64,000 nt of DNA. It comes from Tribonema minus (taxonomy: Eukaryota; Sar; Xanthophyceae; Tribonematales; Tribonemataceae). Position numbers and translations under genes: made by a program. The notes beneath the pieces are model-generated. The model searched no databases, had not been told where the DNA came from, and saw nothing but the letters and a program-made list of their open reading frames with translations. Positions 1-64,000 of the stretch are shown one piece after another. The stretch is from contig JAFCMP010000510.1 of the NCBI GenBank assembly GCA_017506865.1, positions 765,669 through 829,668 on the forward strand, written 5' to 3'. Position 1 is the first letter of the stretch. The number at the start of each line of letters is the position of its first letter.

Positions 1-422
1 AAGTCAGTACGCTTCGAGTGCCGTGAGATTGGTTACGGCCGGAAGTTCAGGTAGGCCATGTTGCAGTTGGCATGAAGTAGCATGGAGACCTGGCGCTAGC
101 GCCTATCTGCTGGCAATGGTAGTGCGTATGCATTCAATTCGTAGGTGCCGGAAGCTCAGGTAGAACCGTGTTGCATCTCACCTAACCCTGACGCCCAGCC
201 ATCCTCGATGTGGACATCTGAGGGGCAGGGTTGAAGTATGCAGCAGTGCTCAACCCATTTCTGCGACCGTCGCGGCGCGCAGGCGCTGCTCCGTAGCCCC
301 CCACGCGGACTCACACTCTGCCGTCGGCACTGCAAACACCTGGCTGAAGGGCAGTGTTGAAGTGCACAGCATCAGTGTTGAAGTACGCAGCATCGCTCAA
401 CCTTCTCCGCGACCCTCGCACA
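1..422 (+). promoter_or_regulatory. 5' flank of the PPR gene with a duplicated copy of its start region
   Basis: No separate gene is seen here. Bases about 230-306 are a diverged copy of about 377-456, the sequence running into the first exon of the PPR gene. Both share a GTTGAAGTA lead, a CTCAACC block and the GCAGGCGCTGCTCCG core, but the upstream copy has lost the ATG. The region should contain the promoter and 5' UTR; I cannot place a TATA box or transcription start. Confidence 0.5.
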
Positions 423-3420
423 ATGCAGGCGCTGCTCCGCAGCCCCCCGCGCGGCGTCGCCCCCGGCCGCGGCGCGTATCTGGCGGCGCTGCGCGCGAAC
501 GCGCGCGCGCGCGCGCCGTGGCAGGGCTCAACCGCCCTGCTGAGCGCCATGCGGCACGGCGGCGGAGGCGGCGACGGCAGCGGCGACGGCGGCAGCAGCG
601 GCGGCGGCGGCGATGCGAGGGCGCGGGAGGAGGTGGTGGTGGCGGCGGCGCGCGCGGGCGACTGGCGCGCGGCGCTGGCGGAGACGGCGCGGCTGCGGCA
701 GCGCTGGCGGCAGGAGGAGGCGGCGCGGGCTAGCTCCGCTGGTGCTACGGTGGAGGGGGAGGGGGCGCAGCAACGCCGGCAGCGGGAGGGCGCAGAGGGG
801 GAGGGGGGGGCTGATACTGGTCCTGGGCCTGGGTTGAACGGGGGGGCGAAGGGGGTAGCGGGGGGGGGAGGGAGGGGGGGCAGAGGGGCGGCGCGGCGGC
901 GCGCGATGCGCGTGCAGACGTACGCGGAGCTGATCTCGGCGTGCGCGCGCGCGGGCGAGTGCGACAGGTGAGCGCTGCTGCTGCTGCTGCTGCTGCTGCG
1001 CGCTGATCGCTGCTGCTTCGGGGCTGATCTCGGCGTGCGCACGCGCGGGCGAGTGCGACAGGTGAGCGCTGCCGGCGCGTGCTGAGCGTTGCTGCGGGGT
1101 CTGAGCGCTCATGCAACGAGTGCTGATATGTTGAGCGCTGACGCGCCGGGAGCTGCTGCGCTGAGCGCTGCTGCGCCGAGCACTAATGCACCGATCGCTG
1201 ATGTTCCAGGAGCTTGCTGCGCGCCGAGTGCTGCTACGCCGAGCGCTGATGCAATGAGCGCTGCTGCGTCGAGCGCTGCTGGGCCGAGCGCCGCTACGTC
1301 AAGCGCTGATGCAGCAAGTGCTGCTGCGTTGAGCGCTGCTGTGCCGAGCACTGTTGCGCTGAGTGCTGATGCGCCGACCGCTGGTGCAATGAGCGCCGCT
1401 ATGCCAAGCAGCTGCAGAGGCCTTGCGCATCCTGCTTTGAGTTCTGTCGCGAAATGTGCTCTATCTGACGTAACGCTGAAGTACGTGAAGAGTGCAAGCT
1501 TGCGTCATCTGTAGATGCATGCGGTATGTACCAACTGGCACTGCCGTCAGCCACAGTTCTCACCTTGTGAAGCAACTGCACGCTGCGCGTTCGCCTCTTG
1601 CGCACAGGCGCACGGCCAAGGAGCTGTCGTTTGTGAAACATGTACCTACTTGAAGTACTTTGAAGTGTATTGCGTGCATCACGCCTCTCAAAGTATACAT
1701 GTGAGTGTGTGCAAGACTTCACAAGTACTAGTGGATAGGTAGGCATCACTGCCATATTCAATGATGATAATCGAAGAAGACATCAGCCGCAGTTCTTGCG
1801 TCAGCATGCACCTGCTACTTGCGCGCTGGCGCAAAGCCGAGGGGCCGTTTGCGGTAGCGCGCGCGCAGGCATGTACGTATGTATACCTTTCCAATACTGA
1901 AGACCCATGCCCTCAAACGCCAAAAAGCTCGCACACAGAAGTCTTTTGACCTGTGGATATGATGGCACTGTTTGACTCGTGGCCAATGCCTGCAGCAGCG
2001 GCGACCACGGATATTGGTGGAAGGCACTTGCGGGCAACCATCCTTTGTCACCTAGAGCTCTAAGGATCTTTTGATTCTTTTCCATGTATGTAATGGCGCA
2101 GCCACCTCCAGCCTGACGTCAGTTCTTACCTGCTGCATCAATGGCACGCATGCGTTTACTCGTAATGCACTGACGCAGGGCCGAAGAGCTGTTTGCAGAA
2201 GCACGTGCGCTGGAGGTCCGGCCAAACGCCAAGTGCTTCGCCGCCCTCCTGGCCGCCAACACGGCTGCGGGCAGGTGTGTTTTTTCAGCTACTGTAAGCA
2301 TTTTCATAGAAGTGTTGGTTTTTTCTAAACATCTGTAAGTTTTTTGTTCCACTATCTACTGTAAGCATGTACTTCGAAGTACTTCGAAGTATCACATTTC
2401 GTACGTGTGTGCACAAGCGCATGCAGGATTGTTGCAGCTCCTGTGTGAGGTGTCCCAGGTGTACTTTCTGCTTCATCTTCACCTTGATGCACAGGCGTTT
2501 TACGTGATGTAGTTCCATGTAAGGTTTGGAAGTGGGCACAGGCATACATTGACCTCACATGTCATGATTGTTGTCATTTGAATCAGGGCCACGAGAGCAG
2601 GGTCAGTAACCGATTAGGGTTAGGGTTAGATTAGGGTTAAGGTGATGGTTAGGGTTAGGGTTAGTAGTTGCAAGCGCTAACACGGCTGCGGGCAGGTATG
2701 TACGTGCACAAGCACATGGAGGATTCGTGCAGCATGTGTTTCAGGTGCGTCAGGCTTCCTACTTATATTTGTACCTCTGTGCACGGTTGCTGTACGTGAC
2801 GTACTTCCGTGGGCTAACCCTAACCCTAACCCTAACCCTAACCCAAGGTGTGTAAAGTGGGCATTGACGTACGTTGACCTCACATGTCACAAATATTGTA
2901 ATTTGAATCAGGGGCACCAGACAGGGTAGGGTTAAAGCTAGGGTTAGGTTTAGGGTTAGCTATAACCCTAACCCTAAACAGTTGCAAGGGCTCTTCGCCG
3001 CTAACACGGCTGCAGGGCAGGTTCGCGCGTGTGTGGATGCGTGTATTCTGTTTCGTGTACGACAAGCAAGCACGCGTGAGATGTTTGAAGCATGCGTCTG
3101 CACTAGCATTCCAGTGCAAGATGCCTCAATTCGTGAAAAGCACATCTTGGGGTATGTATGTAAGCGAGGTATGCAGGTACACAGGCTGTCACCGGCACAC
3201 TTTGAACTCTTGATCTCCAGGTACTGAATTCAGAATAAGGTTGCCAGCATCACACCCTGCAACCGTTCGCCTAACCCTAATTTAGACCCCAAAGGCGGGA
3301 GCGCCGTGCTGTAATCCTGACCGTAATCCTGATCGTAACCCTACCCCTGCAGGTGGGTACGCGGGCGCAGCCTGCTGCTCAAGATGCCGCAGCGCGGCCT
3401 GCGCCCAACGGTGACAGGAG

Positions 3421-3463
<43 letters not shown>

Positions 3464-6400
3464 GCTGTGCTGCTGCTAACTGACCTTTACCCTGAAGACA
3501 GCAGCACTGTGCTGTAACTTTGGCCCTAACCCTAGCCGTAATTCCACCCCTGAAGGTGGGAGCGCGGTCGCAGCCTGCTGCTCAAGATGCCGCAGCGCGG
3601 CCTGCGGCCAACGGTGAAGGAGTACTGGCGCGTCATCCACGCGTGCGCGCGCGCGGAGCAGTGGCGCGCCGCCATCGACCTGCTGAGGGTGAGCGCTGCT
3701 GGGTGATGATGCTGAGCGGTGATGATTCAACTTCAATGACAGTTTTAGGCACTTCAACTTTGATGAAATGGTATGCGAAGCGCTGCCGAGGCAGGCAGCA
3801 CGTGTTTGGTAGATGTGGACAGCGGCGCGCCGCCCGCAACCTGCCGAGGGTGAGCGCTGCTGCGTGATGATGGTGAGCGGTGATACTTCGACTTCAATGG
3901 CAGTAGCCGTAGGCACCTCAACTCTGATGGTACGGTAGCCGTCGGCAGCGGCATGCCGCCCTTGGCCTGCTGAGGGTGAGCGCTGCTGCAACATCAATAT
4001 TGGGTTCCTGCTCCAGTATCGCACGCGTGCGATCGTCAGTGTTTAGGGTTAGGGCTGGGGTTAGGGCAACCAGCTTGAGAAGTGTCGATGGTGGGGGGTA
4101 GGGCAATCACCTCAAAAAGTTGATGTCTGGTTCATAATCCAGTTCGGCGGGCCTGCAAGACAGACACTGTTAACGATAGACGCGACGCCTCTGTCGGCGC
4201 CCCATGTGCATGCTTGCTGAACATCGTCGCATGCGCGCACGCGGCGGTCGCGCATGAACGCTGCTGCAAAATTGCTCTTTGTTCTTGAGCAAAGCTTCCT
4301 ACAATATTGATGTTGACATTGGCAGTTGAGCCATTCGTCATCTGGGAGAAGTAGTTCATAGACATGATGGCCCTGATGAGATGGAAAGCACGGAAACGCT
4401 GGGTGCTGCTGCGGTGACACTTCAACTGTGAGGATAGGGCGGCAGACACGGCGCGCGGCACAGTCGAACGTGATCGAACGAGTTCTACAGTACTTCATCC
4501 TGCGCTGCCGGCGCTGCTGCTGCCTCTGCTGCCACCGCCGCTGCTGCTGCTGCTGCAGCAGCAGTGTGGCGTGCCGACCGACGTGCGCGTCTACATCTAA
4601 ATATATATATATGACTGCAGCAGCGGCGACCACGGATATTGGTGGAAGGCACTTGCGGCTAACCATCCCTTGTTACCTAGAGCTCTACGATGTTTTGATT
4701 CGTTTTTCATATGTATCTTAAGCCGCCACCGCCGCAGCTGCTGCTGCTGCTGCTACTGCTGCTGTCGATCCTGCTGATCATGCTGCTGATCGAGCGGTCG
4801 CTGCTGCGGCTGTTGCTGCTGCTGCCGCCGCTGCTGCTGCCTGTGCAGGACATGCAGCAGCGCGGCGTGCCGCCTGACGTGCGCATCTACAATGCAGTCA
4901 TCGCGGCGTGCGCGACAAAAGCCAAGGTGCGCGCTGAAGTTGAAGTTGAACTGTCGCAATCCGTTAGTTGACGTTTAATTCAGGTGCCAAAGTTATGCCT
5001 CCAGGCCCCTTGCGGGAGCAGCTGGCGGGCAGCTCGGAACCGACGTGCAGTGAGCTGAGCGATGCTGCCATCGCTGCATGCTTGACGAAAGGCAAGGTGC
5101 GCAGTCGTATTCCCAGCACGTACTGCCATGCTAAGGTCAAGTTGAACTGTCGCAGGCGGTCCGCCGAGGCGCGGCGCACCTGACACAAGTATTTGAAGTT
5201 GCACGTGTCACTTTCAGTGTACTTGTCACTCAACGGTTGAGGTCCCACACGATGCCAGCTGAAGTGTGTTCGCGTCTATGTCTAATCCTAACCCTAATTG
5301 AGGCGCCTGGTGCAGTTTGTGGCAGAACTGACATGCAGCGTTCGAGCTTAGGGTAAGGTTTAGGGTTAGGGTTTGGGATTAGGGCTCAAAGTTCGGGTTC
5401 GGGTTAGGGTTACCACATTGCCCTTTACGGTTTCTGTCCGCACTGCGCGTCGCAATTTTCTGCGTCGCCTTCCACGAGAGGGGCAGTGTAACTCTTAGGA
5501 TTAGAGCTAGGTTGGGGTGAACAGGGTAGGGTTGGCGCTGCTGCGCACTTCACCACATCAGTGTCTCGCGTATGGATACCTTGAGGGTTAGGGTTAGGGT
5601 TAGGGTTAGCAGCGCCTCTGTCAGCGTGCCCCGCGTGCTTTCTCGTTTCACTCACTGTCCAGAGATACCTCAGGCGCAGCACTCCATGTCGCCGTCAATT
5701 GAGCTCCCCCACCTGGTGCACCTAACCCTAACCCTAACCGAATCGTATTCTAACCCTTCCACAACTGTCCGCGCCGCTTTTCGGCAGCGCGACGACGCTC
5801 TTTATCCTTCAGGCACTCTTCATACCTCAAGCACAACATCCATGTCGCTGTCAAGCGAGCTCGGCCATTCTGACGCACTGTTGTGCGCCGCTGTTCGGCA
5901 GTGCGACGAAGCTCTGGCGCTGCTGAAGGAAATGAAAGCCGTCCAACGCACCTAACCCTAAGACTAACCCTTGTACAACTGTCCCGTCTGCCCTATCCCT
6001 GTTACAACTGTCCTGTCTGCTTTTCGACAGTGCGACGAAGCTCTGGCGCTGCTGAAGGAGATGAAGGCCGCCGGCATTGAGCCGAGCACTGTCACGTACA
6101 ACAGCACCATCAGCGCGTGCGGCCGCTGCCAGCGCCTGAAGGACGCAATGCGTCTCTTCACGGCGATGCAGCGCGAGGTGCGCCACCTGTTGAAGTTGCT
6201 GTACATATGTTCTGCGCGGCTTGTGCGCTGGCACCGCTTCATACATACCGTTATCGGACGCAGCGCTACGGTGGTCAGGGTGCCAGCGCGATGAGCCTCG
6301 TCAAAGTCGACTGTTGAAGTTGATGTGTAACTGTTCTGCATACCATATCGGACGCAGCACAATGGTCGTTACAAAGGCAGTCGATGCTGAAGGTGCCAGC

Positions 6401-9400
6401 GCAATGAGCCGCGTTGAGGCGATGGAGCGCAAGGCGCGTCGCCTGTTGAAGTTGCTGTGCCGTACTTCCATCTGCATACAGCTCGCACCCGCGTGCGTGC
6501 ACTGCTCTCAAAAGTGGTTGGGACACAATACCTTGTTGAAGAACTCAATGGTCAAACTGCCAGTGCCTGAAGGACACCTGAAGGACACCTTGCGCATCTT
6601 CAAGTCCATGCAGAATGTGGCGCATCACCTGTTGAAGTTGCTGCACTGGTTCTGGCGCCCCGTCCGCGAAGGCCCTGCCCCTGCGCACGTGCATCGTCCT
6701 ACATACTTCAGAGTGTTGTATGGGACAGCGTTGCGGTAGTTGCTAGGGGTCACTTAAAGCTCAACGTCAAGCGTCAAAGTGCTCTCTGGTGTCCAACCTT
6801 AACCTCGTCCAACCCTGTGCAACCGCACTACAGAAGCACTCAGCCAGCATCTAAGCGGCGGCGGTGACGGGCGCGTGGCTGCACTTAAACCCTACGTACA
6901 CTCAGGGTTAGGGTGTTGTACTTTGGAAGTCTGGTACGGTATCAGGGTAAGGGTGAAAAAAGAGAGTGTGCGCAGGAACCTACATCACCTTAACATTGAA
7001 GTCACACAGCCCCCCCCCCCCCCGTCGCCACCTCCCTGCAGGGCGTCGAACTCAACAACATCACCATGCTGGCAGCGCTCAACGCGTGCGCCAAGGCCGG
7101 CGACGCGGCGGGCGCCAAAAACACAGCTCAGTTGCTTACTTTCATGGAGTATCCATCACCATCAATGCTGAAGCACCCCCCCCCCGTTCCCCTTACGCGC
7201 CCCGCCTGCAGGGTGTTGAACTCAATATTATCACCATGCTGGCGGCTCTCTGCGCATGCCACCAACATCAATGTTGAAGTCCCCCCTCCCTTCCCCCCCA
7301 CCGCAACACCACCTGCAGGGCGTCGAACTCAACAACATCACCATGCTGGCGGCGCTCGACGCGTGCGCCAAAGCCGGCGACGCGGCGGGCGCGGAGGAGC
7401 TCATTGACGATTTCATGCCGCAGCACGGCCTGCCGCGCACGGTCGCCGCGTACAACTGCATGGTTCACGCGCACGCCGCCGCGGGGAGCGCGTGGGACGA
7501 CGTCAGCGCGTGGCTCGCGCGCATGCGCCAGAGGTGAGCGCTGCCACCCCCATGCTGTGCAAATATGCGTCATGTGTAATCATGCATGCTGCGTGTAAGT
7601 ATTCGCAGAGTTGCGCTAAAGTTGGGGTCGGGGTCAGCACGCCGCGGCGCGGGGCGACGTCAGCGCGTGGCTCGCGCGCATGCGCCAGAGGTGAGCGCTG
7701 AGCGCTGCCCACGCTGTGCGAATGTACACACGCTGTGTGAATATACACGCTGTGTATGGATAAACATGCGCACGGTGGCCGCGCACAACTGCGTCGTGCA
7801 CGCGCACGCCGCTGCGGGGAGCGCGTGGGACGATGTCAGCGAGTGGCTCGCACGCATGCGCCAGAGGTGAGCGCTGCCGCTACGCTGGGCACTGTTACAC
7901 AGTTGAATAAGGGTTTAGGGCGCACAAGTAGGGTTAGCCACTGCACGCCGCCGCGGGGAGCGCGCGGGGCGACGTCAGCGCGTGTGGCTCGCACGCATGC
8001 GCCAGCGGTGAGCGCTGCCACTCTTTACGCTTTGCAATTGTACACACGCTGTGTGAACACACACAAAGCGTAAACATGCGCAGAGTTGCACTCAAGTAAG
8101 GGTCAGGGCTAGCGTGCCGCGGCAGGGGGCGACGACGGCATGCGGCGCGCGCGTGTGCGCCAGAGGTGAGCTGCCGCGGAGATTTGAAGTTCGAAGTAGG
8201 GGTCAGTAGAGAGTAGGGTTCAGCGAGGGTGGGCGCCAGGCAGAGCGCTGCCCAGTTGAAGTAGGGTTCAAATCGGCGCGGTGATGGGGTTGAAGCTACC
8301 GAGCCGCGGCGGGGGAGCGCGTGGCTCTTGCGCGTGCGCCAGAGGTGAGCGCTGCCGCTGCGCTGAGCGCTGCCGCACACTTGAACTAGGGCTCCGGGCG
8401 CAGGACGAGGCTTAGCGACGGCGTGCGTCCGCAGGGACCAACGTCGAGCGTGACTGCTGCGCTGAGTACTGCCACGCAGTTGAACTAGGCTTCAGGGTGC
8501 AGGACTAGGGTTAGCGACGCCGTGCGTCGGCAGGAACCAACGTCGAGCGTCGCCATAGAGTTAAAGTAGGCGTTCAAAGCACAGAACACCTGCCGCGTCA
8601 CCGCAGGGCGCTGTGTGTTAGGCTTTGGGGTAGGGTTACGCGGCAGCGCTTGGAGTGTCGCTGCACCTTACCCCTACCCCTGAACCTAACAGTAACACTA
8701 CCCCCCTATCCCCAACCCTTGCCTCAACCGAAGGGGTGTCGCACCGGATGCCGACGCTATCGCGCCCCCCCCTCGCCCCTTCTGCCAATCCCACCCCACT
8801 GCCACACATACCCCTAAAAAATTCCAGGGTTAGGGTCGGGGTTCGGTGCAATCGTTCACGCGCACTCGCGTGCCTACGGCGGCTTAGGGTTGGGCGTAGG
8901 GTTAGGCTTAGGGTCGGGGCGAGGGTTGGCCCCTGATGCTAACAGGGGCATCTTGCCTGATGGGCCCACCGTGCCATGGATCCGCGCCGCGCGCCGACCC
9001 TAGCCGCACCCCCTAACCCTAACCGTCACTCTCCCCCCCCCCGCCGCCCCCCCCGATCCTGACCCTGCGTCGCCCTGCCCCAGGTCCCCGCGCGCACATA
9101 TATGTAGATGCTCCGCACATGTGCAGGCGCCGCTGACGTTACCCGTACCCCTATACCCCAGATTATTCTACGCTACCCCCTAAACCCCCCTTTGTGCTGA
9201 CAGGGGCGTCATGCCCAACGCGGACACGTACACGGCGGCGCTCAGGGCGTGCGCGCGCGCCGGCGCCGCTCACCGTACCCGTACCCGTATCTAACCAACC
9301 TTAACCCTATGCTACCCCCCCAAACTCCCCCCTCATGCCAACAGGGGCGTCACGCCCAACGTGGACACCGATACCTTCCCCTAACCCTACCCGAGCCCTG

Positions 9401-9962
9401 ATCTCACCGTGCGCTTGACCCCCCCCCCCATACCTACCACTAACCCTACCCCCCAGCCCTGATCCTCACCGAACGCTTATTCCCCCCCGCCCCCCCCCCT
9501 GTCAGGGGCGTCACGCCCAACGCGGACACATACACGGCGGCGCTCCGGGCGTGCGCGCGCGCCGGCGCCGTCGCGCCCGCCGCCGCGCTGCTGCGCCGCG
9601 GCCCCGAGGCGCCGCGGCTCGACCGCGCCGCGCTGCTGCGCGGTCTCGCCGCGCACGGCCACGCGGCGTGGGTGGCGCAGCTCCGCGCGGCGCTGGGAGA
9701 TGAAGTTGAAGATGAAATTGAAGTTGAAGAGGTTGAGGTTGACACGCCGCGCGGCGGCGACGCGGGCCGGGGGCGCACGGTGGTGACGGCGGCGGCGGCG
9801 GCGGCGCGGAGCGGAAAGGGGGGGAGGTGCGCTGCGGCTGCGGCGGCGCCGCCGCCGCTACGCCGGCAGCGGATGGACGACTTTGACAACAGCGACGAGT
9901 GCATCGAACTGCTGCTCATGGCGCAGGTGCGGGGCGCAGACGGGGACGGCAGCACGAGATGA
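423..9962 (+). CDS. P-type pentatricopeptide repeat (PPR) protein, 7 exons, 556 aa
   Basis: Exons: 423-967, 2179-2274, 3556-3688, 4849-4926, 6031-6177, 7319-7533, 9506-9962. All introns are GT-AG and all junctions keep frame (557 codons with stop). An in-frame ATG-like start at 354 would add 23 residues. Residues 1-50 are rich in Arg/Ala and poor in acidic residues, as in an organelle transit peptide; residues 50-163 are Gly/Ala-rich low complexity. From residue 164 there are eight 35-36 aa PPR repeats with the typical TYxxLIxACA and VxPN/IEPS signatures (for example VTYNSTISACGR and GVTPNADTYTAALRACARAG). The C-terminus has a Glu/Val acidic stretch, then low complexity. PPR proteins bind organellar RNA in a sequence-specific way and act in processing, stability or translation; the RNA target cannot be read from this. 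No DYW or SMR domain is seen. Exon 3 has a truncated second copy at 3354-3418. Confidence 0.88.
1021..1068 (+). repeat. Copy of the PPR exon 1 end plus donor
   Basis: About 42 bases repeat the last bases of PPR exon 1 and its GTGAGCGCTGC donor almost exactly (original about 931-973). The copy lies 90 bp downstream inside intron 1 and keeps a usable GT donor. Confidence 0.8.
1089..1415 (+). repeat. Degenerate 15-bp minisatellite derived from the donor word
   Basis: About 20 imperfect 15-bp units built on GAGCGCTGCTGCGCC run through intron 1, just after the exon 1 end copy. The unit matches the intron side of the donor (GTGAGCGCTGCTG). Both strands stay open (Ala/Ser-Pro-rich readings) only because the period is a multiple of three. 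Confidence 0.8.
1916..2095 (+). mobile_element. Dispersed repeat A, copy 1
   Basis: Member of a repeat of about 130-180 bp. Shared landmarks are ATGGCACTGTTTG, GCAGCAGCGGCGACCACGG, TGGTGGAAGGCA and TAGAGCTCTA followed by TTTTGATTC. Other copies: 4611-4705 (+), 22245-22405 (+) and 19735-19912 (-). This copy and the 19.8 kb copy also share the flank beginning CACACAGAAGTCTTTTGACC. Short, dispersed and in both orientations, it behaves like a SINE or a fragment of a larger element. Confidence 0.7.
2613..2845. repeat. Interstitial telomere-type repeats in PPR intron 2
   Basis: TTAGGG-type units lie at about 2613-2665 and CCCTAA units (four or more perfect) at about 2814-2845, so both orientations occur within one intron. 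Confidence 0.85.
4611..4705 (+). mobile_element. Dispersed repeat A, copy 2 (shorter)
   Basis: Carries the core GCAGCAGCGGCGACCACGG, the TGGTGGAAGGCAC block and TAGAGCTCTACGA followed by TTTTGATTCG. It sits in PPR intron 3, directly after a copy of exon 4 sequence (about 4555-4592). Confidence 0.7.
5342..5609 (+). repeat. Interstitial TTAGGG repeats in PPR intron 4
   Basis: Degenerate TTAGGG units occur at about 5342-5414, and an almost perfect run of four at about 5583-5609. Confidence 0.8.
5885..6645 (+). repeat. Copies flanking PPR exon 5
   Basis: About 5890-5946 copies the acceptor and first 45 bases of exon 5 (real start 6031). After the exon, about 6391-6460 and 6557-6640 copy its 3' end (…GATGCAGCGCGAGGTGCGCC) and the following CCTGTTGAAGTTGCTG intron start, with growing decay. 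A weaker acceptor copy is at about 5773-5800. Confidence 0.75.
7036..8347 (+). repeat. Copies flanking PPR exon 6
   Basis: Acceptor-side copies: about 7038-7115 and 7207-7258, each with CTGCAG and GGCGTCGAACTC-type starts. Donor-side copies after the exon: about 7648-7692, 7775-7868, 7948-8010, 8113-8167 and 8317-8346, each ending in a CGCCAGAG-type end followed by GTGAGCGCTG or a decayed version. The GT positions are spaced about 141-179 bp. Confidence 0.85.
9203..9368 (+). repeat. Acceptor-side copies of PPR exon 7
   Basis: About 9203-9267 repeats the CAG acceptor and first 60 bases of exon 7 (GGGCGTCATGCCCAACGCGG); 9343-9370 is a shorter, more decayed copy. The real exon starts at 9506. 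Confidence 0.85.
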
Positions 9963-12286
9963 AGCAGCAGTTGAGGATGAAGCAGCACAACTTCAACATA
10001 CCGTGACGCCGCCTCCTCTCGAGGCAACGGCGAAGCAACGGTCGGCTTGTGTGCCGGCGTCACTCCTCGGCGGGATTCGACGCCGTGGGCCAGCGCGGAT
10101 GCTGCAGTTGAAGTTGAAGTTGAAGTAACCATTCAGCAGCAGGCGCGCGCCGCCGCGGCCCCGCCGTGCGGCGCCAGTGCTTGCGCAGCAGTTGAAGTAA
10201 AAGTACGGCACGCTGCACAGCCGCCGCGGTCCGTACAGAACGCTGCTGAGGCTCAAGCGCTGCGAGCCGGCGGGCACTTCAACTTGGACTCTACCCGCTG
10301 TTCAACTTTGCGTTTGTCCGCAGCGAGGCGTGCACCGGACGGGTGCGTCTTGCTGCTGGTGATCCCACCACTGCGTGCTGCGCGCACTGCGCGCGCTGCA
10401 GCAAGGGCTGAGATTGAGGCTAGTGTTTGGGTTAGGGCTGGGCAAGCTGTCACGCGTTGCGTGTGGCCACCTTCTGCTCGAGGCTCAGAGGCTCCATCGA
10501 CATAGAAGCTAGCGGTTGAGCTCCTGCCTGGTTGGCGACTTCAACAGTTCGCGGCCCGCTGCAACTTCAAGCGGCTGCCCGCCCGGTGCAGAAGCGCGTC
10601 ACGCAAACAGACCTCTGCCTGTCCAAACCCCACATGCCGGGTGTCGTTGCGGTTTCACCATAGCGCTGGTGCTCTCCAAAGGCAACTCTATGCAAGCGGC
10701 CAGGGTTTCTTCAGGCCATCCCTGTAGATACGCATCAAGCGAAGTGTGCTAGCTCAGGGCTAGTGCTGAGAGGGTGGAACAATGGCGTAAAGTGCAACAG
10801 GCAATCGCTGCATGTCAAGGCATGCAGGCAAGGCCACGGAGATGGCGCGCGAGGCCAATGGTTCACAAGCAGTTCGAGGAGCAAATGGGCTCGGCGGCAG
10901 CAGCAGTTGGGCTCGGCGGCAGCAGCAGTGGGGCACTCTATAAAAAGGGTGCGCAAATAGTATTCAGCAGCACCCACTTGAAAAGTTTATGATGCAGGCC
11001 CTGCAATTTTAAGAGGGTGGGCATCAGTGCTGGGGTTAGGGTTAGGGCTAGGTTGAGCTGGTCTAGCCCAGAAAGCGCCCCCTTGGTCATCTATGGTGAG
11101 ATGCACTTTCAATTTTATGCTGCAATCAATTGGATTTTGCTTTGTGCGCCGCTGCATCGACTGCTGCACGATGATTGCCAAGTCATGCTTCTACTGTTGT
11201 CGTTTCTTGACCCTTTTTGCAAAGATGTCTGTCGTGTATGCCGCAAATTTGCGTTGCTCTGCTTTGCAGCTGAACGTGTGGCTGCGCGTTCAAGCTCATT
11301 TCGGATGCATCGCCATGCTAAAAAAATATGGCCACTTTTTTTGGTCCAAAGACATGTTTGACCCGTGTGGCAGGCATGCAAGACAGTCAACAATTGCATG
11401 AATCCGCACCTCTGTCAGCATTCGGCCTCTGTTGCTCAGAATCCACCCGCCCAAGCTCAAAAGCCCAACTTCAACCCTAGCATTAGGGTGCACAGCAACC
11501 ATATGCGGCGGCGGCAACGACTGCGAACTACCACTCACTCAACAACATCGCTTCAACGAAGTACCTTGAGACATTTTCAAGTTTTCGCAAGACACATGAA
11601 GATTTCTGGTCTGCCATCTACTATCAGGCCTTTTTTACGCCATCAGCAAAAATCAGCAATGCATACCTCACTGATGAAAGAGCAATTCTCAGTGCTGAGC
11701 TGATTGTCAACGGCATAAAGCGCCGGTGAAATGTTGCATCTCGCCTGCAAAGCGAGCCTTGCATCGCGTGCTGTCGCGCTCTCATGGCAACGCACCGGCA
11801 CAACGGCAGTCGCTTGGGGGCCGCGTCAAATATCATGTGCAACAAGGCAGGGGCAGCAAGCAGCCAGCGCTTGCAAACGATGCACGGCGGGCGGCATGAG
11901 ATCACAGACACAGCAGGAGCATCCCGCCCGCGCAGTAGAGCCAAAACGACACGTCTTGGTTATCACGGCCGGAGCTGAATCACCATTGCAGCGGCCGTTG
12001 CCGCTTCCCCCTGTCGCGTATGGTCCATGCTGGCGTGTCTTTGGAACCTCGTTAGTGTGGCCGTCTGCCATCTGGCGGCGTCTGCATCGACTTCACACGC
12101 CACGACCCCCCCAATTCAGCGGGACGCGGCGCACGGTAGCATCCAGCGGGGCAGGGAAAAACTGCGCAACGGAGAGCTCAGAGAACTTCGACACTCGCCG
12201 CGTGACGTGACGGTTGTTGCTGCCGCTGCTGAGCACTGCGACGTCTGGAAGTGTGGTGCAGTTGGGCATCACCATCGGGCACGCGC
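9963..12286. other. Tail-to-tail intergenic spacer
   Basis: Lies between the PPR stop and the stop of the L1-domain gene on the other strand. The first 500 bases hold GTTGAAGT-rich and Ala-codon-rich sequence without a convincing gene. From about 10980 to 11720 the base composition is more AT-rich and a decayed mobile-element reading frame is visible (next entry). No clear polyadenylation signal was identified for either gene. Confidence 0.6.
11487..11729 (+). pseudogene. ATG-less mobile-element coding remnant (80 codons, repeat B family)
   Basis: This frame is open from the codon after a TAG at 11484 to a TGA at 11727 and reads like real protein (SFRKTHEDFWSAIYYQAFF, YLTDERAILSAELIV). There is no start codon in reach, so it is a remnant. 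The nucleotide block around 11560-11620 recurs elsewhere in the window as repeat B, which supports a mobile-element origin. I cannot name the protein family. Confidence 0.55.
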
Positions 12287-15200
12287 TCACGCCTTGGCGC
12301 GCTTTCGCGTCGCGCCCGCCGGCGCGGCGGCGGCGCCGCCACTCGGAGCGGCAGCAGCGCTTGCGCCGCTGCCGTCGGTCTTCGCCTTCTTGGCGCCGCC
12401 TTTCTTCACCGGCTTGTCTTCCGCCGCAGCGGGGGCGGCGGCGGCGGCAGCAGCGGGCTTGGCCTTGCCCTTGGCGGCCTTGGCAGTTGCCGCCGGGGCT
12501 GCGGCCTTTGCTGCGGGGGGTTCGGCAGCGCCGCTGTCCGCTGCTGCCGCGGCGCCATCTGCCTTGCCCCGCGCCGTCTTGGCCTTCTTCTTTGCGCCCT
12601 CCGCGGGCGCGGCTGCTGCCGCCGCCGCCGCCGCCGCAGCGTCTACCGCGCGACCGCGCTTCTTAGCGGCCTTGGCGGGCTCGTCTGGCTTCGCGACTGC
12701 GGCCGCTGCCGGTGCCGCCGCCGCGTCAGCAGCAGCGGCGGCGGCGGCCGGCGCCGCCTTGCCTCCTGCAGCTGCCCCTGCTTTGCCGCCCTTCTTCGCC
12801 TTGCCGCCACCGCTGGGCGCCTGCACTTCCGCAGCTGGCGCAGCCGCTGCCGCCGCTGGCGCAGCGCCACCCCCCTTCTTGCCCGCTTTCTTGCCTCCCC
12901 CCTCAGCCGCAGCGGCTGGCGCTGCTGCCACAACAGCTGGCGCAGCCGCTGCTGGCGCCTGCGCGGCGCTACCCTTCTTGCCCCCTTTCTTGCCCCCTTT
13001 CTCAGCCGCAGCAACTGGCGCTGCTGCTGCCACAGCCGGTGCAGCCGCTGCTGGCGCCTGCGCGGCGCCACCCCCCTTCTTGCCCGCTTTCTTACTCCCC
13101 CCCTCAGTCACCGCCGCTGGCGCTGCCGCCGCCGCGTCCGCAGCTGGAGCAGCCGCTGCTGAAGCCTGCGCGGCGCCGCCCCCCTTCTTGCCCCCTTTCT
13201 TGCCCCCCGCCTTGGCTGCTGCCACCGCCGGCGCCGCTGCCTCAGCCGGCGCCGCTGCTGCCGCTGCAGGCGCCTGCGCGGCGCCGCCCCCCTTCTTGCC
13301 CCCTTTCTTCCCCCCCACCTTGGCCGCTGCCGCCGCCGCCGCTGCTGCCGCCGGCGCCGCTGCCTCCACAGCCGGCACAGGCGCCGACGCGACTGCCCCC
13401 TGCTTACCGGCGGCCTTGGCTTTCCCCACCTTCTTCTCCGCGCCAGTCGCCGCCGCCGCCGCCGGCGCCGCCGCACCCCCCTGAGGGCCGCCCTTCCCCC
13501 CCCCCTTTTTCCCCTTCCCCTTCTGAGCAGCCGCTGCCGGCGCCGGTGCCGCCGGCGCGCTGCCGCCGCTGTTGGTCTTCTGCTTCTTCGCGGCCGGCTT
13601 GGCGGGGGTCGCTTCGACCTCGCCCTCGGAACCGTCCTCAGAACCTTCCTCGGAAGCGTCTTCAGCGCCGTTCTTCGCGCGCTTGCGCTTAGGCGCGGGG
13701 AGCTGCTTCTGCTTTCCGGTCACGTTGCGCAGGTTCAGGTCCTTGTCCTGCAGCGGTAGCGGGTAGCGCAGCACATGGTGTTGTGTCAGTCGCTGCGCAC
13801 TGCAATGCATTTGGCCTCAGGCTTAGGTTAGCGATGGCGCCTAATGTATTCAGTCTAGTGGTTTACGGTGCATCAGCAATCCCCCTGACGTCACGCAATT
13901 GTCCTGCAGGGGTAGCGGGTAGCGTAACACATGGTGTTGTGTCAGTCGCTGCGCGCTGCAAGGCAGTAAGAACCTTGGGCTTAGGGTTAGGGTTGGGCTT
14001 AACCTTCAGGTTTGGGTCATTTGGCGGGCTGCGACTGGCAACGTGGCTCAACGCATGACAACGGTGATCACGACAGCCGGTGTGACAACGGGTTCTGTTC
14101 TTGTTGCGGGGGGGGGGGGGGGGGGGGGGTAAGTGTGGGATCAGGTGTTTGTTCGTACTGCGGGGGGAGGGGAGAGGGGGGGGGGCGGGTGATAGCACAC
14201 AGACCGGATCCTCTACATACTGCACTTGCATGCAGATTATGGTGCTTGGAGTTTCCTTGTTCACTTTCAACGTGCCGTATGCAGCATTGCACTGCAACGT
14301 GACTGCGTCATTTGAAAGCCTGACCCTTGTTCTAGCCCTAATCCTAACCGTAACCCTGCTGCGCAGGCCTGAGTTGAGTGGGGGCTGCCCCAATAGCAGA
14401 ATTGGAAGATAGAAGCACATTGTTGAGCTGAAAGCGTGCCGCACGTGGTGTGCGCAGTGCTCACCGGTGACTACGTCTTGCGTTGCGCCGGAGCACTGAC
14501 CTAGGCTGAGCTTATGTAGATGCTGGAAGCATGTTATTAAGCGCAGTGCTACACCGTGACCGCATCTGAAGTGGCGCCGGAACACAGACCTTGGCTGAGC
14601 TGATGTGGATGATAGAAGATGGTTGTTAGCTCGCAGTGCTCAATTATAACCAGAGCTGAAGTTGTGCTGGAGCACAGACCTTGGCTGACCTGATGTGGAT
14701 GATAGAAGCATGTTGTTAAGGGCGCAGTGCTCAATTGTGACCGCGCTTGAAGCTGCGCCGGAGCACAGACCTTGGCTGAGCTGACGTGGATGATAGAAGC
14801 ATGTCGTTAAGGGCGCAGTGCTCAATTGTGACCGCAGCTGAAGTCCCGTCAGAACAATGTCAACGGCCAATGTAGCCGCACATGACACCCCAAGTACTAT
14901 GCATTATAGAAGTACTGCTGTTAGGACAGTTGAAGTTTTTGTTCTTCTTGTGAGCGTTCAGTTCCGCAGCAATTCCAAGAGCACGGATAACACAGTTGCG
15001 GGCCAGTTTTGTTCAAGGCATGTTGTTGAGCATGACGTGCCTTAGGGTTAGGGTTAGAACTAGGCCAACCCCAGTTCAAACCCTATTTCTAGAATTTACC
15101 CTAAAGGTGCCTTAGCCTTAGGGCGTGCCTTAGCCTTGGGGTTAGGGTTAAGTGCAGGTATTAGGCCAACCCGAATTCTGCTTGATTTCTAACCCTAACC

Positions 15201-18200
15201 GTAAACCGCATTCAAGTCGCCGCGATGCACTCACCAGGGCTTGGCTGATGTAGATGGGCAGGGACATCCTAACTCTAACCCTAACCCTAGCCCCTAACCT
15301 ACCCTACCTACCCATACCTCAACCGATACCGCATTTACGGCGATGCACTCACCAGGGCTTGGCTGATGTAGATGGGCAGGGACATGCCGCTGAGGCCGCG
15401 GATGTTGATGCTCTGCACGCACACAGGGCAAACGAAGCAGTCAGTATTGTTATCACATCATGTTGAAGTATGAGTTGGAGTGAGAAATGATGGCATAGAG
15501 ATGGGCAGCGATATGCCACTGAGGCCGCGGATGTTGATGCTCTGCATGCGTGAAGGGCAAATGAAGCACGTCAGTATGTATACATGTGTGTGTGTGCGTG
15601 TATACCTTTCTTGTCTCTCGAAGCTGAGGCCACGGATGTGCACGCAGAGAGGGCAGCCGAGGCAGGTCAGTATACGTGCGTAAGTGTAGTTGGTTGGGAT
15701 GACTGGTGTCACATCATGTTGAAGTATGAGTTGAAGTGAGAAATGATGGCGTAGAGGCGGGCAGGGACATGCCGCTGAGGCCGCGCATGTCGATGCTTTG
15801 CATGCACACAGCGCGAATCAAGCAGCATGTGAGCAGGTATACTTCTTCTTCAGAGTGAACTTCATCAGAATATACCTTGCAGTACGTGTGATCGTGGACA
15901 CCTCGAAGCTCACTTCAGAGCATGAAGACTTCGAGATAGTGACAGCTTCGAGCGTTTGTTCGGGCGGAAAACGTCAGCGCTCCGCGCTAACCCAGACCGC
16001 AGGGTTGACGGCAGTGACTGGCAGTAATTTCGAGCGTCGGCGACGCCGGCGGTACCCTCGGTGGCAGCGCTCAGGAAAAAAATACATGGACAGCATCATG
16101 CGGTTGAGCATCCGCTTTCAACTACGTCAACGCTCCGCACGCTTCGGTGTTGCCCTATCTCTGGCCTTAACCCTAACCTTAACATCAGCGCCCTGAATTC
16201 TTCACCTTGAACCTTGTGCTGAGCCTGCTCCGTTTGAGAGCGCAAGCGCTGCCGCTAAAGTTCAACTTAAGTGGCTGGCCTGTAACATGAGCATTCGCTT
16301 GCAAGTTCGCCAGGGCTCCGTGTGCTGTAACCCTCACCTCAAACCGGCCCTGCTTTGAAGCGCAAGTGCTGCCGCTGAAGTTCAAGTTCAACATGAGTGA
16401 CGCACCTGTATGTTGTCCCACTTGCCGGGGATCACAGCCGCCGCCCCTGCCACGCCTGCACACACGCAAGAGATTTAACTCGAAGTGAGACTTTGCGCTC
16501 GACGTGACGAGTTTGCATCATGGTTGGACGCAAGAGCGAGCACGCGGAGAGTGCTGCAGCAGCGGCATGCGCGAACCGTCGAAGTCGAAGGTGAAGGTGA
16601 CAAGCGGTAGCTGGTGCAATGGGAGTTTTAGACTTGAAGTAAGACTTCAACTTGAAATTTGCTCTTGCGCCCCGTGCGCATCGGGCGCACGCAGGGAAAA
16701 ATAGCTGTTGCGAGAGCTTAGCTGGGCGCCTTTGCGCGGCGCAGCTGGGTATTTGATTTCCGATATCTTCTCAAGCACGTGCTCAGTGCCTACACATTTA
16801 AAAAAACTAACCTTTTAAGACTCTGAGACCCTATAATTTGACCCTGACTCTAACCCTAGACATACACATGGTGATTCGCACCGTACGCCAATTGGTGAAT
16901 TGATTTCAGTGCTGCTGACCCACGCCCTGCATGGCATCTGTTGCCGACTGGCGGATACCAATTGGCAAAGTTGAATGAATGAAGCAAGTTGAATGAATGA
17001 AACAAGTTGAATGAATGAATCAACTTGAATGAATGAATTGACGGGACAGCGCAGAGTGACGCTGAGTGCTGCTGTCTAGGTAGGTCAGCGAATGAAGGTG
17101 ACCAATTTGCATTTTTGGCAAGAAGCATTCGCAAATGCATTTACCATGCATTTGTGATTCATCTTGCTGTATTTCTCGTACACCGCTCTGGTGCAATGTT
17201 GTAAACCACAACGCATGTGCACGATTGCTTCAAATGGTGTCAAAAAAGATGCATCTTGACTTTTCACCTGGATTTTCCCGACACCATGTTTGCCTACAGA
17301 TGCACGCATTCATGGTCGTAGACATGCTGATTCACCCTGCATGGCATTGAGTTCGTCTGTACTGTCTACACTCAGTTGTGGTCACGGCTGGGTACGAATT
17401 GGCAAAGTTGAAGTTCATTTTTTCAGGAACAGTGCAGAGCGACGCCGACCGAGTGCTGCTGACTGGACCACGTCTGTGCTGAGCGCTGCTGACTCACCCT
17501 GCATGACGTCAATTTCATCTGTACAGTCTACGCTCAGTTGTGGTCGCGGCGGATACCAATTTGGAAAGTTAAAGTTGAAGTTCTCATGACTGCAGAGCGA
17601 GGCGGACCAAGCGTTGCGGACTGGAGCTCAGTGCTGAGCGCTGCTGACTCACTTTGCACGACGATGAGTTCATCAGCAAGTCTACGCTCAATTGTGGTCA
17701 CGGCGGACACCAATCGGTGAAGTTGAAGTTGACATTGAACTTTTCAGGGACAGTGCAGAGCGATGCAGACCAAGCGCCGCGGACTGGAGCTCAGTGCTGC
17801 GCGCTGCTGACTCACCCTGCATGACGTTTAATTCATCTGTATGGTCTACGCTCAATTCTGGACACGGCGGGGTACCAATTGGCAAAGTTCAAAGTAAAGT
17901 TTTCTCAGTGCTGAGCGCTGCTGACTCACCCTGCATGACGTCGAGTTCGTCTGTACAGTCTACGCTAAGTTGTGGTCGCCAATCGGTGAAGTTGAAGTTG
18001 AAACAAGGTGACATTGAAGTTAAAGTTGAACTCACCCTGCATGACGTTGGCCGCAATGTCCGCGGCGGACATGTTGGTGTTGCCAACCTTGACGCCCAGG
18101 CAGCTGCGCCGCGGCAAGAGGCAAGAGAGCGGGAATCGTGAGACGCGTTCACTTCACGAGTTGAAGATGCACAACCACATTGTTGAAGTGTTGTCACGGT

Positions 18201-21200
18201 CGCAGAGGTCTGCGGCGCATTGATTGCGGTTCGCACTCACGCACTGCTGCCGCCGCCGCGCGCATGCTTGCGAACACCAAGTGCATTCAATGCATACGTT
18301 ACAGAGATGTGGTTCTTGCAGTCTACATGCTTCAGCAAGGAGCAAGACGAGTGACTCACTCTGCGCGGATGATGCGCAGGAAAACTCTGATAGCGGTGCC
18401 GCCACCGCACACAGGCATCAGTATACGCGACATGTACATGTGACATAGAGGTATACTTCTGAGTATGCAGGTATTGCTTATTAATGGATATGTTCTTTTA
18501 AAAAAGCAAAAATGGATACACTTATGTTCTTCAAAAAAAAGCAACACTTCCACAGTGCTTTAAGAAGCGTGCTTCCAATTAAGCCACACGCCCACTTCCT
18601 GCGGTCGCGTGCCACCGCGCGCATACATCAAACCAGTACTTCGGCGTATGTAACATTCACTAACACATATAATAAAACAACATGTGAATACAATATAGAA
18701 GTATATATATGAAGTATACCCACTTTTCCCGGTTCATGCGCAGGAAGGTGTTGTCGCGCGCTGCCGCGACCGCGCGCGGCAGCGCCGACGGCTTAGAACT
18801 ACAACACCTACAAATTCATAGATAACATATCCAGATGTATATAAATATATACTTCGGAAGTATATGTACTCACTTTTCGCGATTCATGCGCAAAAAGGTG
18901 TTGTCGCGCGCCGCCGCGACCGCGCGCAGACATCAAACCAACACCTCAGAACTATAGCACCTACAAATCCGTAAATCACATATCCAGATGTGTACATGTA
19001 CATATACATACTCACTCTCCGCGGTTCATGCGCAGGAAGGTGTTGTCGCGCGCCGCCGCGACCGCGCGCGGCAGCGCTGGCAGCATTGAATTTTTACTTC
19101 AGTCATGTGATGTACAACCACAGATAATTTGATGTATAATGCATACAAATGTACCATGTCCTGTCATATGTGTACTCATATGTGTACTTTTTATTAATCC
19201 TCGCTCAGGGCGCAAAAGAGCCCAGATGAATGGCATCTAAATCGAAGCTTGCTGTACGGAATCTTGTGTACTTTTCAACAACAAGAATACTGTCAGGTAC
19301 TCACTTTCCGCGGTTCATGCGCAGAAAGGTGTTGTCGCGCGCCGCCGCGACCGCACGCGGCAGCGCCGACAGCTTGGCCACCTTGACGGCGCTGGGCAGC
19401 CTGTTCTTGGCAATGAAGGGCTTGCCGAGGACCTCCGTCATGAAGTCCGTGATCCTGTGGCATGGGTGCGCACGCGATGGCGAGAGATGCGTGTGAGCAC
19501 GCGCGAACATCAAGCACGTGCTGTAACGGACAGGCGTACAATCAGGGATGTCCGGTAGATGGGAAACTTTGGCGATGAAGGGCTTGCCGAGAACCTCCGT
19601 CGCCAAGTCCGTGACCCTGCAAGGCAGTCGTGAGGGATGCATGCGAGCACGCGCTAAAATCAAACACGCATCGTAACAGACGGGTGAGAAGCGCAGCGCC
19701 TCTGAGTGAAAATCAAAAAAAAAAAGGGGTCGGGTGAATGGGAAATGGAACCGAATTAAAAGATCGTAGAGCTCTAGGTGACAAAGGATGGTTAGCCACA
19801 AGTGCCTTCCACCACCAATAATCGTGGTCGCCGCTGCTGCAGTCATTGGCCACGCGGTCAAACAGTGCCATCATATCCACAGTGGTCAAAAGACTTCTGT
19901 GTGCAAGCTTTTTAAATCTTGGCGATGAAGGTCGTCCGCCATGAAATCCGTGATCCTGCAAAACTCGCGCGCGTGCGCGATGCGCAAGCAAAGCACGTGC
20001 CGTAACAGACGGGTGAGAGGCGCAGCGCCACTGAGTGGAAATCGGGGGTTGAGGGTCAGGTACATGACTAAATTGGCTGAATACAATCCCATAAAATCCG
20101 AGGACCTCCGTCGTGAAGTCCGGGATCCTGTGCAACGCGTGCGCGTAGATTGCGAGAGGACAGAGGTGGGGCTAGGGTCTGCGAGCATGTGCATACAGTA
20201 TCTGTATTCGCCTAGCCATAGCCCTAACCCTAACGCGCACCCATCCAAGCACGCCGTCGTGCACAGGACCTTCACAGCATTTATATTATTAGCACAGCAT
20301 TTATATGCATGGCGCACGCACAAGAAGCTGTGCTCCGCCAGCAGCTCGTGCTTGTCCCTGACCTGCTGCGCAGCACTCGCGAGACGTGTGATGGTGGCGA
20401 GTCAAACATTCAACTTCAACTGATGAACTTCGACCAAGTGAACAACTTTCATTGCGACACAGGGATCGAACTGCGTCAGGAGCTCGCGCTTGTCCTTAAA
20501 CTCGCGTGCAGCACTCGCGCGACATGAACTTCAAGTCCTCTGAATAAACGGCAACTTGAAGTTCGCGCACCTGCCGCCGCGCCCGCAACGTGAACCACAA
20601 GGCAGTAGACGCGAAATATGAAGAGAGGCAGGGTTACAACTTCAAGTGACGCACCTGTCATCACAAGACAAAGGGGTCGTGCTGCGCAAGCAACTCGCAC
20701 TTGTCCTTGACTGCGTGCACTCGCACGACGTGAAGTTCAATTCAACTTCAAGTGACGCACCTGTCATCACAGGCAAAGAGGTCTTGCTGCGCCAGCAGCT
20801 CGCGCTTGTCCTTAACTGCGCATACTCACGCAATTCAAATTTCAAGTTTTATAACTTCAACTATTTAAAAAAAAAAAATTCTAAGTGACGCACCTGTCAT
20901 CACAGACAAAGAGGTCGTGCTGCGCCAGCAGCTCGCGCTTGTCCTTGAATTGCACGTACTCTTTCTTGACCTGCGTCAGCGTCAGGACCTGCAATGCGCG
21001 CGCGCAATTCAAGAGTTAGGGTTAGGGTTTGACGGTGGACGTCCGTTGCGTGTGGTTTAGGGTTGGGGTTAGGGTCGTTGATAGCGTCAGGACCTGCAAT
21101 GCGCACGCGCAATTCAAGGGTAAGTATCAACTTCAGACGCTTGATGCGTGGCGAGATGACGTCCGTCGAATGCACAGGTACCACTGTGGTTCAGGATTAG

Positions 21201-24200
21201 CGTCTGGGCAGTTTATAGAAGTAGCGTGTAGGGTGAGGGTTAGGGTTAGGGTAGGACCTGCAGCGCAGGGGCGCAAGGGCGGCAAAGGCGATGAGTACGG
21301 CGCCGCTGAATAGGGTTAGGTTAGGGTTGAAATAGACATCAGGGTAGACGTCATGTGAAGTGCGGGAGCGCGGCTCAGCAGTCTGCAGCAGCGCTTTGCA
21401 GTATGCAGCAGCAGCAGCGCTTTGCAGTATGCAGCAGCAGCAGCGCTCGGCGGTAAATCTGCCTGCAGCAGCGCTTGGCAGTCTGCAGCAGCAATAAGCT
21501 CTATGCAGCAACGCTCAGCAGTCTGCTGCGGCACATCCGATGCTCAGCAGTCTGCAGCAGCATCCAGTCTGCAGCAACAATTTGTCTGCAGCAACGCTCA
21601 GCAGTCTGCAGCAATGCTCAACAGTCTGCAGCAGCAATTATGACTGCAGCAACGCTCAGCAGTGGTTTTGCGGCAGCTTCCATCGCAATCTTAGCATCAT
21701 GAACGGTCTGCAGCAACGCTCGGCAGTGTGCAGCAACGCTCGGCGGTAACTCTGTCTGCAGCCCCGGTCGCCAGTCTGCACCAGCACATCTGCGGCAGCG
21801 TTACAGAAGTCTGCAGCAGCAACGCTCAGGAGTCTGCAGCAGCGCTCACCGGTCTGCAGCAGCAATTCTGCCTGCAGCAACACTCAGCAGTAGCAGTCTG
21901 CAGCATCCATTACCATGGTAAATGGGGTTTCAAGATCCTGCAATGCCAATTATAATTGGTATTACTCATTTTCGAAAAGCAACCTGCAGCAGCAATTCTG
22001 TCTGCAGCAACGCTCAGCGGTCTGAAGCAGCAATTCTGCCTGCAGCAATGCTCAGCAGTCTGCAGCAGCGCTCACCGTGGTCAGGCCCGTCACCGGCTGC
22101 GTCTCGAGGCGCTTCTGCACGGCCTGCGCGCGGCGGTTGCGACAGTTGCGGGGGCGCAGCAGACGGTGGGATCGAGTGAGTCCAAGTCTGAGTCAGAGTA
22201 CAAGTGCGACATCAACGGGGTGTGTGGGAACCACCTGATTTCATTACAATATAAAAATGGTGGCACTGTTTGGCTCGTGGCCGATTGCCGCAGCAGCGGC
22301 GACCACGGTCATTGGTGGAAGGCATTCAACTTGACAGCTAACCACACCTTGCTGCCTGGAGCTCTACGATCTTTTGATTCGTTTCCATGTTATGGTAACA
22401 GCTGCGACATGTCTTCCAAGCCGGACGTCCCGGACATGAGCCATATGATGAAATTCGTGTATTTGCGTCGTTCCACTTCTGGGTAGGGTTGGGGTTAGGG
22501 TTAGGGGGAACTACGCAGGACGTGCACACGACTAGACGTCTGCCGCGACTGTATTGTTGTTAAAGTACAAGGGACTGAACGGTTCAACATCAGTGCACTT
22601 GTACTGCGGTGGCGGCGCAACGGTTGCAGGGGCACGGCACACATGGCACTCCTGGGGGAGTCAGCAGTTGCAGCACTTGAAGTGAGTACATCAGCAGGGT
22701 ACTAGAAGTACATCGACGCGCGCTCTCTCAAAGACACTTGATCACGACGTAGATGTTGATTTTGGTGGCAAGCTTGCCATCCGTCGTCTGAGGCTTTTTC
22801 GCGCCCTAATTGAGAATTGACTCATCAACGAGCCAGATCGCGCGCTGTCGCTTACAATGCGTGGTCTTGAACAATGAGGCAGACGGAGCACTCCTCCTTG
22901 GAGTATGACTTGAAGTTGACCCAAGTACTTCAGCAGGTATACTAGAAGTAAATCGACGCGCATCGTCACAGGGTAAAAGCAGGTTCTGGCAGCAAGCTTT
23001 CCTGATCTGGACTTGTTCGCGCCTTGCGCGAGAACAGGTTAATCAACAAGCACATGGCGCGCTGTCACCTCTAATGCGCGGTCTTGCTCGACGAGGCAGA
23101 CGAAGCACTCCTCCTTGACGTATGACTTGAAGTAAATCAAGTACTTCAGCAGTACAGTAGAAGTGAGTTGACGCGCATCGATGCACTTGGCCGCAAGGTA
23201 CATGAAGATTCCGGTAGCAGGCTTGCCATCAATCATCTGGACGTGCCCTGAGCGAGAACTAATTCATACAACAAGCAAATTGCGCGCTGTCACCTCTAAC
23301 GCGCGGTCTTGAACGATGAGGCAGATCGAGCACTCCTCCTTCACGCGGAATGGATGAGGAATCTGCGACAGCAGCAGCAGCAACGCATTCAGAAAGAGGG
23401 GCACGCGGGGAGGGGGGGGGGGGGGTTAGCAGCATCACCAGTGAAATGCTGGGGGGGGGGGGGGAATTGCTGTTAAAAATGCTTGGTAGTCACACCAAAC
23501 CCCCTGACATGTCTACATGATGGAAATATGTCAAAGGCAGAACGGATGAGGAATCTGCGCCAGCCGCAGCAGCGACAAGGTTTGAGGGGCGCGCGCGCGG
23601 GGGGGGGGGGGGGGGGGGGGGTCGGCTGTGACATGACAGGCTTGTGTTGCCAGAGAAAGAAGAGTCTGTGCAGTGATCCAGTTGAACAATCGAGCGTCGG
23701 GTGGAACTGTGAAGAAGGTCACAGATGCGCGTACAACAAGCTCGTTGCTTGCGCCAGCCAGAGCAGGATGACTGGCCTGCTTGCGCCGCACAGCAATACG
23801 TGTTTGCGTTGCTCGTGCCTGCAAGATTGAGATTTATGTAAGAGGGTAGTGATTGCTCTCACCAAACAGTGCAGCCGTCGCACATAAGTTCGACAAAATT
23901 GGTGCCAGCCTCTGGACACCGCTTCAAAAGCCCACTGCTCGCACAATGACCCTACTGCTACCCTAACACTTGCACTTTTAGAGGAGCGAAGCTGAACTTT
24001 AAGCTTGAACCTTCGGTGCTCCTACTCCCACTTCAAGAGGGTGAAGTATACTGCTACCGGTGGTATGCATTGCCAGTAGAGTGCTGCCCTGCACGCTTAA
24101 CCTCAAGCCCACCTTAATGAGCATGTGGCGCTGAGGCCGCTCGCTGCACATTTGCTGGCCCTAATTACTCCTGATTTTGACCTCAGCCCTTACCCTAGCT

Positions 24201-27200
24201 CTGGCGCTAGCCCTTGATGTTATTCCGAACATGTTGAGCGCTGCGCTGCTGAGCGCTGCAACCTGACCCTATTTTGGTGAGACTGGTGCAGCGCGTTGTG
24301 CGCTCAAGCCGCTGGCGCTGCTTGCACATCGCGGCCTCGCCTTCGCCGACCCCTTACCCTAACCCTACCCTAACCCTAAGTGACCCTGCCCCTGCCCCTG
24401 AGCCTAGCCCTAGAGGCCTAAAATTCAAACCCCAACCCTGCTGTGCGCTGCGCGCCTCACCCTGATGAACCGGGGCTTGTGCGTGACGCGCTTGGGACAC
24501 ATGCACAACGCAATCTGCACCCTGGCTAATCCTCAGCCTACCCCGGACCCTATCCTAGCCCGGCGAGTACCCATAGGTGCAACCCTAACCCTAATCAAAC
24601 CTAACCTGACCCTAAACCTAACCTAATCTAAACCTAGCCCTAACCCTAAATCTGCGCGCCTCACCCTGATGAACCGGGGCTTGTGCGCGATGCGCTCCGG
24701 CAGCTTGCGCATTGCAATGTGTGCCTGCGCCGGAACGAAACGAGACGCAGACAGCGGGCGGCGTCAGAGCAGATCGTCAATGGCGGCGCATGGATAACAC
24801 TTCACTTAGATAGTAACCGAATTGAATAGGTGCAACAAGCAATTGTGGCGGCCACTGGACACTAACTTCAACTGTGATAGCGAGGGGGGGAGGGGGGGGG
24901 GGGGGGGGACCGGTAATCCGCGCATCTACACGGTCGACAGAAGGCGCGTTCCGTGCAACGCGCCCGTGAATTCATCCTCAGGAAATTTCCTATAGCAAAG
25001 AACCGTCGACAGTTCGGCGTTTGCACGCTCTAAGCACAGCGTGGCAGGGCTGGGTCAGGGCGAGGGCCGCAGGCGCATGCGACCTCGTGAACGCAAGCTC
25101 ATTGGTGGCCCGCCAACAGCATGACCATTCACCTCGGTCGTTCATTCATTCGTCCACATCTAACCCTATTTCTAACCCTAAGTAGGCACCAGCTTGCCGG
25201 TAGGCAGACGGCCGCCTTCAATGTGTATGTGAAGTCAACCAAACCTAGCTGTAGTGAGGGTTTGGTTGCGATTCCTGGGCCCACCTCTGGCCTTACCCTA
25301 ACCCTAACCGTAAGGGCGCAACCAAAGCGATCCTCAAGCTAACCAACACTGATCCGAACCCTGACCCAGTGACGTGGGTGAGCACTCACATCACGCGAAA
25401 GCAGGCAGTTGGTCGCTGTGCCCGAACCCTAATCCTGCCCATAACCCTAACCCTGGCCCAGCGCATGACCCTAACTCCAGCCCCAGCGTCATCGTCGAAG
25501 TAGTAACGCAAACACTAGCAGTAATGATGTTGGCGTGTATTATATAGTGAGGCATGCACTTGTCATGCTTCAAGGAATACTGTGATCAGGCATGCACTAA
25601 CCGTAGTGACGTTGGCGTCCTCACACAGCTGGGGGTTTGATGTGCCTCAACGTGCCATATAGTGAGGCATACGCTGACCGTCATGATATGGTGAGGCATA
25701 CGCTGACCGTCATGATGTTGGCGTGTATGACTATGCCTCGAGGTATCATAAAGTAGGGCGTAAACTAAATGATGTTGGCGCGTGCGCCGCAGGCACTTGT
25801 TCAGACCATTCTGTCATGAAACACAAAACAAACAAGATCTCATACAATATGTGTACCTTTCAAAGAGCAAAAGCCGAGGGACATTACGATCATCTAGGAA
25901 GGCATACACTGACCGTAATAATGTTGGCGTGTATCATGTATTAAGGCATACACTCACCGTAATGATGTTGGCGTCCTCAAACAGCTGGGTCTTATACGCG
26001 TGAGCCGCAACAGCATTTGCTCACACGATCATGTCTTAGAGCAAAAAAAGACAAGATCTCAGGCAATATGTGTACTTCTCAAAAAGCACAAGCCCGAAAT
26101 AAAATACGATGCGGCATGCACTGACCGTAATGATGTTGGCGTCCTCAAACAGCTGGGTCTTGGACGCGTGCGCCGCCGGCTTTTTCGCGAGGTACTCTGT
26201 CAGCGCCGCTACCGCTTTCTCCACCTGCACATCAGCGGAGGGCAACGGCAGTCGTAGGACAGCAACACAAGAAATGATGTTCTTCTGGCTTGAAGCATGC
26301 GAACGCGAGTGCGCTGTGTGGACAAAACGATCTCTGCCTTAGTTCCTTCCCTGGCATAGCAACTGTTGCTGCAATAATATCATTATACATACCGTATTCG
26401 TACTGCCTTCTCCACCTGCACAGCAGCAGAGAGCAAAGGCGGTAGTAGGACATCGATACTTTGAAGTACAAGAAAGGATATTCATCTTGCTTACTGCGTG
26501 CAAGCTGCGTGGTAAAACGACGCCATGACGTTCCTCTTTCCCTGGCACAACAACTGTGACTGCTATGGCATCATACATACCGTATGCATACCGCCGTCTC
26601 CACCTGTGCATCAGCGGAGCGCAACAGTGGCAGCAATCTGAGCTTGAGTGGACCTCCCCCCCCTGTGTGTGCTTTCAGGACTTGCTGCAGCGATGCTGCC
26701 CCCCATACCCCTCCCCTCTCCCCTCCATACTCAGGGTTGGGTTTTCCTCATGTCTCCATGTAATTTTAAAGTTCTATTGCCATTACGCAATATGCCCGGC
26801 GTGGCCAAATAGGTGACAAAAAGTAATTGTTCAATGCTACAGGTTCTTCTTGGCGCCGTGCAAACACGGGCAAGGTGCGCAAGCATGATAATTGTCAGGG
26901 TTAGGGTGAGAGTTAGGAAACTTTGCAGGCGCGATGCAGCCGCTGCCACCTGTGCAGTGACAAGGGCAAAGAATTGGCGCCTTCGTGCGCTTTGTAGGGC
27001 GTGAAATGCCAACCTTCTTCGCTTTCCCCGCGCAACGGCCGTCACCGCCACCTCATCTCAACACACACGCTATTTTTGTGCATTGACTGCAATGGCAGTG
27101 TTAGCTGATGCACATTACTCAAAGCCCAGCTAAAGTGGTAGTGCATCGGCAGTATATTATATGCGAGGTGTACATACATGCCTGCGTGTAATATCACACC

Positions 27201-28647
27201 AATTTTCTCTCTGACAATTGCGACTGCAATCTTCACATTGACTGCCATTGCAGCGTAGGTGGTTGCACATTGTTCGAAACATAGCGTAGTAGTGCTTCAA
27301 CAGTATATGTAAAAGTACGTCACCAAGTACGGGCTGGCGCAACCCGTGCCATCACGTGCACTGTGCGATACCACCAGTATTCCTCTGACAACTGCGACTG
27401 TAACCATGATTGAACGCACAGTACGCAAGGTCAGCTGCAATTCTGCAGCTGACCATGGGCGTCCAGATAAGCGGGGCGATGTTCAGCGCTGCTACCCAAC
27501 AGGCCCGGTCAACCGCCTCAGTTGACTCAATCGTCAACCGATCAAGAGACGTACTGATGCAATAGTGGCCATCGGTATTCATTGAGTTACTTGAGTACCC
27601 GCTTAGACACCTGCAATCGATCCACAAATCCTCTTTATAGTTGTTGACACATCTCTGTAGTGCCCGAAAAAACCCTAAGGTCTACAGACATGTCTATGCA
27701 TGTATATGACAGTTCAGCCTGTTCTTGGTTCATTTTCTGAATTGGTCAGAATGGATAGAACGCAAGCATGTCTGTAACGTTTTGCACGAAACAGTCAATT
27801 AACGTCGGTTGAGAAGCCTGTCTGCTTATGCTTTCAATGGTTTGAATGGCGACAAAATCATGGACATGGTGCAACACTGTGCTGCTGGTCCCCAGATACT
27901 TGGCGGTGCTTACGCTCAGTCCCGAGATTGGCAAGAGGCCACCCCACGGCAATCGAGCACATGGTGCGCCGGCCAACTTGTTGCTGCTTCGGTTAGTGGC
28001 CAGAAGTCTACACCACATGTGGCCAACTTGTTGCTGCTTAGGTTAGTGGCCAGAAGTCTACACCACATGAACAACACGCAGGCCAACAAAATTAGCTGTT
28101 TGCAGCACGGCTCACAATCGAAGACCGAATTAGTCAAACCCAGCCCTAATGTTGGCTGCATATGATGCTGTAGTCGAAGTGGTCTGGTCACAGGCATCAT
28201 AATGGCTGACATTTTAGAGGCCGACAAGTTAAATCCTGCCCTAATATTGGCGAAGGCTGCACATGATGCTGTAGTCGAAGTCGTCTGGTCACAGGCATCA
28301 TAATAAAAATAGGTGGTGCAATTCTATAACGACTTCAGCAAACACCTGCATGCTGACTTGACATCCAGAGCCACAGCTGCTGAGCTTTCAGGCGGGACAG
28401 CTTTGCTCGACGCGCTGCCAGCACCGCGTACCTGAGCCTGGTCGAGCATATTGGGCAGCTCGGGCAGTTCTTTCCTCGCTTGCTTCGGCTCCCCGCCAGC
28501 GCCATCGCCTGCGCCGCCGTCGGTACCGTCACTGTCGCCATCCTCAACTTGATCCTCGTTGTCTGGCTGCGGCTCTTGCTGCTGCTGCTCTTGCACCTCT
28601 TCAACTTCCACCTCCTGCTGCTGCGCCTTCCCCTTGGTGCGAGCCAT
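12287..28647 (-). CDS. RSL1D1: Ribosomal L1 domain-containing nucleolar protein (RSL1D1/Utp30/Cic1-like), 11 exons, 791 aa
   Basis: Exons, 5' to 3' on the minus strand: 28647-28432, 26224-26126, 24724-24665, 23362-23294, 22123-22076, 20988-20894, 19454-19305, 18103-18036, 16455-16406, 15412-15353, 13747-12287. Phases agree throughout (792 codons with stop). Residues 1-72 are an acidic Gln/Glu-rich leader. Residues 73 to about 315 form a ribosomal L1-like fold: VEKAVAALTEYLAKK, an IPHPF strand, KKEYVQFKDKRELLAQHDLF, CDDRITDFMTEVLGKPF, CLGVKVGNTNMSAADIAANV, IPGKWDNIQ and a final SLPIYIS strand. The C-terminus (about 475 aa) has an acidic EDASEEGSEDGSEGE patch, then Ala/Lys/Gly repeats. Family members are nucleolar and act in 60S assembly (Cic1) or associate with the 90S/SSU processome (Utp30). 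I cannot tell which subtype this is. The basic, Lys-rich tail suits rRNA contact. Confidence 0.88.
12840..13330 (-). repeat. In-frame coding tandem repeat in the L1-domain protein tail
   Basis: About six tandem units of roughly 100-115 bp encode variants of GGKKGGKKGGGAAQAP followed by Ala/Pro-rich spacers. All units keep the frame of the final exon, so the array lengthens the basic tail without disrupting it. The opposite strand is also open through this stretch, which is a composition effect. Confidence 0.85.
14455..14840. repeat. Tandem repeat of about 90 bp in the last intron of the L1-domain gene
   Basis: Four to five units share GACCTTGGCTGAGCTGATG, GATGATAGAAGCATGTTGTTA and GCGCAGTGCTCAATTGTGACC. 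The CTTGGCTGATGTAGATGGGCAG word of exon 10 (minus strand, 15353-15412) is recognisable in each unit, so the array appears to derive from the end of that exon. Confidence 0.75.
15225..15812 (-). repeat. Copies of L1-domain gene exon 10
   Basis: Around the real exon (15353-15412) are copies at about 15225-15275 (3' end with donor), 15498-15560 (acceptor side), 15618-15658 (weak) and 15755-15812 (acceptor side). They share TGAGGCCGCG(G/C)ATGT and the GGGCAGGGACAT end. Confidence 0.8.
17322..17960 (-). repeat. Donor-side copies of L1-domain gene exon 8
   Basis: Five copies of TGCTGACTCACCCTGCATGACG-like sequence (exon 8 end plus donor, minus strand) occur at about 17325, 17500, 17645, 17808 and 17920. 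Each is followed by a shared block ending in CAGTCTACGCTCA and TGTGGTC. The true donor is at 18030-18035. Confidence 0.8.
18722..19080 (-). repeat. Donor-side copies of L1-domain gene exon 7
   Basis: Copies at about 18725-18790, 18878-18927 and 19016-19077 repeat the last ~60 bases of exon 7 (CGGTTCATGCGCAGGAAGG, TTGTCGCGCGCCGCCGCGAC). A more decayed one lies at about 18368-18385. The real exon end is at 19305. Confidence 0.85.
19205..19280 (-). mobile_element. Repeat B fragment
   Basis: Contains the diagnostic CGCTCAGGGCGCAAAAGAGCC, GATGAATGGCATCTAA and AAGCTTGCTGTACGGAATCT blocks. In the opposite sense these match the repeat B copy at 36530-36655. Confidence 0.65.
19560..20135 (-). repeat. 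Acceptor-side copies of L1-domain gene exon 7
   Basis: About 19571-19621 is a good copy of the exon 7 start (GGGCTTGCCGAGAACCTCCG, with an acceptor-like CCTGCAAGG). About 19918-19960 and 20098-20135 are weaker copies. Repeat A copy 3 is inserted between them. Confidence 0.75.
19735..19912 (-). mobile_element. Dispersed repeat A, inverted copy
   Basis: Reverse complement of the family at 1916-2095, sharing the whole core plus the CACACAGAAGTCTTTTGACC flank. It abuts a run of ten or more A on the plus strand (about 19716-19725). Confidence 0.75.
20322..20835 (-). repeat. Donor-side copies of L1-domain gene exon 6
   Basis: Four copies at about 20322-20372, 20470-20515, 20646-20720 and 20756-20832 share GACGCACCTGTCATCACA, CAGCTCGCGCTTGTCCTT and similar words with the end of exon 6 (20894-20988). 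The two nearest keep the donor (plus-strand ACCTGTCATCAC). Confidence 0.85.
21370..22078. repeat. Minisatellite of about 20-30 bp in the L1-domain gene intron
   Basis: A roughly 700-bp array of CAGTCTGCAGCAACGCTCAG-like units runs directly up to the donor of exon 5 (22071-22075). Read on the gene strand, the unit is an expanded version of the sequence just inside that donor (GTGAGCGCTGCTGCAGACTG). Confidence 0.85.
22245..22405 (+). mobile_element. Dispersed repeat A, copy 4
   Basis: Starts with TGGTGGCACTGTTTGGCTCG and contains GCAGCAGCGGCGACCACGG and GGAGCTCTACGA followed by TTTTGATTCG. It sits in the intron upstream of L1-domain gene exon 5. Confidence 0.7.
22735..23130 (-). repeat. Copies of L1-domain gene exon 4 end with interleaved repeat B pieces
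   Basis: The exon 4 end (minus strand, Cys-rich CSICLIVQD segment) is copied at about 22855-22918 and 23075-23125. Between them are GCAAGCTTGCCATC, TTTTTCGCGCCC and GAGAATTGACTCATCAAC blocks, which match the tail of repeat B. The composite unit is about 220 bp. Confidence 0.65.
24352..24655. repeat. CCCTAA-type repeats and a copy of L1-domain gene exon 3
   Basis: Degenerate CCCTAA arrays lie at about 24352-24382 and 24588-24655. Between them, about 24448-24510 copies the end of exon 3 (CACCCTGATGAACCGGGGCT, real exon 24665-24724). Confidence 0.75.
25597..26635 (-). repeat. Copies flanking L1-domain gene exon 2
   Basis: Donor-side copies (ACTGACCGTAATGATGTTGG) occur at about 25605-25630, 25672-25722, 25905-25930 and 25952-25995; the last also matches AACAGCTGGGTCTT of the exon. 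Acceptor-side copies (TTCTCCACCTGCACAGCAG) occur at about 26398-26430 and 26590-26630. The real exon is 26126-26224. Confidence 0.8.
27970..28305. repeat. Two short direct duplications in intron 1 of the L1-domain gene
   Basis: A block of about 52 bp (GGCCAACTTGTTGCTGCTT … CTACACCACATG) is repeated head to tail at about 27971-28018 and 28020-28069. A second block (CATGATGCTGTAGTCGAAGT, GGTCTGGTCACAGGCATCAT) appears at about 28158-28200 and 28258-28302. Confidence 0.8.
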
Positions 28648-28955
28648 TTTCAACGCCGCGCGTCGCTAAGCACAAGCACTCGCTGCACAAGGTTTTCAAC
28701 CGCAGATGAAGCTCGCAAAAGTTCAAACTTGAAGTATTCGCATTTTTGATCGTGCTGAGCTTTTGCATCGCATCAACAGCAAACAGCCACTGCGTCCACT
28801 GCAGGAATCTGGACAGGGCATCTGCAGGTTGCCTGGCGTGCGTGCTGTGGATTTGCAAGGGATCTTGAGGAGGGTGGAGGCTTGGCCGCGATCTGAGGAA
28901 TCGAGTGAGGAATCCTTGCCTTGCCTTGCTTGCTGGACTGCTGGAGGGGACGAGG
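28648..28955. promoter_or_regulatory. Divergent promoter region between the L1-domain gene and NUP62
   Basis: Only 308 bp separate the two start codons (28647 on minus, 28956 on plus), so both promoters and 5' UTRs share this space. No TATA box is obvious. It contains a GTTCAAACTTGAAGTA word. Sharing suggests, but does not prove, co-expression of a ribosome-assembly factor and a nuclear-pore subunit. Confidence 0.6.
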
Positions 28956-31900
28956 ATGAGCTTCTTTGGGACGCCAGCTCCAGCAGGTGTGCAGCGCACC
29001 TGACGCACGCACATCGCGGCCAAACGCCAAAAGCTCTGCACATCGGCAAGCCTTGTAGCAAGGCGGTTGGTCGTGTCTTGACATCACTTTTACGCCCTGC
29101 CTTGCAGCCGACCTGCTCCCTCCAAGGGTTGTGGATGCCATTTGTAGCCACTGACAATTCACGAAGCTTACAGCTGATTAGGTCGGAAAGCATAGCGATG
29201 AACAGCTGCAACCGCAGAGGGCCCAAATAACTCTGCCATCCACATCCATTACTGTGGTACAGAACAGAGATATCAGAGTCAAAGTTGTTCCTGAACAGCA
29301 AAATTACTGCCAAATCAGCTCTGATGCCGCCACAGTCAACCCCGCTTTGTATGTCCTTGCTGGCTGGAGCACATTCGATGCTCTGCATCGTGCATGCAGC
29401 GCGCACACGCTGGTCGATGGCGCCGACGCAAACAGCCAGCGCCCAGCACTGTGCTCGGGGCCGACTAGCGCCGTTAGCAGCTGATAACTCATGCAATTTG
29501 CCATCACATCCCATTACTGCAGCTAGCGGCGCCGCGCCCTCCACGGGCTTCAGCTTCGCGTCCTCCGCGCCAGCGCCAGCGGCAACTTCAACCTTCAGTT
29601 TCAGCAGCGCGCCGGCGCCCGCAGCCGCCGGCGCAGCTCCCGCTGGAGGCAGCCTATTCGGAGCTACCGCGCCCGCACCTGCAGGAGGCGGCGGCGCAGC
29701 GGGGGGGGCATTCGGCGGCGCAGCGCCTGCGCCGGCGGCAGGGGGAGGGGGGGGGCTGTATGGGACAGCGTCAGCGCCTTCGGGGGGAGGGGGGTTGTTT
29801 GGCGCGGCGGCGCCGGCGCCGGCAGCGGCGGGGGGCGGCGGCGGCGGCGCGTTCAGCTTTGGCGGAGCTCCCGCGGCGGCGGCGCCTGCGCCTGCGGCTC
29901 CAGGTGCGTCCGTGGCATGACCGTTGTGATGTGCCTGACGGAGTGATGCGACAGTCTCGTCGCAGCATGCCCAGAGAGTCTGCGTTGATTGCGGCGCTGT
30001 GTTGCCGGCGTGCCTCGCTGCGGTGCGTTCCGGGCCTCGGGTTCGATGCGCACTCCGTCCGCACACCTACAGTAGTTCCCATGGCTCTGGTGGTGGGGGT
30101 ACGGGGGCGAGTGGGGCGCTCGCGCACGCTGGCGCGCGGTTTGCTGCTCATGAGTTGTCACGTCTGCCGTACGGTGACCACATCGCCATCGGGCAACCAG
30201 CTGCATGCGGCGGCGTCAGGGACGGACACTGATGGGGGACCGGCGGTTTCGCATCACTGTTGCGGTGCTGATGCGCTACCGCGGCACACGCTGCGCAGCA
30301 CTCTCGCGGTTGCGCTTCAGCCCCAGCCTCACGCAGACCGGGCACTGCAGTGGGGGGGGGACGAGGGGGCAGGCCTGTGAGGCGGCGCCACCTGGACCTC
30401 GTACCCACACCGCGCTGAGCACTGTCACATGAGCACTGACCCCGCGAGAACGACCGGCGCGGCGCGGCGAACGCAAGGGGGGGCACGGTGACCTGGAGAC
30501 TTACTGAGCGCTGCCCCCGCGAGCGCTGCTGCGTGCAGCGCGGCGAACGGGGGATGTATGGTGACCGTAAGGCTTGCTGAGCATCCGTCTCGCACGCGCC
30601 GCCGCCGCCGCCGCACGTCGGTGCAGCAGCACTTCGGTGTGACCAGCGCGTCAGCAGCGCCTGTCGTAACAGCAGGGGGGGGCGGCAGCGCCGCACCGGC
30701 ACGGCCGCCCTCTCAGCGCGCAACGCGCCTGGCACTGCTCGACGGCACAGTCCGCAGGCACCAGAGCGCTGTCTCAGTGCCGTGAGCATGGGACCGCAGT
30801 GTGGGGGCAGCGGCCGTGACCCAACGTGACCGGCGCGACGGCTGGCTGCTTGTCGTCCGCGCGCAGAGCCGAACTTACGGTTGGCATTGGGATTAGGGTT
30901 ATTGCCCTATCCGCGCTCCGATGCGGCGCGGCAGCGCTCAGCGCGCTCGCAGTGCGTCGCGGCGGCCGCCGTTGGCGGCGGCCTGCGCGCGCGCTGTACT
31001 CGGGCCGAAAAACTGAGGTTTCAAAAACTGAGGCTTCAAAACTCCAGGTGGTGCTGACACGCCGCGCGCGCCGGCGGCAGCGTACTCGGGCCGAAAACTC
31101 CTGTGCCTCGCCCCAGCGTCAAATGAGCTGGCGCGGCGGTGAATTACCTAGAGTCCGCGCGCACAGCAGCTTGCGTCGTACGTGCTTCATACCTATGGCT
31201 TCGCCGCCGCGCAGATGACATTGTAAGGCCACTCGGCGCTGCAGTCCCCCTCACCCCCGCTCTATGCCAACAACCAGATGCCGCATTGACGGCCATCACC
31301 GCTTCATTTACGCTGCTGATCCCGAGCACCGATCTGCTTGCTGCGCGTCACAGCCACGTCCGCGTTCAGCTTTGGCGGCGCGCCGGCGCCAGCGGCGCCG
31401 GCGCCGGCAGCAGCGGCGCCAGCGCCAGGTGAGTCCTTCGGGTACAATCGCATGTTGATCGTGAAGCGTGCTGTACCGTCTGGAGGCAGGGGAGGCAGGT
31501 ACGTATGCAAATCGTCACTGCGGAGCGCTGCCGCGTTGTGATGTTGGATAACGGCCGCGTTGATCGCCGGGGAGGCATGCAGTTGCAGCAGCAGCGGCAG
31601 CAGCGGCGGCAGCGGCAGCGGCAGCACCCGCGCTATCGGCAGCTGAATCACGGCTGCAGTGATGTCATGATGCCATACATGCAGGGAAGTACTTGTGCCT
31701 GATGCAAGATGAGCTTTGTGAAAGGCCCCGGCCGCGTCTCGCCGCCGCTAGCTGCGGCCACAGCACGCCAGCAGCACGCAGTCGCGGACCACGCACTGTT
31801 GGAGTGTTGAAGTGTGCACAAAAACACCCGGAGCAGCAGACACACCTTGGGGAACTTGGAGCTCCAGGCCGCCTCTTGACAGCTGCAAGGCAGGCTGGAC

Positions 31901-34900
31901 TATGTACATACCTTACACACCTTAAGGACTCTAGACCCGTGCACGGCACGCGACGGATGCGTCATGCTGCTCCGCGTGACCAAGCAAAAGCACACTTCAA
32001 GTTGAAGTATATTTTTCTGCAGCGCTGATCGCCCCGTTGTCAATCCGCATTCCTGCAGGAACTGCCTTCTCAACCGGCACCACACACATGCGCGGTTCTG
32101 TCCTACACAGGAATCTGCGCATTTGTGGCCATTTTCTCGCTGAAGACCTCACCACGCACCACCCCCCTCTCCCCCCTTCCCCCATGTTGCAGCGACCAGC
32201 GGGGCGGTCTCGCTGGCCGGTTTCTTCTTTCCAGTGCCTGTGGAGTGGTCCTTTCCCACGCTAGAACTTGCGCATTCAGGCCATTCACTTTTTGAAAGCA
32301 CTCACTGTGCACCACCTCCTTCCCCCCCCCCTCCTCCCCTCCCCGTGTTTCTCTTTGAGAAAAACTCACCGCGAACCACCCCCCCCCCCCCCCCCCCTTC
32401 CCCCTTCCTCGTGTTGCAGCGACCAGCGGGGGCCTTTCGCTGGCCGGTTTCGGCGCCTTTGGAGCCGCGTCGGCGGTGCCCGCTGCGACTTCAACTGCAA
32501 CTTCAACAGCGGCCGCGCCAGCGCCGGCGTCCGCGGGCCTGAGCTTCGGCGCAGCGGCGCCGGCTCCCGCGGCAGCAGGTGCGCGACGCACACTTCGTGA
32601 TGTTCATAAACTCAAACACACTCAAGTACTTCTCCATGAACTTCCGTACTGTTGAAACACGGGGCCGCTCAGCACACAGGAGGCCCCCCGGCCAGCGCGA
32701 AGACGCCACACCACCAGATCCCGTGCAAGAGCGATCATTGTTCAAGTGCAGACAAGACAGGCGACGCTCCCATTTGTCACTGCTCAGCAAGCCCTAAGCA
32801 CAGGGCGCACGCGATGCTACCACGACGCCCCCATCTGTCAAAGTGCCTTAGCGGTTGACGGCAGCAGGAGGAGCGCGGTAGGTGCATTGTTTGGGGCGAT
32901 TGCGCATGTGGCGCGCGAGGCAATCGGCACACTGACAACGGTCTGCCAACTGCAGACATGCCTGCTTTGCGGTGTACTGGTGGTACTACCGCGCCGGCAG
33001 GTACGCAATCAATGCACAGTTCTTGAACTACATGCCATGCACTTCAAAGCTGAAGCTCAAGCTTCCATCGATAACTTATCTGCCGGCCCCCCGCAGGGGG
33101 CCTTTTGGCGCCGTCCCCGCGCCGGCGTCCGATACCAGCACATTTAGGAACCTGTTTCATCCTACATATGTAACAGATGATGTCTTCCCAGCTGTTCTCG
33201 TCCCCCTTCTCGCGTAGGGCGTCCCTTTGCCCCCCACCTCCCTGCGCCCTCCCCTGCCACCACCGCATTACGTGATCATTTGCGCAACAATAACAGATGC
33301 TATGTGCAGCGCTATTCGTGTCTGCCCTTCTGCCGCATGGGGCCTGTCCCCCCCCCCCCCCCGTTACCAGCACATTTTGGAGCCTGATTTGTGCTCATGT
33401 TCTATACCCCTCTTCTTGAAGTTGTGGCATTCCCCTACTGTTCTCGTCCCACCTTCCGCCGCAGGGACCTCTTCGGCGCCGCCGCATCCCCTGTCTACCT
33501 TCTACCACATGTTGGAACCCTTCCTGCCTTAACAGTGATGTTTCTACTACTCTTTCATGCCCCCCCCCCCCCCCCCCCCCCCCCCTTTCCGCCTGGGCCC
33601 TCTTCGGCACCTCTCCCCCGCTTCTACCAACCACCACATATTGAGAGGCTTCCTGTGCTGATAGCTGATGTTTCCCCCCTACTCTTCGTGTCCCCCCCCC
33701 CCCCACCCCCTTCGTTGCAGCGGGCCTCGTTGGCGCCGCCCCCGCGCCGGCACCCGCTACATCCACAGCGCTCAGCTTTGGCGCACCGGCGCCTGCACCA
33801 GCGGCTGCAGCGGGTGCGTCAGTGTCTTGATGTAGGGTTTACGTTTAGGGTTTAGGGTTTACATTGTGTGACGGCGCTCGCCTCGTTAGTCGCATGCCAT
33901 CGGCACAGCGCGCACCTTCTGAACTACTTTGAAGTATTCAAATGTCAGTAGTGGCTTTCAAGGCTTCGTGTAAAAGTTTTTAAGGCTACATCCACAGCGC
34001 TCAGCTTTGGCGCGCCGGCGCCCGCGCCTGCGGCCGCAGCGGGTGCGTTGATTGGCAGGTCAAAGCTAGGGCTAGATTTTACTATCATGTGACAGCGCTC
34101 ACTTCACCTGACGCATGCCGCCGCCGCGCCACTCACCTTGTGAATATTGGTAGTCCAGCGGCTTTCAAAAGGTTGAGAACGATTTCCGACTGATCATCAT
34201 CTTCTGAAAGCGCGGAGCTGCAACGGCGGACGCGCAAAAAGGAAACTCTGAAGCCGTGCAAGCGTCGTCATGTGAAACAGCGGATTTGCAACGGCGGATT
34301 CGCAACGGCGGACTCGCAAGAAAAAAACACTATTTAACAGCCGTGCCAGCGCACGCGCAGTGGCGGCGCTGCGTAGTCGATCAGGACTTTGTGAAAAACT
34401 TCAAGTGATTGGCATTTTGTAGAAAGGCTTTGTTGCAATGGCGGATGCGCAAAAGAAACTTAAAGCCGTGCAAGCGCGCATGCGCAGGGGCACATAGCGC
34501 TGCTGCGCAGTCGATCAGTGGGAGCGTCGCTGCATACGCGCTGCACGGTCCGTCACAGCGATACGGCACGCAGCGTCCACCTCTGCCTCTGCAATCTTCT
34601 TGGACTTGCGTGATGACGCGGTACGCGCGCCACTCGCTTGTCAGCGCTGAGCGCTGCTGGTGCCTTGCTGCGCGCTGCCGCTGTCTTGGCTGAGCGCTGC
34701 CGCTCCCTTGCTGAGTGGGGCTGTCGCTGTGCTGAGCGCTGCTGCTTGTCGCCTTGCTGAGCGCCGCTGCAGTTTTTGCTGAATGCCCCCCCCCCCCCCC
34801 CCCTCCATTGCTGAGCGCTGCCATTCCCTTGCTGAGCGCTGCCTTGCTGTGCGCTGCAGCTGCTGTGCCGAGCGCTGTCATTCCCTTGCTGAGCGCTGCT

Positions 34901-37900
34901 GTTTGTTGCCCTTGCTGTGCGCCGCAGGCGCCCCCCGCAGCGGCGCTCCCGATGCCTTGCTGAGCGCTGCTGTTGCCTTGGCTGAGCGCTGCCATTCTCT
35001 TGCTGAGCGCTGCTGTCTGTTTCCCCTACTGCGCGCCGCAGGCGCCCCCGCAGCGGCGCTCCCTGCGCAGGCCGCGCCGCCCGTGGAGTACAGGAACATG
35101 ACCGTGGAAGAGGTGCGTTTGGACTGAAATGATATAGGTTTAGGTTACAAGTAGGGGTCAGAGTTAGGGTCAGGTGTAACTCAAGTTGAGTTGAGGCGTG
35201 GCGTTTGATGCTGAGGCCACATCATGAGCTGCAACAGCAGTGCATGCAAATGCGGGCTCCCGGCTCAGGCCGCGCCACCCGTGGAGTACAGGAACATGAC
35301 TGTGGAAGCGGTGCGTTTAGCCAAGGCTAGGGTTTGGACTAGGGCTAAATATGATTTAGAGCTAGGTTAAAGGCTAGGGGGTAGGGTGAGGCGTCACTTC
35401 AAGCGCGCTTGCATTGTGTGCTGCAGGAGCTTAGCAGGTCGAGAAAGTGCAGCATACCACACGCCATGGGCAGCATTGTCGGGGAGAGGTGCGTCTGAAC
35501 TAGGCCTAGAGTCAGTCACAGTTTGGGCTGTCGCCATTTTGGGTCGAGCTGAGCGTGGCATTTCGATTACGCGCTTGCGTCGAGTGCACCACGAGCGCGC
35601 TTGACGGTCAAGAGGTGAGGGGGTGAGGGTCAGGTGTCACTTCGAGTTCAGTTGAGACGTGGCGTTCCACCAAAGGAGGGGGGTGTGACTTTGCAGTGCT
35701 TCACATGCTGCACAGCTTGACCACTTGGCCCCCCCCCCCCCCCCTCTGCCGTTGGCCAGATGGTTTCAAGTGGAATGAGCAGTTGGAAGAATGCGTCCAA
35801 GTTCAACCACAAACTGAAGTTGTTGACTTGGTGCAATAGATCCATTTGGCACACTCGCATCAGAAATTGGGCGCTGCGAAGGAAGGAGAGGCCTTGTGAT
35901 GCTGCACAGCATGACCACTTGTGCCCCACCCCCTCTCCCCTTTGCTCTTGGCCAGATTGTTTCCAAGTGGAATGAGCAACTGGAGGAAGATGCGTCCAAG
36001 TTCAAGAACCAGGCCGAGAAGATCAGCCAGTGGGACCAGCGCCTGCGCGGCAATCAGAAAGACATTGCCACGCTCGCAGACCAGGTGGGGTAGCTTAATG
36101 TTAGCGTTTGGGTTAGCACCATCTGTCCGAAATGGAAGTGGTAGTTGTTGAAGTATTGCTTTGACATTCTAGAGCCTAGGACCAGCGCCTGCACGGCAAT
36201 CAGAAGGAATTCGCCACGCTCGCAGACCATGTGGTGGCACCTTAGGGTTAGGGTTAGATGCATCCGCATGAAGTAGCGATGACGTAGTGGTCGTTGAAAA
36301 TCTACATACTTCTGGAAGCTTCCTAACCCTAACCCTAACCCATGAAGTAGTGATCAAGTATTGGTCGTGGTGGGGTTACTTATGGAAGCTTTAGAGCTTG
36401 ACATCAAGGCCTGCGCTCCCGAGACGAGAACGATCACCGCAAAGTTAGCAGAAGTGCCACCGTACGCGGTCGAGAATTCATGCCACCCAAGCAAGAGGTA
36501 CAACTTGCCATTTGGCGGCGGCGGGGTTGGAGTGGTTATCGTTGAGACACTTGCAGACTGTCATACGACATGTAGATTCCGTACAGCAAGCTTCAAGTTA
36601 GATGCCATTCATCTGGGCTTTTTCGCGCCCTGAGCAAAAATCAATAAAAAGTGCAACTCGCCCTGAGCGAGAATCAGTGACGAGTACAACTTGCAATCTG
36701 ACAGGCTGGATCTCCTGATGTTATGCAGGTGCAGCGGCTGCTGCAGACGCAGGTGCATCATGATACTTCAACTATTGATTTCTTGTCGCCTCGGTTTTGC
36801 ACTCGCGTCGAGAACCGACGCACAGTAAAAGTGCCACCGCACATGGGCGAGAGGCGATGCGTCCCAAGCACAACCGCACAACTTGCAATCTGAAGGGCCG
36901 GACCTCTCGTTGTTTCCGCCCAAGCAAGTGCAGCGGCTGCTGCAGAAGTATTGGTTGTTGAAGTTTGAACTTTGGACGTGGTGGAGAGGCGCTACGTTCC
37001 TAAGCAGAAACTTCAACGTGCAACCTGAAGTGCCAGATTTCCCACTGTTTCCGCCACGCAGGTGCAGCGGCTGCTGCAGACGCAGGAGGACCTGGACAGC
37101 TCGCTGAGCGCTGTCAAGAGCAACCAGAGCGAGCTCGACACAAGTCTCGCGCAGCTGGAGGGCGAGGTCAGTTCTGCGAAGTCGATATTTTCTGAAGTAC
37201 GGTAGCACTGTAATGATTAGTACAGCTCAAAACAGCCTAATCTCTTATGTGAAATCAGCCGTTGCTCTGAAGTTATGAGACCGGGACAGCTCGCTGAGCG
37301 CTGTGAAGTGCAATCAGAACAAGCTCGACACGAGTCTCGCACAGCTGGAGGGGGAGGTGCGTTCTGCGAATCGGTGTTTTGAAGTACAGTGCACTGTATG
37401 ACTGTACCAGTCAAAACAGCCATGTCTTGACAGCGATTGCTCTGAAATTATGTGACAAGATGGACAGCTCGCTGAGCGCTGTGAAGAGCAACCAGAGCGA
37501 GCTGGACACCAGTCTCGCACAACTGGAAGGGGAGGTGAGGCGGTGCAATCAAGTTCGGAACCTTGACAAGTTGAACTTTGACAGCAGTGCCATTGTGCTT
37601 TGATACAGTTAGGTGAACGCTCTGAAATTACGTGAAAGCCACGGACAGCTCGCTGAACGGTGTCAAGAGCAATCAGAGCGAGCTCGACACAAGCCTCGCG
37701 CAGCTGGAGGGTGAGGTGAGTGCTGTGAAATCAGAAAGTTGAAGTAACACTGTACTTGAAGTACGAGTTTGGTGGCAGCAGCTGGTGGAACAGCCTCATT
37801 GACATTGACACTCCCGCTCGCGCCTGGGCTTGGAAGCCTGGGCACTGAGTGCCTCGCTCTCGCCAACTGTCGCCATGCAGGCGCGCGAGCTCTACGAGAG

Positions 37901-40581
37901 GCACCGCGCGCAGCTCGACAACGCCGACATGAAGTTGCTAACTTCAACTTGAGACAAAACCACGTTTGACCCACTCGCTATGGACCCACCGTGCCACCCC
38001 CTACCGTCTGGGTGCTGAAGCCTCGGCACTGAGTGCAATGCTTTTCTCATCGCAACTATGCAGGTGCAAGGCCTCTACGAGAGGCACCGCGCTCAGCAGC
38101 TCGACGACGCCGACGTGGATTTGATACTTAAACTTGAGACAAACCACTTTATTCCACCCGCTATGGACCCAAGCCTCGGCACTGACTACAATGCTCTTCT
38201 CATCAACCGTAACTATGCACCGCAATATGCAGGTGAAAGAGCTCTACGAGAGGCACCGCGCGCAGCAGCTCGACGACGCCGACCTGGAGCGCGAGCGCAC
38301 GCACCGCACGGCTCAGGCGCTCAACGAGGAGCTCGACGCGATGCTGGGTTCGCTCAATGTAAGCCTAAGCAGGGTCAGACTCGAAGTTGGGGTTAGGGGT
38401 GGTACTAGGGTTAGCACGTGCCGGACTGCGCAGGTGCTCAAATGAGGAGCTCGACGCGATGCTGGGGTCGCTCGAGGTACAGCAGCAGCACTCAACATGC
38501 GGAAGTTGAAGTGAACCGGGGGCACATACGGAGCGTTCGCGTAACATGCGCGACGCGAGGAACCTTAACTCTAACCTCAACTCAGTCGGGAAAAGCACGC
38601 CTGTAGCGCGTGGTGGCCGCTGTTGAGCTTGTCACAACTTCAACTTTGGCTTGTAGCTCGGCGGTGTCTGTGCTACGCTGACGACCCTCTAGTATGCAGC
38701 GGCTCTGCCATGCACGCAATTTTTCGATATCGCAGAGCCCTCAGGGCATGGTCGCGTCCATCCTGCTTTATATTGTTTTGTGACAAAAAAATTAGCTTCA
38801 ACCTGATTTTCATCACCAACCTCACCGTTGAGTTCGCTGAAGAGCTTGTTGAACACCAACGTTGACAGGAAATAAACATCGAGCATAAATTATCGATGTG
38901 TCCATCCTGCTGGCTCATTTCAACCCTATTGCGCTCGCCGCACTGCTGATGGTTATGTGAGCTCCGCTGCGTGCCGCTGAGCGCTGCTGCAGGAGGTGAC
39001 GTCGCTCACTGTAAACACGATGGTCACATACACCAAGTTCAAGTGCTCAGCAATGCATTTCAGCTGCGGCACCATTGCGTACAACCAAGTAACACCGTCT
39101 TGGCTCATTTGTAGCCCTACTGCGCTTGCTGTACTGCTGATGGTCATTTGAAACCTGCTGCGTGCCACTGAGCGCTGCTGCAGGAGGTGGTGACATCGCT
39201 CACTGTAAATCAAGATTACGATCGTCACATACTTCAAGTTGTACTTTTCAACAATCATGTCACCTGCGACACCATTGCACTCAACGAAGCAACACCGTCT
39301 TAACTCATTTTCATTTCGACCCTGATGCGCTTGCCGCACTGCTGACGGTTATTTGAAATCTGCTGCCTGCTGCTGAGCGCTGCTGCAGGAGGTGGTGACG
39401 TCGCTCAACGAGTCCTGCGTGCGCCACGCCAAGTTGAACACCAGCGCAAACAAGAAACAAACAACGGGCATAGCATAACAAACATTGTTGTCCATCCTGC
39501 TGGCTCGCTTTCAAACCTCGTTTCAACCCTGTCGCGCTCGTCGCACTGACTTGAATTCACGTGAATTCCGCTGCTTGCTGCTGAGCGCTGCTGCAGGAGG
39601 TGGTGACATCGCTCAACGACTCCTTTGTGCGCCACGCCGAGGACAAGGGCAAATAAGAAATAAACAATGAGCATAACAAATAACGTGTCTATCCTGCTGG
39701 CGCGATTTCAACCCTCGTTACAACCCTATCGCGCTCGTTGCACTGACGTGAATTCACGTGAATTTTGCTGCCTGCCGCTGAGCGCTGCTGCAGGAGGTTG
39801 TGACGTCGCTCAACGACTCCTTTGTTCGCCACGCGGAGGACAAGAGCACCATGACGACGGTACGTTTGGGCACCACGCCGTGTGTCGCATCAGTTTCTCA
39901 AACACAGATATGTTGAAGGGATACTGCTGATACGCACGGACCCAGGAGAGAATGCACGCAAGTGTGACAGGAACGAGGACTCACATCACTCCGTACGCTG
40001 GAGTGTATCCCTGAGTACATTGATGATTTCATGAGTTGAAGTGCAAATGTTTGCACACAAACTCTCGTGATGGACCATCACCTTTCTGAGTCAGGCCTGC
40101 TTTCACTATGCATGTATGAATGCCATCCCTCCTTTCACCCCTCCCGCAGACTCGTGGAGATTTGAGATGGCATGTGCATTTAGCGGCTAATGCATGCATG
40201 CACTGGTTTGAGTACGAATGCACAAGAACTCGTCGTGAATGACTCTGAGTCGTAGACTCACTCTCTCCCCCCCCCCCCCCCCCCCCGCAGGTCGTGGAGA
40301 CCCTCAACATGCACCAGCACATGCTGCACAGGCTCGAGGTAGCATGTTGACTGCGCATTCAGGCATCATCGTGAATGCACGCACTGGTTCGAGCCGTGCA
40401 AAGCACAAGGACTCGCCATGAATGACTAATGACTCACGACTCCCCCCCCCCCCCCCCGCAGGTCGTGCGAATCCTCAACACGCACCAGCACATGCTGCAC
40501 TGGCTCGAGAGCAACTCGCAGAAGCTGGACCAAGACCTGGCATCCGTGGGCCAGCAGCTCAAGCGCGTGTCCATTGGCTGA
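28956..40581 (+). CDS. NUP62: Nucleoporin NUP62/Nsp1 (FG repeats plus Nsp1_C coiled coil), 11 exons, 451 aa
   Basis: Exons: 28956-28986, 29523-29903, 31354-31428, 32420-32578, 33721-33813, 35042-35112, 35956-36084, 37062-37166, 38233-38358, 39794-39859, 40462-40581. The FG-domain introns are phase 1 and the coiled-coil introns phase 0; total 452 codons. Residues 1 to about 246 are Ala/Gly/Pro-rich with FG motifs (MSFFG, SLFG, GLFG, AFSFGG, AGFGAFG, LSFG). Residues about 255-451 match the Nsp1/Nup62 C-terminal coiled coil: VEYRNMTVEE, IVSKWNEQLEEDASKF, ISQWDQRLRGNQKDI, LYERHRAQQLDDADLERER and a last helix with LNTHQHMLHWLESNSQKLDQ. NUP62 forms the central-channel trimer (Nup62-Nup58-Nup54) and binds transport receptors through its FG repeats. 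It is short for the family because the FG domain is small. Several exons have in-frame neighbouring copies that could be used in alternative splicing. Confidence 0.9.
32175..32230 (+). repeat. Acceptor-side copy of NUP62 exon 4
   Basis: The block ATGTTGCAGCGACCAGCGGG and the following CTCGCTGGCCGGTTTC repeat the acceptor and start of exon 4 (32413-32455), 230 bp upstream. The flanking (ACCACCCCCC) and CTTCCCCC stretches are duplicated as well. Confidence 0.8.
33070..34045 (+). repeat. Copies flanking NUP62 exon 5
   Basis: Acceptor-side decayed copies at about 33078-33132, 33340-33370, 33455-33490 and 33585-33625 have GCAG, GGCGCC and ATACCAGCACAT-like words separated by long C runs. Downstream, 33985-34045 is a good copy of the exon's second half (TCCACAGCGCTCAGCTTTGG) with its GGTGCGT donor. 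Confidence 0.7.
34640..35035 (+). repeat. TGCTGAGCGCTGCTG minisatellite leading into NUP62 exon 6
   Basis: About 12-15 degenerate copies of TTGCTGAGCGCTGCC/TG run up to the polypyrimidine tract of exon 6. The array also includes a copy of the acceptor and exon start at about 34918-34955 (CGCCGCAGGCGCC). A further copy of the exon's end (GTGGAGTACAGGAACATGAC) is at about 35263-35313. Confidence 0.8.
36530..36655 (+). mobile_element. Repeat B, copy in NUP62 intron 7
   Basis: Shares TTGAGACACTTGCAGA, TGTAGATTCCGTACAGCA, GCCATTCATCTGGGCTTT and CGCGCCCTGAGC followed by AATCAATAAAAAGT with the copy at 43068-43195. Other pieces lie at 11555-11620, 19205-19280, 41425-41545 and within 22735-23280. 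Confidence 0.75.
36725..37720 (+). repeat. Copies flanking NUP62 exon 8
   Basis: Acceptor-side copies of GTGCAGCGGCTGCTGCAGA lie at about 36727-36757 and 36928-36953. Three donor-side copies of the second half of the exon (GGACAGCTCGCTGAGCGCTG to CAGCTGGAGGG(G)GAGGTG) lie at about 37278-37357, 37460-37535 and 37641-37715, 176-191 bp apart. Each keeps a GT donor and the coding frame. Confidence 0.9.
37875..38480 (+). repeat. Copies flanking NUP62 exon 9
   Basis: Two acceptor-side copies start at 37881 and 38064, each after CAG and continuing in frame with variants of LYERHRAQ. The full exon is 38233-38358. A donor-side copy of ATGAGGAGCTCGACGCGATG is at about 38440-38478. Confidence 0.88.
38972..39650 (+). 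repeat. Array of NUP62 exon 10 acceptor copies
   Basis: Four upstream copies of TGAGCGCTGCTGCAGGAGGT start near 38977, 39168, 39374 and 39580, before the real one near 39780, at a period of about 190-206 bp. Copies nearer the true exon (39794-39859) retain longer coding stretches, including CAACGACTCCTTTGTGCGCC in the last one. Confidence 0.9.
40255..40345 (+). repeat. Alternative copy of NUP62 exon 11 start
   Basis: After a long C run and GCAG, a 50-base copy of exon 11 reads VVETLNMHQHMLHRLE and ends in a plausible GTAGCA donor. The real exon at 40462 is also preceded by a long C run. The copy has acceptor, open frame and donor, but its 50-51 bases would replace only part of the final helix. 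Confidence 0.75.
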
Positions 40582-42020
40582 GCGCTGCCACCGTCTGGGG
40601 TGAGGGTTAGGGTAGGGTTAGGGTCGTATTGACCCTAACCCCTTGACCCTGACCTGACCCTAAGCGCTGCTGCCGCGTGCATCGGTTGAGCACTGCTGTA
40701 CTGTCCTGCCTGGCCAATTCAGCGGCGAATACATCCCGGGACGCAAACACACGCCTGCCGGTACTCATATAGCACGTCGAAGTGCCCCAAATTACGTGCG
40801 CGATGCACAGAGCGCAAGGCAGTCAGTGCGGGCGGGGCTCGCTCGGAGGGGGAAGAGGGGGCGGGGACGGAGAAGGGGGGGGGGGGGGCGTGCATCATCA
40901 CACATACGGCGCTGTGCGTGGCTCTGGCGTGCCCTGCGAAGCCATGTGTCAACGGCAGAGATGGTTGAAGTTGTGGCCACAGCGCTTTGAGCAGAAATTT
41001 GTCCGCATGTGCGCCGGGTCAATTTTTGTCCATGATCTCAGTGCTCAGCGGTCCATCGCGCCTCAGCGTTCAGGGGGCTGGCGCGCGCCCTCTTCAAAAT
41101 GATGTACATCTGCAACCGTGCGCGAGACGTCCTCTGTCCTGTCTGCGATTGAGATGCGCAATGTGTGTTTGCTGTGAGCTTTGCGCGCTGCGTGCGCTGC
41201 GCGCCCGTCCGATTTCGGTCCAACGCCCCCAGTGCTCAGTTCGTCGCGACTCAGCGCTCAGGAAGCTTGCGTTGTGCCCTCTGCAAAATGATGTACACCT
41301 GGCAACATTCAGTGCGCTCTGTCTGCGCTTGAGGCGTGTGTCGTGTGCTCGTCATGAACCTCGCGCGATGGCCGCTTTGACATCTGCCGACCCGTCAGAC
41401 CCTGAACAGGGTACTATTTATCAGTAGACTATTTATCAGTTCTCGCTGAGGGGCGCAAAAAAAGAGCAGATGGTAGATGTCCAGCTTGCTACCAGAATCT
41501 TCATGCGTCTTGTGGAAACTTGAAAGTGTCTTCTCAATGCGCTTTGACGAACAGGGTACCTCTGGACAGAGGGTCAACCAACTGTTTCATCTGACAGTTT
41601 ACATTTGTCCACACATCACGTGGTTGCACGCATTCCACTCCATTCTCGTGTCATCGATTTGTTGGACGCCTAGTCTACATGCGACGTGCTTTCTCTCTGC
41701 AAGAATGGAGGGGAGAAACGACCAGCAGCTCATATGCTCGCGCCACGAACTTGTAGAGAGCGAGCTACGCAAGCTAGCAGATGGTGCTCTGAATGCAAGC
41801 GCACACAGTACATACGTGAAGCTTTCCAGTATGAGAAATACGGCCTGGGAAGTATGCTCTTGTACTGAGTGTTAGCTAATGAGAACTCTGCGGATGCCGT
41901 ACCCTGCCTTCCCTCCCGGGTCAAAGTCCTCAGGGTTAGGGTTAGGGTCCTTCAACAGAAGCAGTAAGCAGTGGTGCGCCGGCTGTTTGTATGATCACAA
42001 TAGCGATGTAATCTTTCTGA
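40582..42020. other. Intergenic spacer after NUP62
   Basis: Contains TTAGGG-type repeats (about 40606-40640), two diverged copies of a block of about 180 bp (around 41030-41120 and 41210-41300, sharing CAGTGCTCAG, CGTTCAGG and AAAATGATGTACA) and an inverted repeat B fragment at 41425-41545. I see no gene. Confidence 0.55.
41425..41545 (-). mobile_element. Repeat B, inverted copy
   Basis: On the minus strand the block contains GCATTGAGAAGACACTTTCA, AGACGCATGAAGAT and the CAGCGAGAACTGATAAATAG tail. Its reading THEDSGSKLDIYHLLFF resembles the THEDFWSAIYYQAFF reading of the 11.5 kb remnant, so the family appears to derive from a coding element. Confidence 0.65.
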
Positions 42021-42935
42021 TTGCTGCTTGTTTGCCTGCGCCGGATATGTTATTGCTCTGTAGCGGCCACCTACTTGCAACGCACAGCGCGTGCAGCACG
42101 GGCGCAGTTCAACTTCAATGCAGATGCGCGAGACAGCAAAATGAATCAAGTACCCACTGCCAATGACCGCCCGGGTGCGGCGCCCATGTCCAGTATGGCA
42201 GCAGCCACGATGATTTTGATTGCGATCTTCATAGACGGGTGGGGCATACAGGGCGAGGTGCGCCCATGGCGGTGCAGTGATGTGAGCCCCACCTCCACGC
42301 ATGCGATCAGCTGCCCCAGCCAGCACATACGGGGGCACAACGCGACACACACTGCCCAAAAGCGGTGCCTGCAGCGCATCTTGAGACAGCACCATGTCTC
42401 TATTGTCCGCAATGAGGACGCTAGCGTCTTCAAGGTACCGGGGTATCGGGCGGACACAGTCATTGACCCAGGGTGTCTGCACTTTAGCAGTGCATACCGT
42501 AACAAGGGAATAGTGCTAGACACAAGTGTGCGCGCGCCCACAGCGAGCTCGTACCTGACAGGCAAAACAAATGCCTCGAACACGGACGGCTATGCTGCTG
42601 GGGTGGGGGAGGACGCGAAGGTCAAGCACCACACCGGCACCTTGACGTCATCTTGGGCTTTTGTGCCATTCGTGCAGGAGTCGTACGGACGGCTGGGCAA
42701 GCAGACAAGCCTTTTTGTTAAGGAGTTGGCAATGCACTCAGCACTGTGCTCAGGGGGGGGGAAGGCAGATGTGTTACGCAAGGCCGGGTTAGCTAAGCGT
42801 CAGATCCTCATTGAGCTGAGCATATCGCTGGCGCGGGAGTTGGCGGAGCGCGTCATGGCGTACACACGTGGAGCGCGAATGCTGGGCTGTGTTGCGGCGC
42901 CGGTATCCAAGCTCCTAGGGCACAGCGCAGACTAG
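42021..42935 (+). pseudogene. C-terminal part of a non-LTR retrotransposon protein with a restriction-like endonuclease-type domain
   Basis: Open frame of about 304 codons without a convincing ATG at its 5' end, so probably a 5'-truncated copy. It carries a Cys/His cluster (CPSQHIRGHNATHTAQKRC), then YRADTVIDP and GIVLDTSVRAP, which resemble the (R/K)PD…D pattern of the restriction-like endonuclease of R2-type and Dualen-type LINEs. WAFVPFVQESYGRLGKQ follows, a segment common near the end of such proteins. The last 57 residues (ADVLRKAGL … LLGHSAD) are repeated by the second copy at about 49.7 kb. It nicks target DNA in intact elements; here it is most likely inactive. The match is from motif memory, not a search. 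Confidence 0.6.
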
Positions 42936-43016
42936 GCTGCTGCGTTGACGCAAGCTTTTCGATTGCATAGGCAACCCGGCCTCCCTTGGGCCTTTATAAA
43001 TACAAGTCCATACGTA
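42100..43016 (+). mobile_element. 3' end of a LINE-like retrotransposon (copy 1)
   Basis: Consists of the coding remnant plus a short 3' UTR of about 80 bp ending CTTTATAAATACAAGTCC and ATACGTAC. The 3' end is defined by comparison with the inverted copy at 49541-49794: the two match from 42762 to 43016 and diverge beyond. No poly-A tail is visible. The left limit is uncertain. Confidence 0.65.
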
Positions 43017-43067
43017 CCTAGAAGGGGGGATCTCGAGATGCCATATGGCGGCGGCGTCGTTTGAGTG

Positions 43068-43195
43068 GTTGTCATTGAGACACTTCCAGATAGTCACACG
43101 ACTTGTAGATTCCGTACAGCATGCTTCAAGTGAGATACCATTCGTATGGGCTTTCTTGCGCCCTGAGCGAGAATTAATAAAAAGTACACCCATGA
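43068..43195 (+). mobile_element. Repeat B, copy next to the LINE 3' end
   Basis: Contains GTTGTCATTGAGACACTTCC, TGTAGATTCCGTACAGCATG, CCATTCGTATGGGCTTTC and GCGCCCTGAGCGAGAATTAA. It closely matches 36530-36655 and begins about 50 bp after the LINE tail, so it may be part of the same larger element. Confidence 0.7.
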
Positions 43196-44066
43196 AGACG
43201 CACCCCGTGGACTGGACTCGAAACTGGGGAGGGCATTGCCCACGGGGCCAGGTTCAGACAGAGGGATACCCACATGCGTAAGCAGAACAGCAAGCTGAGT
43301 GAGTGACACCCAGTCAGGGCGGCAGCATGGAAAGAAGAGCATCCTAACATACATGCACATACTGCACAAGAGTACTTGGAAAAGTGATTGGATTGTAAGG
43401 CCTTGCAGGCTGTCGTCGCATCTACTTACCACTGGACAAATACTTCAGTTTTAAGCCGTGCTTCGGAGCCAACTTCAACAGTACGTTACAGCGCCATGGC
43501 AGCCATCAGCGCCACCGCAAACGCTGCTGCTCATTTTTGCCATCATTTGCTTCACTTTCACTGCCGCTGCCGCTACCACTGCGCCCGTGATAGCGGCGGC
43601 CGTGGCTTCCATGACTATACGACGGCACGGTGCTTACAGCAGTTGAGCTGCGTGCTTCAGTTGCACCCGCTGCAGTAAATCTAATGGAGCACTGCTGCGG
43701 CTCACCATCACATGCATTTGCTTGTGCCGCCGCTGCCGTTAAACCATGACCAGACGGGGGGGCAGCAGCGGCAGCTTTGACGGTGCATTGCAGACGGCAG
43801 GAGCGCGGTGCTGGCAGCAGCAGTTGCACCTGCGCACTTGTACCTACTAGCGACTACTGTAGACGTGCATAGGTCTCAAGGTCTGGCAGAGAGGACTGCC
43901 GCCCTCACCACGAGCAGCCACTAGTAAACTTCACCATCATGTAGAGTCACAGCAGCAGGAGCAGTTGAACCTGTGCGCTCGTGCCTGCTGGAGACGTGCA
44001 TAGGTCTCAAGGCGTGGCAGAGAGAGCACTGCTGCCCTCACCACAGGAGTAAACTTAAGTGGAGCG

Positions 44067-47000
44067 TCACAGCAGGTCGCCGCTGATGCGCGACACGACA
44101 ACGCCCCGCGCCGCTGCGAACACCGCCGCATAATTAACCACAACCTCCGTCGCATCCGCCGCCGCCGCCGCCGCCACCGCCACCGCCGCTGGCGCTGCAT
44201 CTGCTGCTGCCCCCGCAGCGAGTGCGACAGTGGCGGCGGCGGCGGCGGCGGCGCCGGCGGCAGCGGACGCACGCACTTGAACAACGGGGAGTTGTGGAGC
44301 GCTGCTGCTTTCGGTGAGGGGCAGGGGGGCGATGGGGGGGGGCGCGCGCGCCGCGGGCTGCGGCGGTACGCCGGCTGCGCGCGATGCCGCTGAGCGTTGG
44401 GGCACAGCAGTTCAGCAGAGGTGCAGAGGGAGTTCAGATGAGTTCAGCCAGTGTATTGGAGCAGTTCAGCACTAGTCTGCAAAAGTCCACAACAGTTCTG
44501 AGCAATGGGGAAGGATCACAGTTCAGCGGGGGTACAGAGGGAGTTCAGACAAGCTCAGCCAGTGCAATGGTGCATGTAAGTCGGTTGCACCGACACTGGC
44601 AAGTGCATCGGGACGATTGAGTCACAGTCCGCAAAGGTCCACTTCAGACGAGTTCAGCCAGTGCCATGGAACAATTCAGACACGGTCCGCAAGAAGCTTA
44701 CAACCAGTTCAGCGGGGGGGCGAGGAGTTCGACTCAAGCGGCGGCTGTGAAGAATTCAACACGGGGCCAGGTGCAGCTCATGGCGGTTCACCAGAATTGT
44801 GCATTGTGCGCTGATCACCCCTGTCCATGAGTACACGCGTGAACTGTGGACTGTGGACTGCAGTGCTCACCTGCGCCTGCAGCATTTCTGTAACTAAAAG
44901 TATGCAGATTTGCGGGTCTACTGTACTCGTGGAGTTGCGCATGCGCCAATGCCTCCAGGCATGCCGGCTGCCCGAAGTATTCCCATGGGCACGCATGTGC
45001 AGCAGCTGTACTCGCATGGACTGTGGACAGTGAACTGTTGACTGCAGTGCTCACCTGCGCCTGCAGCATCTCCATCAGCCCCTACCGACTAGGCTGCTAC
45101 ATGGGATTACCCCTTAGAAACACCGGGGCCTCCGTTATCCCTTTGCATCACCCCTTGGAAACACCCGGGCCCCCTTTTCCTTCATAATTTGAGTCTACCA
45201 GCACGTGCGTCAACTGTGGACTGTAGACTGCAGTGCTCACCTGCGTCTGCAGCATCTCTATGAGCCCCTGCAGCTCCGCGATGGCGGCGTCCTCGCTCTG
45301 CGCCACGCGAGGTGCGGCAGTGCACAGGGGGGAAAGAGGGGGGAGGGGGGGAGAGGGGGAGGGGACACTGAGACTGGTTGTACGCAGCTGGTGTATGGTA
45401 TGCTGGTCGCTGCGAGGCGTATTTAACCATACTTGAAGTAGAGGCACAATTTTGCACACTCATGAGCGTGTGTACATATTGCTGCGGCGTGACTCACACA
45501 TCAATGCTCAGTCACAACGCGAAAGCGCGCCTGCGTACTACCTTTAAGGTATAGGTATACTTCTATGTGCATGGACGCTTGGCGCAAACTCAAGATAATC
45601 CTACATCAGCTGATACATGCGCCGCTAACGCTAAATCGCACTTAACGTGACGAATAACGATGCGTGTTCATTGCACAACAAACGAGAATGTGGAGAGCCA
45701 CTTGAACTTCCACAGGCGCATTGCAAGCGCGCACTTCAAGTCTGTATGAGTGTATACTTCAATTGCCCAACGGCTCAACCGTGCGGCGATCTCATGTCTG
45801 CTCATCATGCGGAAGTGACAGTTGAAGGGCTTCTCGCCTTTCCTGGTGTCTTCAGTTTTTTTCTCTCCGTGAAGTCAACTTTCCGACGTCTTGGATTTTT
45901 GTCATCATTCTTTTACAAACACAATGTATGATATAGTCTAAGTATGCCATGGCAAATGTCAAGAGATACACATAGCTTATGTCGTGCGCACATGAGCGCA
46001 AGCTCGCTGTTTGAAACAGCGCCGTTTCACGCATGAAGTACAGTATAGTACACGATCAGTACACAATGGAGCCCGCCCCGTCTGCATCCTGTCTGTAGAT
46101 ACCTTTGTGAAATAGTGTGTTGTGTATGCTCGTAGCAGATATGACGCATACAAGCTCTGTGTACAACATGGTGCAGAAAATCTGGCAGGCTTCCGCCTCT
46201 CAAAAAGAGGTAGATACAGTACACGCACGCAGTACAGTACAGTACACTACCAGTACAAAACGGGGTCAGGGACCCACCTGCGAGGGGCGCCGGTGTATGC
46301 GGAATACGCCCTCCAGCTCCTGCATGGCTATCAAGCCGCTGTCCTGCCTGCGGCGCGCGGCAGCAACGATCAGCAGCAGGATGCGGGGGGGGGGGGGAGG
46401 GGGGTTGAGCCTGTTGATTGGCGACGTCTAGCGGGTCTGAGGGCCTTCACTGTGATGATGCTACCGGGGCATCACGTAGACAGGCTCCTGCATGGCTACC
46501 AAGCCGCTGCCCTGCCTGCCACGCACGGCGATAACGCTCAGCAGCAGGACACATGGGGGGGGGGGGCAGGGGGGGGTTGAGGCCTGCAAATGGCAACGCC
46601 TGGGGGGTGCCGGGGCCTTTACGGAGATTTAAAGAAGATGTTATCAGGGCATCATGGACCCCCATGTCTGGTGCGTCTGAGGTGCAGCACAAGTGGAATT
46701 AGAATCGCCATTGTTGTCGGCGTTGGATGCAGAGCTAGAGTTTGACTACAGTTGCGTGTGCATGCTGGCCACAGTACGTGGTATTATGATATTCTAGACC
46801 CCAAAGTATATACTTCTACTTTGGTACATACATGTGGCTACCCGCGCGGAGCTGCTACGTACCTTGAGTTTATCCGCTTGGCAAACTCTCACGATGATAT
46901 TTTCTGAGAAAAAGTACTGTTGCTCCATCACTGTATTTTGTGACCTATGTTCCCGGGTGCACTAGCTCGCAGATTGCGCCATGATGTCAACGCCGTGGGG

Positions 47001-50000
47001 AGTTGGAGGCTATGGCACAGCTTGAGCTCAAACGCTTGATTGAAATAATTTTTGCCTGCATGTTTGAGCCAATCAGCTGGCCTCCTGCACGTGCTATTGC
47101 GAACACTTCCATAACTTCAACTTGAAGTGACACTCACATTTTGGTCGGCGACCCAGCCCCCCCGTCGGCAGTGCCCAGCACAGTGACCTTGACCCCCTTC
47201 AGCAGCAGCCCGGAGGCGCCGATGGATGAGCGCTGCTGCCTGTTTGGGCTGAGCGCTGCTGCAGCAGCGTTTCGCTGAGCACTGCTGCTGCTCCTGCTGC
47301 TGCTGCTGCTGCTGTTGCTGCTGTGGCGGTGGCCGGCGCTGCTGCCGCGAGCGCCGCCGCTGCTGCCGCCGCCGCCGGATGCCGATGCCGCCGCCGCCGC
47401 CGCCGCCGCCGCCGCTGCCGTCGCTGTCGCTGCTGCCGCCGCGCACATGAGCGCGGCGCACGCCGCCTGTAGGGCGCGTCAATGCATGTTGGCTGCGCAG
47501 TTAGTGCTGGAGCATGTGGCGGGCCTGCCTGCACGCTGAGCATCGCTGCTGCTGCTGCCGTCGCCGCAGCTGCTGTGTGAACATGATCGTCGCTGCATGT
47601 GCTCAAGTAAGTCAACTTTTACATGCGCCAGGCTGATGCGGGGTGCGCAGAAATGATTTGGTGGCTGAAGCTGTGCCATAGTCGTGCCGCAGACGCACAG
47701 GCATCCCCCCCACACACACCCACCCCGCCTGCCTCCCCCATCCCGTCACAATGGCTCGAATGTGGCGAAGTCGGCGCCACAAGCCAAAAAACAGAAACCA
47801 GCAGCGGCATGAAACAACACGAAGCAAACGGACAGTGAATCTCAACTTGGTCAACTTCAACCTGGCTGAGGTGGTGACAGAGCTTGCTACATTGTGACTT
47901 TTTCTTCCTCGAGCACCGTACTTCGACGCGCTGACTTGACTGACGCTGGCACGCGGGCAATGCTTGTTGCCTTTTCTTTTCAAATGTCTTCCTTCTCACC
48001 TCCCTCTCCGCCAGTATCACGATGGCAGCGATGTCGTAGCACGTGACGGCGTGCAGCAGCAGCATGGGCGCCATGCGCAGCGTGCCGTCGTGCGCGAGTG
48101 CCGCAGCGGGCCTGCGCAATGAGCGGCAGTTACACAATGAATCTTGAATCAACATGTTGTCGTTTCATGAATATGCGCAGCGTGCCGTCGTGCGCGAGTG
48201 CCGCAGCGGGCCTGCGCAATGAACGGCAGTTACACAATCGTTCATGAATCATGAACCAATATACGTTGTCGTTCTTGGATAATCTGATGCCATGCGCCGC
48301 GTGCCGTCGTGCGTGAGCGCCGCGGCGGGCCTGCACAATCAACAGCAGGTACACAATCATTCGTGAATCATGAATCAACATGTTGTCGTTTCATGAATGT
48401 GCGCAGCGTGCCGTTGCGCGCTAGCACCGCGGCGGGTCTGCGCAATGAACGGCAGGTACACAATCAGTCATGAATCGATGAATCGACGACTGGTTTGTGC
48501 ACAAACGACTGCTTGCCAGTGACGCGGCTTTTCTTTTTTGCGAGCGCCGCGGCAGGTCTGGGCAATGACTGGCAAGTGCACTTTCGTTCATGATCATGAA
48601 TCAGCACACATTGTCGGTGCATGACAGATTTCATGCCATGCGCAGTGTGCCATCGTGCGCGAGCGCCGAGGCAGGCGTGCACAATTGCAGTTACATGATC
48701 ACGCCAGAATCGTGACTCAATACAGAGCAGTTTGAAATAAACAACATGTACGCTTTGAAGAACCGTGAGCTACCATAAACTTGAAGTTTATACATACCCA
48801 GTAGTGGTGCTGGACATTGCGGCGACCTCGCGTCGAACGCGCTGCGCGCGCGCCTCCGCCACCGACATGGCCTGCCCGTTGACCCCTGCAGCAGCCGACA
48901 GCCAGATGTACGGTTGGGACTAGTTAGTGTGGACATGACATTTTTATTAGTTAGGGTGTCAGAACGAGTTCAGCCCATGGTTAGGATCAGTGTCAGAATG
49001 AGTTCAGCGTAGGGTTTGAGCTGAGTAGGGTTGGTGACGTGGCCTGCCCGTCGACCCCTGCGGCGGCGGGGCGGTGCAGGGCTAGGTTAGGGGTAGCCAA
49101 GCTCAGGGTCAGAGCCAGGGTCAGCTTGTACAGGAGACCCCTTCGCTGGAAAGCGGTGCTGCTGGGAAATGGTGCAAGTGCGGTCGAGGTCGAGCAGGCG
49201 TCATGACCCTACCCCTAACCCTAACCCTAACCCTAAGTGGCGGAGGCATCCACATGCATGGTCTAAGGTGAGGGCTTGCGGGAGTCAGAAAACAGTGAGG
49301 GTTGGGGATGAGGTTAGGTAGGGTTAGGGTTAGGGTTAGTTTGGGTAAGGGTTAGGGTTAGGGTTAGGATTAGGGTTAGCCTAACCCTAACCCCAAGGTT
49401 CTAAATACAGCTCAACAGTCCACGCAATCAGATTGGAGCAGCCGGTGCGCGCGCAGAGGGGTTCAGCAGCAACAAGGGTTGGCAGTCTCCTCATGTGCTG
49501 AGTGAGTGCGGCTGCTGAGCATTTAGTTAGGGCATTGTACGTATGGACTTGTATTTATAAGGGCCCAAGGGAGGCCGGGTTGCCTATGCAATCGAAAAGC
49601 TTGCGTCAACGCAGCAGCCTAGTCTGCGCTGTGCCCTAGGAGTTTGGATACCGGCGCCGAAACACAGCCCAGCATTCGCGCTCCACGTGTGTATGCCATG
49701 ATGCGCTCCGCCAACTCCCGCGCCAGCGATATGCTCAGCTCAATGTGGATCTGGCGCTTAGCTAACCCGGCCTTGCGTAACACATCTGCCATTGTACTGC
49801 AGCGCGCGTGCGTGCAACACCGTGACCGGGAGCGCTCGGGGCTCACAGTTGCGTACACCCCGTGTCACCACTTTCATCAGCAGTGGTGACACACGTGCGG
49901 TTCTGTTAACACGCGTAGATGAAACACCAACTCTGGCGTTGACCGCTTGTGATCATCCTGAAGTGCTCACAACTGGCGATAGGTGCCACGCCGCCCTGCG

Positions 50001-53000
50001 GGTGGCAGGGGCCGCAGAATAGACAGGGATCGCATACGTACATGCCCTGCGCCTGTAACCCTCTCTCAGTCCTCTTGAAAGCATACCTGGGGCTGTTTGT
50101 GACACAGAAGAGCTTAGGGTTAGGGTTGGGTTTAGTGTTACGGTTAGGGTTAGGGTTAGGGTTAGGGTTAGGGTTAGGGGTAGGGTTAGCACAATGGTGC
50201 TGAATCAAGTGATTGCTGTCTGTCTGTCGGGCCTGCCGTACTGGAGGAAGAGCCCAACTATCATAGCGATGTACTTGCTATTAATTCTTGCTCAGGTGTG
50301 CTTGTTCCAGCGGGTCTGCCTTGCTAGCTTCAGCTCAAGAGGCGGAGACTTTCATAAATGCGTCAGGTTGTTTACAGGCATCTGCTCCCATTGAGCTGGT
50401 GCACGCGTCCCGCTACTGCTACTTCACACTTGAGGTACATGAGAAATTTAATGCACATCATTTCTGCAGCAGCGCTCACCGGACAGCAGCGCCAGCCGCA
50501 CGTCCTCCATAAATTAGGGTTGGGTGAGCATGTGCATACACCTCACACTTGAAGTACACTAAAAGACATTGAGGCACGTCACTTCTGCAGCAGCGCTCAC
50601 CGGACAGCAGCGCCAGCCGTACGTTTCCCATGGGTCAGGGTCAGGGTGAGCCTGTACATATACTTCATGTTTGAAATGTGTGAGAAGACATTGAGGCATG
50701 TCACTTCTGCAGCAGCGCTCACCGGACAGCAGCGCCAGCCGCACGTCCTCCATGGTGACCACGGCGCTGGCGCGCCTGGCCTGCGCAGCATCAGGGCAGC
50801 AACGCTCAGCGTTAGGTTTGAGCGCCGCTGTGCGTCATACCTGCTGTGTATCATGCCTAATGCTAACCCTAACCTTGACACTATACCTCATCCCAACCCT
50901 CACCCTAACCATAACCCCAACCATACAGCAGGGCGGCAGCGCTCAGCGTCAGGTTGAGCGCTGCTGTGTGTATCATACCCAACGCATAACCTTAACCTTA
51001 ACTCAAACTCTGGCCCCAACCCTGACCCGCTCGCGCACCTGGCCTGCGCAGCATCAGGGCAGCAGCGCTCAGCATTAGGTTGAACGCAGCTTGCGGATGA
51101 TCCTCCGAGCACCGTGACATCTTGAGGCAAGCAGTGCAGGCACGACGCGGTGACTCCTACCCTCATCCCAACCCAAAAACCCTCCCGCGCAGATTGTGCA
51201 AGTGTACGCCTGTTTGGATGCGTTCCCAACTCGTACCCTAACCCTACGCCTCGTCCTGATGCATGATGTAGCACCGCTCTAGTATCCACAGCCGCCGATA
51301 TGAGCGAAGACCAACTCATCAAAAGACTCGTGGCCGAGTCTCTAGACTCGGCTCGCCTTCATCTGACGCTAACGCTGTGCGCAAAGTTTGTTAAACAAGA
51401 CTCGTGGCCGAGATTAGAGAACTCTACTCGCCTTCATGCGCTTCTCCAGCAGTGAGAAGACGTGCGTCTTGTGCTTGACGCGCGCCGCGTGCAGCAGCGC
51501 GTCGACCAGCGGGTTGCGCAGCGCGGCGGGGATGAGCCGGTGCTTGACGCCACGCCGCGCCATGAGCGCTGCCTCCGCAGCCACCTGTTGAAGTGACGAT
51601 GGCAAAGCATGAGGGACGGGCATAGCATCAGGAGAAACGCAAGGACTAAACAATGTGTAACAATGTGTTGTGGGTTGTGTAACGTGGCTGGGACGAGCCT
51701 GTGCTTGACGCCGCGCCGCGCCATGAGCGCTGCCTCCGCCGCCACCTGTTGAATTTGAAATTGCGTGAGGGGCGGCGCGCAGCATCAGACACTGACGGAA
51801 CTAAACACCGTGGCAGAGTAGGACACCCAAGGTGGACCCAATGCAAAGTGCAGAACAGCACTAGACCAGGGCAGGCTGGTATTGCAAAGAAGTGATTATT
51901 GTGCAGGTGCTTGTGCAAGCGGAGAAATAGCCCTGAGTCAGGGTCGGAACAGTACCGGACTGGTGCTGGAACATGCAGTAGTGGACATACAGGAGAAACT
52001 GCCAGAATGGAGAAACCTGTGTAGGTATGCATGCACATGCAAGTAGGGTATGTAGGTATCATACTCCGTCAGAAACGAAAGGACAGGCCAGGAGATGTGT
52101 CAGCAGGTTGCGCAACGCAGCAGGACCGGGCCTGTGCCGCGCCTCCTCGACGCGCCGTCGCAGTGAGCGCTGCCAAAGCGCAACTACTGTCGGTTCGCGG
52201 TGCGCGCTTCGGGTTGCTAGGATGCGTCAGGGCAAGTGGCTGTGACAACTGCGAGCAGCAACGTGTGCCCACCATCAGGCTGAGCGCTGCAGCGGGGCGA
52301 GCGCTGCCTCCGCAGCGACCTGCCGAACGAGGGACGCGGTTGAGATGCGCATCTGAAGTAGGATGTGTTGCTTGGTGTGGCGCGAAAGGGTGGGTTCAGC
52401 GGCTTGAAAGATGCAGCTGCTTCAAGTTGCGCCGTGCTGTACCATGAGCGCGCTGCCATTGCAACGACCCGTTGAGTGCAGACCGCGTCCAGGATGCACA
52501 TGAGCGTCGGGATGCGGCTAGGGCTAGGGCTAGGGCTAGATGCTCGGTGGCCGCGTCGCGCAGTGGCTCGTTTGCCATCGCGCTGGGCAATGCATCGCGC
52601 ATGATGCCACGATACTGTAAGCTAGTTGGAGCCAGATGATGTAAGCTCGTTGGAGCCAACCAAGATTTTGGAATAGGTGAGGGCCACTTGACACACACAA
52701 GGGGCGCGGTAGGGGGAAGGGGGGGGGGGGTACATGTATCGTTCACCTTTTCGTCCTCCATGCCCTGGTGCTCGCTGTGTTGATTCCCCTGGCGGTGGCG
52801 GTGCGAAGCGATGCTGCGGCTGCCCGCCAGCGTGCTGCTGGCGATACTGCTCGCACCCCCCATGACGCTGCAGCGGGAAGTCGCCGAAAGAGCGCGTGCG
52901 ATGCACACAAACTGTAACTGCGCGCTGTAACCGTCAGTGTGAGCAACTTGAAGGGCTGGTGAGGGCTGACGCTGCAGCAGGAAGTTGCAGAAACGGCGCG

Positions 53001-56000
53001 TGTGACGCACGTACTGCAACTGCGCTGTGAACTGTCAGTGTGAGCAGCGCTGCCGCGCCCGGTGCGCTGCGGTGGGATGTTGTGAAAGGCGCGTGTGATG
53101 CACCATGGCGGAACTGCCATCTCAAATCGTATACATACCCAGCTGGTGCGCATACATGCATACATACCCTGGCCGCACAGCCCGACTCCCCGTGACGCAG
53201 CAGTGGGAAGCTGCAGAACGGCACGTGGTGAAATACGCATACTTCAAAAATGAAGTATGGTGTTGCTGTTGAAGCCCATACGTGCCTAGCTGGTGCGCAT
53301 ACACGCATGTGTACCCTGGTGTGCTCACATGCAGACTTAACGCGGTGCATGCCCGCACCATCACGCCTGGTGTCTATTGAAGCACATACAATACTTCGAA
53401 GTACAATTTTTGTGATTAATAGTGTGTGCGGAAGCGTTCATTACGATGTAGAAGTAGTGTGTGTATGAGCGTTCGCACATATGCCCCAGAGTACAATGCC
53501 GCAGAGCATGCATGCATACCTGCTGCGTATACATGCATGCAAACCTACCCCGGTGTGCACACGTACAAGCATTCCCCAATGCGTATCCGTGCAATCATGC
53601 CTCGGTGAGTATGGCGCTACATACAACATCAACTGTGTGTGTGTGTTAGCGTTCACATGTGCTTCCAGAGCAGTACCAACTGTGTGTGTGCAAGCGTGCA
53701 TATAGGCTTCCAGAGCATAATGCCTCACAGTATGCTTGCATACCTGATGCTTGCACAGTTGCTAGCCTACCAGCTACTTAGTACTCTGCTACAGCTGTGT
53801 GCGGTGTGTACCTGCACAATCACACTTGCTGCGTATCGCAGTACATACGACGCCAATTTTTGTTGGGGTATACTGTGTGAGTGTCAGCGTCCATTACGAT
53901 ATAGAGGTAGTGCATGTGCAACTGTTCATGTTCGCTTCCAGGGAACACGCAACATGCCTCAAAGTATGCTTGCATACCTGGTGCTTGCGCAGTGGCTCGC
54001 GTCGTCCGATGCTGCCAGAATGCGGGCGCGGCTGCTGCGCAAACGCAGAGAGTCACGGATGGAGTCGGGGTCAGGGTCAGAGTCAGAGTGAACGCGTCAG
54101 CGTGATCAGTGTGTCCATAAACGCAGAGAGTCATGGAGCAGGGAGCCAGGGTCACAGCGAGGGGTGGGATTGGGTCAGGCTCAGGGTTGGTATTTTGTCA
54201 CGATCATCAACCGCAAGACTTCATAAATGTAGTTGCGGTAACGCATTCGAAGGAGTAGCGAGGGTTATCTGTCCCTTGTCGCAGCGCGCGCAAGCTCTGG
54301 TACGTCACCAGTTGCAGTACTGGCAGCCCGCACATTCGCCGCCCGCCGGCGACGGCGACGGTGCAACCCAACCTCGACTCTGGTGAAACCGCGCCGCGTT
54401 GCTTCGAGTGCAGGGCTTGCGCCTTGCACAGCGTACACTTCTGGATGCCTATTCTTGCCGAGGCCGGAGGAACGATCGTGATTACACAGTGATTACACAG
54501 AAGTATACGTGACAACTGGGCAACGCTCGAATGACGTCGCGAAGCATGTACTTGCGGGCTCGAAGATACTCAATTGCAGCACGTAAAACAGCAACCACTC
54601 GTGCGCTCGGCGACAGCAGCGACTTGGGACGTGGCAGTTGGCGGTGGGTGCAGGAGGGTGATGTGTCTTGTAGGTGGTGCTCGAGCATGCTGAATGTCAT
54701 TGCCAGATGAGATATACACCAAGATGCTGCCACACATGTAGCACGCAGAAAGTAATCACTCACGCGCTGGGTGATAGCAGCGAAGGCTCCTTGGGAGGCC
54801 CGGTCCGGCGCCACAGCAGCTGCTGCGCCGTCATCTTGGCCTTGCTGCAGGCGCGAGCAATCAATTAGGGTTAGAGCTAGGATTAGGGTTAGCCCTAATC
54901 TTAGGGTTGGGTTTACGGCAGCGCTCAGGTACTGTGTGAAGCTGCTGCACCGTCGCCTTTGCCTTGCTGGAGGCGCGAGCGAGCGATCGGCGGCGGCAGT
55001 GTGAGCAACTTGAAGTTGCGCTGCAGATGCGTTAGATTGGCGCCGGCAGTGTGACGAGTGGCGCTGCAGGCGCGATCGATCGGCAGCGGTCGCGTGAGCA
55101 AGCGGTATGGCAGACGCGAACGCGATCGATCGGCGGCGGCAGTGTGAGCTGTGGCAATGTAGGGAGCTGCTGCTCACCAGCCTGTTGCTCCACACCGACA
55201 GAGGTGGATATCAAGGTGACCAATGCAATAGAAGGAACGACGCCAGTCGTGTGCTGATTGTATCGTGGTCCGTCTGCCGGCAACTGTAACTGCCGTAACC
55301 GTCGAGCGTGCACTACTGTCATATGCTCCAGCAGAGCAGGTGGCGTTGCAGACACAATAGATTGGCGGTGGCAGAGTGGGCAAGTGGCGTTTCAGGCACG
55401 ATCGATCGGCAGCGGTCGTGTGCGCAAGGGGCGCCAGGGAAGACACCGCGTTCAGCCTCGTGCACAATGTAATGCTACCATGCAAGACTCCATATTGACG
55501 AGAGAAATAATTTGTGGGTTGAATTTCTTTAAAAAGTTCAACCGTTCAGACGCCTCATGCTTTCCAGAGGCAGCCCACTCACCGCATCTCGATGAGGAGA
55601 ACTTCAACGCCGACGCTGTCGACCTCATAGATCTCACGCCCATCTTCAACAAGTGGTCAAATTGCCTTCAAGTTCAACTGTGCAACTGCCTCACCCACGG
55701 CATCTCGTTGAGGAGGACTTCAACGCCGATGCAGCAAAACTCGTAGATCTCGTGTCTATCTTCAACAAGTGGTCAAATTAGGCTTGGACTTCACGTTCAA
55801 CTGCGCAACGCCTTACCTACCACATCTCGTTGAGGAGGACGCCAACGCCGAGTAAGAGTGAGGGCTACAGTAGTACGAGTATGCGCATCAGGCTTTCACC
55901 ACGAGTGCATTGTCAGTCCACCCTCCCCACACCTATTGGTCAATTGACTCAAATGGGACTTGCCTTCAAGTTGAAACCGTACGCACTTCAGCAGCACTTT

Positions 56001-58647
56001 ACTCACCGCATCTCATTGAGCAGAACTTCAACGCCGACGCCGTCGAACTCGTAGATCTCACGCAGGCGAGCGCTGTAGGACTCCAGCCGCTCCGCGTCAA
56101 TCTGTTTTGACGAGTGCAGCAGTTGCGCGTTACCACTGCTCAGCATTGTATACACCTCAACTTTGAAGTTTGCTGAAAGAGAAAGGAAGTTACGGTGCGA
56201 GTAGGTAGTTTGCTGGGGTCTGCGCAATGCAGCAACGCCCAAGGTCTGCTGATATTGTACGACTCCAGCCGCTCCGCGTCCATCTGCTCCGGCAGGCGCA
56301 GCGGTCGCACGTTACCACGGCTCAGCATCGTATATACCTCAAAATTGAAGTTTGCTGAATATTTGAGAGAATACGGGTTTACAGTATGAGGAAGTTGCTG
56401 CAGTCTGACATTGTGCAGTCATTAAAGTACTTGCAACAAACGGGATTCACGCAGGCGCGCGCTGTACGACTCCGGCCTCTCCGCGTCTATCTGCTCCAGC
56501 GAGTGCAGCAGTCGCCACTCAACAATGCCATGTGTATGTGTAGCTGAAAGAAACGGGATCACAACACAAGCAGTTTGCTTGAGTCTGAGCAGCGCAGCGA
56601 CGCCCAGGATCTGCTGATGCTGAATGACTTCGGCCTCTCCGCGTCTGTATGCTCCGGCATGGGCAACAGTCGGTTACCAGTAATCGCGGTGTTGTCGCTT
56701 TCAAAGCAAGAGAACAAGTCCAGCAGGGCTCACAAAAATAAGGGGATAATGCTGTTGGCGGCGGTCGCGGCAGCCTAACGTGCAAGAGGGATGTATTCTA
56801 CACCATTGAATTTTCTGTTGAAGTAGTGTTTTCGGGCCTGCACGCACGCAATACAGTAGGTATGCGCGGGTACAAGTCAACGTGTCGCACCTGCTTGACC
56901 GTGTTCTTGTGCAATACAGAAGGTATACGCGCGCAATACAGTAGGTATACCTGCTTGACCATATTCTTGAATGCCAGGATCAGCAGCTGGCGCCGCGCCG
57001 CTGTCACGATGCTGTAGCTGCAGTGCGCACATGCGGATATACAGCGTGATTGGGAGTGAGATCATGAATGTTGTGCGGCGGTTAGAATGATAGGGCATGT
57101 AGAAGGCACTAAAAAACAAAAACTACACCAAGGGGTCACCTGGAAAGGGGTCTTTGCGGCATCCGGTTGCAGCACTGTCTGATCTCTGCTCCATTGTTTT
57201 TTCTGCTCTAATCTTTGTACAAGCAAGAAGGCATCATGGAAGCCACAGAAAGGCAGCTGCGCATCGTTGTGAGTCCAAAACAGCGTAGAAATTTATGGTT
57301 CCCCTGCGTAGGGTCAACAGTAGCGTGTCTTTCTTTCCCTTTGGAGTGCCTGAAAGAGCCAACATCGCTGCGATCAGACAAGAGCATTCGAAATCTCAAC
57401 TTGAACTTTGGGGCACTGGCGAGGATCAGCGCTTGCAAAGGGGTGAACGAGGGTGACGGTCAGGGTCGAAGCTCAACCCTAACCCTAACCCTAACCCCAC
57501 CCTCACCCTTGTCAAGTCCTCGACTCATTCATCCCTCGCGATACAAGTTTGAGCGCTCGTGACATTCGAGTGACAGAGGTGCGGCTGTAGAGCACACTTC
57601 ACGCGTGATTTGAACGCGTCAAGCATGCGCCGGCAACCAGCTGGAAACACATATTCTGTTTGCTTCCTGCGTGCCTGCGGCTGTCGCGTGATGTCATGTG
57701 ATGGCCTTCTGGTGGCGCTTTCCATGACTTTCCGCTAAGGGTTAGGGTTAGGGTTAGAGTCAGGCTACCAGGATCTACGTGTGGCTTGCTAACACCTTGA
57801 AGGTGTCTCGATACGCATGTAAAATCTCTTGGCGGCACTCATCCCGCGCCCTGCTGCGCATGACAGCTCCCTCGTGGAAACGCACGCGCTCCAAGGGGAC
57901 CAGGCGTAGACTGGGTACTTTTTGCAAGCCCCCGGGGGAGGTTGGCAGTGTGCCAAATCACACCTCTTGCTGACAGGCAGCCAGTGAGTGTTAGGCACAG
58001 CTGCTGCAGTAGAGGCGATAGGTGGTAGGCACTGTGACAGTAAAAAGCCCACCCACTCTGCCCTTCTTGCACTGAGGGGGTAGGGTACAGGTGAAAAAAG
58101 GGGGGGGGGGGGGCATTTGAAGGTGCTGGGGTACCCAGGTGGTTTCGCCCCTAGCTCTTTGCCGTTTTTCCCCCTTTCCCCCGCAGCCAGCAAGCGACAA
58201 TACATCAGTGTTACAGTGAGACATTTGCTCTGTTGTTTGTGCCCTGCCTGCTATCCCCCCAAAGCTTGTAAAAACACCTCAAGTGTCGTGCGAGCCCACC
58301 TGCAATCGCCTCTTTTCGCCTTCCTTGTGCTGCATCTACTGACCTGCACCAGTGCCGCTGGCACGTGATGATCTCTCTGCGGTACTTTTTGAGCGCCCTC
58401 TGCCCGCGCGAACTCTATTTGCGAAGGTGCATGCTCATGTCCCCAACACAGCGAGCAGCATGCACCACCGCCCACAAAATTCAGGCAAAAATGCCTGCAA
58501 TCGCTCTGCTCACCTGCGCCAGTACCGCTGGCACGTGATGATCTTCTGGCGGTACTTTTTGAGCGCCCTCTGCGCGCGTGACTGGCCCGCCGCCTCCAGC
58601 ACTTGCCGGAGGATGTCCGCAGCGTCCGCGCGCTTCTTCAGCTCCGC
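44067..58647 (-). CDS. Unidentified helical protein with an IQ-like segment, at least 15 exons, 5' end outside the window
   Basis: Exons, 5' to 3' on the minus strand: 58647-58514, 57017-56951, 56101-56007, 54844-54764, 54034-53978, 52867-52747, 52614-about 52547, 51584-51432, 50780-50723, 48885-48798, 48111-48000, 47466-47138, 46347-46278, 45297-45241, 44357-44067. Phases agree at every junction except the unclear 3' end of the exon at 52614. The visible ~590 aa begin with a charged helix and an IQ-like RALKKYRQKIITCQRYWR, then IDAERLESYSARLREIYEF, TAQQLLWRRTGPPKEPS, a Ser/His-rich stretch (SIASHRHRQGNQHSE), GVKHRLIPAALRNPLVDALL, MEDVRLALLSGVNGQAMS, RMAPMLLLHAVTCYDIAAIV, a poly-Ala/Gly/Ser stretch, EDAAIAELQGLIEMLQTQ and an Ala-rich end NYAAVFAAARGVVVSRISG. 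I do not recognise the family; a cytoskeletal or flagellar calmodulin-binding role is only a guess from the IQ-like and coiled-coil segments. One donor (after 51432) is GC rather than GT. Confidence 0.65.
44840..45080 (-). repeat. Donor-side copies of the 45.2 kb exon
   Basis: GCAGTGCTCACCTGCGCCTG followed by CAGCATTTCTG/CAGCATCTCCAT occurs at about 44858-44890 and 45038-45078. This repeats the end of exon 45241-45297 (GLIEMLQTQ) and its donor, with a shared GTGGACTGTGGACTG flank, at a spacing near 180 bp. Confidence 0.8.
47220..47470 (-). repeat. CTG/CGG-rich low-complexity coding stretch
   Basis: Within exon 47466-47138, long runs of GCC/CCG and CTG/CAG codons encode poly-Ala, Gly/Ser and Ser runs. 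CAG/CTG trinucleotide runs of about nine units occur near 47280-47325. Length polymorphism is likely here. Confidence 0.7.
48155..48690 (-). repeat. Acceptor-side copies of the 48.1 kb exon
   Basis: Copies at about 48173-48232, 48290-48340, 48400-48450, 48530-48570 and 48640-48685 share GCGCAGCGTGCCGTCGTGCG, CGAGTGCCGCAGCGGGCCTG and a flanking ATCATGAATCAACATGTTGT block. The real exon starts at 48111 on the minus strand. Confidence 0.85.
49206..49398. repeat. Interstitial telomere repeats, both orientations
   Basis: A CCCTAA run (about 49206-49236) is followed by a near-perfect TTAGGG run (about 49313-49380) and, directly after it, CCTAACCCTAACCCC. This opposed arrangement lies 150-330 bp from the inverted LINE fragment. 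Confidence 0.88.
49541..49794 (-). mobile_element. 5'-truncated LINE tail, inverted copy 2
   Basis: Reverse complement of 42762-43016, differing at only a handful of positions that I noticed. It includes the end of the reading frame (ADVLRKAGLAKRQIHIELSI … LLGHSAD), the stop and the whole 3' UTR to CCATACGTAC. Copies sharing an exact 3' end but different 5' ends are the hallmark of target-primed reverse transcription. Confidence 0.85.
50114..50189 (+). repeat. Interstitial TTAGGG repeat run
   Basis: About 12 units of TTAGGG, seven of them perfect and contiguous, lie in an intron of the minus-strand gene. Confidence 0.92.
50455..50640 (-). repeat. Donor-side copies of the 50.7 kb exon
   Basis: TCTGCAGCAGCGCTCACCGG followed by ACAGCAGCGCCAGCCGCACG occurs at about 50463-50510 and 50583-50627 as well as at the true exon end (50708-50752). 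The flanking TTGAGGCACGTCACT block is also repeated; the spacing is about 120 bp. Confidence 0.88.
51660..51755 (-). repeat. Acceptor-side copy of the 51.5 kb exon
   Basis: GGGACGAGCCTGTGCTTGAC, GCCGCGCCGCGCCATGAGCG and CTGCCTCCGCCGCCACCTGTTGAA repeat the first half of exon 51584-51432 and its acceptor. A weaker version lies at about 52450-52480. Confidence 0.85.
55570..56520 (-). repeat. Copies flanking the 56.1 kb exon
   Basis: Donor-side copies (ACTCACCGCATCTCGATGAG, GACGCTGTCGACCTCATAGA) lie at about 55576-55635, 55690-55748 and 55813-55855. Acceptor-side copies (CCAGCCGCTCCGCGTCCATC, TGCTCC) lie at about 56262-56320, 56455-56515 and 56632-56660. The real exon is 56007-56101. Confidence 0.85.
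57474..57758. repeat. Two short telomere-type runs in opposite orientation
   Basis: CCCTAA units at about 57474-57503 and TTAGGG units at about 57736-57757, both in the intron after the 58.5 kb exon. Confidence 0.8.
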
Positions 58648-58895
58648 CTGCAAACCGAGACAATGATAATACGGTTATTCACCGATGACATGGGCACTAC
58701 GCACATGCTGAGCGTGCGTGTCCGCTACCACAAATGTGATGATTCATGTATACCGGGGGTGCGGCACGGTACGGCCTGCACGGAGGCGCAGGTGCGTCAA
58801 TGCTTGAACTTTATGTGTGACTGGCCCGCCGCCTTCAGCACTTGCCGGAGGATGTCCACAGCGTCCGCGCGCTTCTTCAGCTCCGCCTGCAGACA
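58328..58895 (-). repeat. Copies flanking the 58.5 kb exon
   Basis: About 58335-58402 copies the exon end and donor (CCGCTGGCACGTGATGATCT, GGTACTTTTTGAGCGCCCTC). About 58818-58892 copies the exon start and acceptor (CACTTGCCGGAGGATGTCCA, TTCTTCAGCTCCGCCTGCAG). Confidence 0.88.
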
Positions 58896-58959
58896 CAGAC
58901 ATCAGTTTTTATTACCAGTGAAGTACCGGTATGTCACCGAGACAGCACCTGTCACGGCT

Positions 58960-61071
58960 ATGGTTGCCAGTGGAAAGCGCAGTCGACGCAGAGGTAAACA
59001 CAGACGGCGGACGCAGGAGCGACAGGCCCAGTGCGACAATTCTCGTGCACCCCTGGCACCAGCCACCACACCGCCGAGGGGCGGTGCCTCTGCCCCCTCA
59101 GCACCAATATCCGGGCCGGCGAAGGTCACCACCGTGACGGTGGCGACCCGGATACCCTCAACCGTGTGCCATACAGTCACCGTGGAGGAGCAGCAAGACG
59201 CGCTGGCAAAAGCCACCAACTATGGTTTTTCCACTTGGCACACGGGCCTGCAGGCACTCCACAAACAGGCGCTTGGGGAAAACACAGCGACGCTAGCACG
59301 TGGTGGGGAGCTTCGCCCCGTGAGCAACGTGGGCAACGGCAACTGCCTGATTCATACAGCTCTACACGGCATAGACAGCGTCGCAGTTGAGCACGGACTG
59401 CCGGCCCCAGCACTGGTGATTGCCATGCGAGAGGCACTGCTGGACGGGATGGTGGCATACGTCACGCAGGGGGCGGGCAAACAAGGGGCCAGCATGTCAT
59501 CGATGCGTCAACTGACCGCGCATGCAGCAGCCCAACCTGCGTGTACACGTGAACAATTCGACACGTACGGGACACGCGCTCGCTGCCTCGCAATCGAGTA
59601 CGGCACAAATGAAACGGACAGCGCGGACAGCGGGCACACGCTCCTGCTGCAACGCCTACAGGAAGAGGGCGTGTGGGGACGGCCCCTCGGTTTGTCTGTG
59701 TGGGCCATTGTTGCAGCGGTCTACGCGGTCTCGGTGACGGTGTGGCAGGCCGAGCCTCAGGCCACTGGCAGCACGCAAAAATCAACAGGGCTGGTGCTGG
59801 CACAACTGATGGGGCTGCCAGCGGTATTCGCACCGGCAACTCCAGCTCAGCCTGACTGCCATCTGGATGTGCTGTGGACGCCGCCTGGGCTATATACAAA
59901 TGTGGGACACTTTGAACTGCTTGTCGCCCCTGCGGCAGCTCCGCCCTTGCCAACCACTATGACAGCGTCGGCGACCACTCAAGCTAACAGCACCCACATC
60001 ACGGCTCCGAGTCGGACACAGCCCCGTACTGCGCTGCAGTTGCCACAGCAGCCTGAGCCACTGAGGTGTCCTTTATGCACACTGGCATTTTGGCAGCTTG
60101 GTCAGAAAGAGGACAGCAAACAGCGAGGCAAACTGTCAGCTGCGAGCCGCATGGCACCGGTAGTGGCCCACTTCAACGGTGGTAGCTGCACGAGGTCGAT
60201 GCTGAACCCTGAGGCGAGCACATCACACTGTCAGCAAAATCTGGCGGCAGCATACGCCAAGGGCATCCGGCAGCAGGTTGATCACGACCCATCCGGTGAC
60301 CGTGCCCCTTCAGGCAGCAGTACCTGCAACACTGGGGCACACCATGCCAAGCGTGTGCAGGAGATGAGCACCATGTATGGTTGCACGGCAGAAGACTTCC
60401 TACGGGCGGTAAGGAAGCTGAGTCCATGCACAGGTGCCTGCGGTCTGGTCCATATGTCAGCCAGCGCGGGGCAGAGGCAATGCGCGCTGACCTCGCCATG
60501 CCACACGTGTCGACGGAATGGAAGCGCCCCCACGCGCGCACGCCCGGCAGTACCCCCGGGCCAGTCCGAGGGCGGGGGTGCGGGTAGCGACGGCGCGGCC
60601 GCGGCGGCGGGGGCTGCCGCAGCGACACCTCCAAAGCCACCGGCGGTGCCGGCTAGTGGCGCTGCCAACTCAAAGTCCAGCAAGAAACGCCCGGCGGCCA
60701 CGGCAACCGGCGCGCAACGCCGGCGCCGAACGGCAGCTGCTGCAGCACCGCCTGGCAGCGCCGGCAGCCGCACTCAGTCTAACAGCCTAAGGCTGCAGGA
60801 CAGCAGCCCCCCCACGGGACGGCCGTGGGATGGGCGGACATGGACTTGGACCCGCCGGACGATGCCGCGTCACCGCCCCCCCCGACCACCACCACCAGTG
60901 GCAGGCCCTCAAAGCCCCAGTCACGAGCATCCCTGGCTTGGGACCTCTCGACGCCCTCGGTCGTCCACGCACTTGACCAGACCAATGAGGCGGATCTACT
61001 GCTGCTACGGTTCACCACGACTGCCAACCCCTTCCGCACTCAGCTGCAGTGCACCCAGTGGGCACGGCTAG
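58960..61071 (+). CDS. Retrotransposon protein, N-terminal part with OTU-type cysteine protease domain
   Basis: I start at the ATG at 58960; the open frame extends further left only through copies of the host gene's exon. Residues 1-30 are strongly basic (GKRSRRRGKHRRRTQER). The OTU core has the Cys box VGNGNCLIHTALHG (Cys about residue 129; usual form DGNC, here NGNC), AMREALLDGMVAYV, and the His box VGHFELLV (His about residue 317). A Cys-rich segment follows (LRCPLCTLAFW … HFNGGSC; CTGACGL … CHTCRR), possibly zinc-binding. OTU proteases cleave ubiquitin linkages; their role in retroelements is not known in detail. The sensible reading leaves this frame near a C7 run at about 60808, after which the frame is Pro/Arg-rich noise. 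Confidence 0.7.
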   Translation: MVASGKRSRRRGKHRRRTQERQAQCDNSRAPLAPATTPPRGGASAPSAPISGPAKVTTVTVATRIPSTVCHTVTVEEQQDALAKATNYGFSTWHTGLQALHKQALGENTATLARGGELRPVSNVGNGNCLIHTALHGIDSVAVEHGLPAPALVIAMREALLDGMVAYVTQGAGKQGASMSSMRQLTAHAAAQPACTREQFDTYGTRARCLAIEYGTNETDSADSGHTLLLQRLQEEGVWGRPLGLSVWAIVAAVYAVSVTVWQAEPQATGSTQKSTGLVLAQLMGLPAVFAPATPAQPDCHLDVLWTPPGLYTNVGHFELLVAPAAAPPLPTTMTASATTQANSTHITAPSRTQPRTALQLPQQPEPLRCPLCTLAFWQLGQKEDSKQRGKLSAASRMAPVVAHFNGGSCTRSMLNPEASTSHCQQNLAAAYAKGIRQQVDHDPSGDRAPSGSSTCNTGAHHAKRVQEMSTMYGCTAEDFLRAVRKLSPCTGACGLVHMSASAGQRQCALTSPCHTCRRNGSAPTRARPAVPPGQSEGGGAGSDGAAAAAGAAAATPPKPPAVPASGAANSKSSKKRPAATATGAQRRRRTAAAAAPPGSAGSRTQSNSLRLQDSSPPTGRPWDGRTWTWTRRTMPRHRPPRPPPPVAGPQSPSHEHPWLGTSRRPRSSTHLTRPMRRIYCCYGSPRLPTPSALSCSAPSGHG

Positions 61072-61469
61072 TGGAGCACGCCACACGACTACTGGCGGAC
61101 GCCACAGACAGTGCACGTGAGGCGGCACGGGTGCGCCTCCACCATGGTGCCGGGGCGTTTGCTCATCAGGTTTCTCAGACTCTAGTGCAGCGCGGCTACA
61201 GGCTGCTGCACCTGCTAGCAGCAATGGCCTTTGGTAGGCAACCGGAGGGAACCGGTATGCCGCCTGCGGCCCGGCTGGCAGCGTTGCTGTCTGGCGACTT
61301 TGCGGAGCTACTGAGAAAGACGCTGTCAGCAGCAGCGGCGCTGCGGGCCCCAAACCAAACAACGCAGCTACGGCGTCGGCACAAACGAACTTCGATGCCG
61401 ACTGGACGGAGGCTGACTCCAGGCAGCAAACAGCATGCGCTGCCCTCTCAGGCAAGCGACGGGGGGTAG
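60800..61469 (+). CDS. Retrotransposon protein, linker part in a second frame
   Basis: This frame takes over near the C run at about 60808 and reads WADMDLDPPDDAASPP, then SLAWDLSTPSVVHALDQTNE and a helical stretch (AREAARVRLHHGAGAFAHQV, LLHLLAAMAFGRQP). It probably joins the OTU part to the reverse transcriptase. Near 61340-61360 the sense moves to the next frame (NAATASAQTNFDADWTEAD), which is open into the RT segment. Two shifts of the same sense suggest lost bases in homopolymers. Confidence 0.55.
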
Positions 61470-63385
61470 GCCTGGCTGCCGCACGACTAGAGGCGCGTGA
61501 AGCATGCGCCCCAGCAGACGAGGTCACGGCACAGGTGCTGGCAGCAAAGCACCCTGAAACTGGCACCCGGCCCGGGGTAGTCGATACGCCAATGGAGCAA
61601 GTGCGCGGCCTGGTACGCGACGCCCGGCGGCACTGCTTGCACGGCGCAGGGGTGGCAACGACCGCCGGGCCCGCTGGCAGCGGCAGTCCCGTCTTCGAAT
61701 CGGGTCAGGCGCATGATCGCAGCGATAGGCCTGAGGATGCTGCCAGCGCAGCCGGACGGCGCCTCGAGGTGGAGGCGACAGACATACTGTCGACCTTGTC
61801 CGCAGCAGGGGCGGGGAAGGCAGGAGGGCTGGACGGCCTACGCTATGAACACCTCTTGATGGCCGCTGGGCCTGGTGCACCAGTGAAAGCAGCCACCCGC
61901 CCCGTGGGCAGTGCCTCGCCAGGACTAGCTGGTGATTCAGAATCGGATGTGATGGAACCGGCATTCGCCCATCACCTGGCCAAGGTGTTCACGACGCTGC
62001 TTGTTGAGCCCGAACTGCTGCCGGAGCAATCGCAACGGCTTCTCCGCGCCGCGGCCCTCTCAGGCATAGGACAGAAGCGGCGTCCGATCGCCTGCTCCAG
62101 TGTCTGGCGCAGACTCCTCGGGTCCACAGCGGCACGGGGTGTCAAGGGCAAAATATCGGGGCTGCTGGCCTCCATGTCGCAGTTTGGCGTAGGATACCGG
62201 TCTGGCGTCGAGCATGTGGCAGCGCGCGCGCGCGTGTGGCACGAGCTGTATGGCACCACAATCCAGCTGGACTGTGAGAACGCATTTAACAGTGTGGATC
62301 GCGCCGCCATTGTGCGGGGACTTATGCTCTTCTGTCCGGAGCTGCTCCCGCACTTTGAGTCCGTATACTGTGGTGACACTGCCCCAGAGATGCGAGTGGA
62401 GGTGAACGGTGAAGCTCGCATTATCTGCTCCCACCTAGGGTGCCAGCAAGGGGACCCTCTAGGGCCGCTGTACTTTGCAGTGGCAGCGGCATTCCTACTC
62501 TTCTACCCTGATGGAGTGAGTGCGACGCCCGGCAGTATGCCGGCCTACGGCCACAGCACAGCGGAACCGCCAGCCCCGCACTGCGCTTTCCTGGATGACC
62601 TCAACGTGCTGCAAGCTGCCTACTTCGACGATGCAGCGGCCGCTGGGGTGGCAGAGGTGATCCGTCGGCTTGCGGCAGGGGGCCTACGCGTTCGACCAGA
62701 CAAGTCGCTGGCCATTGCCATGCGCGGCACAGTGTTTGATGAAGCGGCCAGAGCACGCCTGCGCGCCCTTGACATACCGTTTGTGGACGCCACCATGCCA
62801 GAATCCAGTCAGGGCTTTACGTCGGTCGGGGTACCGGTAGGGCACCCAGCCTATGTGCATGCTGCCATGAGCAAGCATCTTGTTGACGCAGGGACATGGC
62901 GATTGTCGTGGCAGCTAGCTGGGATGGCGCGGCATCACCTACAGGCAGCACAATTCATTCTGCGCAGGTCACTGACAAAGCGCATGGGCTTCTTAGCTCG
63001 GGTCGTTGACACGGCTTTGAGTGAGACATGGCTGCACGCATTTGACGGGTTCTGTGCATGGACGCTTGAACGCATGCTGCACCTGCACGGCTGCGCTACC
63101 GCGGCAGTCATGAAGTCACACCTGCTGGCCGCCTGCACTGCTGGTGACAATGAGGTAGCCAGCAGTGGCAGCGTGCTGGTATTGCCGCGCTTGGGCCCGC
63201 CAGAACTCACGGACATCGCAGTGCCACTGCGGGCGTCACGGTTGCCGGAGCGACGAGGCGGTCTGGGCATGCCGCTTTTGGGGCTACTGGCACCAGCCGC
63301 ATACACGGCCCAGGCATGCACAACACTGCGGCCTGGCAATAATTCATGCCACTGTGGCAGCAGGGGCCCTGAGGCTCGGCACTGA
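61350..63385 (+). CDS. Retrotransposon reverse transcriptase domain
   Basis: The motif order fits a non-LTR reverse transcriptase: KAGGLDGLRYEHL near 61823, KRRPIACSSVWRRLLGS near 62075, motif A LDCENAFNSVD (catalytic Asp codon 62270), motif B CQQGDPLGPLY near 62440, motif C FLDD (codons 62588-62599), motif D GGLRVRPDKS near 62680 and motif E FTSVGVPVG near 62817. The catalytic Asp residues are all present. The C-terminal thumb-like region continues to RRGGLGMPLLGLLAP. At about 63340 the sense leaves the frame and returns near 63410. It copies element RNA into DNA at the target site in an intact element; whether this copy is active is doubtful. Confidence 0.8.
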
Positions 63386-63409
63386 CGAACACGGCGCAGT
63401 CACCTGTTC

Positions 63410-63859
63410 GCGCAGCACTCATGCGCAATACGCGAGGACCAGGGACTGCCGCCAATCATCGAGGCCGTGCGACGCTCTACGCGAGCGCTGACAGCTGATG
63501 GCGGCGAAAAATCACGCACAGCTGTGGCCGAGCAGCTCCCAGCATCGTTGCTACGGTGGGCAGCGGATACAACGGCCGCAGCGTCGACGCTCCCCACTGC
63601 GGTGCAAGCGATCTACGCCGCAACTGCCGTCACGGAGACGGGGACCACTGAGCCAGCCCCACACACCCACGGCATTGTGCCTGGCGCCGAGGCGGCCGCT
63701 GCGGCGGCGACCGTACCTGGCCCTCAAGCCGCTGCCGCGGCTGCCTCTTCCACGCCGCTAAAACACAAACTAGCGCGGAAGAAAGCAGCTGCAGCGGCGG
63801 GCAGGAGGACGACGACGACGACTGGGAGGCCTATGCTGACGAGATCTGCAGAAAGGTAG
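63410..63859 (+). CDS. Retrotransposon protein, segment after the reverse transcriptase
   Basis: Back in the RT frame: CAIREDQGLPPIIEAVRRST, LTADGGEKSRTAVAEQLPAS, then Ala-rich and Lys-rich stretches. A stop is reached at 63857, but the same frame reopens at once and reads KPAFQMFFDVKYEDCLVEDL to the window edge, so the element continues to the right. No endonuclease domain is reached inside the window. Confidence 0.5.
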   Translation, partial: AQHSCAIREDQGLPPIIEAVRRSTRALTADGGEKSRTAVAEQLPASLLRWAADTTAAASTLPTAVQAIYAATAVTETGTTEPAPHTHGIVPGAEAAAAAATVPGPQAAAAAASSTPLKHKLARKKAAAAAGRRTTTTTGRPMLTRSAER

Positions 63860-64000
63860 TGCCCCGCCGCCGGCGCGGTCACTTCACGCACGGACTACAA
63901 GCCGGCCTTTCAAATGTTCTTCGACGTCAAATACGAGGACTGCCTGGTGGAGGACCTAGAGGCTGCCTCGGCTGGTGCCGTGGGCAAGCCGACGCAGCTA

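Follow-up and report, generated by a model that had tools for sequence, protein, structure and literature searches.

Partial copies of adjacent exon edges suggest that introns of the alga Tribonema minus grew by local duplication across splice sites

The window considered here is a 64,000-nucleotide stretch of contig JAFCMP010000510.1 from the 158-Mb assembly of the stramenopile alga Tribonema minus. Three of its genes (A, B, and C) were modeled by hand from reading frames, and coordinates marked with a tilde were taken by reading. Gene A, on the plus strand, was named PPR-like from reading; gene B, on the minus strand, contains a ribosomal-L1 domain (Pfam PF00687, E value 1.1e-5, 25.6 bits, under the curated cutoff of 32.2); and gene C, on the plus strand, is presumably Nup62-like. 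For gene D, the fourth gene, a Pfam scan of three minus-strand frames found no family at E values up to 1, and an Rfam scan of the window at gathering thresholds found nothing. All 19 introns tested in genes A to C hold at least one repeat family spanning a splice junction.

Along gene A, exon 1 (421-967, donor at 968) is followed by a copy of its own end at ~1022-1061 and then by GT, and exon 2 (2179-2274) by two such copies, at ~2675-2695 and ~2990-3020, each again leading into GT. Exon 3 (3556-3688) has an exon-start copy at ~3353-3420 and exon-end copies at ~3826-3849 and ~3955-3976, exon 4 (4849-4926) an exon-end copy at ~5066-5096, and exon 5 (6031-6177) an exon-start copy at ~5902-5944. 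Around exon 6 (7319-7533) lie exon-start copies at ~7042-7120 and ~7212-7250 and exon-end copies at ~7645-7691, ~7780-7866, ~7943-8009, and ~8150-8166. On the minus strand, the first modeled internal exon of gene B (b1, 26126-26224) has several downstream exon-end copies between ~25500 and ~26010; b5 (20894-20988) has downstream exon-end copies at ~20761-20815 and ~20655-20710, a decayed one near 20480, and a short acceptor copy near 21085-21110; and b6 (19305-19454) has upstream exon-start copies between ~19580 and ~20130 and exon-end copies at ~19016-19090, ~18872-18930, and ~18722-18798. Exon b7 (18036-18103) is followed by a tandem array of units of exon end plus GTGAGT at a period of ~163 bp, exon and array together occupying 17325-18103. 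Exon b9 (15353-15412) has upstream exon-start copies near 15500-15542 and 15750-15799 and an exon-end copy near 15222-15267; the latter comprises 46 identical bp (33 exonic and 13 intronic), stops abruptly on both sides, and adjoins TTAGGG-like sequence.

In gene C, c1 (35042-35112) has an exon-start copy near 34925-34955 and an exon-end copy at ~35268-35310, c2 (35956-36084) has the same pair at ~35762-35805 and ~36180-36232, and c4 (38233-38358) has exon-start copies at ~37882-37932 and ~38066-38116 and an exon-end copy at ~38441-38476. Exon c3 (37062-37166) is preceded by exon-start copies at ~36730-36753 and ~36930-36948 and followed by exon-end copies at ~37281-37357, ~37461-37536, and ~37641-37716, with a period of ~190. 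Upstream of exon c5 (39794-39859), exon-start copies (four by reading) form a tandem with a period of ~200 bp, exon and copies together spanning 38915-39859, and the last exon, c6 (40462-40581), has an exon-start copy at ~40291-40336. The two minus-strand exons of gene D that were spot-checked each have an exon-start copy upstream, at ~58817-58886 with CAG just before it (exon 58514-58647) and at ~51698-51745 (exon 51433-51583, ends approximate). Tandem Repeats Finder (TRF) reports full tandem arrays, for example, at 17325-17889, 39354-39848, and 48070-48482.

The direction in which copies fall was counted for 22 exons of genes A to C, a set in which two terminal exons lack a donor and one initial exon lacks an acceptor. 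The final 45 bp were copied downstream in 15 and upstream in 2; for the first 45 bp, 13 exons had an upstream copy and 3 a downstream one. Inverted copies were absent for both edges. The five wrong-direction matches are tentatively ascribed to exons of 39 to 71 bp with overlapping ends. Ten chaperonin genes on other contigs gave the same picture: 17 of 51 exon ends had a downstream copy and none an upstream one, 14 of 51 exon starts had an upstream copy and none a downstream one, and no inverted copy was found at either edge. With refined splice sites, these counts became 17 ends and 13 starts of 51, again without a wrong-direction match. Chance is rejected as the source, given 0 of 612 matches for chaperonin edges in random flanks and 0 of 880 for window edges in the flanks of chaperonin genes. 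A self-comparison of the window returned mostly local direct matches (145 of 167 with starts less than 1 kb apart), along with 33 inverted matches, 8 of them within 1 kb. The pattern is real and reaches beyond the window.

Placement was also compared with random expectation. Among 222 local repeat pairs in 13 genes, 54 spanned a donor (9.5 under random placement), 45 spanned an acceptor (10.2), and none belonged to the whole-exon classes, for which ~13 were expected. Because intron-only families in the chaperonin genes include unannotated exons, a stricter count was made on 67 introns between adjacent profile matches, leaving out introns adjoining profile gaps, and gave 51 junction families against 16 intron-only ones, where random allowed placement expects 14.1 junction families of 69. 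Small exons may still hide in this set: the CCT-alpha model lacks ~17 residues of a transcript-derived protein, and the intron containing them holds no repeat family. Splice sites in the CCT, HSP90, and RPB2 genes came from simple scoring close to profile edges rather than from transcripts, and the six 8-kb pieces on other contigs were set by hand at round coordinates rather than drawn at random.

Across all genes studied, 66 exon edges had copies, with 1, 2, 3, 4, 5, and 8 copies at 35, 16, 7, 4, 3, and 1 edges, respectively. The nearest copy lay within 230 bp at 59 of the 66 (mean, 151 bp; standard deviation, 36), and successive copy-to-copy spacings fell in the same range. Copies include a median of ~51 exonic bp and diverge from the exon by a median of ~9% with many small indels, which makes an assembly artifact unlikely. 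Mismatches at codon positions 1 to 3 amounted to 7.8, 5.8, and 14.6%. The initial annotation had described the nearest copies as the longest and best preserved; by alignment score, the nearest exceeded the farthest at 22 edges versus 8 (P = 0.016), but identity alone did not separate them (18 versus 11; P = 0.26).

The copied unit takes in intron sequence past the splice site. Donor-side identity in 55 copies was 0.84 at +4, 0.78 at +6, and 0.64 to 0.69 at +7 to +10, compared with 0.36, 0.33, and 0.24 to 0.27 at the same positions of unrelated donors. An origin from spliced mRNA is rejected, since the copies run beyond the splice site. Where exonic identity is 90% or more, copies match the exon over a median of 53.5 bp but the intron over only 10.5 bp at donors (n = 42) and 13 bp at acceptors (n = 26). 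Flanks of 30 of 62 well-preserved copies score above 95% of unrelated flanks, yet they are diverged, and flank identity reached 75% or more in only 10 of the 62 (16%). Certain arrays form full-length tandems whose flanks are homologous, and in some arrays the flank and exonic identities are alike by eye. Overall, exonic and flank identities are decoupled, the exonic parts of copies outlasting the intronic flanks.

The initial annotation had placed copies in nearly every intron. This holds for the 19 introns tested in genes A to C but not for those outside the window genes, where 19 of 48 had junction families (38 of 67 overall). Genes are hot or cold as wholes, the observed clustering being reached in 0 of 5,000 permutations. 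Introns with junction families are longer (median, 1,066 bp; n = 38) than those without (535 bp; n = 29; P = 2e-5). In the hot and cold groups, which were named after the data had been seen and of which the cold one contains one gene more for the coverage figures, detectable local duplicates make up 40 and 7% of intron bases, respectively, and 48 of 60 families in hot genes (0.80) span junctions. The description of such copies as the main building material of introns therefore applies at most to hot genes and not to the others. Eight chaperonin genes presumably encode the full set of cytosolic CCT subunits; local repeats abound at four of these loci and are almost lacking at the other four. 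Subunits of one complex should share expression, so this split speaks against expression level and in favor of chromosomal context. The gene-wise hot or cold state, the roughly twofold-longer hot introns, and the outlasting of flanks by exonic parts are new relative to the initial annotation. A dispersed repeat of ~200 bp also occurs in some of these introns.

We consider it probable that these introns were lengthened by tandem duplications spanning splice junctions, followed by decay, with the exonic parts of the copies maintained by conversion. Stretches of ~150 bp straddling a junction would duplicate repeatedly beside themselves, in DNA. For a stretch across a donor, the intact exon would come first and an extra partial exon end would land in the following intron; for one across an acceptor, the intact exon would come last and an extra partial exon start would land in the preceding intron. 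Splicing would discard the extra piece, leaving the protein unchanged and the copy free to decay, and duplications that change the message would be purged, selection presumably removing the other duplication classes. Introns of affected genes would in this way reach about twice the length of unaffected ones. Gene conversion templated by the intact exon nearby would probably renew the exonic part of a copy while the intronic flank drifts, and the duplications themselves may originate in break repair. The geometry and spacing of the copies, their noncoding decay, the intron sequence they carry, the longer introns, and the clustering by gene are observed; the geometry, decay, and intron length fit the earlier proposal that introns expand by repeated tandem duplication across junctions, but the process is not universal and the loss of flanks goes beyond plain duplication.

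The flanks are far less preserved than the exonic parts, so plain tandem duplication with neutral decay is insufficient, and either gene conversion or targeting of junctions seems to be required; a higher mutation rate in the intronic flanks may also cause the loss. Simulations were coarse (random sequence, equal exons, few replicates, and hand-chosen parameters), and no setting reproduced all observations. In one pair of runs starting from 250-bp introns, exon-to-copy conversion cut the flank score from 0.79 to 0.69 (observed, ~0.65) and shortened the match past the junction from 32 bp to 9 (observed, ~10 to 13). Conversion with uniform duplication yielded junction shares of 0.88 to 0.89 from 150-bp introns and 0.72 to 0.76 from 250-bp introns (observed, 0.80), but from short introns the duplicate coverage was 82 to 90% versus the observed 40%, and from 535 bp, close to the cold-intron median of 545 bp, the junction share was 0.40 to 0.44. 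The conversion runs that did best on flanks left 17 to 34% of well-preserved copies with flanks of at least 75% identity (observed, 16%), and the closest of these (17%) had a junction share of only 0.60. Given these mismatches in share or coverage, a bias toward junctions or exons, or extra nonduplicated DNA, still seems needed. The argument that a severalfold excess over random placement proves junction targeting is itself weakened by the simulations, because short starting introns yield much of that excess anyway.

A simpler account, in which uniform tandem duplication in short ancestral introns decays neutrally and the junction bias is geometry, without conversion or targeting, is unlikely. 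Starts of 250 bp did give junction shares of 0.43 to 0.91, varying with the divergence assumed, nearest spacings near 150 bp, and exonic identities of 0.84 to 0.94, but they predict 65 to 92% coverage, in excess of that in hot genes, and eight runs predict flanks of at least 75% identity in 55 to 83% of well-preserved copies, far above the 10 of 62 observed. The flank test disfavors this account, which much faster intron mutation would rescue. It is possible, though we lean against it, that duplication is instead targeted to junctions or exons, copying ~50 exonic and 10 intronic bp at exon edges and adding unrelated filler, sometimes TTAGGG rich, to make up ~150 bp; breaks at nucleosome edges, R-loops, and splicing-coupled nicks are suggested causes. 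The preponderance of junction over intron-only families, the short intron-side match relative to the exonic one, and the abruptly bounded b9 copy favor targeting, as does TTAGGG within 45 bp outside the inner copy edge (11 of 125 copies versus 110 of 2,500 random intron pieces; P = 0.044), and runs with filler were close to observation in flank score (0.63 to 0.65), flank share, and coverage (0.33 to 0.49). Against it stand the full-length tandem arrays with homologous flanks and the diverged flank homology in about half of the well-preserved copies. Filler runs with uniform placement reached a junction share of only 0.21 to 0.37, so strong targeting would be required; runs with a fivefold junction bias reached only 0.62 to 0.70 and overshot intron length (2,276 and 3,036 bp). 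Targeting shares the tandem step with junction-spanning duplication and conversion, and the odds of the two therefore overlap. Similarly tentative is the proposal that a junction-aimed mutational process copies exon edges at nucleosome-like spacing in hot genes while the intact exon keeps rewriting the copies.

It is very improbable that the copies serve as functional alternative exons or belong to longer proteins. A GT or AG persists in many, as do long exonic stretches that are nearly identical, but only 1 of 119 extends to the opposite exon edge, whereas an alternative or duplicated exon would be complete, with both splice sites and an open frame. Coding function is rejected on gap lengths: among 80 gaps in 127 copies, 53 were of 1 bp, 19 of 2 bp, 4 of 3 bp, and 4 of 4 bp, so that 76 were not of 3 bp. 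Chaperonin exons, moreover, cover the Pfam profile in order, making the copies redundant, and the transcript-derived CCT-alpha protein, apparently from the same species, lacks a repeated exon piece, a weak point given the one junction family in that gene. A point against the favored duplication account is that no transcripts of window genes were found; two protein searches for a transcript of gene B gave 3 and 6 matches, none shown from this species, the best (E value, 3.5e-43) having a metagenome source and the first query being too short for the full protein. Insertion of introner-type transposons or reverse-transcribed mRNA fragments, with which the dispersed ~200-bp repeat would fit, is hardly credible when the copies correspond to the exon beside them, with a single orientation and side, contain intron sequence, and have no match in the sampled flanks of other genes; introners would be one unit dispersed through introns of unrelated genes and spanning the whole intron.

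Internal gene duplication, reportedly treated by Gao and Lynch in 2009, is also local and within genes, whereas here whole-exon pairs are absent and only partial exon edges survive, within introns. As far as the cited account describes them, tandem duplications can leave the peptide unchanged because splicing drops the extra piece, as in vertebrate ATP2A1 and in Rogers' 1989 proposal, and a duplication in potato RdRp crosses an intron-exon boundary (PMC4974935). Our copies resemble these in the removal of the extra piece by splicing and in crossing the boundary, but the cases described there are single ones making a new intron, whereas here introns that already existed were apparently extended time and again, in many genes, and a single exon edge can have as many as eight decaying copies, spaced near 150 bp. 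Rogers-type gain by AGGT duplication would create a new intron bounded by duplicates of the exon edges on either side; 16 of 67 introns here lie at AG/GT sites. Introners likewise add intron DNA recurrently, in algae as well, and are linked to nucleosome positions (PMC9860276), but they create introns as dispersed families, while each copy here derives from its own neighboring exon. The direct repeats near splice sites that Rogers and Bendich (2025) read as insertion footprints are similarly close to intron-exon borders but, in the text cited, are 4 to 30 bp long (mean, 11.4) (PMC11782384), as opposed to a median of ~51 exonic bp usually ~150 bp away. No earlier report of the pattern was found among the literature titles listed, a scope that left aside most subscription papers and all bioRxiv preprints.

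Intron lengthening is commonly credited to transposons. Here, the source of much of the intron DNA is directly legible as the adjacent exon, and each copy is a fossil of known source, so that duplication, decay, and conversion become measurable within one genome. Our findings suggest that local duplications across splice sites, repeated over time, enlarged the introns of many of this alga's genes, and if the junction-aimed reading is true, introns in this lineage would be built from their own exon edges.

The introns of the window genes carry partial copies of the adjoining exon edges, as the initial annotation had claimed. Across three genes that we modelled by hand (PPR-like, plus strand; ribosomal-L1-domain, minus strand; Nup62-like, plus strand), the last 45 bp of the exon were found again downstream at 15 of 22 exons and upstream at 2, and the first 45 bp upstream at 13 of 22 and downstream at 3. 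A local repeat family spanning the splice junction (a junction family) was present in all 19 introns tested; in the fourth gene, only two exons were spot-checked. No inverted copies of the 45-bp edges of these 22 exons were found, and the flanks of other genes yielded 0/880 matches to window exon edges. Self-comparison of the window, a check that had been proposed for each gene, gave 167 direct versus 33 inverted matches, with 145 of the direct ones less than 1 kb apart.

Thirteen genes yielded 222 local pairs, of which 54 spanned a donor and 45 an acceptor, versus 9.5 and 10.2 expected by random placement; the classes with a whole exon numbered 0 (about 13 expected), and intron-only pairs, some of which linked two copies or fell in unannotated exons, numbered 113 (150.8 expected). 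Of 119 exon-edge copies, 100 extended to the edge of the exon or stopped no more than 3 bp short of it, and a single one attained the other edge. Spacing and decay were taken from a larger sample, 127 copies at 66 exon edges, in which the nearest copy was at most 230 bp away at 59 edges, at a distance (151 ± 36 bp) that depended little on how much of the exon was copied (rho 0.24, p 0.06) or on identity. These copies held 80 gaps, mostly of 1 to 2 bp, and stop codons at 9 of 2,136 codons; they mismatched the exon at 7.8, 5.8, and 14.6% of codon positions 1, 2, and 3. The pattern of gaps and mismatches, with base composition only partly corrected, is consistent with a copy free to change that is compared with an exon under constraint. 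The copies carry on past the splice site, well beyond the consensus, so either DNA or unspliced RNA served as the template.

Exon-edge copying also occurs beyond the window, which occupies positions 765669-829668 of contig C507. When the assembly was searched for chaperonins with Pfam (whole-genome searches covered 158,181,000 bases in 554 contigs), exon-by-exon matches were obtained with some profile stretches present twice, the doubled stretches being partial copies upstream of exon starts on two contigs (C51 and C135) and downstream of an exon end on another (C5). When exon edges were compared with flanking introns, as had also been suggested, and with control flanks, the copies were one-sided at 51 exons from ten genes, located on eight further contigs: ends recurred downstream at 17 and upstream at 0, and starts upstream at 14 and downstream at 0 (17 and 13 after splice-site refinement), with no inverted copies of either edge at these exons and 0/612 in the random-flank control. 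Local direct repeats made up 29.6% of the window sequence, versus 21.2% in the chaperonin loci (95.8 kb) and 23.3% in six pieces of 8 kb each, placed by us rather than drawn at random; direct and inverted matches less than 1.5 kb apart stood at 145:8, 146:5, and 98:3, respectively. A CCT-alpha protein spliced from another contig matched a EukProt transcript-derived protein at 96%, the visible differences lying where exons had been joined and in about 17 residues missing from the model; next, among the best 120 of 7,998 matches, came algae such as Ectocarpus, Vaucheria, and Ascophyllum (81 to 83%). These matches place the organism with the stramenopile algae, close to brown algae and xanthophytes. 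The splice sites are ordinary: at sites that we picked for AG and GT, 36 of 96 exons preceded by AG begin with GT, and 68 of 94 followed by GT end with AG.

Junction families occurred in 38 of 67 introns between adjacent exon matches and clustered by gene, to a degree attained in 0 of 5,000 permutations. Under a grouping defined after the data were seen, hot genes, with introns rich in junction families, had 39 introns (median, 1,066 bp) with 48 junction and 12 intron-only families, and the remaining, cold genes had 28 (median, 545 bp) with 3 and 4; local duplicates covered 40% and 7% of intron bases. Four chaperonin loci (L040, L041, L044, and L045) were almost without repeats, and the others had 21 to 44%. 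TTAGGG density was 2.3 per kb in hot versus 0.45 per kb in cold introns, and over 30 pieces, eight from the window, repeat coverage rose with the density of TTAGGG in non-repeat sequence (rho 0.56, p 0.001) and showed no correlation with GC (rho 0.07); locus L039 is repeat rich yet has zero TTAGGG. Interstitial telomere-like TTAGGG arrays lie in window introns (e.g., 2614-2664, 24581-24650, 49298-49379, and 50114-50189) and are denser overall where junction copies abound. TTGAAG/CTTCAA is also frequent in the introns studied (2.8 per kb hot, 1.9 per kb cold).

Other elements share the window. A roughly 200-bp dispersed repeat (1886-2093, 19745-19913 on the minus strand, 4611-4715, and 22257-22390) recurs on many contigs at 91 to 94% identity (40 scored of 1,814 first-look candidates) and probably belongs to a longer transposon, because the surrounding sequence appears similar at the few additional loci inspected. 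Minisatellites of a GAGCGCTGCTGC-like word (1133-1387, 21372-22081, and 34646-35063) may have expanded from the bases that open an intron; the word also occurs after several donors (GTGAGCGCTGCTGC). In the ribosomal-L1-domain gene, the last exon (12287-13748, minus strand) encodes a repetitive tail rich in alanine, lysine, and glycine with a 108-bp tandem repeat, an exonic tandem duplication that kept the frame. An apparent reverse-transcriptase-bearing element with long open frames, named from reading only, occupies 58582-63385 on the plus strand, a region with few tandem repeats.

Plain tandem duplication does not explain the weak intronic flanks of the copies. In copies whose exonic identity was at least 90%, the median match extended 53.5 bp on the exon side but only 10.5 bp (donors) or 13 bp (acceptors) on the intron side, versus 3 bp at unrelated sites. 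Where such copies had 30 or more aligned exonic bp, 30 of 62 had flanks exceeding 95% of unrelated flanks and only 10 of 62 attained 75% over 60 bp, a level that eight plain tandem simulations predict for 55 to 83%. Exon-to-copy conversion brought simulations near the data (flank score, 0.60 to 0.69; extent, 2 to 9 bp; 17 to 34% at 75%), as did filler with short units (0.63 to 0.65, 8 to 20 bp, and 0 to 30%); with filler, the junction share reached only 0.21 to 0.37, versus 0.80 observed. Geometry alone gives a share of 0.72 to 0.89 in introns starting at 150 to 250 bp, for which the predicted coverage is 82 to 90% versus 40% observed; introns starting at 535 bp gave 0.40 to 0.44. A 5-fold junction bias yielded 0.62 to 0.70, but with introns of 2.3 to 3.0 kb. 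No setting of the plain, conversion, filler, or junction-bias runs matched all observations together.

The initial annotation described a real phenomenon, and its reading that introns expand by tandem duplication across splice junctions was mostly right; the process works like such duplication. Staggered-nick repair with fill-in is one suggested source of the duplications, to which the TTAGGG adjoining 11 of 125 copies, versus 110 of 2,500 random intron pieces (p 0.044), points weakly. Tandem duplication across splice junctions is known from single events of intron gain, including ATP2A1 as described in PMC4974935. The aspects that seem to be new in Tribonema minus are the scale of the copying, its spacing near 150 bp, the division into hot and cold genes, and the better preservation of the exonic than of the intronic parts of copies.
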